This document shows positions 1 through 39,566 of a stretch of DNA of 39,566 nt, piece by piece. The stretch covers positions 1 to 39,566 of the forward strand of contig CALXWJ010000041.1 of the NCBI GenBank assembly GCA_944392335.1. The letters run 5' to 3'. The stretch comes from an uncultured Clostridia bacterium. Lineage in GTDB: Bacteria; Bacillota; Clostridia; UBA1381. Numbering within the stretch: position 1 is the stretch's first letter; each line of letters begins with the position of its first letter. Made by a program: the position numbers and the translations under genes. Below the pieces are notes generated by a model. The model saw only the letters and a list, made by a program, of their open reading frames with translations, was not told where the DNA came from and did no database searches.

Positions 1-104
1 CGTGCTTTGGCACGTTCATTTTACCCTTGACAAATTTCAGTCGAGCATTTAAAAGCTATTTGGCAAAAATCGGCGGAATTTCGTGAAATCATTATGCTAT
101 TTTT

Positions 105-316
105 TCATTTTAACTTTACAAAACCAAATTCACATATGTCACTTATATCGCAATCAAGATATTCTGCTATTTTTAAAAGTATCAGCATCGAAACCGGTTC
201 ATCCCGTCTAATTTTGTCATTGTGTTTGGCGCAATATCTGCATTCTTACGCAAGTCAGCTTTGCTTAGTTTTTTATCTATTAACAACTTCCATAATTTAT
301 TGTATGATATGGTCAT
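105..316 (-). pseudogene. Frameshifted XRE-family regulator
   Basis: Reading the minus strand from an ATG at 316, behind a GAGGTG ribosome binding site, gives a typical small XRE regulator (starts MTISYNKLWKLLIDKK, continues KADLRKNADIAPNTMTKL). The frame then runs into a TGA at 182-184. Shifting by one base restores the rest of the family pattern (RRDEPVSM, LLKIAEYLDCDISDICEF) to a TGA at 105-107. The pattern fits one missing base near 213-216. The intact family is about 65-70 residues of DNA-binding helix-turn-helix. It is either a chromosomal pseudogene or a single-base sequencing error. Confidence 0.75.
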
Positions 317-527
317 GCTTGTCACCTCAATTATTTTATTATTCTATATTATATCATAATTTTCACAATAGTTCAATAAACTTTCTTAGAAATATAAGAA
401 AGTTTAATAAAAACGTGAGAGTTTACAAAAATATAATCTCCTGTTTTTGAAATTACAGAAATTCAAACCTTTTAATGATATAATAATGCACTAATTCGTA
501 ATATAACTGTGTTTTTTGCATAACAAC

Positions 528-550
528 AAGGGCTGAAAAATTCAGCCCTT
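528..550 (-). terminator. Hairpin downstream of the rubrerythrin fragment
   Basis: A 10-bp perfect inverted repeat (AAGGGCTGAA, 3-nt loop, TTCAGCCCTT) lies just beyond the rubrerythrin-like stop codon read on the minus strand. The flanking T-run is weak, so termination efficiency is uncertain. Confidence 0.5.
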
Positions 551-582
551 ATATCTAAACATATTTATTTGAGTTTAATTTT

Positions 583-657
583 AACCGAAGTATCTCTTTA
601 AAAGTCCTTCAAAGCCTTTTCCATGTCGAGCTTCGTCTTGAAACCGAGTTTTCAAAT
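583..657 (-). pseudogene. 3' fragment of a rubrerythrin/NADH-peroxidase gene
   Basis: The minus strand reads RFQDEARHGKGFEGLLKRYFG and then TAA. The segment DEARHGxxFxGLLxRYF matches, from memory of the family, the C-terminal end of clostridial rubrerythrin-type NADH peroxidases. Upstream of it the frame reads SPETAVFMRNLKT, unlike a rubrerythrin, and reaches a stop within about 20 codons. Only the last 20 or so codons of the gene are therefore present. This is what remains when a mobile element integrates into a gene 3' end, and the frame junction near 635-660 is the probable attachment region. Confidence 0.55.
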
Positions 658-763
658 TCCGCATAAACACTGCTGTTTCGGGGCTTTTTTACACTCCTTA
701 TTTTGTGATTTCCCACGGATTTCCCACGAGATTTTCTTTCCCACAAAAACATTTCTTTTTGCA

Positions 764-1003
764 TTATTTAGTGTGGTTTGAAGCTATTATCTCATCAAAA
801 TTCAATCCATCATTTTCCTCTAAAAATTCTATCAATGCTTTTCGTGTTACTTTCCTACATCCGAGCTTGGTAGATCTTAGCAACCCCTTATTTATTAAAG
901 CATAGACATAATTTTTATTAACCTTAAGTAATTCTGCCACTTCTTTTATAGTATACACCAAATCCTCATTTGTGTCAATGATTCGAGGGTTCTTCTGCAT
1001 CAT
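764..1003 (-). CDS. Excisionase-like HTH protein
   Basis: A 79-residue protein with a single MerR/excisionase-type helix-turn-helix (HTH_17), reading YTIKEVAELLKVNKNYVYALINKGLL and then a wing. Proteins of this type bind DNA at element ends and bias a tyrosine integrase towards excision, or act as small repressors. The ATG follows GAGGTG by 7 bases and sits 1 base past the stop of the upstream sigma-like gene, so the two are probably translationally coupled. In Tn916-like elements an integrase gene would come next; here the rubrerythrin remnant follows instead. The excisionase assignment rests on family resemblance. Confidence 0.65.
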   Translation of the reverse strand: MMQKNPRIIDTNEDLVYTIKEVAELLKVNKNYVYALINKGLLRSTKLGCRKVTRKALIEFLEENDGLNFDEIIASNHTK

Positions 1004-1004
1004 G

Positions 1005-1379
1005 TTATTTCACCTCTTCGTATTTTAATATTCCATAGTGAAAGTATTCGTCTAATTCCTTTCGTAATTTGTTTAATGCATTTTTCTTTTGAACATATAT
1101 ACTATTTAAACTTGTATCCACTAAAAAAGCTATTTCAAATAGAGCAATATCATTCAAAATATTTAATATAATGACAATTCTTTCTATTTTAGACAGTTTT
1201 AGAATGCAATTAATGATTATTGCATTGTCAATTTCATTATAAAGCATAGTTATTGCAATTTTATCGACTAATTTTCTGCTTTCAATAGTTAACTCTTTAT
1301 CTGAAAAAACATAGTCTCTTATTTCGCAATCTTTTTCCTTTCTGCACCAATCTGTTATTATATACAATAAACTAAACAT
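1005..1379 (-). CDS. Sigma-70 region-4-like regulator (Tn916 Orf7 type)
   Basis: A 124-residue protein. The C-terminal half reads IERIVIILNILNDIALFEIAFLVDTSLNSIYVQKKNALNKLRKEL in outline, the pattern of a sigma region 4 helix-turn-helix followed by a recognition helix. Region 2 is not obvious. Similar short sigma-like proteins sit beside excisionase genes in Tn916/Tn1549-type elements, where they are thought to control the element. The start has a good ribosome binding site (AAAGGAG, 6 bases). Its AT richness exceeds that of its neighbours. Sigma activity has not been shown for proteins like this. Confidence 0.55.
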   Translation of the reverse strand: MFSLLYIITDWCRKEKDCEIRDYVFSDKELTIESRKLVDKIAITMLYNEIDNAIIINCILKLSKIERIVIILNILNDIALFEIAFLVDTSLNSIYVQKKNALNKLRKELDEYFHYGILKYEEVK

Positions 1380-1720
1380 TTCGTGCTCCTTTCATACACA
1401 ATATGTTTCGTGCACAGTATTAAATTGAGTACTGTCCCGGTGCCTGCAGCGAACAGGTCCATAGAAATTTCATCTCTCCGCCTTCTCTGTGGCCGAGCCG
1501 CGTTTTACGGAAGTATCATTATACCCCTGACTTGTCATCGCGTTATATGGTAGCAAGCCATATATCAGTGCTCTTGGTTCTGTTTCCTACAGACGGATAG
1601 CCGCTGTCAGTCAAGGAATGTACCGGTCAGATACGATATTAAGTTGTCAAAATTCAAAGGGGTGCCTTCATAAGGTAATAACGCAAGCCAAAAACTGAAT
1701 CTAACCAATAAAAAGGCATA
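1380..1720. other. Long gene-poor stretch with GC-richer block and possible leader peptide
   Basis: About 340 bases without a convincing gene. The part from about 1430 to 1650 is clearly richer in G and C than the flanks and contains short hairpins (for example ATATGG/CCATAT around 1544-1562). On the minus strand there is a TATAAT at 1518-1523, with no good -35 at the right distance. Two tiny ORFs follow: 17 codons (1420-1473, preceded by AAGG) and 34 codons (1358-1462, overlapping the start of the sigma-like gene). A regulatory leader is possible but unproven. Confidence 0.35.
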
Positions 1721-1725
1721 AAAAA

Positions 1726-1754
1726 AGACGAGTACCGAAGTATTCGTCTTTTTC
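1726..1754 (-). terminator. Intrinsic terminator after stalk-domain gene
   Basis: On the minus strand the stem AGACGAATAC/GTACTCGTCT, with a 4-nt loop and flanked by A- and T-runs, is followed by TTTTTTAT. It lies just downstream of the stalk-domain protein gene. Confidence 0.75.
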
Positions 1755-1786
1755 ATATTAAATATTATCATTTATCATGCAAATTT

Positions 1787-3502
1787 CTATTTTTGTCCGG
1801 AACCATTACAGCCAGGGCAAAGTCTCTTGCCTGTACTGCCACAGTAGGTGCAGCCTTGCTCTGTTGGCATTCCTATGACAGATATGGTCTGTCCTTTGCC
1901 TGTTCCGCGGCAGTAACCGCAGGTGACCATACCGCTTCCACCGCAAACTGCACATGCTTCGGGAGCGAGCGTCTCCGTATTGATTTCTCCGGTCGGAGAT
2001 GATGTATTGGAAGAATTATTATAAGAATTTATTGTTTTAAGATTGTTTCCGTCAGCGTCCATAACATACATTTCTGCAGTTTTGTATCCTATCGTTGCTG
2101 TTGGCGTTCCGGCACCTGCCGACTCAGCCTTCAGCACGACAACCCACCTTGCATCGTTTGTGATATAGTAATAATTTTCGCCGGAAAGCAAGGTTTCTGT
2201 GGTACCTGACTGTGTGTTTGTCCGATATACTTTTGACTTGTCGCTTCCGTATGTCCATTCGCCGGTTATATTTGCAGAAAGGTCTTGCGCACCTTCAAAT
2301 TCTGCTTCCGTAATTTCTGTCATAGCTCCGTTTGCAAGGCTTATTTTCAGATATTCAGTAAATGATTTGGTATTATTACGGCTGCTTGAATCTTCACTGC
2401 TTGAAAACTGGAGTCCAAAATAGGCGTTATCATTATCAAACTTTGCCATTGCAGCGTTAAACCTATGTGTATAGCTGCTATCTTTTAAACTGAGCTTAGT
2501 GACTGTACCTTTGATATTGCAAGCTTCTTGTACAGCCCCTGTTTCCGTATCAATCATTAGTATTTTGCAGCTGGATTCACCTTCGAGTAAAGGCGAGAAG
2601 CTTTCTACAACAAAAAGATATTGTTTCCACAGTGAAAATTTACTTTCCTTTTCTGCAAAAAGACCTTCCTTGTTTGGACGAGTATAAATGATTTCAGCAT
2701 TGCCCGATGTTAAATCCAACCGGTATGCGTTCTGAGTATCTCCGTCAAAACCCATAATTACCATTTTATCACCGCAAACGGAAAAATCTCTAATTTCACT
2801 CAAACGAGCAAACACCGTTTCTCTTTCCCCGTTTGACATATTTATCGCACATACAGTCTGATTATCTTTGTTTATGTAATAAATCTTGTTACCGTTTACC
2901 ACAATTCCTAAAGGTGCTCCTCCTGCTGCATAGGTTTTTGTGGTGGTACCGTCATAAGCATAGATATATGGCTGATAAATAAAGGAATAATACACAACGC
3001 CGTTATGGATATACGCATTTGTAGGGGAGTTGGCGCCATCAATCCACTTTTCAGAAGAAATAGTGACAGTTTGCGTATTTCCATCCCAATTCACGCTGCA
3101 GTCAAGCGCTTCCGCAACAGCTCTTGCCGGCACAAGCGTTCTGCCGTTTATAATCTCAGGCGGAACATCCAAATCATACATTACCCCATTATCACTGCTC
3201 GTCATTTTTCCAAACTGATTTTTTCCAATCTGCATAACAATGGTAGTGTCTCCGCTCTGTGCAGCAATGGCCTGCTCATCTTCAATCCAAAGAACCTCTG
3301 CACCCAGTGCTTCAAAAATGGCACGAAGCGGTACCAGCGTTCGACCGTCTTTAATAATCGGCGGCTGGTCAAAGTTTAATTTGTTTCCGTTTACCGTTAC
3401 GGTAATATTATCCTCAGCAAACACAGCATTATTTCCAAATCCAGCGAAAGTGGACAGCATTACTGCTGTAAGAAATATGGATACAATTTTTCTTATCTTC
3501 AT
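1787..3502 (-). CDS. Secreted stalk-domain protein with C-terminal CxxCxGxG zinc motifs
   Basis: A 571-residue protein. Residues 1-30 form a signal peptide (KIRK, hydrophobic core, AVFAE). Two copper-amine-oxidase N-like stalk repeats follow: about 34-80 (VTVNGNKLNF, DGRTLVPLRAIFEALGAEV) and 108-150 (NGRTLVPARAVAEALDCSVNW). These domains anchor or present many clostridial surface proteins. The middle, about 155-500, is rich in beta strands with repeated YYI/YAYD motifs like DUF5050-type propellers. The C-terminus holds four DnaJ-like motifs (CAVCGGSG, CGYCRGTG, CTYCGSTG, CPGCNGSG), likely binding two zinc ions. It is monocistronic, with its own terminator. The ligand is unknown. Confidence 0.75.
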   Translation of the reverse strand: MKIRKIVSIFLTAVMLSTFAGFGNNAVFAEDNITVTVNGNKLNFDQPPIIKDGRTLVPLRAIFEALGAEVLWIEDEQAIAAQSGDTTIVMQIGKNQFGKMTSSDNGVMYDLDVPPEIINGRTLVPARAVAEALDCSVNWDGNTQTVTISSEKWIDGANSPTNAYIHNGVVYYSFIYQPYIYAYDGTTTKTYAAGGAPLGIVVNGNKIYYINKDNQTVCAINMSNGERETVFARLSEIRDFSVCGDKMVIMGFDGDTQNAYRLDLTSGNAEIIYTRPNKEGLFAEKESKFSLWKQYLFVVESFSPLLEGESSCKILMIDTETGAVQEACNIKGTVTKLSLKDSSYTHRFNAAMAKFDNDNAYFGLQFSSSEDSSSRNNTKSFTEYLKISLANGAMTEITEAEFEGAQDLSANITGEWTYGSDKSKVYRTNTQSGTTETLLSGENYYYITNDARWVVVLKAESAGAGTPTATIGYKTAEMYVMDADGNNLKTINSYNNSSNTSSPTGEINTETLAPEACAVCGGSGMVTCGYCRGTGKGQTISVIGMPTEQGCTYCGSTGKRLCPGCNGSGQK

Positions 3503-3833
3503 AGGAATTCCCCTTTCTATATCAATATATTTTTTATATTATATCATGAAAATTCCTTTTTGTCCATTGACGCATTATCCGAATTTACTTTAATTCAATT
3601 TTATATAATGTACACCGGTTTTGATGCTGGCTGTTTGCATTTAATAAGATAGGTTGTATCACTACCACATAAAATTATTCCTGTACGGGTGTAGATGTTT
3701 ACCGCCGGCCTCGATCATTCTAAATGAGAAGCTCTCTCCTTTGGAAAGTTCTGTGGCTTTTTGCTCAGCGGCCGTATCCGTATTTTCTTTTTCTGTAGTC
3801 TTGGAATCTCGAATGATTTCCAAATTCTCTTGA
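3503..3833. other. Intergenic stretch with a possible gene remnant
   Basis: No intact gene is seen. On the minus strand 3662-3823 has an open frame without ATG or ribosome binding site (RDSKTTEKENTDTAAEQKA, ending HPYRNNFMW and TAG). Its composition is protein-like: Lys, Glu and Thr rich, then aromatic. It starts immediately after the Orf8-like gene, in a shifted frame. It may be the tail of a broken gene. No family is recognised. Confidence 0.3.
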
Positions 3834-4025
3834 TTATATAATGAATTTTGATATCTTTAATACTATCCGGATCAATATGTACTGATGTAAATCTTCATCA
3901 TATTTGCCATTAAAATAACAGTATTTTCTAATTAAAGATTCATACATAACAAGTATTGATTCCAAATCTTTGTGATTACCTGCTATAGCCCCTTGTAATG
4001 TGGTATAGAAATCAATGTCATTCAT
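3834..4025 (-). CDS. Tn916 Orf8-like helix-turn-helix protein
   Basis: A 63-residue protein starting MNDIDFYTTLQGAIAGNHKD, with the family pattern ILxMYExLIRKYCYFNGKYDEDLHQYI. This is the helix-turn-helix (HTH_16) small protein that accompanies sigma-like Orf7 proteins in Tn916 and Tn5397-type elements, where the pair regulates conjugation and excision. It resembles an isolated sigma region 2 or anti-repressor. The start follows GGAGAG and overlaps the stop of the upstream sigma gene by 8 bases, so the two are coupled. The length is normal for the family, though the last residues are hydrophobic (ISKFII). Confidence 0.7.
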   Translation of the reverse strand: MNDIDFYTTLQGAIAGNHKDLESILVMYESLIRKYCYFNGKYDEDLHQYILIRIVLKISKFII

Positions 4026-4434
4026 CTGTATTCTCTCCTTTACATAGCTGTTCTCTAAGCGTTTTTATTGCACGAAATTTTTGATTATATACATATTGTG
4101 AAGAGCAATTCAGTTTTTTCGCAATTTCTTCCGGCTTAATCTCCTCAACAAAGAGCATTTCTAATATTTTTCTTTTCATCAAAGGTAATTCATAGAAAGC
4201 TTTTGCCAAGCGTTCTTCTTCAAAATCGAAAGTCATTTTCTGCGAAGGGATTACAATATCTTTATCGCCAATAGGTTCTTCACTCTCAAACAGCTCTTCA
4301 ATTGACATTGTTTCCGGAGTTTTTTTTAATTTTCGCAAATAATCTATTTTCGCATTCTTTATAAGTTTTTCTAACCAAATTGTAAATCTTGCACGTAAAA
4401 TGTTTAATTCACCATTCTCCTGTCCTTGGTACAT
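4018..4434 (-). CDS. Sigma-70-family factor (Tn916 Orf7 type)
   Basis: A 138-residue protein. The chosen ATG (MYQGQENGEL) lies 7 bases after AAGGAGG; a longer frame to 4485 lacks a ribosome binding site. Residues about 80-130 give a clear sigma region 4: LPLMKRKILEMLFVEEIKPEE, IAKKLNCSSQYVYNQKFRAIKTL. The N-terminal part is Arg/Lys rich, with AKIDYLRKLKK. It forms a two-gene unit with the Orf8-like gene. Proteins of this type direct RNA polymerase to, or otherwise regulate, element promoters; the target here is unknown. It is a second, distinct sigma-like gene besides the one at 1.0-1.4 kb. Confidence 0.7.
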   Translation of the reverse strand: MYQGQENGELNILRARFTIWLEKLIKNAKIDYLRKLKKTPETMSIEELFESEEPIGDKDIVIPSQKMTFDFEEERLAKAFYELPLMKRKILEMLFVEEIKPEEIAKKLNCSSQYVYNQKFRAIKTLREQLCKGENTDE

Positions 4435-4574
4435 ATCAATGCCTCCTTTTGGGCATACCACCAGGACAGGTTTGCAACATGCCATGATGGCATGCTGTGA
4501 TTATTAAATTTACTTGTTTATGAAACCAACTCACAGCTATTAGAACATTGGATTCACCCCCTTCTGATATATGC

Positions 4575-4617
4575 AATAAAAAACGGTCATACCTCACCAC
4601 AGCAAGGCATAACCGTT
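4575..4617 (-). terminator. Intrinsic terminator after XRE repressor
   Basis: On the minus strand a 12-bp stem starting AACGGTTATGCCT and closing with AGGTATGACCGTT, including two G-U pairs and a loop of about 10 nt, is followed by TTTTTTATT. It lies about 95 bases past the XRE gene. Confidence 0.8.
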
Positions 4618-4710
4618 CCGTACAATCTACATTATTAATTGGTATAATAAGTATTTGTATTTCAATATTAAGTTTTCTTTCAGCTATTTCTCCTTATCAT
4701 ATGTATACCC

Positions 4711-5052
4711 CTATTTTAATGAATCATATTTTTCGAAATTATCCAATAAATTCTCTATAGCTTCACAAATAAAAATTTTCTTTCCAACAGGATACTTTTC
4801 AATTCTTTTAGATATATCTTTCATATACACTTTATCAGGATAACAGATATCTTTTACAAGCAATTGATCAACCGTAACAGATAATACACTTGCAATTGCA
4901 ACTAATGCTTCAACACTTGGAGTAGTCCTGGCATTTTCCAATTGTCCAATATATGAATCACTGTACCCCGTTTTTTCTGCAAGGTCAACCTGACGAAGTC
5001 CTGCGAATCTCCGATATTTACGTATATTTTTTCCTAATGCTATATAATCCAC
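4711..5052 (-). CDS. XRE-family transcriptional repressor
   Basis: A 113-residue protein with an N-terminal lambda-repressor-like helix-turn-helix (residues about 6-60): GKNIRKYRRFAGLRQVDLAE, then GYSDSYIGQLENARTTPSVEAL. The C-terminal 45 residues are short and helical, with no peptidase domain, so control by self-cleavage is not expected. The start is GTG, 9 bases after GAGGAG. The gene stands alone with its own terminator. It probably represses itself or a neighbouring element promoter; no operator could be assigned. Confidence 0.8.
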   Translation of the reverse strand: MDYIALGKNIRKYRRFAGLRQVDLAEKTGYSDSYIGQLENARTTPSVEALVAIASVLSVTVDQLLVKDICYPDKVYMKDISKRIEKYPVGKKIFICEAIENLLDNFEKYDSLK

Positions 5053-5180
5053 TTTTATCTTCTCCTCTAATTTATATTGTATTATATTTTATATCAAGGT
5101 GGAAGAGAGCGGTGGTTGTGTATTCGTAGCAATAGTGGTATTTTTATAGATTTTAATTGTATTATTGTTTTATAAATACA

Positions 5181-5213
5181 AATAAGCCTGACTAAAAGTA
5201 GCACAGGCTTATT
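5181..5213 (-). terminator. Intrinsic terminator of the parMR operon
   Basis: A perfect 10-bp inverted repeat (AATAAGCCTG/CAGGCTTATT, 13-nt loop) lies directly downstream of parR on the minus strand, with a moderate T-rich tail. Confidence 0.7.
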
Positions 5214-5225
5214 ACAGCTTTAATA

Positions 5226-5591
5226 TTAAAATAAATCTATGTTGTCAAGCATCGTTGCAATATCTTTATCAGTTGTTCCTGAAGTTATTGCATCACCTTC
5301 CTTTTTTATGTTATTTGACGCTTGGATTAAAGATAACTTTTCTTCTATCAAAGCACGCACCATTTGCTCGATCTTCTCCTTGCTATATGTGTGTAATGAA
5401 TTAAGTTTAATTTCTATTTTCTTTTCGGCTGTGTCAAGTTCAGGATGATTATCCATATATTCATTTATTGCTTCAACAACAACTCGACTTTTCCGATTTC
5501 CAAGCCGTTCCAAAAACTCTCCGGCTCGCACTTGATTATCAGAACCGGAATCAAACTGTAAAGAAAAGCGATATTTCCCGTCCTTAATCAT
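5226..5591 (-). CDS. parR: ParR-like DNA-binding segregation adaptor
   Basis: A 121-residue protein from the ATG placed 7 bases after AGGAGG (two codons into the longest frame). The N-terminal 50 residues (YRFSLQFDSGSDNQ, FLERLGNRKSRVVVEAINEY) fit a ribbon-helix-helix DNA-binding domain like the ParR/CopG adaptors. The C-terminal part is charged and helical and ends in an acidic, hydrophobic tail (MLDNIDLF) that could contact the filament. It lies directly after the ParM-like gene. In such systems ParR binds centromere repeats and links them to the end of the ParM filament. Sequence similarity is weak; the call rests mostly on position and fold pattern. Confidence 0.65.
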   Translation of the reverse strand: MIKDGKYRFSLQFDSGSDNQVRAGEFLERLGNRKSRVVVEAINEYMDNHPELDTAEKKIEIKLNSLHTYSKEKIEQMVRALIEEKLSLIQASNNIKKEGDAITSGTTDKDIATMLDNIDLF

Positions 5592-5602
5592 TGTCATTCC
5601 TC

Positions 5603-6529
5603 CTATGCTATATGAGAAGACAATGAAGATAATTTTTTCCTTCCAAGCATATCATATCCTATAGCATTTGCATTTGTAGATGTAATAAAATCCGCTTTAG
5701 CTACTTGATGGGAATTTTCAATAAATGGTCTAAGTAAAATGCTTCCGCCACCTACAAAAACTGCCGGATTCGAACGCAGATCAACCTGTAGCTCTCGTAA
5801 CTGATCCAAAATATCCTTGGCATGCAATCTGGTTGCTGAAAGAATAGTATCCTTTACATCTTGCGGCAATATTGTCTCTTTTCCACTAAGTACTGCGCTA
5901 ATATGCTCATCTTCAATTTTCATGTCGTGAAGGGAATTCACTTTTCTAATTATTTCATTGTTCATAGTAATAATACCTGTTTCAAGACTGCGACAAAACT
6001 GCATATCAGGCTTACCATTACGAAGAAGGAGAACATCTGTCGTATAACCGCCAATATCCACAATAAATATTCTAAGTGTATTTATAACAAGACTGCTTTG
6101 CGGAATGACGGCTGCATATGCCTGCGGAAATACCATCACGTTATTGATTTTTATACAATACGGTCTATCCTTATAGATAAACCTAACCTCTTTGTCTCGT
6201 TTGAAATAGCTAGCAAAGCGGTCTTTTAATATTCCATAATGTTCAGGCGGTAGTCCCACCGATAGGTCAATAATCTCAACAGGAGTGTATTGACCTGCAG
6301 ATTCCATTTCCTTTGCAATTGCAAATAAAGTTAAAATAAAATATCTGTCATCTTGAGTTTTATCCTTCATATAGTTTAGCCTTTTGCTGCTAAGAGTCCA
6401 GTAGCTCCCATTATACTCCAAAACCTCATCAGTAATAGGCGGTTTAACCGTATGTTCCGATAATCCGGATATAAAAGAAAAATTTAATGTTTTGATTGCT
6501 GAATTTCCATGATCAATTGAAATTAACAT
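5603..6529 (-). CDS. parM: ParM-like actin family segregation ATPase
   Basis: A 308-residue protein with the actin/Hsp70 nucleotide-binding pattern: phosphate-1 loop IDHGNSAIK (residues 5-12), phosphate-2 loop IVDIGGYTTDV (156-166) and a GGGS adenosine motif near 264. Length and motifs fit the ParM/Alp group of plasmid-segregation actins. Such proteins form ATP-driven filaments that push plasmid copies apart. The ATG follows GGAGG by 9 bases, and parR follows after 11 bases. Its promoter overlaps two direct repeats that could be the centromere and operator. An active parM argues that the element exists as, or derives from, an extrachromosomal replicon. Confidence 0.8.
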   Translation of the reverse strand: MLISIDHGNSAIKTLNFSFISGLSEHTVKPPITDEVLEYNGSYWTLSSKRLNYMKDKTQDDRYFILTLFAIAKEMESAGQYTPVEIIDLSVGLPPEHYGILKDRFASYFKRDKEVRFIYKDRPYCIKINNVMVFPQAYAAVIPQSSLVINTLRIFIVDIGGYTTDVLLLRNGKPDMQFCRSLETGIITMNNEIIRKVNSLHDMKIEDEHISAVLSGKETILPQDVKDTILSATRLHAKDILDQLRELQVDLRSNPAVFVGGGSILLRPFIENSHQVAKADFITSTNANAIGYDMLGRKKLSSLSSHIA

Positions 6530-6562
6530 TTTAGTATACCTCCATTTTATTATACTATATAG

Positions 6563-6591
6563 ATTACACGATATAAAATGCGTATTTGCAA
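6563..6591 (-). promoter_or_regulatory. parMR promoter
   Basis: Minus-strand TTGCAA (6586-6591), 17-bp spacer, TGTAAT (6563-6568), about 35 bases before parM. An alternative -10 (TATAAT) lies closer to the gene. Confidence 0.55.
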
Positions 6592-6605
6592 CTATATGCG
6601 TATTT
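6578..6605. repeat. Candidate parC: two direct ATGCGTATTT repeats
   Basis: The 10-base unit ATGCGTATTT occurs at 6578-6587 and 6596-6605, 18 bases apart start to start, overlapping the -35 region of parMR. ParR-type adaptors bind short direct repeats upstream of their own operon, which serve as both centromere and operator. Only two copies are seen, fewer than in classical parC sites. Confidence 0.5.
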
Positions 6606-6620
6606 TATATTCTTACTCAT

Positions 6621-6654
6621 AAAAAATGAGGCATAGCCATTACACTATGCCTCA
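6621..6654 (-). terminator. Intrinsic terminator after the primase-like gene
   Basis: A perfect 10-bp stem (TGAGGCATAG/CTATGCCTCA, 8-nt loop) followed on the minus strand by TTTTTTATG. It separates the replication/recombination operon from parMR. Confidence 0.85.
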
Positions 6655-6671
6655 CTATACATTTAAAATAT

Positions 6672-7736
6672 TCACTGTGATTTTCTTCTATTGAGACAAA
6701 ATTCCCAAATATAATCATCAAGTCCTTTATACCTTGGATCCCATATATATGTTCCAAATTTAAAATTCATTTCATCCAAAAGATTAAGTAGGTTTTTATA
6801 TGCGCTTTGAACATGGTGATTTGTTGATAAATCCATGTCAAAAGCTGTTTTAATTTCACACAATCCCTCTTGACGCATTTCAGTTAGAGCTGTTCTCAAT
6901 TGTGTTAAAGTGTTCACTCCCGGAACAGCAATAACAGTAAGTCCTGTAAGAGCATGAATTACATCTGCTTTCATTGGTCCTTCCGTAAGCAAAGCAATAG
7001 GTCTTATTGGTCCAACCAAATGCGTCCAAGATTCAGCTCGACATCCATCTGTTTTATCTGCACTAGAAACCCACCTGAATTTTCTCTTCTGAACATCATC
7101 TCTACGAATTTGTAATCCCTGTATTCTGCCTTTTATATCACGAACAGGAATGAGAATTCCTCTCTTTTCTTGAACAAAAGTCCAGTCACCATTGTCAGTC
7201 TTATAAAATCCTGGTACGCCCGCTAAGTAATATCCTTCATTCTGAAGTTGCTTAGCAAGAACGGACATACCAACAATCGGTGTTGTTTTATAACCTAATC
7301 TGATAATGTCATCATCAGATAATCCTCTATCAAATAGATTTTGTTTATGATCTCCAGCAAGTGACAATTTTGATAAAAGTGCCGTATATGTGGCATTTCT
7401 CGCTTCAATATCAGTGATGGGACAATCAACAACAGGCGTAGATGTATACTTTTTTCTTTCTGTATTTAAGTGCATAGGCAATCCTAAACTTTTCACAAGT
7501 GTTTTTCTGACCTTATCTCTTGGAACGCCCGTATATAATGAATATAAATCGAAAATACCTCCGGAAATCCCACAGCGTGGGCAACGATATACATCTTTTT
7601 TAAGATTTATGTTTAAATGCTTATTGCGAGGAAGTTCATCACAACAAGGACACTGTATATAATATGAACTTCGTCCATGAGGTGGACCAGGAAGTCCCAA
7701 AAGAGAAATTACATCACTTATATGAAACATCTCCAT
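6672..7736 (-). CDS. CHC2 zinc-finger/TOPRIM primase-like protein
   Basis: A 354-residue protein from the ATG 7 bases after AAAGGAGG; the longer frame to 7778 has no such site. The N-terminus has a DnaG-type zinc-binding module: CPCC at 29-32, a His near 39, then CPRC at 51-54 followed by GISGGIFDLYSLY. The middle has RGILIPVRDIKGRIQGLQIR, as in plasmid and phage primases. The C-terminal half has TOPRIM signatures (LLTEGPMKADV; then TAFDMDLS). It lacks a DnaB-type helicase domain. It probably makes RNA primers or is an inactive primase-like protein (DUF3854 type). It ends the long operon beginning at 14.6 kb. Confidence 0.75.
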   Translation of the reverse strand: MEMFHISDVISLLGLPGPPHGRSSYYIQCPCCDELPRNKHLNINLKKDVYRCPRCGISGGIFDLYSLYTGVPRDKVRKTLVKSLGLPMHLNTERKKYTSTPVVDCPITDIEARNATYTALLSKLSLAGDHKQNLFDRGLSDDDIIRLGYKTTPIVGMSVLAKQLQNEGYYLAGVPGFYKTDNGDWTFVQEKRGILIPVRDIKGRIQGLQIRRDDVQKRKFRWVSSADKTDGCRAESWTHLVGPIRPIALLTEGPMKADVIHALTGLTVIAVPGVNTLTQLRTALTEMRQEGLCEIKTAFDMDLSTNHHVQSAYKNLLNLLDEMNFKFGTYIWDPRYKGLDDYIWEFCLNRRKSQ

Positions 7737-7789
7737 GCAGCAGCCTCCTTTCCGGGGATAGCAATTTGCTATCCCCAAACCGAATATAT

Positions 7790-8575
7790 TTATGCCTTAG
7801 CCTGCTCAAGAGAGTATTCACAGATTAACTTGGCGGCTTCTTTAATTTTTTCATCGCCGCTAAATTTTGTAGCAATCCACATAATAGCGTTCTGGTCTTC
7901 TCGTAGGACTTCTCCTAATGTTTTACCGTTAAACTTTACTATAGGGCAAGGAATATTCATTGCTCCCTGAACTTTTTCCTCCAAGGTAAGCTCTCTGGGA
8001 GTTTCAGTATATGTATCAGCAACCATATATTCTTCGTCTTGCTTTGTTACAGTATTAGTCTTGGATTCAATATTTCCCGTTACAGATTCCGAGATTGGCT
8101 GTTGAATTTCAGAAACAGAAGTGTTTGTACCCAGTTCATCCGGAACAATTTTCTCAAATTCATCTCCGGCCATTGAAAACTGGAGTCCAAATCCAGCATT
8201 TCGTAGGGCTATACCTACAGCGGCTGTTTGTGACCACTCACGTGGTGATACAGACGGCTTATCTGCACAATAACCTCGTGATGCTGTCGCTTCAGATAAA
8301 TACTGTTCAGGACTATCTTTATAATCAGCATATATTTTTGCCGATGCAACAAAACAATCCTTTGCAGCCGTAACCTGCACGGCAATTTTACCGTTAGGAT
8401 ACTTCATCCGAAACCAGGCAATTTGTATAATAACAGGCAATCGTTTACTCGTCTCGCCTGTTGTTAGATCTGTGTATTCAACTGCAAAGGGTGCTGGATC
8501 AAACCCTTCCACCTTATTAATATTTTCTATAATCGACAACATTGCTGCCTTTTCATTCGAGTTATTTTGACTCAT
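7790..8575 (-). CDS. Putative single-strand annealing protein (Rad52/Erf-like)
   Basis: A 261-residue protein. The central part (VIIQIAWFRMKYPNGKIAV, later YCADKPSVSPREWSQTAAVGIALRNAGFG) has the Trp/Tyr-rich beta strands and the late helix GIALRNAGFG typical of Rad52/DdrA/Erf-like annealing proteins. A Ser/Thr-rich linker follows, then a small C-terminal domain (KTLGEVLREDQNAIMWIATKF) like the C-terminal module of exonuclease-X-type proteins. It shares an operon with a YqaJ nuclease and a RecD2 helicase, the usual partners. The function is inferred from weak similarity and context. Confidence 0.6.
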   Translation of the reverse strand: MSQNNSNEKAAMLSIIENINKVEGFDPAPFAVEYTDLTTGETSKRLPVIIQIAWFRMKYPNGKIAVQVTAAKDCFVASAKIYADYKDSPEQYLSEATASRGYCADKPSVSPREWSQTAAVGIALRNAGFGLQFSMAGDEFEKIVPDELGTNTSVSEIQQPISESVTGNIESKTNTVTKQDEEYMVADTYTETPRELTLEEKVQGAMNIPCPIVKFNGKTLGEVLREDQNAIMWIATKFSGDEKIKEAAKLICEYSLEQAKA

Positions 8576-8577
8576 AG

Positions 8578-9036
8578 TTAAGCCTCCTGTAAATTTATTT
8601 TTATATATGTATCCCTAAACTGCAGCCACATAGGCAAAACGGTATTAATACAGTTAGCAATACATCTTTTATAATGATCTTGTGTTTCCGCCTTAAAACT
8701 TGAAAAACGTTTTTGATTATCTCTTATAATATCTTCTAAAGCTTTATTAGCAGTGTCTCGTTTCTTTTTGCCGTTTTCGTCCAACGCAGGTCCAAATTTA
8801 TGATCCATTAAAAGATAACGAATACACACATCAACAATTTGATAATGTTGCCTCAAAACTTTTGTGTCTGTAGAAAGTGGTGCTGTCTTTGCCAAAATCT
8901 GAAATGTTTCCAAAACCCCAATGCGATGGTTAAGTTCCTGAGCCTGAAGTAATTCATCAAATGGCAAACTGTTTTCAGCCACCTTTTCGTATATATTAGC
9001 CTGCAGTGTATGATATTGCTTAAGTATTGTAGCCAT
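8578..9036 (-). CDS. Unknown helical protein in recombination operon
   Basis: A 152-residue protein, almost entirely predicted helix, with no recognised motif. It starts 5 bases after a GGAG ribosome binding site and its stop lies 2 bases before the start of the annealing-protein gene, so the two are probably co-translated. It contains AKKR-type charged patches (DENGKKKRDTANKALED) and a conserved-looking Trp near the end (MWLQFRDTYIKINLQ). The position between RecD2 and the annealing protein suggests a role in DNA recombination or replication, but nothing in the sequence proves it. Confidence 0.6.
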   Translation of the reverse strand: MATILKQYHTLQANIYEKVAENSLPFDELLQAQELNHRIGVLETFQILAKTAPLSTDTKVLRQHYQIVDVCIRYLLMDHKFGPALDENGKKKRDTANKALEDIIRDNQKRFSSFKAETQDHYKRCIANCINTVLPMWLQFRDTYIKINLQEA

Positions 9037-9065
9037 TTTTGTTCTCCTTTCAAGAATTAAGATTT

Positions 9066-11234
9066 TTAATATTCACATAACCGTTTTGCCAGACGAGTGC
9101 CTCGCTGTTCGGTATCTGTTCTTTTGATAGCAGTGCATAATGCACTCCTTTCACCTACGAAGATAACATGCTTTTTACCACGTGTAATAGCTGTATATAC
9201 CAATGGTCGAGTCAGCATAATATAATGAGCTTTCTGAAGATTGATAATAACTGAGCTATATTCAGAACCTTGAGACTTATGTATTGTAGATGCATAACCC
9301 AAATCAATCATATCAAGCTCACTCGAATCATACTCTTTAACTCTGCCATCTCCAAAATCAATATATGCCGTTACTTCATTGCCACTTTTTTTAATTTGGA
9401 TAATGTAGCCAATATCACCATTGTTAACATCATCGTGATTTTTAATTTGCATAACTTTATCTCCGCATCTAAACAATCGTTTTCCATGTGAGATTTCCTC
9501 GCTGTGTGAAGACTTTGGATTGACAATATCACGAATTCTTTCATTCAGTGCATTAGCTCCTGTATCTGTTTTCTGTCGATATGGAGTCAATAACGCAACA
9601 TTATCAACACCGTATTTTTTTACTTCCTCGACATATATCTGCGAAATCAAATCTGCTGACACCGCAATATCGGATGAATCAATAAACTCAAAATCATTCC
9701 CATACTCCATACTGAGATTGCCATGTTTAATAAGCTTTGCATTAGTTGCAATCCTGCTGCCGGAGGTTTGTCTGAAAACTCTTTCAAGTCTGATAGTGGG
9801 GATTCTGCCGCACGCTATCATTTCACTCAACACTGCACCTGGACCAACTGAAGGCAATTGGTCTGCATCTCCTACAAAAACAATTTGAGTTTGAGGTTTT
9901 AATGCTGAAAAAAGTTTCCCTGCCAGATAGATATCGAGCATAGACGCTTCATCTACAAGAACCAAGTCTGCATCAATACTTTCTGGAGTACCGTACTCAC
10001 CATCTTCACCAGCCATTAAACATAGAGTTTTATGAACAGTAGAAGAACTGTAGCCTGTAGATTCTTCCATTCGTCTTGCAGCACGACCGGTTGGTGCGCA
10101 ACAACAAATTATTTTCCCGGGATTGTTTCTGCTGTAAATATCAAGAATTGCTTTTTGTATCATAGTTTTCCCTGTGCCCGGCCCACCAGTAATAATAGAA
10201 AGACCATTAATTAGGGCCGTTTTCACAGCTTCTCTTTGCTCAGGGGCAAATTTAATTCTAAGCGTTTTTTCCTCCATGTTAAGTTCTCTCTCAAGGTTGC
10301 TATACGGATAATTCTGGTTTATAGAAATCTGGCTTTTAATGTACACAGCAAGCATCTTCTCAGCAGTATATGTCCTACTGCTGTATAGACATCCGTCATA
10401 TACATATATTTTTTGATTTCTTATCAGTTCATTTGCATACTTACCTATCATTCCTTCTGTAATTTCGGGTGTATCGAGTATTGTTAAGCACTCTTTTACA
10501 AAATTACTCTTTTCAATACATATATGTCCTTTGGTTTCTGCATCAGTAAGTGTATATAGAATACCTTGAGAAATTCTTTCCGCTGACAGAACATCAAATC
10601 CCATATTCTTTGCAATTTTATCTGCTGTTTTAAAACCAATACCAGCAAGTTCACAAAGTTTGTATGGATGTCGTTTCACAATATCCATTGCTTCATTTCC
10701 ATATTCCTTATACAGTCGTATTGCTCGATTAGGTGTGATTCCATATGGTGTTAAAAAAGCAATAACATCGCGCGCACCTCTGTTTGCTAGATATGAGTCA
10801 CATATCTTTTTAAGTTTTGTTTGGCTTATTCCAGATATTGAAGTAAGTTTCTCGGGTGAATTATCAAGCACATTAAGTGTTTCGTTACCAAAAGCTGAAT
10901 ATATTCGTTCTGCGAGTTTTGGTCCGATTCCCTTAATTTGACCAGATGATAAATAACCAATGATACCCTCTTTAGTAGGTTTGATGACTTCATCGTAGGT
11001 TTCAACTTCAAATTGAAGTCCGTGCTTAGAATTTTTACTCCATTGTCCTCGCATCTCATACCTGATATGTTCCGATATTGGCAAGGCGTATCCAACCGCT
11101 TTAATTTGATTAACAGTATTTCCTTTACTGTCAAGAACCTTTTCACAAGGAGTATAAATTGCTACCATATAACAACCCGAAGTAATCATTGCAATACTCT
11201 GAGGATAAACCAATCTACTAAATTGACATAACAT
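9066..11234 (-). CDS. recD2: RecD2-like 5'-3' DNA helicase
   Basis: A 722-residue superfamily 1B helicase. Residues about 85-215 contain the helix-hairpin-helix repeats of RecD2/YrrC proteins (GQIKGIGPKLAERIYSAFG, SISGISQTKLKKI, LAGIGFKTADKIAKNMG). Walker A is GGPGTGKT (350-357), Walker B VLVDEAS (about 426-431), motif III VFVGDADQLPSVGPG, and the C-terminal motifs TIHKSQGSEY and YTAITRGKKHV are intact. It should unwind DNA 5' to 3', in repair or replication of the element. RecD2 proteins act without RecBC. It has a good ribosome binding site (AAAGGAG) and lies in the DUF932-to-primase operon. Confidence 0.88.
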   Translation of the reverse strand: MLCQFSRLVYPQSIAMITSGCYMVAIYTPCEKVLDSKGNTVNQIKAVGYALPISEHIRYEMRGQWSKNSKHGLQFEVETYDEVIKPTKEGIIGYLSSGQIKGIGPKLAERIYSAFGNETLNVLDNSPEKLTSISGISQTKLKKICDSYLANRGARDVIAFLTPYGITPNRAIRLYKEYGNEAMDIVKRHPYKLCELAGIGFKTADKIAKNMGFDVLSAERISQGILYTLTDAETKGHICIEKSNFVKECLTILDTPEITEGMIGKYANELIRNQKIYVYDGCLYSSRTYTAEKMLAVYIKSQISINQNYPYSNLERELNMEEKTLRIKFAPEQREAVKTALINGLSIITGGPGTGKTMIQKAILDIYSRNNPGKIICCCAPTGRAARRMEESTGYSSSTVHKTLCLMAGEDGEYGTPESIDADLVLVDEASMLDIYLAGKLFSALKPQTQIVFVGDADQLPSVGPGAVLSEMIACGRIPTIRLERVFRQTSGSRIATNAKLIKHGNLSMEYGNDFEFIDSSDIAVSADLISQIYVEEVKKYGVDNVALLTPYRQKTDTGANALNERIRDIVNPKSSHSEEISHGKRLFRCGDKVMQIKNHDDVNNGDIGYIIQIKKSGNEVTAYIDFGDGRVKEYDSSELDMIDLGYASTIHKSQGSEYSSVIINLQKAHYIMLTRPLVYTAITRGKKHVIFVGERSALCTAIKRTDTEQRGTRLAKRLCEY

Positions 11235-11250
11235 TCTATTTCTCCTTTCT

Positions 11251-11910
11251 TTAAGTTAAAGGAACAAGTATCTTACGAGTTTTAGGAATAAATATTTCCT
11301 CATCCTCAACAGTATAATTATTGGCACACATAATAGCATAATCAACAATTTTATCAGCAAGCATATCAAATTCCTGAACCAGTCTGACACGCTCACGAAT
11401 ATCGTTAATATCCCAATCTTTAAAGTTTTCGTTATCATCGGTCCCTCGTCCTGGAAAAACCGATATATTTAAAGGAGCTGTCATGTAATCAATTCGATGA
11501 GGTTTTTTGCATCGTCCGCATATTGGTCCTGTTTCTTGAACACTTCTATAATTTCTTTGACCGCACGATGTACAAAAAGATTTATAATCTGATTTTGTTG
11601 CCTGCCCTTGATATAGCACCAGATATCCACCATTTCGTCCATTCATAGACGCCTGCCAAAGATAGCCGTGCTGATGATTAAATTCTTGTAAAAGTTCATC
11701 TATACCATAAAAAAACTCCTGAGTATGAATCATATCGAAAAGCTTATCTACTATCTCAGAACTAAGATCAAGTCTGTTTATTTTGAGATTACAAGCATAC
11801 GATTGTGATCCATTCCAGGAGTTCGCTGTATAATAGCGAAAATGTTTTACAAGAAACTCTATCATGGCATTGCGTGAGCGCAAGTCAATTCCTTGATAAA
11901 ATCTGACCAT
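11251..11910 (-). CDS. Unknown protein with a C4 zinc ribbon
   Basis: A 219-residue protein. Cys pairs at 113/116 (CTSCGQ) and 131/134 (CGRCKKPHR) form a probable zinc ribbon in the middle. The N-terminal 100 residues are aromatic-rich (HFRYYTANSWNGSQSYACNL) with the segment NGRNGGYLVLYQG. The C-terminal part is acidic and helical. It overlaps the upstream DUF7768-like gene by 49 bases, a strong sign of coupling. Similar zinc-ribbon proteins occur in clostridial plasmids and phages, but I cannot name a family. A DNA-binding or complex-assembly role is only a guess. Confidence 0.6.
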   Translation of the reverse strand: MVRFYQGIDLRSRNAMIEFLVKHFRYYTANSWNGSQSYACNLKINRLDLSSEIVDKLFDMIHTQEFFYGIDELLQEFNHQHGYLWQASMNGRNGGYLVLYQGQATKSDYKSFCTSCGQRNYRSVQETGPICGRCKKPHRIDYMTAPLNISVFPGRGTDDNENFKDWDINDIRERVRLVQEFDMLADKIVDYAIMCANNYTVEDEEIFIPKTRKILVPLT

Positions 11911-12428
11911 AGCCCATCACCACCTTTATCGAAAATTGGATTCGGGAGCGCCAAAACAGGATGGTTTCTATCAAATGTAACAAGAGATTTATTACCTCCG
12001 TTTTTTGTAACAAGCTTTTTAACTTCTAAGAATACATTTTCTTCAAAAACGATAATATTCATATGAAGTGCTGTAGCCTTTATAATTTCGTTGCGCATTC
12101 CGGAGCTCACACGAACACCACACACCAAAAGTATGTCGCTCTGTTCGAGAAGTTTTACCCCAAACTCAAGAGCGAGTGCTCTTTCAGCGTGATTTTTATC
12201 ACAAAGTAATAATGGAAGATATGCGTGAGGAGCTCTTGCAATAACATTTAGTTTCTTTGATGCATACAGCATATATGCTCTGGCACAGTGCATATTTTCA
12301 AGCATTGTTGCACTATTGTCCGCACCGAGAGGAGAGCATATATATGCTTTCATTTTAAGACGATCGTGCTTTAACAGCTGTTTATCAAGGTAAGTTTCCC
12401 ATTCGTAATTAAAAACTATTTTACTCAT
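11862..12428 (-). CDS. DUF7768/DUF4406-like nucleoside-processing-fold protein
   Basis: A 188-residue protein beginning with the signature KAYICSPLGADNSATMLENM, followed by ARAYMLYASKKLNVIARAPHAYLP and LLEQSDILLVCGVRVSSGMRNEI. This is the fold of DUF4406/DUF7768 proteins, distant relatives of nucleoside 2-deoxyribosyltransferases, common in phages and integrative elements. They may act on nucleotides or bind a nucleoside; the activity is unproven. The start has an AAAGGAA site. It sits between the YqaJ nuclease and the zinc-ribbon gene, overlapping the latter. Confidence 0.7.
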   Translation of the reverse strand: MSKIVFNYEWETYLDKQLLKHDRLKMKAYICSPLGADNSATMLENMHCARAYMLYASKKLNVIARAPHAYLPLLLCDKNHAERALALEFGVKLLEQSDILLVCGVRVSSGMRNEIIKATALHMNIIVFEENVFLEVKKLVTKNGGNKSLVTFDRNHPVLALPNPIFDKGGDGLWSDFIKELTCAHAMP

Positions 12429-12444
12429 AAATTTTCCTTTCTGC

Positions 12445-13482
12445 CTATAGCGGCTGAACAGATAACTTTAATTTTCTGCTTTCAGTTGTTGTAACCAATT
12501 CATTATGAATATTGGGATATTTTTTCTTCAGCAGAGCAGTGTCTGTTCGTTTTGATTTTTTTGTTGCAAAATCAATCAGAATCTTATCTTTTGTGGTTTC
12601 AAGAACTCCATGTTCGTGATTCTTCATTAATTCTGCTATTCGCACAGAATGTGCCTCAATCTCCTTTTCATATTTTTTTATTTCGCTCTTGCAAGCAGCA
12701 ATATCATCCTGTAAATCAAGAATACGGCGAGCATAATGCTCATACTTACGCGGCAATTCAATAGTTGGCAAACTCGGATTGCTGCTTCCGTAAATTCTTG
12801 CAAGTGATTCAAGAGCAAGTTTTGGGGCAATTCCTTCCATTTTAGGTGGTTTGTCGTGTTCTAAACTCCAAATCCATTCCTCAAGGCGTTCAAAAATCAT
12901 ATCTTCTTTTGCTTTATCACGCACAAGTCCAGGTGTAGCCATATCATTATCAGGATTATTTCCCCAGATCGCCGAAAAGTCACCAATACTGACATCTGCA
13001 ACCGCCAGGTAATACCTAAGCTGAAATTCGTAATACAGCGGATATTTTCCATCCGCCCATTCCGAAGCGTTGTGATATGTACAGCTTTTGCATTCCAGTA
13101 TACCAGGTTCGCCATCTGATGCCCTGATAAATCTGCGGTCAAAATCAGCCAAAGCATATTTATGATCTGCGTGTTGATACATATTAGTATCTTCTGTCAC
13201 AGTATTTCCTGTTTTTACACCATAAAAATGTGCTGCAATTGGTTCTAAGAAATGTCCCATTTCAAGCTGATTAGAGTTAGCCTTTAGTGGTGGCTTCATT
13301 TTACCTTTTTTTATCATCCAAAGTTCCAATGGTGTTGTCCATGGCGAAACACCAAAAATTACTGCAACATCACTTCCGCCTACAGTATAAGGAATATCAC
13401 CTTTTGGACCATGCATTCTACATGCAAGCCATGTAGATCGATCCATACCTGCAGTATCACATAATGCAATAGGCGCTGCCAT
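12445..13482 (-). CDS. YqaJ-type recombinase/exonuclease
   Basis: A 345-residue lambda-exonuclease-family nuclease. The start of the fold reads RSTWLACR, then GGSDVAVIFGVSPWTTPLELW (35-55). Catalytic residues fit the PD-(D/E)XK pattern: Glu in LEMGHFLEPIA, Asp in LADFDRRFI, the GILECKS motif, and Gln/Tyr in YYEFQLRYYLAV. It should digest one strand of a DNA end so that the annealing protein can pair the other. The C-terminal 100 residues are a coiled coil and a KILIDF segment also seen in phage homologues. The start overlaps the previous stop as TAATG, so expression is coupled. Confidence 0.85.
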   Translation of the reverse strand: MAAPIALCDTAGMDRSTWLACRMHGPKGDIPYTVGGSDVAVIFGVSPWTTPLELWMIKKGKMKPPLKANSNQLEMGHFLEPIAAHFYGVKTGNTVTEDTNMYQHADHKYALADFDRRFIRASDGEPGILECKSCTYHNASEWADGKYPLYYEFQLRYYLAVADVSIGDFSAIWGNNPDNDMATPGLVRDKAKEDMIFERLEEWIWSLEHDKPPKMEGIAPKLALESLARIYGSSNPSLPTIELPRKYEHYARRILDLQDDIAACKSEIKKYEKEIEAHSVRIAELMKNHEHGVLETTKDKILIDFATKKSKRTDTALLKKKYPNIHNELVTTTESRKLKLSVQPL

Positions 13483-14624
13483 TAGTAATTCACCGCCTTT
13501 GCGAGATCAAACTTGTTCCAATCAAGCGAAAGTGTTCGTGCAAGATTTTCTTCAATGGACAATAACTTGCTTTCAGGTGTATTTTCTGACTTGAGAAGAA
13601 ACATAATTTCCTGCATCGCCATAAATACATCGTGAGCTGTAGCTGGACCTCCTCCATAAGACATTTCAAACATTTGAATTGCTTCCAAAGCAGTTTTTTT
13701 CGGCATACTCAGTTTTTTACAAATACGTGTCATAGCATTTACCGGATATGAAAGAGTAATTTCTGTTAACTTTTGAAGTTTTGCAATAGAATCACCGAAC
13801 TGTGCAAAAAGCTGATCCAATGCCGTATCAAAATCTGAAACCTTTGACTGATGGCGATGATCTACTGCGATACAGCTACCAATATGGATGGGATACTGTC
13901 CTCCCATCAGAAGTGCAGATACCTTTGCAGATGCAACGCCGGTGTCTGAAGTTACAAACCTTATTCCCGGCACCAAATTCTTAGAAATATATGATTTGCC
14001 TATAGAGTTCAGGTGTTTCGTATATGCTCCAAGTAAATCCTTCTTTTGCGATGGCATTTTCCAGGACGCACTTGTAATCGCATGATCTGAATATCCGCCC
14101 TCAAACTCATTTCCAGGAAATCTTAGATCGAGTTTATTCTGCAACACTACTAAAAGTTCGTTGATTGGCAAAACAGAGTAATCTGTTTCATCACCAGAAT
14201 GAACTGCAGATACTTTTTCATCACGAATCAATACCAATGCATCTGACGGATAAATTTTCAGACATTCATTTAAAACATCTGAAAGTACTTTGCGGCTTAA
14301 TTTGGGTAACACAGTCCCGCTGATTTTTGCTCTATCGAGCAAACTCTTGTAAGCAGTAGTACGAATGGGGTATAATACTCCATCAATATCCATTGCCAAA
14401 CCAAGATTTTGAGCTGTGTCTTCAATAGCCTCATTGGTAGTTCCTGGTGCGAACGATAAAGGGCTTGAATAAAATGGCGAATCCTTATCAAGTGGTTGAA
14501 TATGCAATTCATTAACATGGCAGCGAGTCCACCTGCTTTTTTTCGCCAATTGTTCGTGATAGTCCTTCATTGCTGGATAGGAACTGAATGTTGTGGTAAA
14601 ATTGTCTTGACATTGTAATAGCAT
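13482..14624 (-). CDS. DUF932-like protein
   Basis: A 380-residue protein resembling DUF932 (phage/plasmid YubP-like) proteins: an N-terminal half ending ALVLIRDEKVSAVHSGDETDYSVLPINELL and a later segment GGYSDHAITSASWKMP and FVTSDTGVASAKVSALLM. Members are common next to annealing proteins and nucleases on plasmids, with no established biochemical role. It is the first gene of the long operon to 6.7 kb and overlaps the YqaJ gene. Two terminator hairpins and the first copy of the repeated leader RNA lie upstream, with no further promoter visible. Confidence 0.55.
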   Translation of the reverse strand: MLLQCQDNFTTTFSSYPAMKDYHEQLAKKSRWTRCHVNELHIQPLDKDSPFYSSPLSFAPGTTNEAIEDTAQNLGLAMDIDGVLYPIRTTAYKSLLDRAKISGTVLPKLSRKVLSDVLNECLKIYPSDALVLIRDEKVSAVHSGDETDYSVLPINELLVVLQNKLDLRFPGNEFEGGYSDHAITSASWKMPSQKKDLLGAYTKHLNSIGKSYISKNLVPGIRFVTSDTGVASAKVSALLMGGQYPIHIGSCIAVDHRHQSKVSDFDTALDQLFAQFGDSIAKLQKLTEITLSYPVNAMTRICKKLSMPKKTALEAIQMFEMSYGGGPATAHDVFMAMQEIMFLLKSENTPESKLLSIEENLARTLSLDWNKFDLAKAVNY

Positions 14625-14676
14625 AATACATGCTCCTTTCTTTTTTGGGCTTTGCCCGAGATTGATTTTTTATATA

Positions 14677-14712
14677 ACAAAAGCCGTCAAAACCCGAAGG
14701 CGATGACGGCTT
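14677..14712 (-). terminator. Second terminator hairpin in the DUF932 leader
   Basis: A 9-bp stem (AAGCCGTCA/TGACGGCTT) with a 14-nt loop, followed on the minus strand by TTTGTTAT. It sits between the leader RNA terminator and the DUF932-like gene, with no obvious new promoter after it. Confidence 0.6.
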
Positions 14713-14736
14713 GTGTACAAAATATTGACAAGAAAC

Positions 14737-14820
14737 AAAAAAAGTGCCACTTGCAAAAAGCAAATGACACTGTGTAAACTCTGATTACTGTGATTTCATT
14801 ATTGAAACCATGAAACTTAT
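14737..14820 (-). ncRNA. Repeated leader RNA, copy A
   Basis: A predicted transcript of about 84 nt from its own promoter. The order is: conserved ATATAAGTTTCA; hairpin GGTTTC/GAAATC (14792-14809); conserved AGTTTACA; then terminator stem AGTGTCATTTGC/GCAAGTGGCACT with TTTTTTT (14737-14743). The same plan recurs at 24.9 and 33.5 kb. It lies ahead of the DUF932/YqaJ/RecD2/primase operon. It may be an attenuator leader or a free small RNA. Confidence 0.65.
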
Positions 14821-14826
14821 ATGTTT

Positions 14827-14855
14827 ATTATATCAGAATTTCTCACAATAGTCAA
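14827..14855 (-). promoter_or_regulatory. Promoter of leader RNA copy A
   Basis: Minus-strand TTGACT (14850-14855), exactly 17 bp, TATAAT (14827-14832). Near-consensus sigma-A promoter. Confidence 0.8.
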
Positions 14856-14893
14856 TCCATTTATAAAAGAAAGAGCTGTTTGTCTACTATTGC

Positions 14894-14992
14894 TTATCTT
14901 TTACGTTTATTTGCCAGCATTAAACACATTGTAAAAACACCTATCAGTCCACCAAACATTGAGCCAATAATAAACATAAATAATGCAAACAT
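14894..14992 (-). CDS. DUF3789 membrane microprotein
   Basis: A 32-residue protein starting MFALFMFIIGSMFGG and ending MLANKRKR. The ATG lies 7 bases after GGAGG. One transmembrane helix with a glycine-rich face and a basic cytoplasmic tail match DUF3789, a family of tiny membrane proteins found in clostridial integrative elements. Its function is unknown. It lies between the methyltransferase terminator and the leader RNA promoter. The GxxGG pattern suggests helix packing or oligomers, which is inference. Confidence 0.75.
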   Translation of the reverse strand: MFALFMFIIGSMFGGLIGVFTMCLMLANKRKR

Positions 14993-15015
14993 TTCTTACA
15001 CCTCCAAAATAAATG

Positions 15016-15050
15016 TTAAAAAGAGGCGCTACCGAAGTATCGCCTCTTTC
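15016..15050 (-). terminator. Intrinsic terminator after methyltransferase gene
   Basis: On the minus strand AAGAGGCGATAC, a UUCG loop, then GTAGCGCCTCTT and TTTAACA. The very stable UUCG tetraloop is typical of real terminators. The microprotein gene 20-25 bases further on must be reached by read-through or from an unseen promoter. Confidence 0.85.
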
Positions 15051-15058
15051 CAAAATAA

Positions 15059-15985
15059 CTATGCAGTTTTTTTTCGTAGTTGCCACATACCCTTGCTGGT
15101 ATTTACGAAACATGAAGGATTATACTGCAGGGTCTGGCGAATTTTTTCTTTCCACCATTTATTTGATTTTGTTTTTTCATGATCTTGGATTTGATCATAA
15201 AGATATGAAAGCGGCACTGCAGTGCCACAGTCTTCTAATACTGCTGCCACAACATCTTTCCATGTTGCCTCTTTTGTGTCCCTTATATCATTCACAACTT
15301 GATGTGTGCACAATATTGGCATAATGAGTGATTCATCTTTACGCACAATCATTACATACTCGTGCAAAATCGGAATAAATGTGCCACTGTATTGTATATT
15401 ATCTGAAAAACAGTTATGTTGAGCCTTGATTATGACATTTTCAAGAGTTCCCGGCTTAACTATTTCAGATAGCATACTGTACAGTCTCCCTTTTTTCTTG
15501 ATATCTCCCATTAGGACTGCCATTCTGCCGCCTTTTTCAAGTGAGGAAAATTGCTTAAGCATTGCATAGTTCATCGCCTCCACAAACTTCTCCCATTTTG
15601 GTATACGTGATAAATCATATTTTATAGGATTATATCCGTATCTGCTTTCAACATCTGAAGCTTTGTACATAACATCAGAATATTTGATAATATCCCAGTA
15701 CGGAGGATGCCAGAATATAAATTCCGGACGCTCTTGAATATCACAATTCATGATATCAAATCCACTATGCAAATCATATATAAAGCTTTTTATGCCGCAT
15801 TTTTCAGCTGCTGCTTTTGTTGTACCACTGCCACACATATAATCGCATATCTCCATTGGGTGAAAGAAATCAATTAAATCCTCTATAAGCTTTGGAGAAC
15901 AATTACCACGATAGCGATTGTTGCCTCCTTCGCCTCGCTCAGGGTATGACACAATGCTGGTGAGTGTATGTTTTCTTTTTTCCAT
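15059..15985 (-). CDS. DNA methyltransferase (adenine/cytosine-N4 type)
   Basis: A 308-residue protein. AdoMet-binding motif I is CDYMCGSGTTKAAAEKCG (47-64) and the catalytic motif IV is HPPYWDIIKY (93-102). The first residue of the usual (D/N)PPY is replaced by His, as seen in some phage and integrative-element methylases. Residues about 240-305 form a winged-helix-like tail (ATWKDVVAAVLED, then GMWQLRKK) reminiscent of HARE-HTH domains. No restriction enzyme is nearby, so it is an orphan methylase, perhaps for protection or control of the element. It has a GAGGTG site and its own terminator. Confidence 0.75.
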   Translation of the reverse strand: MEKRKHTLTSIVSYPERGEGGNNRYRGNCSPKLIEDLIDFFHPMEICDYMCGSGTTKAAAEKCGIKSFIYDLHSGFDIMNCDIQERPEFIFWHPPYWDIIKYSDVMYKASDVESRYGYNPIKYDLSRIPKWEKFVEAMNYAMLKQFSSLEKGGRMAVLMGDIKKKGRLYSMLSEIVKPGTLENVIIKAQHNCFSDNIQYSGTFIPILHEYVMIVRKDESLIMPILCTHQVVNDIRDTKEATWKDVVAAVLEDCGTAVPLSYLYDQIQDHEKTKSNKWWKEKIRQTLQYNPSCFVNTSKGMWQLRKKTA

Positions 15986-16003
15986 AATACGTCACACCTC
16001 TCA

Positions 16004-16552
16004 TCAATACGGAACCCAATTATCTTCAATGTCAACCATTCGTTTACAGATGTGCTCTTCAGTTGTATAAACATTATATTCCGTATCATAAAGAAGAACT
16101 GATTCGTTTTCCAATGTTGAATTAATGTCATATGGAACTGTCACTATATTCGTGACTTCTTTAGTTTTTATATTTACCTCACAAGGTGTTATTACTTTTG
16201 AACCGTCTTCCCATGTTGTAACAAAGAAAGAATGGTGAGTCACTAAATTCAAATCCCGTTCTTTTATCATTTTATTATACTCTTGAAGTCTGTATCTAAT
16301 AATAAGGGTTGATATTATGAAAACAAGGATTAAGGACAGCGTATTTGTTACCAAAAACATATATCCATTTCCTTTTTGTGATAGATCTATCGCATATATT
16401 TCCATCATACCGATTCCCAGGGTGAGATATAAATATGTCTTAAGATTAAGATCTCCGCATGATTTTGTGCGAAGTAATTGTCTTATTTGAGGTACGTAAC
16501 CGACAGCCAGTATGATACCTCCAGCTAATTGCATAATATCAAAAAAAGTCAT
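16004..16552 (-). CDS. PQ-loop (SemiSWEET-like) membrane protein with cytosolic tail
   Basis: A 182-residue protein. The first 90 residues have three hydrophobic segments (about 5-25, 38-55, 65-87) with the signature GYVPQIRQLLRTKSCGDLN, including the Pro-Gln pair at 21-22. That matches bacterial SemiSWEET half-transporters, which dimerise to carry sugars. Unlike these (about 85-95 residues), it continues with about 95 polar residues (THHSFFVTTWEDGSKVITPC, then NVYTTEEHICKRMV). This tail resembles no family I know. The AGGAGG start is clear. On an element it may be a membrane sensor rather than a sugar carrier. Confidence 0.65.
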   Translation of the reverse strand: MTFFDIMQLAGGIILAVGYVPQIRQLLRTKSCGDLNLKTYLYLTLGIGMMEIYAIDLSQKGNGYMFLVTNTLSLILVFIISTLIIRYRLQEYNKMIKERDLNLVTHHSFFVTTWEDGSKVITPCEVNIKTKEVTNIVTVPYDINSTLENESVLLYDTEYNVYTTEEHICKRMVDIEDNWVPY

Positions 16553-16568
16553 TGTGGGACCTCCTTAA

Positions 16569-16787
16569 TTAAAATGGTAATTCATCTTGATATAATCGTA
16601 TTCTCCGACGATTCTGTATATATTTGATAGGGTGCCGATTAAATGTATGTCTGTGATATGTATATGTTCTTTTGCAATCAATACAAGTCAATATTGTACC
16701 ATACGAAACATACAAAAAATGAGTTTTACAATAATCACCGTGCTGTTCTACACGATGTTCATGAAGACATTTTCTTGGAATTTTCAT
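16569..16787 (-). CDS. Small Cys/His-rich protein
   Basis: A 72-residue protein from the ATG 8 bases after GGAGG (the longer frame adds five residues without a site). It contains CLHEHRVEQHGDYCKTHF and then CIDCKRTYTYHRH, enough Cys and His for one zinc site, in a strongly basic sequence that ends RRRIRLYQDELPF. It could bind nucleic acid. The start overlaps the end of the upstream gene by 29 bases. No family is recognised. Confidence 0.55.
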   Translation of the reverse strand: MKIPRKCLHEHRVEQHGDYCKTHFLYVSYGTILTCIDCKRTYTYHRHTFNRHPIKYIQNRRRIRLYQDELPF

Positions 16788-17661
16788 TGTGTTTACCTCC
16801 ATTTACAGATTGCACAGCTTTATAAATCATCTGATGACCAACTTCTGAAATACTATCCCAATATGCCCCAGAAAAAGCATCGTTTTTATCTAAAGCATTT
16901 TGGATTAAATCAGGCAAGTTAGGATTTTGAATAAGAGCTGTATATTGTTCATCGGACAAATATTTGAGTTCCTCCCAGGACTGAATTTGTGAAATATAAT
17001 CTTCAACTCTTGCTTCACTTATTTTCATATCGGCAATCAGTCCAATAAACACATCGGATAAATATAACTGCTTTTTCTCAACTTTGATAGCGTAGTGTGC
17101 TTCACAATATCTTCCATCAATATAACACTCATAACTGTTAACTCCAATATCTTCAAAACAATCGCCATCTTCTTTCAGTTCTGAAACAATTCCATTGTTT
17201 GCATCAAGTGCAAGATAATATTTAAACTCACGAATTGCATCATCCAGATTTGTATAAAGCTCACTTGAAAATCCATAATTGTCGTTATGTGCCCACTCTT
17301 CAACCAAGGAATACACTGTAATCTTTTTACCGGTATTTTCAAATTCGTTCGTAGACGTTATCATTTCAGGCGACATAATAACGCAATCAAGAACAATTTC
17401 TTTTAATTCCTTTGGTTGCTTATAGAGCATTGAAAATTTTCTTTCAAGCGCAGCAATATCATCTGGAAATATAGGCGGAGTAAATGAACAGTAAATATCA
17501 GGAGCTGAATTTCCGGTTTCTTTATCTTTGCCGTCTCGAATTTCTGTTATTATTCCTACCAGACCATCGTATGCGCTTTTATTATTTGCTATAATCTGTT
17601 CACCAATGGTATAGGATTTTCCTTTATATTTGAAGCTTTCACCTTTTGCAGATAAGATCAT
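16759..17661 (-). CDS. Unknown element protein
   Basis: A 300-residue protein. The first 50 residues (GESFKYKGKSYTIGEQIIANN, VGIITEIRDGKDKETGNSA) look like a small beta-barrel module (SH3-like), followed by helical segments with many Asp and Glu (WAHNDNYGFSSELYTNLDDAI; SEARVEDYISQIQSWEEL). No catalytic motif is evident. Similar proteins appear in clostridial integrative elements, as far as I recall, but without assigned function. It starts after GGGGG and overlaps the small Cys/His gene, so these two form one unit with the gene upstream. Confidence 0.5.
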   Translation of the reverse strand: MILSAKGESFKYKGKSYTIGEQIIANNKSAYDGLVGIITEIRDGKDKETGNSAPDIYCSFTPPIFPDDIAALERKFSMLYKQPKELKEIVLDCVIMSPEMITSTNEFENTGKKITVYSLVEEWAHNDNYGFSSELYTNLDDAIREFKYYLALDANNGIVSELKEDGDCFEDIGVNSYECYIDGRYCEAHYAIKVEKKQLYLSDVFIGLIADMKISEARVEDYISQIQSWEELKYLSDEQYTALIQNPNLPDLIQNALDKNDAFSGAYWDSISEVGHQMIYKAVQSVNGGKHNENSKKMSS

Positions 17662-17673
17662 AAATATACCCCC

Positions 17674-18792
17674 TTAAATATGACAATCAACGCCTACAAG
17701 AACGGTATCTTCATTCAAGGCATCTATTTGTCTGTTCAAATTTTTATGCCATGCTCTGTTACGTTTGTTTTTATCAGCGAAGTTAAATGAATCTTCCGAT
17801 GCATATTCGCCATCAATTAAGTACGCACAGGCAAAATTAGGGTATTTATATTTTCTTATTATTCTATTTCGAGCAAGAAACTGTTGCAGAGTTTCGTCCT
17901 TCTTATACTGAAAATCCCAGAAACCTGTAATACCGTTTTCAGTAATACGTCCGTAACACCCTTCAGGTAATTTTTTATCCAAGAAAGCTTTTTCAAGAAT
18001 TTTAAACCTTTTAGTGGCGTTTTCTTTTGCAACCCTGTACATTACATTCCACTCTATATCTTTTTTTCTTGCTGTACATACCCACTTATAACCTTTTGGT
18101 GCAGATTGTTCTTCATGGCTGCACCAGCTTTTTTCTCCAACTGAGTATTCTGTACACGAATCTTTTACGAGAAAAAGGAATGGCCAACGCCCACCAATTG
18201 AGTACCAATCGTAAAATGCATTTGGATTGTATACGTATCCATAACCATTGTAATATTCGTTATAGTAAATATATTTTTCATTTTCCGCAAAAGCATTAAA
18301 GTTTTTATAGAGCTTTTTGTATGGATAGTTTTTTAAAGCTTTCATTTTTTTTGCTTTTTTGGAACGCTTAGGGCGTTTTAACTGTCCAAAATATTTCTGA
18401 TAAACCTTACCATCATCACCGATGATAAATTTATCCCAAACCATGCGATTTTCTATGCTGACAATTTTACCATTAGGCAGTTTTATACAATCAATACAAT
18501 CATTTTCATATTCATTGCGCAATTCCTCGGTGTGATCTTCAAACTCCAAATATTCCGGATTATCAGTTTGCTCAGCATATGGTTCAAGTACTGAACAGAT
18601 TTCACTATCTACGCATCTGGCAAAAGCATTTGATAATCCATTCAGTCTTTCAATATAAATGTCCGTCATGAAATTTTTTCCATTGTTATTCCCGGATTTC
18701 AGTTTATTTAATTCTTCTTGAATTCGTTTATCTATTTCCGGCTCTTGTTCTACTTTTGGTATTTCTACTGTTACCAAGGTTAAATAATGCAT
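17674..18792 (-). CDS. Unknown protein with a phage-type DWYxIGGRW motif
   Basis: A 372-residue protein from the ATG 7 bases after AAAGGAG; the longer frame to 18828 runs through a hairpin and is unlikely. The first residues MHYLTLVTVEIP and the central NPNAFYDWYSIGGRWPFLF are features of a protein type widespread in phages and plasmids that I know only as hypothetical. A basic stretch (RPKRSKKAKKMKALKNYPYKK) and many Tyr and Trp residues suggest binding of nucleic acid or another polymer. It could be controlled by the alternative hairpins just upstream. Confidence 0.5.
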   Translation of the reverse strand: MHYLTLVTVEIPKVEQEPEIDKRIQEELNKLKSGNNNGKNFMTDIYIERLNGLSNAFARCVDSEICSVLEPYAEQTDNPEYLEFEDHTEELRNEYENDCIDCIKLPNGKIVSIENRMVWDKFIIGDDGKVYQKYFGQLKRPKRSKKAKKMKALKNYPYKKLYKNFNAFAENEKYIYYNEYYNGYGYVYNPNAFYDWYSIGGRWPFLFLVKDSCTEYSVGEKSWCSHEEQSAPKGYKWVCTARKKDIEWNVMYRVAKENATKRFKILEKAFLDKKLPEGCYGRITENGITGFWDFQYKKDETLQQFLARNRIIRKYKYPNFACAYLIDGEYASEDSFNFADKNKRNRAWHKNLNRQIDALNEDTVLVGVDCHI

Positions 18793-18817
18793 ATAAATAC
18801 TCCTTTCGTCATACAAC

Positions 18818-18882
18818 ATAACGGGCAACAGAAGAAATCAGCTGCCCGTTATGGTCAATTTTTACCCTCACTCGGGCAACTG
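18818..18882 (-). promoter_or_regulatory. Alternative-hairpin RNA switch candidate
   Basis: Read on the minus strand, segment 1 CAGTTGCCCG (18873-18882) can pair along 10 bp with segment 2 CGGGCAGCTG (18839-18848). The overlapping segment ATAACGGGCA (18843-18852) can instead pair along 10 bp with segment 3 TGCCCGTTAT (18818-18827). The two stems exclude each other. No T-run follows, so any effect would be on translation or RNA decay of the next gene rather than termination. Confidence 0.5.
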
Positions 18883-18889
18883 TTAAATA

Positions 18890-21190
18890 TTAAAATTGTA
18901 AATGTTTCTTAATTACTGATGTTAATTTGATAGGAATTTGTGCCAAGTCAGTTATGTCCAAAAAAGAATTTCCATAAATTCTTTCAATGTTGTTTTTATC
19001 GTCGCCAATGGCTGCTGCGATGAATAGTATTCCTTTTTTTTGATATTCTTGTTTGATTCCACGCAGGTCCTCCTCAGCAGCTGTACCACTGTATCCACTG
19101 TGAGCAGGTTGTCCGTCGGATATAAGAATAAGTATTTTTACATCCTCCGAACGTTTTGACAATTGATCTGCAACAAATCTCAGTGCAGCTCCGTCACGAT
19201 TACTGCCTCTGGCATGAATGTCCATCAGTCGATATTTATCACCGTTATCAAATCCTTCAAATTCAGCATATGAAAACAATTCAACATCATCTCTGCTGGT
19301 AGAGTGACCGTATATCATAATTGGGATATCAAGGCTTTCGCAAAAATCATATAAGATAATGGCGGCTGCCCTTGCATATGTACAGCGATCAGCACTGCTC
19401 ATAGACCCTGATTCATCAATTAATAATCCAACAGATAAATGTGGTATTTCATTGGGCAATGCGTTTTTTGAAAAAACTTTCCCATCGTTTCTGCAAAGAG
19501 CCCTTACTTCCAATCGCCGCCCCATCATAAGCCCAGTTTGTTTACCCCCGCGCCTATGATCTTCAAACTGACGAAGAATACTCTTTTTCAACTGTTTTGA
19601 AATGGCAAGAAGTGGCGCTGATATTTCATTGTACTGATCTATCAACCCTTCATCAACGCTGTTTATGCGCCTTACACAGATATTAACTCCCTGATGTATG
19701 TCACCATACGCTATATTTTGAGCTACATCTCTTAACTCTTTAAGCCTTGCATTTTCAAGTTCTTTGCAAGCCTCTTTTTCAGCCATTTTATCAAGAAGTC
19801 GTTCTATATCCGATGCGGCTCTATCGTATTTTTGACGTTGATAATCATTATCATATTTTGTGGTTCCTCCTTGTGGTTCTGACAGTATATCAGTCTGATG
19901 ATATGGAATTCTACCTCCTTCAGAAGCAGTCACATTTTGTTTCCCACTTCCTTTCAGTGTTCCATCAATAGGAGATAATCCGTTTTCAACATCAGATCCT
20001 GCATCTTCTTCTCCAGACTCAGATGGCAAAATATTATTTTCCGTTTCAGTTTGAGGCATTGTATTTTTGCTTCCAGACTCATTTTTATCTGCATTTGAGT
20101 TGTCAATGCTGTTCGTTTTTCCCGCATCGACCTTGGTTTTTGCTCTTTTTATTGCGGTAGTCTGCTTACTTGAAGTATTTGAAGGCTGGGCAACTGGTGT
20201 ACTATCACCTGAACCTGTCGTCGAACTCCCATTCATCGAACCGAGCATATTTGCAAGAGTTTCAGAAATAGTAATTGTTGAACCCATTGATATAGCATCA
20301 TTATGTCTTTTTTTACACTCTTCAAGATAATCTTCAATATATTCCCAACAATGAACGAGAATGTAATTTGTAATTTGTATTCGTTCTTTTGCTGAATTGC
20401 TCATTAATGCATTATCAATATCAAGAATAATATCAAATACTGTCTTGATACGAACATCATTAAGGGGTTCATCACCGTATTTTATCTCACCATATTTAAC
20501 ATAAGATAAGATATTCTGCAAAATACTTTCAAACAGATGCCTTTTTCCTGAATCCTCATCTTCAATCAACTGCGTCACAGTAGGCATCTCTTCAAAATGA
20601 TGGTCTCTCAGACTTTCCAAACCATATTTGAGTGTTCCGGGGAAATTAATCAACATACGTTCCTCAATATATCCATCTTCAATAACATTACTTATAAAAG
20701 ATGCTACGTATTGAAGTGCAGTCATATTTTCCGGACAATCATTAGCATAATCCCAAAGTGCAGATTCATTTTTTACATCTGCCTTTGTCTTTAAAACAGG
20801 TTTTTCAGGAAACCATTTTCCTTGTGCCAGCATATTCATATGAGTCTGTGATGCAAGAAAATCAGTGTATAAAACATGACCAAGTTCATGAGCAAAAAAG
20901 CCGCATACAATTTGATACCGGTTTTCGCGTCCTCGAACTTTTGTCAAAAACTTATTACCACAGTTTATCAAAATACTTTGATTATCCGTAAATGCTGTAG
21001 TATCACTGTTTGTTTCCCATATCAGATTAACATGAACACGGCGATTATATCTATATCGCCGTGTTTGCGCTGCTGCCATATCTTCAAAATGTCCCGCCAA
21101 AAGACGAGATGTAAAGAATTGCCGATCGGTTATTTTACTGCGTTTTTCATTTAAACGCTGTTTCACTAATTTATGATTCACCCGTGCCAT
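18890..21190 (-). CDS. CobT-like VWA protein with HExxH metallopeptidase motif
   Basis: A 766-residue protein. Residues 101-105 are HELGH, a zinc-peptidase-type motif inside CGFFAHELGHVLYTD. A low-complexity Ser/Thr/Asn linker (about 330-440) separates this from a C-terminal von Willebrand A domain whose metal-ion site is intact: LLIDESGSMSS (590-600), a Thr/Ser-rich middle and LISDGQPAHS (about 690). It lies directly before (in transcription, after) a MoxR/CobS-like AAA+ protein. Such AAA+/VWA pairs act as metal-insertion or remodelling machines, and CobS/CobT-like pairs are known in large phages. The substrate here is unknown. Confidence 0.75.
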   Translation of the reverse strand: MARVNHKLVKQRLNEKRSKITDRQFFTSRLLAGHFEDMAAAQTRRYRYNRRVHVNLIWETNSDTTAFTDNQSILINCGNKFLTKVRGRENRYQIVCGFFAHELGHVLYTDFLASQTHMNMLAQGKWFPEKPVLKTKADVKNESALWDYANDCPENMTALQYVASFISNVIEDGYIEERMLINFPGTLKYGLESLRDHHFEEMPTVTQLIEDEDSGKRHLFESILQNILSYVKYGEIKYGDEPLNDVRIKTVFDIILDIDNALMSNSAKERIQITNYILVHCWEYIEDYLEECKKRHNDAISMGSTITISETLANMLGSMNGSSTTGSGDSTPVAQPSNTSSKQTTAIKRAKTKVDAGKTNSIDNSNADKNESGSKNTMPQTETENNILPSESGEEDAGSDVENGLSPIDGTLKGSGKQNVTASEGGRIPYHQTDILSEPQGGTTKYDNDYQRQKYDRAASDIERLLDKMAEKEACKELENARLKELRDVAQNIAYGDIHQGVNICVRRINSVDEGLIDQYNEISAPLLAISKQLKKSILRQFEDHRRGGKQTGLMMGRRLEVRALCRNDGKVFSKNALPNEIPHLSVGLLIDESGSMSSADRCTYARAAAIILYDFCESLDIPIMIYGHSTSRDDVELFSYAEFEGFDNGDKYRLMDIHARGSNRDGAALRFVADQLSKRSEDVKILILISDGQPAHSGYSGTAAEEDLRGIKQEYQKKGILFIAAAIGDDKNNIERIYGNSFLDITDLAQIPIKLTSVIKKHLQF

Positions 21191-21219
21191 TACAGGGTAA
21201 CCTCCTCTCGTGTATAATT

Positions 21220-23091
21220 TTATGCTGTAACCCTTTTCCTTGAAGGAGCAAAAATAGGTTCAAGCACCGAGCTTATCAAAGCTTCTCGCTCCATTTCGTC
21301 AGATGTTGCCTTGCTAATAACTGTGTATAGAGCAGATTCATACACATTGTTTGTTATTTCGCTACTAATGATCCAGTCGATAAGACTACGCATACCGTAT
21401 GAACCATCTGTTACACCATGGTTTCTGCAGTATTCTGCTATATCATTTACTACTTGAACCATCTGTCCGACTTGGTATTCGTCTGTTGCCCCTGTCACGC
21501 TCATAGCTCTCTGAACCATTATTTCAGGAGATGGTGATTCTACATCTTGTACCAGACTCATTCTATCGAGAACAGATTGATTCATACCCCGGCATCCTTC
21601 ATAACTGATATTAGTTGTAACAACTACTACAGCATCAGGATGGCGTTCAATGATTTCACCTGTCGGTAACGTAATAGACCCCGTCTGCTCAAGAAGAGAG
21701 TTCAATCCAACTAAAACTCCAGGTTGCATAATGGTCGTTGGTTCCTGTATTTCCACAAGATATCCATTTTTAAGAGCCTTAAGAAAATCAGTTTCAACAT
21801 ATGTAAAACTTTGACCTGAAGATTGTGATGACTCCGTGCGCTTTAGAAGCTGTTTTACCTTTTCTGTGACCTTGTCAAGCACAATTGCCATACATTCTTG
21901 AGATGTAGCAGTCATTTTTTCCATACCGGTAAGAGCTTGATACACACCTGCGGGATCGTAGTCCATATCATCAAGATCAGGAAGCTTCATAAGCTTCGCA
22001 ACATTTGTGTAGTTTATACCACCCATTGCTTTTAGTTGTTTACACTCAAAATCAAGCTGTGCATCTCCTGTTGAACCTCCATCTGAATCCGGGAAAATCT
22101 GTCCTATAAAATCAAAAATTTCAGTTCCAGCCGAACAAGTATACTTCATATACGGAAGACCAAGACCGGCAGCAATCGCCTTTGCACCCATTGTCTTACC
22201 GGTTCCAGCAGGACCACGCAACAAAAAATTACGCATCTGCATTGACTTGCCTGTAGTACACTGAGCATGTTTGCAGATATCAACCACTTCGTGTGGTATG
22301 ATATACCACTCAGGCAGCTTTGGAACAAGCAATTCTTCAGTTGGAGATAAAGTTCTTTCATGAAGTTTATATTTTCCTACAAAATCACTGTGTTCCACAA
22401 AAGTGCTTGCTTTTTTTATGATTGCAGGCCCGGTTGTTGCAAAAATAGTGAATTCTCCGGCAATAACATTTGTGGGAGTAAAACTTCCGGAATCTATATG
22501 ACTCTTGGCAACCCGCATAATATTCCCGGATTTGTCAATTTCAACAGGTAAGTGAGCGCTGCACCCATCATCCTTGATTCTTCGATATGCATTATCACAC
22601 ATATATGCCATGCTATTTGTAGTGAGTGTTATGTCTGAGAATCCTGAAAGAAATTGATCGTAATATGTGTCAAAATTCTCTTTGAATTCATCATCTGTCA
22701 ATAATGATGGTAACATTGCCATCATTATTGCAGCACCATCTCTTGCAGAAGAATGTGCTACATAGCTTTCAAGTACCTCTGTGCTTTTGTCATATACACT
22801 CGCAAGGATAGATCCGCTAGTACAATCGTATACAACAATATGATATTCGTCCGGACTATTAGATGATTTATACTCTGCAACGGCTCTGTGATCAATTGTG
22901 CCAATTGCCCCTAAATCACTTCCATTCATACATTTACAAGCTGCATTAACTGCCTTTATTACTGTAGCACAAAGTGTTGACTGCGTACCGTCTCCATATT
23001 TTGACGATACTTTAACCTTCTTGCTTTTTAATGTATCAAATGGCTCTGGAAGAGTTCGGCTGTAATTAAATAAATTTGTTACATTGCTCAT
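21220..23091 (-). CDS. CobS/MoxR-like AAA+ ATPase
   Basis: A 623-residue protein from the ATG (MSNVTNLFNY) 8 bases after AAAGGAA; the longer frame would overlap the upstream gene. The N-terminal 270 residues are a separate domain of unknown type. Walker A is GPAGTGKT (293-300). The Walker B region reads GYLVEIQEPTTIMQPGVLVGL, with Glu where many have Asp-Glu. Sensor 1 is VVVVTTN, then GCRGMNQSVLDRMSL, the arginine-finger region of MoxR/CobS proteins. It should work with the VWA protein encoded 29 bases downstream. Confidence 0.8.
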   Translation of the reverse strand: MSNVTNLFNYSRTLPEPFDTLKSKKVKVSSKYGDGTQSTLCATVIKAVNAACKCMNGSDLGAIGTIDHRAVAEYKSSNSPDEYHIVVYDCTSGSILASVYDKSTEVLESYVAHSSARDGAAIMMAMLPSLLTDDEFKENFDTYYDQFLSGFSDITLTTNSMAYMCDNAYRRIKDDGCSAHLPVEIDKSGNIMRVAKSHIDSGSFTPTNVIAGEFTIFATTGPAIIKKASTFVEHSDFVGKYKLHERTLSPTEELLVPKLPEWYIIPHEVVDICKHAQCTTGKSMQMRNFLLRGPAGTGKTMGAKAIAAGLGLPYMKYTCSAGTEIFDFIGQIFPDSDGGSTGDAQLDFECKQLKAMGGINYTNVAKLMKLPDLDDMDYDPAGVYQALTGMEKMTATSQECMAIVLDKVTEKVKQLLKRTESSQSSGQSFTYVETDFLKALKNGYLVEIQEPTTIMQPGVLVGLNSLLEQTGSITLPTGEIIERHPDAVVVVTTNISYEGCRGMNQSVLDRMSLVQDVESPSPEIMVQRAMSVTGATDEYQVGQMVQVVNDIAEYCRNHGVTDGSYGMRSLIDWIISSEITNNVYESALYTVISKATSDEMEREALISSVLEPIFAPSRKRVTA

Positions 23092-23113
23092 TTCATAATT
23101 TCCTTTCTGCATT

Positions 23114-23851
23114 TCAATGCGCGAGATTAATTTGTATTCCGTCGGGAACACATTCAGAATTTTCGATTTCCGCTTTTGCCAACTGTTTGCAAACGTCCGC
23201 CCAGCTCTCTTTCACAGGCAATTCATCACTGTATATGAGTACTGACGTTTTACCAGTGCCAATCGCTTCATTGCATCTGTTGTTAATTTCAATAATGTGT
23301 GCTTCAACCCACTCAAATGCTAACAGCTCATAGTTTTCAGGCAAATCATCATCTTCCATAATTATATCTGTTTCATCATTTTGATTGATATGCTCTGTTT
23401 CTTCGAAGATAATATTGGTGACATGTAAATTTGTAATTACTACCTTTGCGCGGCGGTATCCTCCCGCACGGTTTAAAAGTATAAAAACATCATCACCATT
23501 TTCAATAAGCTGGAGAGCATTGGATGCCTCCCAAATCCATCTTGCCTGCGGATAATGTTGATGAACGAGTTGTGTTATCTGTCTAAGAATAACAGTATAT
23601 GCAATCTCATAAACATCACTCTGTGTATATATCTTTGATGGTTTTGTAGGAGATAATGGTTCTGGATCCGATGCAATAATGTCAGAGCGATCGGTTGCAC
23701 GGAAAAGTAAAATTATCAAGGCAACAAACAACGAAAGTATCATCAGCAGGAGCAGTGGCCATAACCTGCAAATTAATGTTATAATCCCTAAAACTCCTAT
23801 AAGTATCATTGTTTCTCTGACAATATTGCTTTTATCACTAAATTTTTTCAT
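23114..23851 (-). CDS. Membrane-anchored unknown protein of the AAA+/VWA operon
   Basis: A 245-residue protein from the ATG (MKKFSDKSN) preceded by AAGGAG. Two close hydrophobic segments (about 14-50: ETMILIGVLGIITLICRL, then PLLLLMILSLFVALIILL) anchor it in the membrane; the remaining 190 residues are acidic and cytosolic. The soluble part contains ARWIWEASNALQLIENGDDVFILLNRAGGYRRAKVVI. It lies 23 bases before the AAA+ gene. It may recruit the ATPase to the membrane, which is inference from position only. Confidence 0.6.
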   Translation of the reverse strand: MKKFSDKSNIVRETMILIGVLGIITLICRLWPLLLLMILSLFVALIILLFRATDRSDIIASDPEPLSPTKPSKIYTQSDVYEIAYTVILRQITQLVHQHYPQARWIWEASNALQLIENGDDVFILLNRAGGYRRAKVVITNLHVTNIIFEETEHINQNDETDIIMEDDDLPENYELLAFEWVEAHIIEINNRCNEAIGTGKTSVLIYSDELPVKESWADVCKQLAKAEIENSECVPDGIQINLAH

Positions 23852-23865
23852 AACATATTGCTCCT

Positions 23866-24231
23866 TCAAATCTGAGATTCTGGTATGTATATGTGTATAT
23901 AATGCATTACATCTCCATCATGCTCAGATCGAGTAAGTATCACCGCCGTATTTTGTTTAATAAACATTGATGTTGATAGCTCAGGTGTGCCTGCAATAGC
24001 ACTCCCGAGCAATGTGCGGCTTTCTTTGTTATCTGAAATAGATATTGCACTCAGAAACTGAATAGGATCCATATAAATCCGAATTGTATACTGCTTATTA
24101 AGTGAAATATACGACATTATAATATTTATTTCGCTATTTGTAAGGCAGTTGTTGGATTTATTTTTTAAAATGATTCTTAGTTTTTTGTTCTTTTCCTCAT
24201 CTGACAACAGAATAAAAGTTTCGTTTGTCAT
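23866..24231 (-). CDS. Unknown small protein
   Basis: A 121-residue protein, first gene after the SSB terminator. It starts 6 bases after AAAGGAGG and overlaps the minimal start region of the next gene. The sequence MTNETFILLSDEEKNKKLRI, then TIRIYMDPIQFLSAISIS and AVILTRSEHDGDVMHYIHIY, suggests a small alpha/beta domain. No family is recognised. It probably belongs with the AAA+/VWA genes. Confidence 0.5.
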   Translation of the reverse strand: MTNETFILLSDEEKNKKLRIILKNKSNNCLTNSEINIIMSYISLNKQYTIRIYMDPIQFLSAISISDNKESRTLLGSAIAGTPELSTSMFIKQNTAVILTRSEHDGDVMHYIHIYIPESQI

Positions 24232-24250
24232 ACAATACCTCCTTTAATAC

Positions 24251-24295
24251 GCAAAAAAGCGCACATGAGAATATAGTAAATACTCATGTGCGCTT
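24251..24295 (-). terminator. Strong intrinsic terminator after ssb
   Basis: A perfect 13-bp stem (AAGCGCACATGAG/CTCATGTGCGCTT) followed on the minus strand by TTTTTTGCG. There is almost no room for a new promoter before the next gene at 24231. Confidence 0.9.
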
Positions 24296-24325
24296 AATTT
24301 ACGCTTGATTTCATTGTTACACTTC

Positions 24326-24802
24326 TTATTCTTCATCAAAGAATCCATTACCGCCAAAATTTTCATAACCCGTAAAATTTTCGGAATCTATTGGATTCTG
24401 TGCAGAAGACGTATTGGTATTTGTATTAGTACCAGCAGTGGAAGATACAGGAGAATCCTCTTTTGCTTTGACAGATCCTGCATACTCGATCTCATCAAGA
24501 ATAATCACAGTATTACTTTTTGATTCGCCGGTTTTCTGATCTGTCCAGCTATCTTCATCAAGTCTGCCAATGATGTTGATAAACGAACCTTCTTTAAGCT
24601 GCATTTTTTTAATACGTTCACATACACTGTTAAACGCTTTGACTGAGTAATTCAGCCAACGTGCATTGTTTTCAGCACGACTGTCATAGATTTTCTTTCC
24701 GATACGGAATCTAACAGAATTACCGTCTTCGGAATACTTTAATGCTGGGGCGCCGTCATAGCCTTTTGATACAACGACATTTGTTGAGAATACTTTCAAC
24801 AT
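24326..24802 (-). CDS. ssb: Single-stranded DNA-binding protein
   Basis: A 158-residue SSB. The OB-fold is residues 1-115: VRFRIGKKIYDSRAENNARWLNYSVKAF, INIIGRLDEDSWTDQKTGESKSN, VIILDEIEYAG. A Ser/Thr/Asn linker and an acidic tail ending NGGNGFFDEE follow. The end differs from the classical DDDLPF tip, because the aromatic pair precedes the acids, so binding to host partner proteins may differ. It protects single strands during the element's replication and recombination. It has its own terminator and stands behind the second leader RNA. Confidence 0.85.
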   Translation of the reverse strand: MLKVFSTNVVVSKGYDGAPALKYSEDGNSVRFRIGKKIYDSRAENNARWLNYSVKAFNSVCERIKKMQLKEGSFINIIGRLDEDSWTDQKTGESKSNTVIILDEIEYAGSVKAKEDSPVSSTAGTNTNTNTSSAQNPIDSENFTGYENFGGNGFFDEE

Positions 24803-24884
24803 GATAAAAACTCCTTTCTTGCAGGGATTGCCTGCTATAAAAATATATTTATTTCAACCCATAAATGGGTAGAAATCTGAAAAT

Positions 24885-24972
24885 AAAAAAAGTGCCAAAA
24901 GCACACATGTGCTATTTGACACTTTGTAAACTTAGAAAACTATGATTTCTTTTCAGAAACCTTGAAACTTAT
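24885..24972 (-). ncRNA. Repeated leader RNA, copy B
   Basis: A predicted transcript of about 88 nt upstream of ssb. ATATAAGTTTCA, hairpin GGTTTC/GAAATC, AGTTTACA and a long terminator stem (AAGTGTCAAA pairs with TTTGGCACTT, inner AGCAC with GTGCT) ending in TTTTTTT. Its layout is identical to copies A and C. A short hairpin (ACCCAT/ATGGGT) lies between it and ssb. Confidence 0.65.
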
Positions 24973-24978
24973 ATATTT

Positions 24979-25007
24979 ATTATAGCATACCAAGTTTAAA
25001 TAGTCAA
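24979..25007 (-). promoter_or_regulatory. Promoter of leader RNA copy B
   Basis: Minus-strand TTGACT (25002-25007), 17 bp, TATAAT (24979-24984). Confidence 0.8.
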
Positions 25008-25022
25008 TCCATTGCATAAAAC

Positions 25023-25184
25023 TTATTTTGAAACAGTTTTTTCGATTTCACTTTTTGCGAACTCAAGAACTATTTTAGCTTTTACGGCATCTATTCCAAG
25101 ACTGCCGTCCTCTTTTTCACTATCAGATATAAGTCTTCGTATATCTTCAAGTATTTGATAGAGATTTGCTTTGTTAATATCCAA
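25023..25184 (-). CDS. 53-residue helical protein with TTG start
   Basis: The frame starts at TTG, 7 bases after a perfect AAAGGAGG, and reads MDINKANLYQILEDIRRLIS, later GIDAVKAKIVLEFAKSEIEK. Almost all of it is predicted amphipathic helix. The upstream gene stops 3 bases before this start, so translation is probably coupled. The choice of TTG rests on the ribosome binding site, since no ATG is available. No family is recognised. Confidence 0.6.
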   Translation of the reverse strand: MDINKANLYQILEDIRRLISDSEKEDGSLGIDAVKAKIVLEFAKSEIEKTVSK

Positions 25185-25186
25185 TT

Positions 25187-25618
25187 TTATTCCTCCTTTG
25201 CCGCTGTAATGGCATAATAGTTTCCGGTTATGTATTTGCCCTCTGTGTAGAACAGTTGTGTTTTATTGGACATATACACAGTTAAATTATCACCAACATA
25301 TATTTTTTTTAATCTGTAATGCACAAGAAGTTTCAGAAATTTATCTTCTGTCTTGATAGTTATTGATTTGATTTTTTTCCTAAAACCAGTTACTTCCACA
25401 TCGCAACATACCCCTTTGATTTCCAGATATCTTCCTTCAATACAATTATAAAACAGTATTGTTCCTTTTACAATCACAAAAACGCCTAAAATTATACAAG
25501 GTATTGCAAAAATCAGATCAGTAAAAAAAATTGAAATAATGATAAATAAAACAATTGATAAGATGGCTATCCCGGTATGTAGGATTATTTGTTTTTTTAG
25601 TACTGTAGGAAGTTTCAT
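25187..25618 (-). CDS. Small membrane protein with a soluble C-terminal domain
   Basis: About 143 residues from the ATG MKLPTVLKKQ; the longer frame starts with TTG inside the upstream gene. Two hydrophobic segments (IILHTGIAILSIVLFIIISI; IFAIPCIILGVFVIVKGTIL) precede a beta-rich domain (RYLEIKGVCCDVEVTG, YRLKKIYVGDNLTVYMS), arranged like DUF-type proteins of clostridial elements. The ribosome binding site is weak (AAAGAA), so the start is uncertain. The function is unknown. Confidence 0.55.
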   Translation of the reverse strand: MKLPTVLKKQIILHTGIAILSIVLFIIISIFFTDLIFAIPCIILGVFVIVKGTILFYNCIEGRYLEIKGVCCDVEVTGFRKKIKSITIKTEDKFLKLLVHYRLKKIYVGDNLTVYMSNKTQLFYTEGKYITGNYYAITAAKEE

Positions 25619-25643
25619 ATACAATTCTTTCAGAAAAATCACC

Positions 25644-26201
25644 TCACAGAACAACGATTCTTCGCTTGTAAAGAAGCTTTAACAGCACATTAACAATTTT
25701 ATCTCTGCACTGTGCTTTTTCCATTTGCGTTTCAAGAATATTGTCAAATATATTATTTTTAGTATAAATCGTTTCCACAAGAGCTTGCCGATTATCTTCA
25801 TACAATAAAGAAGTAGATGGAAGAATATTATTTTCCATTAAAAAAATCAGCTCCGCAGTCGAAAGCCGCAATCCCGCCATTGTAAGCCATTGAAGCACTG
25901 TTTTTTCTGCCTTTGATAAAGGTTTTTTTACAATTGAAACTTTTGTTGGACAACATATACACCTCGTTAAAAGCCGATACTTTCCTAAGGCATCCGAACT
26001 CTCTTCATATTCGATTAATCCTTTATCTGAAAGAATTTCAACTGTTTTTATATCATTAAGATCAGAATTTATCTTCAGTCTACCTTCAAGCCAAATTCCA
26101 GCTTCCTTACCGCTTATTGTTACAATAGACTCCCCTCGTGCTATGTTAAGGCAGTCACAAGTTGAGTTCTTGCATACAATACCTTTTGATAAATACAGCA
26201 T
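25644..26201 (-). CDS. Unknown protein, possible winged-helix fold
   Basis: A 185-residue protein starting 7 bases after GAGGTG. The C-terminal half (SKAEKTVLQWLTMAGLRLST, AELIFLMENNILP, MEKAQCRDKIVNVLLKLLYK) is helical with a possible winged-helix pattern. Cys pairs occur in CKNSTCDC and CICC, perhaps binding a metal. It overlaps the next gene's long frame. No family is recognised. Confidence 0.5.
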   Translation of the reverse strand: MLYLSKGIVCKNSTCDCLNIARGESIVTISGKEAGIWLEGRLKINSDLNDIKTVEILSDKGLIEYEESSDALGKYRLLTRCICCPTKVSIVKKPLSKAEKTVLQWLTMAGLRLSTAELIFLMENNILPSTSLLYEDNRQALVETIYTKNNIFDNILETQMEKAQCRDKIVNVLLKLLYKRRIVVL

Positions 26202-26250
26202 AAATCGATCACCTCAAATAAATTACACGAGATCACAAACTAATTTACAA

Positions 26251-26616
26251 CTACATTAAATACATTGCCGCAACACATGCGCTTATGGTAATAATTAAAC
26301 CGATCGCAATAAAAATAAGATTCTTTACAACTGTTTTATCAAGTCCTTGCTGTTCAATATTTTCGTCTGCTGGAAGTATGTCATCATAGTATCCATCATA
26401 ACCTTCATCATAATTAATATTGGTTAGGTCTTGCTTTTCCTCAATAGGCCGTGATTCATTAAGAACCGGTTTATCCGTAGCTTGCAGTATTGTTTTGTTT
26501 TTTTGTTTTTTACCTTTTGATTTCTTGTTCTTGCTATGCAGCGATTTTCCGCACTCCGAACAAAAAGAAACGGTGCTGCTAGGCAAGTCAGCACCGCAAT
26601 ATGGACAATATTTCAT
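26251..26616 (-). CDS. Zinc-ribbon membrane protein
   Basis: A 121-residue protein with an N-terminal zinc ribbon (CPYCGADL, then CSECGKSL), a Lys-rich stretch (KNKKSKGKKQKNK), an acidic Tyr/Asp-rich linker and one C-terminal transmembrane helix (about 97-120, NLIFIAIGLIITISACVAAM). This layout is common among clostridial proteins of unknown role. The start follows GAAGGAG. It is transcribed from a visible promoter through a terminator-like hairpin in its leader. Confidence 0.65.
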   Translation of the reverse strand: MKYCPYCGADLPSSTVSFCSECGKSLHSKNKKSKGKKQKNKTILQATDKPVLNESRPIEEKQDLTNINYDEGYDGYYDDILPADENIEQQGLDKTVVKNLIFIAIGLIITISACVAAMYLM

Positions 26617-26637
26617 TTTTATAGCTCCTTCGTATAA

Positions 26638-26668
26638 AAATAAAGCGGGTTCTTATTGACCCCACTTT
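26638..26668 (-). terminator. Terminator-like hairpin in the zinc-ribbon gene leader
   Basis: On the minus strand AAAGTGGG, an 11-nt loop, CCCGCTTT and then ATTTTTAT. It lies between promoter and gene, so it probably acts as an attenuator. Confidence 0.55.
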
Positions 26669-26680
26669 TAGACACTAACA

Positions 26681-26709
26681 ATTATAACACATTTATATTT
26701 GCTTGTCAT
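26681..26709 (-). promoter_or_regulatory. Promoter of the zinc-ribbon gene
   Basis: Minus-strand ATGACA (26704-26709), 17 bp, TATAAT (26681-26686). Confidence 0.65.
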
Positions 26710-26830
26710 CGGCAATCTTGTGCCATTTTTGTGCCTTTTTTATGCCATCACTAATAACACCAATTTATTAAGCAACTTACCCATAAAATTTATCAAAAAC
26801 AACATAACTTTAAAGATTTCAATAATAATA

Positions 26831-26864
26831 AATAGGGCGGTAAGCATAATACTTCCGCCCTATT
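26831..26864 (-). terminator. Intrinsic terminator
   Basis: A perfect 10-bp stem AATAGGGCGG/CCGCCCTATT downstream of the gene at 26.9-27.4 kb, with a T-rich tail on the minus strand (TATTATTATT). It closes the operon before the promoter at 26.7 kb. Confidence 0.75.
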
Positions 26865-26876
26865 AAGCACTATAAA

Positions 26877-27452
26877 TCAATTGTTGATTTTTGAATATTT
26901 TGCTGTAAGCCACGCCTCATAATGAGTTTTAGTTGTAAGCATTAGTTCACTGAAGGATTCAAATGTCATACTAACTGCAACATGGTTTTCAGGGTTGTTT
27001 CCAAATTTCGGTACAATAAGTCCTCTTGAATTTGTTTCACCCGGTCCGCTGTCTGCAATAAACAATAAATCCGATTTACTGCCACATATCAGTTGAGCTG
27101 TTCTTGATAAACTTTTTCCGTCATGTCTTGCTTTCCCGCGTTTGGCAAGTATTTCAGCTGATGTTCCACCAAGATGCTCAAATAATGATGTCTTATCGTT
27201 GTTCTTCTTTTTTGTCTGCATTGTGAACTTTAATTCTCCGCAACAAAGCTTACGACAAAGCTCAAGAAAAACGTCAATACTAATATAAATGTGAATATTA
27301 TTGTTCTGTCTCTGACCAACCGGTTTTGATACATCATATGATGCGAATACAAAATGAACTTTTCCAATACTGAATGAATCATTAAGACTTTCCACAAAAC
27401 AATTTCTTGCATCCTTACGAGTAATCTGATTATCATTATAGTTATCTGACAT
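26877..27452 (-). CDS. Unknown element protein
   Basis: A 191-residue protein starting 8 bases after AAGGAG and overlapping the end of the upstream cysteine-cluster gene by 11 bases. It contains KVHFVFASYDVSKPVGQRQN, a long strand-rich middle with ELCRKLCCGELKFTMQTKKK, and SDLLFIADSGPGETNSRGLI. The strand pattern and basic patch could fit a nucleic-acid-binding OB-like fold, but this is only a possibility. No family is recognised. Confidence 0.5.
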   Translation of the reverse strand: MSDNYNDNQITRKDARNCFVESLNDSFSIGKVHFVFASYDVSKPVGQRQNNNIHIYISIDVFLELCRKLCCGELKFTMQTKKKNNDKTSLFEHLGGTSAEILAKRGKARHDGKSLSRTAQLICGSKSDLLFIADSGPGETNSRGLIVPKFGNNPENHVAVSMTFESFSELMLTTKTHYEAWLTAKYSKINN

Positions 27453-28179
27453 GTTTTTTTCTCCTTAAATAGAATTCTGGTATCATACTCAATATCTTTA
27501 ACATTTCTTCACGATTTGCCAAAAACTGCGGCATAAATTCTTTATTGGTATCATACTTCATATACATCGCAGCATAAATAACTGACCAAATAGTATTCAT
27601 CGTAGATTCCTTTTTGAAATTTTTTTCGGCCATAACAATAATATCATGCAATTCTGTTGTAGTTTTTTGCCATTCAACGAAAAATTCATCCTTAATTGGT
27701 ATACCAAATGAGTCAAACCATTCACGAACCGTATGTATTTCAGCATTGCCGCAATGTGCACCATTAAAAATATATTCTATATTTTCAGTGCTTATTGTAT
27801 TGGAGCTGCTGTTTTTAGAATCCATCCGAAATGCTCTGCCGATAGGATACATAGCACAGACCGTAGGTTTTGCATCATGAACTGAACATTTTCGATCTTT
27901 CAGCAACGGACACCGTTTTATACTTCCTTGCGGTTTAAGTCTGACAATAACCATCCGTGATGAATCTCCAATATAGGCTTCTCCATATTGTGTAACGAAT
28001 TCATTTGGAGTTATATTAAGTTTTTTTGACATTCTATATAAATCTAATGGTGATAACAGAATGTCATCGCGGTTTATGCAGCATTTGCCGCATTTGTTAC
28101 AACTAAAGCTAAAAGGATCATCAAGACCTATCTTCATATTATCAAAATTTTCAGCAATTTGTTTTAATCTTTCATCCAT
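27442..28179 (-). CDS. YkgJ-family cysteine-cluster protein 1
   Basis: A 245-residue protein with the cluster CNKCGKCC (27-34), followed by RCPLLKDRKCSVHDAKPTVCAMYPIGR. This is the CxxCxxCC...C...C pattern of YkgJ/UPF0153 proteins, predicted to bind zinc or an iron-sulfur cluster. Members are poorly characterised. The C-terminal 100 residues are helical and include MYMKYDTNKEFMPQFLANRE. That motif resembles the MYRYFMYDTSEPFIQQF of its neighbour, so the two are paralogues. The start follows CGGAGG. Confidence 0.75.
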   Translation of the reverse strand: MDERLKQIAENFDNMKIGLDDPFSFSCNKCGKCCINRDDILLSPLDLYRMSKKLNITPNEFVTQYGEAYIGDSSRMVIVRLKPQGSIKRCPLLKDRKCSVHDAKPTVCAMYPIGRAFRMDSKNSSSNTISTENIEYIFNGAHCGNAEIHTVREWFDSFGIPIKDEFFVEWQKTTTELHDIIVMAEKNFKKESTMNTIWSVIYAAMYMKYDTNKEFMPQFLANREEMLKILSMIPEFYLRRKKHVR

Positions 28180-28205
28180 TATAATTTACCTCCGTAATAA
28201 TAGAC

Positions 28206-28236
28206 AAAGGTGCCAAAATAAATATTGGGCACCTAT
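28206..28236 (-). terminator. Terminator-like hairpin between the YkgJ genes
   Basis: Stem AGGTGCC/GGCACCT, extended by weaker pairs, with a short T-run (TTTG) on the minus strand. It stands 25 bases before the next gene, so it may attenuate it. Confidence 0.6.
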
Positions 28237-28243
28237 TTATATG

Positions 28244-28912
28244 TCATACTGACGTGAATTTCTTTATGATACGTTCCAAATCATCCTGCAACACTCTGTT
28301 GTTCCGGTAGAACTGCTGAATAAACGGCTCGCTTGTATCATACATGAAATAACGGTACATCAAAACCTTTGCAAGTATATTTTCTTGGTCTCTTAATGTA
28401 GCGCAAAGAATTTTATAAGGCACTGCAATTTGTTTTATTGAGCGTGCTTCCTCTAATAGGTATTCCTTGTCTTCATCCGACAAGAAATCTTTCATCCAAT
28501 CCTTTACACGGATTAGTGTGCCTTTAGGATGATGCCTGCGCTCAGTAGAGTAGTTGTATACAAAAGTGCCGTCATCTTCAGGAAATACCCAGAATGGATA
28601 TAACCTACAAGTTCTTGGTTTAACAGTTTGAATGCTGCAATGTTTGCCTTTAAGGAAAATGCAGCTCTTCTCTTTTCCGATTGTCTTGATAGCAAATATC
28701 GGAAAACCTGTATCTTCCAGCATAAACATTTCAGTATATTTATCATAGAATTCTGCTACTGTAATCCCCAAATGCTTGGCTATATAAAAAGCGTCCTTTA
28801 CTTCAATCATAATTGATGCCTCAACATGACGACAGCATTCTGCACATCGCATACATCGGAATCGAATCTGGTCTGACAGATTGACCTCTTTTGAATTTTT
28901 AATTTCGTACAT
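28244..28912 (-). CDS. YkgJ-family cysteine-cluster protein 2
   Basis: A 222-residue protein with CMRCAECC (20-27), then CIFLKGKHCSIQTVKPRTCRLYPFW. It has the same architecture as the following gene and probably arose by duplication, though the sequences have diverged strongly. It starts after GGAGG. Tandem YkgJ paralogues on an element are unusual. A role in metal or iron-sulfur-dependent modification is possible and unproven. Confidence 0.75.
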   Translation of the reverse strand: MYEIKNSKEVNLSDQIRFRCMRCAECCRHVEASIMIEVKDAFYIAKHLGITVAEFYDKYTEMFMLEDTGFPIFAIKTIGKEKSCIFLKGKHCSIQTVKPRTCRLYPFWVFPEDDGTFVYNYSTERRHHPKGTLIRVKDWMKDFLSDEDKEYLLEEARSIKQIAVPYKILCATLRDQENILAKVLMYRYFMYDTSEPFIQQFYRNNRVLQDDLERIIKKFTSV

Positions 28913-28972
28913 TATATAATCCTCCCGTCAAAGATCTTCATATGTGGATCTGACTTTGTCTTCCAATCGTCA

Positions 28973-29773
28973 TTAAATATTATCATAGACGCCACCTTGC
29001 TTTTCTAGATAATCTTCCAGTATACTAAGTATTTTTTCAGTATGATGAGAATACTCATGCAAACGTTTTTCAAAATCAATCATATCACTCCAACTACACA
29101 TAAAAGCATCTTCCAATTCTAATTTTTCATTCGTATCAGATATAGAGTCATATGGAATTGATAATACGCCTTCTTTAGCAAGAACCAAATAATAGCCTGA
29201 ATGCCTACTATCTGGTAACGGGAAATGCCAATACAGCTGATTTCCGAAACGAATGTGATTTTCATTACATATTTGGGACAAATCAGAATACTTTCCATGA
29301 GATTCATCAAGCTTTTGCATAATCATATCTTTACTCATAAGCATAGATGTATCTACAGCACAATTATCAATAAGTAAGGTAGTAGTATTAATTCGAGGTA
29401 ATTTTATGCTTTTTTCATCAATACCGATTAACCAAAGTCCGTCCTCATAGATGGAACGATGATGCCAAGTGCTTGAAATGATTATTTTAAGAAGTGCTTC
29501 AGATAAATCCATGCCAAGTGATACAGATTTATCTGATTCTTCAGGAAGGCTTTCATGATAAATAAAGTCATTCGCATATACCAAGCCCAACAACAGTCTT
29601 AATTCTTTCCGTGTGAATTGGGTATTTACAGCCGCGATGTCCCAATAATTATCATCTTCAGGACTCGCCTTGCAAACAATATTTCTGCCAAGTTGTTCGG
29701 AGATAAATCCACTAATATAATAAGATATTTCACTCCAATTAAGTCGGAGTGCATTTTTTAAATATTTTCTCAT
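28973..29773 (-). CDS. Unknown protein upstream of the YkgJ pair
   Basis: A 266-residue protein starting 5 bases after AAAGGAA. It is rich in aromatic and acidic residues (DDNYWDIAAVNTQFTRKEL, HHRSIYEDGLWLIGIDE, RFGNQLYWHFPLPDSRHSG) and ends with a helix (HHTEKILSILEDYLEKQGG). The part NQLYWHFPLPDSRHSGYYLV recalls the GYLWQASMNGRNGGYLVLY of the zinc-ribbon gene at 11.3 kb, suggesting a shared module of the element. No family is recognised. Confidence 0.5.
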   Translation of the reverse strand: MRKYLKNALRLNWSEISYYISGFISEQLGRNIVCKASPEDDNYWDIAAVNTQFTRKELRLLLGLVYANDFIYHESLPEESDKSVSLGMDLSEALLKIIISSTWHHRSIYEDGLWLIGIDEKSIKLPRINTTTLLIDNCAVDTSMLMSKDMIMQKLDESHGKYSDLSQICNENHIRFGNQLYWHFPLPDSRHSGYYLVLAKEGVLSIPYDSISDTNEKLELEDAFMCSWSDMIDFEKRLHEYSHHTEKILSILEDYLEKQGGVYDNI

Positions 29774-29996
29774 AATGACTTCCTTTCTGCCTTTTTAAGG
29801 CATAGTATAAAATTAATAAATTGATAGTTTATGAGTAGAATTTCTGATTTGTAATACTTTTTGCTGCATATTTACTTCTAAATATTACAGTAAACACTTT
29901 ACTCACAAAAAGTTTTTATCTATCTCTCTGGTGAAATTCAACGAATACTTTGTAACAGGAGCTGCATTCCGACAAAACTCTTCAGTCTGGATTCTT
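29774..29996. other. Gap with no clear gene
   Basis: About 220 bases. On the minus strand two short open frames without start signals (one reading QTEEFCRNAAPVTKYSLNF, then KVFTVIFRSKYAAK one base out of phase) suggest a decayed small gene. Neither has a ribosome binding site. No promoter or terminator is evident. Confidence 0.3.
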
Positions 29997-30251
29997 TTAA
30001 CATTCGCATCCTCTCATGTTAAATAAGTTTTTTATAATTGGTCCGGGCAAAGAGTATTGTTCATTCGTTGTGAGATAGTAAATGCTGTTTTTAGTTTCAA
30101 ACTTAATTTCTGAACCAGAAATCTTCTCAACTTTCATTACAACAGAAGTTCTTCGAATTAAACCATCAGACTCGCTTATAAAAGCGCTTTCTCCAACGGT
30201 AATTGGATACGCCGCAAAGCCTGTAATTTTAATTACTTTTTTGTTATTCAC
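29997..30251 (-). CDS. Small beta-barrel-like unknown protein
   Basis: An 84-residue protein with a GTG start, 7 bases after AGGAGG. The sequence KITGFAAYPITVGESAFI, SVVMKVEKISGSEIKFETKNS, YYLTTNEQYSLP suggests a five-stranded SH3-like barrel, seen in many short element proteins. It follows the ligase terminator, with about 15 bases between. The function is unknown. Confidence 0.55.
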   Translation of the reverse strand: MNNKKVIKITGFAAYPITVGESAFISESDGLIRRTSVVMKVEKISGSEIKFETKNSIYYLTTNEQYSLPGPIIKNLFNMRGCEC

Positions 30252-30266
30252 ATCAATTCCTCCTAA

Positions 30267-30303
30267 GCAAAAACGGCGGACAACATTGAGAGTTGCTCCG
30301 CCG
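30267..30303 (-). terminator. Intrinsic terminator after ligA
   Basis: Stem CGGCGGA-CAAC pairing with GTTG-TCCGCCG (one bulge), followed on the minus strand by TTTTTGC. It lies 20 bases past the ligase stop. Confidence 0.8.
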
Positions 30304-30321
30304 CAAGTTATTCTGACAATA

Positions 30322-32301
30322 TCAATTGTTTGCTGTCAGCATGTCTTCAAACTCATCTTCTGTCAGCGTTCTGATACCAAGGCTTAGAGCTTTTTGAAGC
30401 TTGCTGCCTGCCTTTTCACCAACAATAAGATAATCTGTCTTTTTTGTTACAGATGACGCTGGTTTTGCACCCAGCGAAAGAATTTTAGACTGAATTTCAT
30501 CACGAGTGTAGTTTTCGAGTTTTCCTGTAGCAACTATAGTTTTACCTGAAAATACAGTGTTATTATTTACGTTCATCGTATAATTCTCCTTTATAAATTC
30601 GATTTTATTAAGTAACGGACGCCATAGCTTTGCTTCGTCTTCGTCCGAATACCAGGTATAAATATTTTTGTTCATTATTTCTCCGAAATCAGAAAGATTT
30701 GTGAAATCAAAGCCTTCTGCAATGGCTTTCTCAAAAGCAGTCCAATCACCTTTGAAATATTCATTTAAGATTCGTCCTGCATGTCTGCCTACCATTGGAA
30801 TACCCAAAGCGGCAATAAACTTATCCAATGTGCATTTACGGCTCTTTTCAATAGCATTATGCAGTCTAATATAGGATTTTTCACCAAACCCGTCAGTATT
30901 TATTATTTCATCCTTGTGTTTTTCGAGATCATATAAATCCCCAAAATGATGAATCCACCCATGTCCGATGAATTTTTCCAAAGTGATCTCCGAAAGCCCT
31001 TCAATATTCATGCGTGTTTTTTCGCAGAAATGAGCAAACTTCTGTACCAATCTGGCAGTGCAATGCTGATTTTCACAAAATAAAAACATGGTTCCGCCGG
31101 AACTGGCTTTCATATTTAAAGGCTCTCCACAGCACGGACAAATCATAGGTAGTTTATATGTATTACTCATTGTTGTATTCTCTGCAATTTGAGGAATAAT
31201 CATATTGGCCTTATATACTTTAACTGTATCTCCTATACCGAACTTAAAACTATTGAAAATGTCTACATTATGCAGATACGCACGTGTAACAACTGTTCCT
31301 TCAATAGTTACAGGCTCTAAAATTGCAGTGATGCTTACCATACCCGTTCTTGTAGTAGCAAGTTCGACACCAAGAAACTTTGTTTCATAAAGTTCGTCCT
31401 GCCATTTAAGTGCGATTAGGCGGTTTTCGTGATGACCTGTTGCACCGAGACTTTTACCATAAGCAAGATCAGCATATTCCATAATAAGACCATCAACAGG
31501 ATATGAATATTTTTCAGGTTTAAACGTTTTTACTTTACTCTGTATCATATCAAATGATGCCGGTCCATATATTCGTTTGTACGGTACGACATCAAATCCT
31601 TTTGATGCGAGGAATATTAACTGTTCTTCTTTATCAAGATGTTTGATTTCATTAGATATAAGCTCAAAAGCAAAGAACTCAAGCTTTCGTTTTTTTGCCT
31701 CGTTTGCATCTAACTTTCTGGTACTTCCTGAAGCCAAACCTCTTGGATGGGAATATGGCTCTGTCAAACTCGAATTGATCTCATTGAAATTCTTCCACGA
31801 GATTACGCCTTCACCTCTAACTTCAAAGGACTCATAAATTGGCACTGATAAAGGCACATTTAAAAACTGTTTAACCGTATGAGTCACATCTTCGCCGACT
31901 AAGCCTTCTCGACCTCGTGTAATTGCCTGAATCATCTTTCCGTTCTCATATCGCAGTACAAGAGTTAAACCGTCAAGTTTCCAGGATAAGATAACATCCT
32001 TGCCTGCAGCAAAATTAACGAGATCATTGATTGATTTAGTCTTATCGGCTGATAGCATTGGTTTTGAATGAATAACCTCTGTCAATCCTTCCATAATTTC
32101 ACCTGATACCTTCTGTGTAGGGGAACCTGACAGAATGAGTTTTGTATCGTGCTCAAGCGAAGCCAATTCGTCGTATAACCTGTCATACTCACGATCGCTC
32201 ATAATCGGGCATTCATCCCTGTAGTAGGCGATATCTGCCTTGATCAATATTTCGACCAGTTCTTTCATTCTTTCAAGATTAGTTTTATAATTCGCACCCA
32301 T
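30322..32301 (-). CDS. ligA: NAD-dependent DNA ligase
   Basis: A 659-residue LigA from the ATG (MGANYKTNLE) 9 bases after AGGAG. The order is complete. First comes the NMN-binding Ia domain (AYYRDECPIMSDREYDRLY). The adenylation domain follows, with catalytic Lys 108 in WKLDGLTLVLRYENG and later GVISWKNFN. Next is an OB-fold. The four-Cys zinc finger is CPCCGEPL...CENQHC. HhH repeats (GLSEITLEKFIGHGW, LGIPMVGRHAGRIL) precede a BRCT domain (VFSGKTIVATGKLENYTRDE). It seals nicks with NAD. Variations such as SWKLDGLTL (usually KxDGxA) mark it as an element ligase distinct from a chromosomal one. Confidence 0.85.
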   Translation of the reverse strand: MGANYKTNLERMKELVEILIKADIAYYRDECPIMSDREYDRLYDELASLEHDTKLILSGSPTQKVSGEIMEGLTEVIHSKPMLSADKTKSINDLVNFAAGKDVILSWKLDGLTLVLRYENGKMIQAITRGREGLVGEDVTHTVKQFLNVPLSVPIYESFEVRGEGVISWKNFNEINSSLTEPYSHPRGLASGSTRKLDANEAKKRKLEFFAFELISNEIKHLDKEEQLIFLASKGFDVVPYKRIYGPASFDMIQSKVKTFKPEKYSYPVDGLIMEYADLAYGKSLGATGHHENRLIALKWQDELYETKFLGVELATTRTGMVSITAILEPVTIEGTVVTRAYLHNVDIFNSFKFGIGDTVKVYKANMIIPQIAENTTMSNTYKLPMICPCCGEPLNMKASSGGTMFLFCENQHCTARLVQKFAHFCEKTRMNIEGLSEITLEKFIGHGWIHHFGDLYDLEKHKDEIINTDGFGEKSYIRLHNAIEKSRKCTLDKFIAALGIPMVGRHAGRILNEYFKGDWTAFEKAIAEGFDFTNLSDFGEIMNKNIYTWYSDEDEAKLWRPLLNKIEFIKENYTMNVNNNTVFSGKTIVATGKLENYTRDEIQSKILSLGAKPASSVTKKTDYLIVGEKAGSKLQKALSLGIRTLTEDEFEDMLTANN

Positions 32302-32438
32302 GTGCATTTTCTCCTCTCTGATATTATTCAATCTACACATACTCTTTGATAATGTATAACGTTTCTTTGAAATTGTTTAAAAACACAACACAGGTATACA
32401 TATCATCATCTTTATCGCATAGATTATTTGCTTGTGTT

Positions 32439-32885
32439 TTAAAGCTGCTGTTTAATGTGCTTCTCATATGCATCCGGAAGAATCCTTTGGAATAACTCCA
32501 TATATCGCTTGAATCCCACTTCATTCAGTGGTCCTTGCAGCGATGTCTGACTCCAACAAATCATTTCTTCTTCGGGGATGACATATTTATCATCAACAAA
32601 TTTATTGCCATCATAATTCGGGCAATGTGGCTGCATTAATTTGTCCATTTCCGTTTTTGAAGTGATTTCAAGAATAAGTTTTCCTTTTTTCTCAGCGATT
32701 GCATAGAGCAGTCGATCCATATAACCAAGTGATTTATAATAGCGAAGGTGTCCGGCAAGTGTCCTCAATGCTGAAAATTGTAGTTTTCGTACTCTGTCCG
32801 GCTTTTGCTCTGAAACAAGCACTTCTGAAAAAAAGAGTATGAGAGGGATGTCAAATCCTTCTACATTGACATCAGGCACAATCAT
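32439..32885 (-). CDS. Unknown protein upstream of ligA
   Basis: A 148-residue protein from the ATG (MIVPDVNVEGFD) that overlaps the previous gene's stop by 14 bases. The longer upstream frame is a shadow of that gene. It is helical, with KPDRVRKLQFSALRTLAGHL and LLYAIAEKKGKLILEITSK, then MDKLMQPHCPNYDGNKF. No family is recognised. It is coupled to the neighbouring 115-residue protein and leads into ligA. Between them at 32302-32438 a short frame (ending TLYIIKEYV) is too weak to call. Confidence 0.5.
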   Translation of the reverse strand: MIVPDVNVEGFDIPLILFFSEVLVSEQKPDRVRKLQFSALRTLAGHLRYYKSLGYMDRLLYAIAEKKGKLILEITSKTEMDKLMQPHCPNYDGNKFVDDKYVIPEEEMICWSQTSLQGPLNEVGFKRYMELFQRILPDAYEKHIKQQL

Positions 32886-33219
32886 CACCCCATTTCTGGC
32901 AATGCTTGATATCTTCAAATACCAAAGCATCGTTCCGGTCAGCAAATTCCATACGAACCAATTCAAAATAGCCAGTATCTTTTTCGGTATAAAGCTGGAT
33001 ATGAGAAATCTCCATTCCGATAAGTTCATGCAATTTCCCATTTGCATATTCTTCACCGAAATAGACACCTTTGTACTTGGCTTCAAAAACCGAATCCTCA
33101 TTGTCATACTCGGTTTCATCCCAATTAAGTGACACGATCTTTCCGGACTTTAGTTTGACTTCAATAAAGTCTATACTAAGATCCGACAAATTTGTTTTTG
33201 CTTTTAGATAGAGTATCAT
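32872..33219 (-). CDS. Unknown 115-residue protein
   Basis: It starts 7 bases after AAGGAGG. The sequence SIDFIEVKLKSGKIVSLNWDETE and KYKGVYFGEEYANGKLHELI reads like a small beta-strand domain with many acidic residues, ending EDIKHCQKWGDDCA. It is the first gene of the ligase operon behind leader RNA copy C and another terminator hairpin. No family is recognised. Confidence 0.55.
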   Translation of the reverse strand: MILYLKAKTNLSDLSIDFIEVKLKSGKIVSLNWDETEYDNEDSVFEAKYKGVYFGEEYANGKLHELIGMEISHIQLYTEKDTGYFELVRMEFADRNDALVFEDIKHCQKWGDDCA

Positions 33220-33321
33220 TTCTATCCGCCTCCTTATAAAGAATTTTATTTATATCACGAGAATGCCGAACGGCTTTCTCGGAATATACCTGAATATAGC
33301 CGTAACGGCACTGATATATAT

Positions 33322-33358
33322 AAAAAAAGGGCCCAAAGAATGATTCTTTGAGTCCTTT
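33322..33358 (-). terminator. Terminator hairpin before the ligase operon
   Basis: On the minus strand AAAAGGACTCAAAGAA, a 3-nt loop, TTCTTTGGGCCCTTTT, then TTTATA. The long stem has one mismatch and one wobble pair. It stands between leader RNA copy C and the first gene. Two further inverted repeats (ACACATAT...ATATGTGT and GCTTCTT/AAGAAGC) lie just upstream, at 33386-33444. Confidence 0.7.
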
Positions 33359-33453
33359 TGAGTTTTCACTCGCGATTATTTTATAACACATATGCAGCAG
33401 CTATTGCTGCGTAATATGTGTTCTGTGCTTCTTAACAAAGAAGCAGAAGAAAT

Positions 33454-33539
33454 AAAAAAAGTGCCTGATGGTTCTATACCTTCAGACACTTTGTAAACTC
33501 GAAAACTGTAATTACCCGATTGGCAACTATGAAACTTAT
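33454..33539 (-). ncRNA. Repeated leader RNA, copy C
   Basis: A predicted transcript of about 86 nt. ATATAAGTTTCA is conserved. The hairpin is GTTGCC/GGTAAT instead of GGTTTC/GAAATC, with pairing preserved through compensatory changes. AGTTTACA follows, then a terminator stem AAGTGTCTGA/TCAGGCACTT with TTTTTTT. It lies between the secreted-protein gene and the ligase operon. Confidence 0.65.
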
Positions 33540-33545
33540 ATTGTT

Positions 33546-33574
33546 ATTATATCAGATAATCAAATTTTATGCAA
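33546..33574 (-). promoter_or_regulatory. Promoter of leader RNA copy C
   Basis: Minus-strand TTGCAT (33569-33574), 17 bp, TATAAT (33546-33551). Confidence 0.7.
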
Positions 33575-33594
33575 GCCTTTTCATAAATTTGTTT

Positions 33595-34197
33595 CTAAAT
33601 TGCGCAAACAGTATTCTTATATTTTTCTTCTGCAATTAACAATAATTTTCTTGCACGATTAAAATACGCGGAATCCACACTTGGAATATCCCAATAACAA
33701 AAGTCCACAAACTCTTTTTCACTTGGATCATAGGATGGATCAACGGATTTATAAATTCGTGTATAAGCTTCTTCCTTTGCTTTTTCATAACTTAACACAC
33801 CGGTTTCTACCGAAGTAATCAAATCTGAAATTAATACCTTAACCTGTTCTTCAGCTGCAGCATAATAATCCGAACGCAGATATAAATCTCTGTATTCAAA
33901 CAAAGCATTATTTGCAATAATTGTAAGCAATCCGTAACTGTATCCATTTGTTTGATTACTCAAAAATGCATTAAAAAGAATTTTGTTTGTTTCGGCTCTT
34001 GCATCGGCATAACCCAAACCGTTTTGTACTTTTATTAGCGTATCCTTAATAAAGGACTCTGCTGTATCTACGGCTTCCTGAGGGGTGTTTTCAGGAATTG
34101 ATTCCCTGGGGATTAGTTCTGCGTGTACCGGCATGACAGAGAATACAGTCATTGCCGTGATCAGAATCAGTATGACATGTCTTCTTAATTTTTTCAT
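33595..34197 (-). CDS. Secreted protein of unknown function
   Basis: A 200-residue protein with a signal peptide (MKKLRRHVILILITAMTVF, then SVMPVHAE, cleavage near residue 26). The mature part is helical (TAESFIKDTLIKVQNGLGYA, YYAAAEEQVKVLISDLITS) without Cys motifs except near the end (DFCYWDIPSVDSAYF). It starts 11 bases after a weak AAAGGAGG-like site (AAAAAGGAGG). It could be exported on the cell surface or in the medium. No family is recognised. Confidence 0.6.
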   Translation of the reverse strand: MKKLRRHVILILITAMTVFSVMPVHAELIPRESIPENTPQEAVDTAESFIKDTLIKVQNGLGYADARAETNKILFNAFLSNQTNGYSYGLLTIIANNALFEYRDLYLRSDYYAAAEEQVKVLISDLITSVETGVLSYEKAKEEAYTRIYKSVDPSYDPSEKEFVDFCYWDIPSVDSAYFNRARKLLLIAEEKYKNTVCAI

Positions 34198-34340
34198 ACA
34201 GAAAACCTCCTTTTTATGTCTTCAATATAATTACACGAACAAATTAAAATAATTACAACAAATAAATTTTTTAAAAACACTTGATATTATTCCTGTTTGG
34301 GAATATAATATAGATATACTAATCGGGAGGTTGTTTCACC
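34198..34340. other. Divergent intergenic region
   Basis: The region separates the minus-strand block from the plus-strand block. It holds the plus-strand promoter at 34281-34309. A promoter for the minus gene is likely in the AT-rich part but not clearly recognisable. Confidence 0.6.
34281..34309 (+). promoter_or_regulatory. Promoter with internal palindrome
   Basis: TTGATA (34281-34286), 17 bp, TATAAT (34304-34309). The spacer holds TATTCC-N6-GGAATA (34288-34305), a perfect 6-bp half-site palindrome suitable as a repressor operator that would block the promoter. Confidence 0.65.
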
Positions 34341-34538
34341 ATGAGATATCTTTCTACATCAGAGACGGCGGAAAAGTGGGGGCTTTCATCAAGAAGAGTA
34401 GTTGTTTTATGTAATGAAGGGCGGATTGATGGCGCCCAGAAAGCGGGTTCTACATGGATTATCCCTGAAAACGCACAAAAACCAGGTGATGCTCGTATAA
34501 AAAGCGGAAAGTATATCAAGAAAGGCGATGAAAAGTAA
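34341..34538 (+). CDS. Small HTH (excisionase-like) protein
   Basis: A 65-residue protein, MRYLSTSETAEKWGLSSRRVV, then VLCNEGRIDGAQKAGSTWII and a Lys-rich tail. It is a MerR/excisionase-type winged HTH that reads like the DNA-binding partner of AlbA/Schlafen-like genes in clostridia. The start has GGGAGG at 8 bases. Its end overlaps the next gene by 11 bases, so the two are co-expressed. It may bind the palindrome in its own promoter. Confidence 0.65.
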   Translation: MRYLSTSETAEKWGLSSRRVVVLCNEGRIDGAQKAGSTWIIPENAQKPGDARIKSGKYIKKGDEK

Positions 34539-36036
34539 AATGGGTATACCAACTAACATAAAAACATTATTAAACGGAGATGTTGTTGAATGGGCTCGAA
34601 TTGAATTTAAAGAAACTTGGGATCCTGAGGCTTCTCTAAAAACAATATGTGCATTCGCAAACGATATAGATAACTGGGGCGGCGGTTACTTGGTAATCGG
34701 TGTGTCTGATAAGCATGGTGAACCTGACAAGTTGAAAGGTGTACCTGCTGAAAAAATAGATGGTTATCTAAAAGATATGCTAAATAAATGTAAGTTGATC
34801 CAGCCGGAATATATGCCTATCACAGAAGTTGCCGACTATAAAGGCAAAAAATTTATTATTGTTTGGGCTCCGGGCGGAAGTGTAAGACCATACTCTTCAC
34901 CGAAAACAATGATAAAGGGTGGAAAAGAGCGTATCTATTATATTCGAAAGATGGCCAGTACTGTTGCACCTACAGAAGAAGAAAAGCGAGATTTATATAA
35001 TCTTTCAAATAATATTCCATTCGATGATCGTGTCAATCATAACGCAAACATGGAAGATTTGAATATTACCCTGATTCAAAATTATCTTAAAGAAGTGGGC
35101 AGCTCATTATTTGAAGCCTCTAAAAAAATGGATTTTGTTGATTTATGCAAAAGCATGAATATTATAAGCTCGCTTCCTGAATATACAAAGCCTAAAAATG
35201 TAGGTCTGATGTTTTTCTGCCTTAATCCGGAAAAATTCTTCCCATATGCACAGATTGATGTTGTTGAATTTCCTGACGATTTAGGCGGAGACAAAATTAT
35301 AGAAAAAACTTTCAAAGGTCCATTACATCAACAACTTCGAGAAGCTCTGTTATATATACAGAATTCTGTCATTCAAGAGCAGGTCATTAAGCTTCCTGAT
35401 GTTGCAGAAGCACGCAGATTCTTTAATTATCCATATGCGGCGATTGAAGAGTCACTCTCGAACGCAGTATATCATAAAGGATACGATGTAAGAGAACCTA
35501 TTGAGGTTCGAGTATTACCGGATCGTATTGAAATTGTAAGCCATCCAGGTGCAGATCGTTCTATATCATTGGAAGGTCTAAAAACTTACAGAGTTTTTAA
35601 CAGAAGATATCGAAACCGCAGGATTGGCGAATTCCTTAAGGAGATGCACTTAACAGAAGGACGTAATACCGGTTTTAGAAAAATATTAAATGCGTTGGAA
35701 AAGAACGGGTCTCCAAAACCAATATTCTACACTGATGAAGAAAGATTGTCGTTTACAACAACCTTATTCATTCATCCTGAATTTAAAAATGACACTGTAA
35801 ATGACACTGTAAATGACACTGTAAATCGGTCTTCTTTGAAATTATCAAAGAGTGAAAAAAATGTATATGATATAATTATAAATAATCCGTTTATATCCAA
35901 GGATAATATTGCCAGTGCTCTTGATATTTCCAAGTCAACAGTTAGTAGAGCAATTAAAAAACTAAAAGAAAAAGAATATATTTGTCGAGAAGGTTCTGAT
36001 AAAACAGGAAAATGGATTATATTGAAAGAAATTTGA
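34528..36036 (+). CDS. AlbA/Schlafen-type ATP-binding regulator
   Basis: A 502-residue protein. Residues about 20-140 form an AlbA_2 (Schlafen-like) domain, IEFKETWDPEASLKTICAFAN and GGGYLVIGVSDKHG. The middle is an ATPase-C-like fold: AIEESLSNAVYHKGYDVREP (Asn-ATP box), PDRIEIVSHPG, and RIGEFLKEMHLTEGRNTGFRK. A linker with three NDTV repeats (421-432) leads to a winged-helix domain (NIASALDISKSTVSRAIKKL). Such proteins are putative transcription regulators. The start is uncertain: 34528 has a close GAAAGG, and ATG 34540 is coupled to the upstream stop. Confidence 0.75.
   Translation: MKSKMGIPTNIKTLLNGDVVEWARIEFKETWDPEASLKTICAFANDIDNWGGGYLVIGVSDKHGEPDKLKGVPAEKIDGYLKDMLNKCKLIQPEYMPITEVADYKGKKFIIVWAPGGSVRPYSSPKTMIKGGKERIYYIRKMASTVAPTEEEKRDLYNLSNNIPFDDRVNHNANMEDLNITLIQNYLKEVGSSLFEASKKMDFVDLCKSMNIISSLPEYTKPKNVGLMFFCLNPEKFFPYAQIDVVEFPDDLGGDKIIEKTFKGPLHQQLREALLYIQNSVIQEQVIKLPDVAEARRFFNYPYAAIEESLSNAVYHKGYDVREPIEVRVLPDRIEIVSHPGADRSISLEGLKTYRVFNRRYRNRRIGEFLKEMHLTEGRNTGFRKILNALEKNGSPKPIFYTDEERLSFTTTLFIHPEFKNDTVNDTVNDTVNRSSLKLSKSEKNVYDIIINNPFISKDNIASALDISKSTVSRAIKKLKEKEYICREGSDKTGKWIILKEI
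35788..35823 (+). repeat. Tandem 12-bp repeat (NDTV x3)
   Basis: The unit AATGACACTGTA is repeated exactly three times in frame, at 35788, 35800 and 35812, coding NDTVNDTVNDTV in the linker of the AlbA/Schlafen-type protein. Copy number could vary by slippage without breaking the frame. Confidence 0.9.
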
Positions 36037-36047
36037 GGTGACTGTAA

Positions 36048-36218
36048 ATGATATATGCTTGTGAAGCTTGCAAATTTTTGTTTGAAAAATATGATGAAGA
36101 AGGACGATGCCCGGATTGTGGCAAAATGAGTGTGAGATTAGCAAATGAAGATGAGATTAAAGAATATAATAATCGATATCCAGACAAAAAGAATAACAAT
36201 TATGACAATATGAAATAA
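36048..36218 (+). CDS. Zinc-ribbon microprotein
   Basis: A 56-residue protein starting 7 bases after GAGGTG. The sequence MIYACEACKFLFEKYDEEGR, then CPDCGKMSVRLAN, gives a rubredoxin/FmdB-like CxxC...CxxC zinc ribbon followed by a polar tail. It lies 11 bases after the AlbA/Schlafen gene and probably belongs to that operon. The function is unknown. Confidence 0.6.
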   Translation: MIYACEACKFLFEKYDEEGRCPDCGKMSVRLANEDEIKEYNNRYPDKKNNNYDNMK

Positions 36219-36264
36219 TTTCAAGACATAAAATATATTTATTGTGAAAAGGAGGTATGAGAAA

Positions 36265-36870
36265 ATGTCAAGGCAATTTAAGGTAGCTCGAAGAATAAAT
36301 CATTTAAAGTTAAATGAAGCTGCAGACAAGCTTGGCGTTTCTCAGCCTACACTAAGTTCTTGGGAAAGCGGCAGAAAGACTCCGACAGTCGATAATTTAA
36401 TTAAGATGGCAGATCTGTACGGAGTTACAACAGACTTTTTATTAGGACGAAATAATAGTAAACCGCTTAAGCAAGAAGGCCCAATATCATATCAAAATTT
36501 ACCAGCCATGCACGGCAACCCCGTATGGTCAGAAAAGTATGGTTGGATGATCGTTGACGCTGTATCAAATCAACTGATCATTGATTATGAAACAAGTATT
36601 TCATTTGCAGATGCAGGTGAACTCTTTGCAGCATTACCGGCATTTTCTTACACTACTGCTCCGGTTAAAACACCGATTGAACATTCGGATTTGAAACAGT
36701 TTAAGGAAATTTGGGTAGAACCAATATCAACCGATACCCATCTTAAAAATGAACTTCGGGGCTGGTATCGAGTTAAAGACCGTTTTGTAGAAAATGAATT
36801 TGGCAATCGATTTTACCTGGATACCTATGGGGCAAAATGGCTTGCTTTTATAGATTTCACAGACTCATAA
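36265..36870 (+). CDS. XRE-family regulator with extra C-terminal domain
   Basis: A 201-residue protein from the ATG (MSRQFKVARR) 9 bases after AAGGAGG. The helix-turn-helix is residues 3-62 (NEAADKLGVSQPTLSSWESG, RKTPTVDNLIKMADLYGVTT). The C-terminal 130 residues (NPVWSEKYGWMIVDAVSNQLI; RGWYRVKDRFVENEFGNRFYL) form a beta-rich domain common after XRE domains in clostridia, perhaps a ligand sensor. It probably regulates the neighbouring genes. No LexA-type peptidase dyad is evident. Confidence 0.75.
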   Translation: MSRQFKVARRINHLKLNEAADKLGVSQPTLSSWESGRKTPTVDNLIKMADLYGVTTDFLLGRNNSKPLKQEGPISYQNLPAMHGNPVWSEKYGWMIVDAVSNQLIIDYETSISFADAGELFAALPAFSYTTAPVKTPIEHSDLKQFKEIWVEPISTDTHLKNELRGWYRVKDRFVENEFGNRFYLDTYGAKWLAFIDFTDS

Positions 36871-36987
36871 AAAATGATATGCGTAATATTGGTCAAAAAA
36901 TAAAGTTTAGAGGTGATGAAGGTGAAGCGTTGTATTGCAATAACCGATATAGTTAAATAGAAAAAAAACAAATGGAGGTTTTACTTC

Positions 36988-37617
36988 ATGACTATATCGG
37001 AGAAAAAAATATATCCACGCACAAATGATACTCAGACTGTTTATTTAAAAAATGTAATCACTGATCCCAATATAAATGTTGGTGATTACACTATGTACAA
37101 CGATTTTGTTTATGATCCGAGGGATTTTCAAAAAAACAACGTATTATACCATTATCCAATTAATAGTGACAGATTGATTATCGGAAAATTTTGTTCCATT
37201 GCGTGTGGTGCAAAATTTATTTTTACAAGTGCTAATCACACGCTAAGTTCATTGTCTACATATCCATTTCCTCTGTTTTTCGAAGAATGGGATCTGGATA
37301 AGAAAAACGTAACGGACTCATGGGATAACAAAGGTGATATTGTAATTGGCAATGATGTGTGGATTGGATACGAAGCTGTCGTAATGCAAGGTGTAACGAT
37401 AGGTGATGGTGCTATTATCGGTGCACGTGCAATTGTGACTAAAGATGTTCCACCCTATACCATTGTCGGAGGTGTTCCGGCAAAACCTATTAGAAAAAGA
37501 TTTTCAGACGAGGTTATTTCACAGCTTCTTAGCATTAAGTGGTGGGAATGGCCTGATGAGAGAATCAAGAAGAATATTTCTGCGATCCAGAGTGGAAATA
37601 TCCATGATCTAAAATAA
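36988..37617 (+). CDS. Vat/CatB-type xenobiotic O-acetyltransferase
   Basis: A 209-residue hexapeptide-repeat protein. It has the XAT-family landmarks: LYHYPINSDRLIIGKFCSIA, then TSANHTLSSLSTYPF with the catalytic His of NH, IVIGNDVWIGYEAVVMQGVTIG, VGGVPAKPIRKRF, and IKWWEWPDE. The family acetylates streptogramin A (Vat) or chloramphenicol (CatB). Length and motif order agree with Vat-like enzymes, but the sequence differs enough that the substrate is uncertain. The start lies 8 bases after GGAGG. It could be a resistance gene or a plain housekeeping relative. Confidence 0.8.
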   Translation: MTISEKKIYPRTNDTQTVYLKNVITDPNINVGDYTMYNDFVYDPRDFQKNNVLYHYPINSDRLIIGKFCSIACGAKFIFTSANHTLSSLSTYPFPLFFEEWDLDKKNVTDSWDNKGDIVIGNDVWIGYEAVVMQGVTIGDGAIIGARAIVTKDVPPYTIVGGVPAKPIRKRFSDEVISQLLSIKWWEWPDERIKKNISAIQSGNIHDLK

Positions 37618-37618
37618 C

Positions 37619-37660
37619 TTGACAGTTGGCATTACAGGAGATATTCATCCCCTGTAATGC
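37619..37660 (+). promoter_or_regulatory. Promoter with overlapping inverted repeat
   Basis: TTGACA (37619-37624), 17 bp, TATTCA (37642-37647). The perfect 10-bp inverted repeat GCATTACAGG/CCTGTAATGC (37629-37638 and 37651-37660) covers the spacer and -10. It could be an operator or a leader hairpin; there is no T-run, so a terminator is less likely. Confidence 0.55.
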
Positions 37661-37694
37661 ATAGCTGTTTGATATTGTTCAAGGAGGTGCTGTA

Positions 37695-38342
37695 ATGAAG
37701 ATAGAGATAGACGAAGATTTTCCTGATTATTTTAAGGCATCTTATCCAGAAGAATTTGAACTGTTTTCTCATTTTGAGGTGACTGCCGGAATACCGACAG
37801 CTTTATTTGCCATAACCACTTGGAAAGAAAACGGAGAACCAAACGTGTGTTTTCATGCATGGAGCTGTTTTCACGGCGACAAGACTGCGTTCTTTGCCGT
37901 GATGGGAAATCTATATCAGCATACGCACACCTATGCCAATATCAACAGGGAAAAATGTTTTTGCATCAATTTCCTTCCGATAAGTTGTTACGACAGACTG
38001 GTCAATACGATCAACCATAACAGCTATGAAGAAGATGAATTTGCAGTCGGAGGTTTTACATTGTCTCATGCCAAGACGATAAATGCACCTGTTATTGACG
38101 AGGCGTTTATCAATATGGAGTGTACCTTAAAAGAGATACAGGATTTAAGTGGTGCAGGGATCACAGCGATGGTCACAGGACAGGTTCTGCATATCTCTGT
38201 TGAAAAAGAATATGCCCAGGGGTATGAGAAACGGTACGGCAAGGACGGCTTTATGATGCTAATACCAGCACCTCAGGATTTGGTTACCGGTGAGCCGAAC
38301 AAGTCTGCAATTGCAACTATAGATATAAAAAAATATGATTAG
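37695..38342 (+). CDS. Flavin-reductase-like (split-barrel FMN-binding) protein
   Basis: A 215-residue protein of the DIM6/NTAB flavin-reductase family: GIPTALFAITTWKENGEPNV, CFHAWSCFHGDKTAFFAVMG, then YANINREKCFCINFLPIS and the terminal VTGQVLHISVEKEYA. It probably binds FMN and reduces a flavin or an organic substrate. The start lies 6 bases after AAGGAGG. The following genes are close enough to form an operon. Confidence 0.8.
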   Translation: MKIEIDEDFPDYFKASYPEEFELFSHFEVTAGIPTALFAITTWKENGEPNVCFHAWSCFHGDKTAFFAVMGNLYQHTHTYANINREKCFCINFLPISCYDRLVNTINHNSYEEDEFAVGGFTLSHAKTINAPVIDEAFINMECTLKEIQDLSGAGITAMVTGQVLHISVEKEYAQGYEKRYGKDGFMMLIPAPQDLVTGEPNKSAIATIDIKKYD

Positions 38343-38405
38343 AAATTGATTATGTCTGCAAAACGGATATATTATCAGGTTTTCATTACGGAGGTTTTAC
38401 TTGAT

Positions 38406-38756
38406 ATGATTACTGAAATAATTCTTGCCATTATGGCACTCTTATTTTTAATGGTCGGCATTTTTTTGTTTAAAGGAAAGGCTGCATGGCTTATAGCCGG
38501 ATATAATTCGTTATCTGAAGAAGAAAAAAAGAAATATGATAAAAAAGCTATATGCAAAGCTGCAAGCTTCATATGCTTCGTATGCTGCGTGATACTCTGT
38601 GTCATTACATATATAGCTCACAAAGCCAATTCAGACATGATAGATGAAACCAGTATGATAACGGTGGCTGTCGTTTTGTTAGCCGTACTTATAATAGCTA
38701 TTATTACAGTTGGTTTATATGTCACAAAAAGAAATAAAAAAAATGAGAGGCAGTAA
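38406..38756 (+). CDS. DUF3784 membrane protein
   Basis: A 116-residue protein from ATG 38406, preceded by GGAGG at 11 bases; longer alternatives lack a site. Three hydrophobic segments (EIILAIMALLFLMVGIFLF; ASFICFVCCVILCVITYIAH; VAVVLLAVLIIAIITVGLYV) and the motif AAWLIAGYNSLSEEEKKKYDKK match DUF3784. The AGYNTL-type motif is family typical. The function is unknown. Confidence 0.75.
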   Translation: MITEIILAIMALLFLMVGIFLFKGKAAWLIAGYNSLSEEEKKKYDKKAICKAASFICFVCCVILCVITYIAHKANSDMIDETSMITVAVVLLAVLIIAIITVGLYVTKRNKKNERQ

Positions 38757-38760
38757 TAAA

Positions 38761-39566
38761 ATGAATCAGAAATATGATGCACACAGCGGATTAAATTATT
38801 ATGAAATCAATAATGATCGGCAGCCTCTTGTTTTGATTCATGCACAAGGCGTAGACGGAACAAGTTATGCTAATGTGTCAAAACGGCTTTCTAAAAAATT
38901 TCATATTTATTCGATTGATTGCTATGGTCACGGAAAAAGCAGTCATGCTCCTGAGAGTTACAATATCGTCGATATTAGTAACGCTGTCATCAGCTTTATC
39001 GAGAATGTCGTTAAAAGTAATGTATGGCTGTTAGGTCATTCTTCTGGAGGTTTGATTGCTGCATTTATAGCCTCTAAGACCACGTTGTGCGATAAACTGA
39101 TATTAGAAGATCCTCCGTTCTTCTCTTCACAGGGTGATAGCAGAAAAAACACATTTAACTATGTTGACCTGTCAACAATATGCCACAATTATATTATGCA
39201 GGATGAGCAAAAAGATTTTGTACTTTATTATTTTACAAATCAATATGCATGGAATCTATTCCCGGAGAAATCACGAAATAAAGTTAGGGCTAAACTCGTT
39301 AAGATAGCAACAACGTATAGGAAAAAGCATCCTGACAAGGATTTAAAGGTCTTGTTTTGGCCTAAATCCGCTCTTGCCGGTTATAAAGGGATGAACAACT
39401 ATGATCCGCTTTTCGGCGAAACTTTTTATAACGACAGTTTTCACTGCGGAATACCACATGAGGATATACTAAGCAAAATCAGCTGTGATACAATCTTTAT
39501 GAAAGCGAAAACCAATATCGGTAACAATGGTTTGTTACTGGCTGCTTTAAGCGATGATGATGTCAG
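38761..39566 (+). CDS. Alpha/beta hydrolase, cut by window end
   Basis: An open frame from ATG 38761 to the window end (268 codons visible). It has LVLIHAQGVDGTSYANVSKRL (oxyanion region), DCYGHGKSSHAPESYN, and the nucleophile elbow LLGHSSGGLIAAF, i.e. GHSSG with catalytic Ser. The Asp and His of the triad would lie beyond or near the end. Substrate unknown. It starts 4 bases after the DUF3784 stop, so it shares that operon. It has no stop codon here. Confidence 0.8.
   Translation, partial: MNQKYDAHSGLNYYEINNDRQPLVLIHAQGVDGTSYANVSKRLSKKFHIYSIDCYGHGKSSHAPESYNIVDISNAVISFIENVVKSNVWLLGHSSGGLIAAFIASKTTLCDKLILEDPPFFSSQGDSRKNTFNYVDLSTICHNYIMQDEQKDFVLYYFTNQYAWNLFPEKSRNKVRAKLVKIATTYRKKHPDKDLKVLFWPKSALAGYKGMNNYDPLFGETFYNDSFHCGIPHEDILSKISCDTIFMKAKTNIGNNGLLLAALSDDDV

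Follow-up and report, generated by a model that had tools for sequence, protein, structure and literature searches.

A rubrerythrin 3′ remnant as the probable attL end of a large conjugative-type element in an uncultured Clostridia bacterium

The window analysed here, a stretch of 39,566 nucleotides from an uncultured Clostridia bacterium, is the whole of contig C41 of its genome (G000) and carries a fragment of a rubrerythrin gene beside an excisionase-like gene. The initial annotation had taken this fragment for the scar of site-specific integration into the 3′ end of a gene, with the intact gene expected at the far end of the element. Whether the fragment is such a scar, which enzyme would have made it and where the exchange would have taken place are the questions that this locus raises. 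The checks that were run support the annotated reading, and the remnant is very probably the attL scrap of a large conjugative-type element whose own tyrosine integrase inserted it at the 3′ terminus of a gene for a reverse rubrerythrin.

On the minus strand, the excisionase-like gene (xis) is followed by arm-type repeats, the rubrerythrin tail and a hairpin, in that order (Table 1). The tail reads ...DEARHGKGFEGLLKRYFG*, a rubrerythrin C-terminus of 18 codons and a stop rather than the twenty codons first counted, and the frame upstream of it is foreign as described, with stops and an end to the rubrerythrin sequence. Sequence comparison gave 86% identity over 90 bp between window positions 550-639 and the intact rubrerythrin gene of G000 on contig C38 (E 4e-23), and 83.7% over 123 bp between positions 517-639 and the equivalent place in a same-genus genome, G002 (E 5e-29); the similarity to both tails is more than chance. 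The hairpin lies where a terminator had been annotated, and the terminator scan gave no call on it because its T-run is imperfect. The adjoining Xis-like protein scored 38.3 bits against the TIGR01764 'excise' model (cut-off 28.8) and also matched Pfam HTH_17, in keeping with its first description as excisionase-like; a role in directionality is predicted. The 20-mer CGTGGGAAATCCGTGGGAAA of the arm-type repeats occurs once in the window and in 0 of 100 shuffles. A tRNA gene was considered as integration target and rejected, as the window holds no tRNA.

Table 1. Features of the window (39,566 nucleotides, contig C41 of G000).
Feature	Coordinates	Strand	Description
Host flank downstream of rubrerythrin	1..626	.	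Bases 1-128 are a dispersed repeat ending the contig
Hairpin 3′ of remnant, candidate host terminator	~528..550	-	AAGGGCTGA...TTCAGCCCTT; counterpart 3′ of the intact G002 gene
Rubrerythrin 3′ remnant (probable attL)	581..637	-	18 codons DEARHGKGFEGLLKRYFG and stop; host side predicted from ~position 11 of the repeat
Predicted exchange interval	627..631	-	Positions 7-11 of GACGAAGCNNG; mapped in the G094/G102 element and carried over by homology
Arm-type repeats	709..744	-	CGTGGGAAATCCGTGGGAAA (709-728) and a third GTGGGAAA copy near 736-743
Excisionase-like gene, 79 aa	764..1003	-	TIGR01764 and Pfam HTH_17
Sigma-factor-like protein, immediately upstream of xis	1005..1379	-	TIGR02937, 29 bits, below the cut-off of 42.9
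Element body	3834..34197	-	Pfam; order shared with G094 contig C46
Intergenic operator- or promoter-like block	26661..26747	-	82% over 87 bp to C38:27043-27128
Cargo region	34528..39566	+	Runs on into contig C32 via a 127-bp exact overlap

The element body encodes actin-like, DUF3854, RecD2-like helicase, YqaJ nuclease and methylase-like proteins and a VWA and AAA pair, together with SSB-like and NAD-dependent DNA ligase genes and others (Pfam). Contig C32 (C32:1-16310, L223), which extends the right end of the window, holds by eye ABC-transporter, response-regulator and histidine-kinase-like genes. At the other end, the contig stops at window position 1 because of the dispersed repeat there, which is matched by 12 other contigs, 8 of them at 98-100% over at least 120 bp; the five copies that were opened align over ~124-129 bp. 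A broken XRE-type regulator frame (MTISYNKLWKLLIDKKLSKADLRKNADIAPNTMTKLDGM...) occupies ~130-320 of the host flank on the minus strand.

The intact gene was found outside the window, on another contig of G000, as a 183-aa rubrerythrin (C38:30442-30993). With as many as 3 mismatches allowed, the tail pattern has exactly two matches in this genome, one on C41 and one on C38, and the two copies are 52/57 identical over codons and stop, which supplies the duplicated core. In the C38 protein the rubredoxin-like domain comes first and the rubrerythrin domain second; proteins of this layout are called reverse rubrerythrins. The name is also in use in the available text of PMC9674144. A FUR-family gene lies upstream, and on the 3′ side, in sense with rubrerythrin, follow a hairpin, the arm motif, a tyrosine integrase gene (int), a gene for a 346-aa protein that gave no Pfam match, and type IV secretion genes. 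The integrase (403 aa; PF00589, PF14657 and PF14659) begins 343 bp behind the rubrerythrin coding end, and the exact 20-bp arm motif occurs once beside it (L012 16286-16305). The mating-pore and coupling genes on C38, VirB4 and VirD4, matched T4SS-DNA_transf and P-loop_TraG.

We infer that C41, C32 and C38 are parts of a single element, at least ~85 kb long (~38.9, 16.2 and 30.4 kb), a size that is itself an estimate because nothing joins C32 to C38. No link between C41 and C38 was found by shared contig ends, the left ends of C32 and C38 gave no unique link, and a plasmid search found no plasmid carrying both halves. Among 95 order-level genomes, the VWA protein was present at 65% identity or more in three (G000, G031 and G007; five at E<=1e-60), and the 346-aa protein lay beside int in five (G000, G040, G032, G023 and G031). 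The markers of the two halves therefore overlap in G000 and G031 only, too few to prove linkage.

Both halves were recovered from a second genome, G094, in which contig C46 has collinear matches to 29 of the 32 proteins queried from the window, and contig C160 to 16/16 C38 proteins. Contig C160 starts with the tail, and by eye its first 87 bases are the end of C8, the contig that bears the intact gene. The 87-bp intergenic block also occurs once on each half in G094, as it does on C41 and C38; it has repeated TGGCACA units and a TATAAT-like box, and may be an operator that co-regulates the transfer and DNA-processing operons. By eye, both of these G094 contigs, C160 and C46, continue past the conserved part of the element into many carbohydrate-metabolism-like genes (L204-L207 and L218), which may be element cargo or host sequence. 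In genome G097 a complete related element lies on one contig, where rubrerythrin and int are followed by the sigma-like gene, xis and the remnant, with ~30.6 kb between the two tails; the type IV secretion genes of C38 were absent from it among the genes queried. The order of sigma-like gene and xis is preserved in both G094 and G097.

A search of 70 family-level genomes found the Xis-like protein in four, one of them G000. In G075 and in G020, whose xis copy is decayed, arm-like sites and a rubrerythrin tail stand behind xis, and a tail-pattern search found no second tail in G075; the broken xis copy of G026 has no tail behind it. Three of 13 genomes with a related integrase also carry the protein, with the tail ~140 bp behind xis in G094 and G102 and 2.2 kb behind it, with one gene in between, in G097. 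The G026 copy and the 2.2-kb stretch of G097 were counted against the reading proposed here. Four elements could be followed to both ends (G000, G094, G097 and G102), and each has the exact arm motif at both. Intact genes that run straight into a flank resembling the one beside a remnant, as expected of empty sites, were found in G002 (for G000), G033 (for G075) and G018 (for G020), the latter two by eye; all are relatives, none an element-free strain of the species of G000, and the G002 case carries a caveat on which tail is native. G070 (L092), G009 (L090) and G098 (L213) look like stacked elements with several rubrerythrin tails, and the G009 remnant has a C38-type element tail behind it in place of host sequence.

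Within G000 alone the crossover cannot be fixed, because the repeat contains six identical blocks of at least 6 bp; the encoded tail is the same in both copies. At its junctions, a related element is nearly identical in two hosts, G094 and G102. The 300 bases before the remnant are identical between them (300/300), as is attR from position 11 to 256, and the differences fall at positions 6, 9 and 10 in attR and from position 9 onward in attL; the exchange is therefore placed between positions 7 and 11 of GACGARGCNNG. On this alignment, strand exchange in G094 and G102 is shown to lie within 5 bp, in the Ala-Arg codons, with HGK to the stop apparently supplied by the element. Exchange in these codons means that the element replaces the last ~14 codons, and the protein ends HGKGFEGMLKRYFG in G094 and HGKGLEGLLKRYFK in G102 both become HGKAFEGLLKRFF*. 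To the initial annotation these results add that int and xis mark opposite termini of the element, and that the restored gene would end in element-supplied codons.

A scan of GTDB contigs was used to relate the integrase to its target, and the best 80 of 440 integrase relatives were retained. Rubrerythrin or its tail lay upstream in sense of all 13 integrases with at least 54% identity, among which L100, cut by a contig edge, begins inside the tail, L110 has a gene truncated by the start of its contig, and L104 has the tail only, preceded by another integrase. It lay upstream of none of the 67 with 33% identity or less, although the target might be missed in L126, L166 and L178 because less than 400 bp is available upstream. 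The relatives come from metagenome-assembled genomes of uncultured Ruminococcus, Oscillospiraceae, Eubacteriales and Clostridia and from Pseudoflavonifractor phocaeensis An507. A phage origin of the integrase was rejected: 67 phage records match, the best among those listed at 31% identity. The exact arm motif is present in 7/14 integrase-side junctions (the 13 relatives and G000), and the remaining seven carry variants (GTGGGCAAA, GTGGGACAG, AAGGGCAA and similar). The hairpin 3′ of rubrerythrin is kept in sequence and place in 12/14 of these loci (L109 carries another hairpin, and L111 lacks one), a conservation that rests on sequence and place and not on the finder score because the terminator finder was too lax, with 8-24 of 50 shuffles positive in 13/14 loci and 1/50 in L111. 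Of 61 relatives, 48 were found to encode a rubrerythrin of the C38 type. With four query integrases, a downstream integrase was seen in 6 of the 24 rubrerythrin loci with at least 600 bp downstream, G000 included, and in 7 of the 30 opened overall. Two or more tail copies were present in 10/70 genomes, and some of these may be paralogues.

The event that these data suggest would proceed as follows. The integrase would bind the arms and the core and cut within the Ala-Arg codons, and the last ~14 codons would give way to a tail brought by the element together with a terminator-like hairpin of its own. The Xis-like protein of the window would help reversal, by which the original tail would be restored. 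The predicted circle has the order sigma-like gene, xis, attachment site, int, so that xis and int would flank the attachment site and not stand side by side.

Other histories of the remnant were weighed. Rubrerythrin paralogues occur in G000 and its family, and the remnant could be a decayed paralogue that lies beside an excisionase-like gene by chance. This explanation is scarcely credible: remnants begin at the same codon in several genomes and stand close behind xis and arm sites in G075, G020, G094 and G102, a complete element lies on one contig in G097, and the comparison of G094 with G102 also disfavours it. Stacking, in which an element with the C38 integrase would adjoin the gene and a separate element of the window would lie beyond it, would agree with the unjoined state of C38 and C41 and has apparent parallels at this 3′ end in G070, G009 and G098. 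It would, however, predict three tails where G000 has only two, and both junctions share the arm motif, both halves share the intergenic block and both recur together in G094; two elements at this site are therefore held to be distinctly improbable.

A further alternative concerns the position of the exchange. In G002 (L096, C183) the sequence is C38-like up to position 86, with 47 exact bp (40-86), and beyond that resembles the window (29/31). The crossover in G000 might thus lie after the stop codon (TTAGATATA, positions 80-88), in which case the tail of the intact gene would be native and that of the window element-borne. Against this, the exchange of the related G094/G102 element maps to positions 7-11, and the tail and UTR behind it in those genomes appear element-borne and resemble those of C38, so that a post-stop crossover is considered unlikely. 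G002 itself may be a former host, or a source-like host of the element tail, or may reflect such an exchange in G000, and it leaves some doubt as to which of the two G000 tails is native. Judged on these comparisons, the reading of the window as the probable attL end of an integrated ICE-type element holds.

The choice of target invites a further suggestion, namely that something beyond conservation favours the rubrerythrin 3′ end. Int stands in sense with rubrerythrin, 250-390 bp behind it; since rubrerythrin is an oxygen-defence gene and in G000 has a Fur-family gene just upstream, transcription under oxygen stress could run on into int, so that integration or excision would be coupled to oxygen exposure. 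If true, the coupling would act on oxygen exposure during passage between gut hosts. The C-terminus rewritten by the element, as from HGKGFEGMLKRYFG to HGKAFEGLLKRFF in G094, might also change the enzyme. We regard this suggestion as very doubtful, and read-through from rubrerythrin into int is disfavoured because of the conserved terminator-like hairpin between them.

More broadly, the data suggest that mobile elements of gut Clostridia have used this integration site repeatedly; the integrase subfamily predicts the site, and arm motifs vary inside the subfamily. In such genomes the C-terminus of a rubrerythrin can come from an element, and where assemblies are fragmented, scraps of the tail show where elements end. 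A near-identical element in two hosts can give a crossover position to near base-pair resolution without experiment.

The conjugation genes were compared with known modules. VirD4 is like that of Tn1549-type elements and scores 396.7 bits with the CD1115-family model, above its cut-off of 250, whereas VirB4 falls below the cut-offs for CD1110 (267/325 bits) and Mbov_0397 (285/590 bits). A Pfam scan of part of the element proteins, with the gap between C32 and C38 remaining, recognised no relaxase. VirB4 is 51% and 48% identical to proteins of plasmids from Subdoligranulum variabile (OY725878.1) and Vescimonas fastidiosa (NZ_AP023417.1), respectively; the VirB6-like matches to these plasmids are partial, and the VWA and AAA proteins of the window are unmatched there, their only plasmid match being one Enterococcus faecium plasmid at 30-38%.

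Integration at the 3′ end of a gene that leaves the product unaltered or nearly so is well known, and the site-specific tyrosine integrases of Streptococcus ICEs use the 3′ ends of housekeeping genes such as rpsI, rplL, rpmG, lysS and guaA, as given in the available text of PMC4701971. The search of open-access literature, including the available parts of PMC4701971, PMC1924603 and PMC9674144, yielded no description of integration at a rubrerythrin gene. As in the Streptococcus ICEs described in that part of PMC4701971, an integrase of ~400 aa with PF00589, PF14659 and PF14657 lies beside the target gene, integrases group by target, and the gene end is retained or little altered. Unlike those ICEs, the element described here has a target, reverse rubrerythrin, that is not among the targets listed there, and carries xis and int at opposite ends when integrated. 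The event is thus of an ordinary kind, integration in a gene 3′ end: the site is new to the literature searched and the natural exchange is cleanly mapped, but the mechanism is not new.

Follow-up and report, generated by a model that had tools for sequence, protein, structure and literature searches.

A leader RNA repeated at the DNA-metabolism operons of an integrative element in Clostridia, with a proposed role in processive antitermination

The put RNAs of the E. coli phage HK022, putL and putR, are ~70 nt long, fold into two stem-loops and occur as two copies on one genome (PMC9378689). Like the leader RNA described here, they belong to a mobile element, follow more than one promoter and lie near the transcript start, and they render RNA polymerase resistant to terminators (PMC9378689), an outcome that we propose for the present RNA as well. 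The latter has one variable hairpin between repeated boxes and occurs in 3–5 copies in Clostridia; it is set apart from put by these descriptions and by its absence from Rfam. Tn916, an integrative element of Gram-positive bacteria, has canT, another RNA that acts in cis and overrides intrinsic terminators ahead of DNA-processing genes; canT activity was observed with fragments of ~340–450 nt, and this RNA is present in a single copy and acts after excision (PMC11658703), whereas the leader core here spans ~50 nt and is repeated at each operon.

Processive antitermination of Gram-positive mobile-element operons is also known from conAn of pLS20, a single system composed of the ConAn1 protein and conAn2 RNA that, with this protein partner, serves one long conjugation operon (PMC8955417). 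Positions 1–50000 of pLS20, which include the start of the conjugation operon, contained no significant match to our covariance model R2; the best match had an E-value, a rough figure, of 0.14 and lay elsewhere than the operon start. The dfn leader controlled by LoaP likewise combines a small hairpin with an intrinsic terminator before long operons, with a UNCG hairpin and an obligatory NusG paralogue (PMC12691694). In the present leaders, the hairpin P1 is variable, no conserved UNCG-type hairpin is seen, and most of the hosts searched have no NusG paralogue. The STAXI RNA motif shares the association with ssb and DNA-handling genes, but is formed by tandem pseudoknots (PMC2864571), whereas the leader copies match no Rfam family. 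A literature search, mostly of openly accessible papers, found no description of the leader RNA. Judged by the lack of an Rfam match, we regard it as a new RNA family; in function, it would be a new variant of antitermination leaders.

Three leader copies in the window

The window, by which we mean the whole 39,566-nt stretch of DNA analysed, contains three copies of the leader (A, B and C) at the positions given in the preliminary description, all on the minus strand. The features discussed below are the following.

764–1003: HTH_17 excisionase-like gene
14827–14855, minus: copy A promoter, TTGACT (14855–14850), 17 bp, extended −10 TGnTATAAT (14832–14827)
14811–14822, minus: copy A box 1, ATATAAGTTTCA, 5′ end of the predicted transcript
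14791–14810, minus: copy A hairpin P1 (TGGTTTC AATAAT GAAATCA), predicted fold with covariation
14772–14790, minus: copy A linker with the second AGU box and the GUUUACA box
14737–14771, minus: copy A intrinsic terminator T1 (AGTGTC...GGCACT, stem 14771–14743, T tract)
14682–14711, minus: copy A second intrinsic terminator T2 (AGCCGTCA...TGACGGCT TTTGTTATA), ahead of gene 1, −16.9 kcal/mol
13482–14624, minus: operon A gene 1, 380-aa protein, no Pfam, NCBIfam or PHROG match
down to 6672, minus: remainder of operon A, with YqaJ recombinase, RecD2 and primase
24979–25007, minus: copy B promoter, TTGACT, 17 bp, TGnTATAAT
24924–24974, minus: copy B leader core (box 1 24974–24963, P1 24962–24943, linker 24942–24924)
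24885–24923, minus: copy B terminator T1 (stem 24923–24891, T tract)
24821–24875, minus: copy B extra hairpins, conserved in ssb leaders (19-leader alignment)
24875–24852, minus: copy B hairpin TTTC..GAAA, without an adjoining U tract
24835–24821, minus: copy B hairpin GCAGG..CCTGC, adjoining the SD
24326–24802, minus: operon B gene 1, single-strand DNA-binding protein (ssb; PF00436)
33546–33574, minus: copy C promoter, TTGCAT, 17 bp, TATAAT; a TTGCAT-type −35 recurs among copies
33491–33541, minus: copy C leader core (box 1 33541–33530, P1 with altered, paired arms 33529–33509, linker 33508–33491)
33454–33490, minus: copy C terminator T1 (stem 33490–33460, T tract)
33326–33358, minus: copy C second terminator T2 (AAAGGACTCAAAGAATCATTCTTTGGGCCCTTT TTTTATATA), −13.2 kcal/mol
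30322–32340, minus: operon C NAD-dependent DNA ligase (PF01653, PF03120, PF00533)

The three copies follow the common plan that had been noticed before: a −35 element, a spacer of exactly 17 bp, TATAAT, ATATAAGTTTCA, a hairpin, AGTTTACA, and an AGTGTC...GGCACT terminator with a T tract. Box 1, ATATAAGTTTCA, is identical in all of them. The P1 arms, GGTTTC/GAAATC in A and B, are replaced in C by AGTTGCC/GGTAATT with base pairing preserved. The terminators close with GGCACT as described, and the seven T said to come after it are six further T, or seven when the T of GGCACT itself is counted. The operons downstream are indeed those of DNA metabolism (the 380-aa gene with YqaJ, ssb, and the ligase cluster); the label DUF932 attached to the 380-aa protein is unsupported, because this protein matches no profile in the three collections searched.

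The string AGTTTACA-N-AGTGTC is found exactly three times in the window and not at all in shuffled windows, and within the whole 3.64-Mb genome it is confined to these three sites. The folding of each copy deviates from that of its shuffled versions by z-scores of −4.6 to −5.4. Covariance-model scores of 96–106 bits identify the three copies as genuine homologues, and the comparison with Rfam (version 15) returned no family at any copy, whether at the gathering score or at E ≤ 5.

Covariation, anatomy and distribution of the leader RNA

The covariance-model search suggested in the preliminary description brought out both covariation and further copies. Two alignments were compared, which together comprise 68 distinct sequences: A4, with 43 distinct and mostly pattern-selected sequences aligned by MAFFT without structural information, and A5, with 32 rows (29 distinct sequences) taken from covariance-model matches and fitted to the model. 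Standard base pairs occupy 92.1% of the pair cells in A4, as against 37–51% when partners are slid, and 91.9% in A5; shuffle counts disregard relatedness among sequences, and the model E-values are rough. Double-sided changes occur in A4 at all six P1 pairs and at five upper T1 pairs. The base of T1, which was fixed by the search pattern in A4, covaries as well in A5, where U-A is replaced by C-G in six sequences. Covariation is thus strong in both the 5′ hairpin and the terminator.

The promoter is regular, with a 17-bp spacer in 63 and an extended −10 (TGn) in 59 of the 67 distinct copies. Box 1 has the consensus YAGUWUCA and begins ~4–7 nt past the likely transcription start. It is followed by P1, a stem of 6–9 bp whose sequence, loop sequence and loop length vary freely. 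The linker repeats AGUN directly 3′ of P1 (63 of 66 copies) and ends with GUUACA, after which T1 begins. Both AGUWUC boxes, as well as the GUUACA box, may be contact sites, with P1 acting as a spacer or scaffold. Copies that head the same type of operon resemble their orthologues in other elements and are therefore old and separately maintained.

Combining the covariance model with a pattern scan, we collected ~70 distinct copies, nearly all from Clostridia. The first model, R1, built from four sequences, had matches of 62–97 bits elsewhere in the host family. When 84,980 species genomes were scanned with the pattern, 62 stretches were returned. Those from Pseudomonas, Flavobacterium, Photobacterium, Rossellomorea, Aerococcus and a further member of Bacillota are chance, since they have neither a promoter nor a covariance-model match; most of the remainder are from Clostridia and match the model. 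Copies were also present in two metagenome-assembled genomes labelled Bacteroidales and Phoenicibacter, which may reflect binning error or true spread. A first pattern scan of viral contigs gave chance matches only; a second gave two real copies (L088 and L093), both of which are present in isolate genomes too.

The RNA was found in 5 of 391 evenly drawn Clostridia genomes, and a close homologue of the 380-aa protein (68–100% identity) in four, all of them among those five. Of 398 genomes of the phylum, none but the window's own had it. The isolates Blautia parvula, B. schinkii and Schaedlerella arabinosiphila each carry exactly three copies, and Acutalibacter sp. 1XD8-36 carries seven, with five consecutive RNA-led operons within 29 kb. 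Blautia, Schaedlerella and Acutalibacter are common in the gut; in these Clostridia, a covariation-supported RNA family absent from Rfam heads operons for replication and repair on a mobile element, and the culturable three-copy hosts make its role directly testable.

The element and its relatives

About 30 genes of the window recur in the same order, at 44–89% identity, on contig C46 of another genome, G439, where the copy of the element begins ~0.3 kb from the host iPGM gene. Because of this common gene order and this boundary, the element is judged to be integrative and ~38 kb long. No relaxase, type IV secretion system or phage structural gene was seen among the window proteins scanned, and a known plasmid or phage origin was rejected, the relatives found being weak or unannotated. 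Some members of the element group are probably linked to conjugation, since a Tn916-type integrase occupies the corresponding end in B. parvula and a PcfJ operon of Acutalibacter is also headed by the RNA.

More distant elements carry other leaders. In genome G169, homologues of the core genes at 29–40% identity are accompanied by five copies of a leader RNA of another kind, which heads the 380-aa homologue and the ligase, among others, and in which promoter, structured leader, terminator and a second terminator follow one another as in the first family. A third leader type was seen in genome G012, where its three copies share at least 93% identity; tandem terminators go with the leaders of both genomes. 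Rfam searches with leaders of the related elements (L101 and L103) gave no match. It thus seems that related elements have exchanged the RNA and retained the design, and the recurrence of unrelated multi-copy leaders argues that a shared leader is a working principle rather than an accident of duplication.

Tandem terminators and competing explanations

At the 61 places examined, the leader is followed by ssb (32), the 380-aa gene (13), the ligase cluster (8) or AAA/VWA genes (1); the remaining seven have too little or rearranged downstream DNA, and two of these have an ssb-type upstream flank. The distance to the first gene is typical of the operon type, being ~60–90 nt for most ssb operons and ~110 nt for most operons of the 380-aa gene, YqaJ and RecD2; the ligase type consists of a p115/p226/ligase cluster. 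A second strong terminator, T2 (−12 to −21 kcal/mol), precedes gene 1 in 13 of 13 leaders of the 380-aa gene and 8 of 8 ligase leaders. The same terminator scan of the 32 ssb leaders gave three weak matches only; an alignment of 19 ssb leaders showed two conserved hairpins before the SD. Within the operons, the number of terminator-like structures was near the shuffled expectation and no clear internal terminators were found beyond the leaders, so the argument for processivity is drawn from T1 and T2 only.

The evidence is strong that the three leaders are members of one family and subject three DNA-metabolism operons to a common control: it comprises their homology, covariation and fixed position and the reappearance of the three-copy arrangement in the genomes of isolates. 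The leaders lie in cis ahead of terminators that precede genes, as is evident from their position and from T2 in all 21 leaders of two operon types, and very probably control read-through in cis in one way or another. Of the three functions offered in the preliminary description, we favour processive antitermination by each copy (probability about 0.6) because of the tandem terminators in two of the three operon types, the absence of a competing fold and the fixed position in cis.

The compact, aptamer-like conserved region immediately 5′ of T1 could also suggest a single-step attenuator or riboswitch, in which a ligand or an RNA-binding protein on the boxes and P1 only blocks the formation of T1. 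Such a device would suffice for the ssb leader, which has one clear terminator followed by non-terminator hairpins, and a simple attenuator is accordingly possible there. As an account of the whole family it is unlikely. In folds predicted for 43 transcripts cut off ahead of the 3′ arm of T1, the 5′ arm was paired in only 15, hence no conserved alternative or antiterminator fold was found that would set the upstream region against the T1 arm; P1 and its loop vary in a manner unlike a ligand pocket; and in the 21 leaders of the other two types T2 would still halt the polymerase. Two unrelated terminators in series would be hard to pass by blocking T1 alone. The promoter, the terminator and the short stable fold of the 85-nt transcript ending at T1 are equally what one expects of a small RNA acting in trans, its place before operons being incidental. 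This, the third of the earlier suggestions, is very unlikely as the main function, since the copies stand at operon heads, on the same strand and at type-specific distances from the same genes across Clostridia; moreover, the stretch from T1 to the gene has conserved structures, namely T2 and additional hairpins, and no box complementary to the leader occurs elsewhere in the window beyond chance. In a search for an antisense partner of the boxes, TGTAAACT had a single occurrence apart from the copies.

Low expression can be achieved by leaky terminators with no regulator involved, so T1 and T2 might merely dampen a strong promoter, with unregulated read-through and boxes that are similar through recent duplication. 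We regard this as improbable: the boxes are kept while P1 and the top of T1 diverge with compensation across families, same-type copies are old and separately maintained, and relatives have unrelated multi-copy leaders. Least probable is control of the LoaP type, in which a paralogue of NusG, bound to the leader hairpin, overrides the terminator, although the anatomy of small hairpin, intrinsic terminator and long operon is that of the dfn leader (PMC12691694). The dfn hairpin is of the UNCG type and nearly identical in sequence, whereas P1 varies freely, and the host genome, 99.5% complete, encodes one NusG, in secE-nusG-rplK. A single NusG was also found in the multi-copy genomes of B. parvula, B. 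schinkii, Acutalibacter and others, giving one each in 8 of the 10 copy-bearing genomes searched (G000, G031, G439, G313, G500, G503, G504, G506); the search can see paralogues, as it found 11 in Schaedlerella. These eight genomes rule out LoaP as a general requirement.

Under processive antitermination, a strong sigma-A-type promoter would start a transcript with box 1 (YAGUWUCA), P1 and the linker that repeats the AGUWUC box and ends in GUUACA. RNA polymerase would next meet T1 and, in operons A and C, T2 before gene 1, and by default most transcription would end at T1. On activation of the element, the nascent boxes and P1 would make the polymerase terminator-resistant, with or without the help of a factor encoded by the element or the host, and all operons of the element would then be read together. 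Termination at T1 and T2 in vivo, regulated and processive read-through, and a signal common to all copies are thus what the model predicts. The family looks like an RNA switch that lets the element activate all its clusters jointly, which suggests that in such elements a leader RNA and terminators common to several operons, and not a shared repressor site alone, wire these operons as one regulon. We further hypothesize, at somewhat less than even odds, that the ~50-nt box-hairpin-box RNAs constitute an undescribed class of processive antitermination RNA that acts on RNA polymerase directly or with an element factor, creates a regulon by standing at every main operon head, and has been swapped in related elements for unrelated RNAs doing the same job. 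In a co-occurrence search for a reader protein, no single candidate stood out, because many genes are common within family 1 and absent from relatives with other leaders; candidate partners encoded in the window include a sigma-region-4-like protein (4018–4485) as well as the small proteins whose genes lie upstream of ssb.

Leader RNA families on other elements

The genome G169, whose core-gene homologues are 29-40% identical to those of the window, carries a leader RNA composed of GUGCGYGG.. hairpins and GAAUGUCGUGAUUGUAAGUAAGAGC..GGCUCUUUUUUU, with a second terminator after it. Its five copies precede operons homologous to those of the window's element.

G169:C9 56225-55916, 60130-59948, 71461-71213 and 73775-73690, minus strand: leader RNA copies (L126-L129)
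G169:C15:44771: fifth copy

This family is unrelated to the window's leader RNA, and its carrier is a distant relative of the window's element. The leader of another genome, G012, is a third multi-copy type, in which the promoter TTGACAAATAAAGGTTTTTGTGGTATTATA is followed by the leader and tandem terminators.

G012:C40 24344, 6768 and 166, minus strand: leader copies (L130-L131)

These copies share 93% identity with each other, and their promoter core is found again at other places on the same contig.

Conserved genes and element ends

Window 4018-4485, minus strand: Sigma-region-4/DUF1492-like gene
Window 3834-4025, minus strand: second short ORF, in another frame, overlapping the end of that gene
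Window 18890-23151, minus strand: VWA (CobT-like) and AAA ATPase gene pair
Window 764-1003; stretch L115 5576-5827 (-): terminal excisionase-like gene of the element

The Sigma-region-4/DUF1492-like gene region (3834-4485) is kept across related elements, and its product is possibly a late-type activator. The VWA/AAA ATPase pair, which recalls CobT/CobS or MoxR-VWA chaperone pairs, belongs to the ssb operon in almost every related element. No integrase adjoins the excisionase-like gene in the window or in the genome G439, unlike in Blautia parvula, where a Tn916-type integrase occupies the matching element end.

In the Schaedlerella arabinosiphila genome, 11 NusG-domain genes, several of them in neighbouring pairs, constitute an unusual expansion of LoaP-like paralogues.

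The pemK RNA region

A strong Rfam match to pemK RNA (RF02913; 70 bits; window 1459-1522, minus strand) lies 5' of a small sigma-region-4-like ORF (1005-1379), with no pemK gene there. Within this region, a block GCGGCTATCCGTCTG..CAGAAC.A.GAGCACTGATATA (window ~1540-1610, minus strand) is shared with DNA 3' of a leader RNA copy in Candidatus Merdivicinus (L028 ~100-370, minus strand), and is perhaps a longer noncoding RNA.
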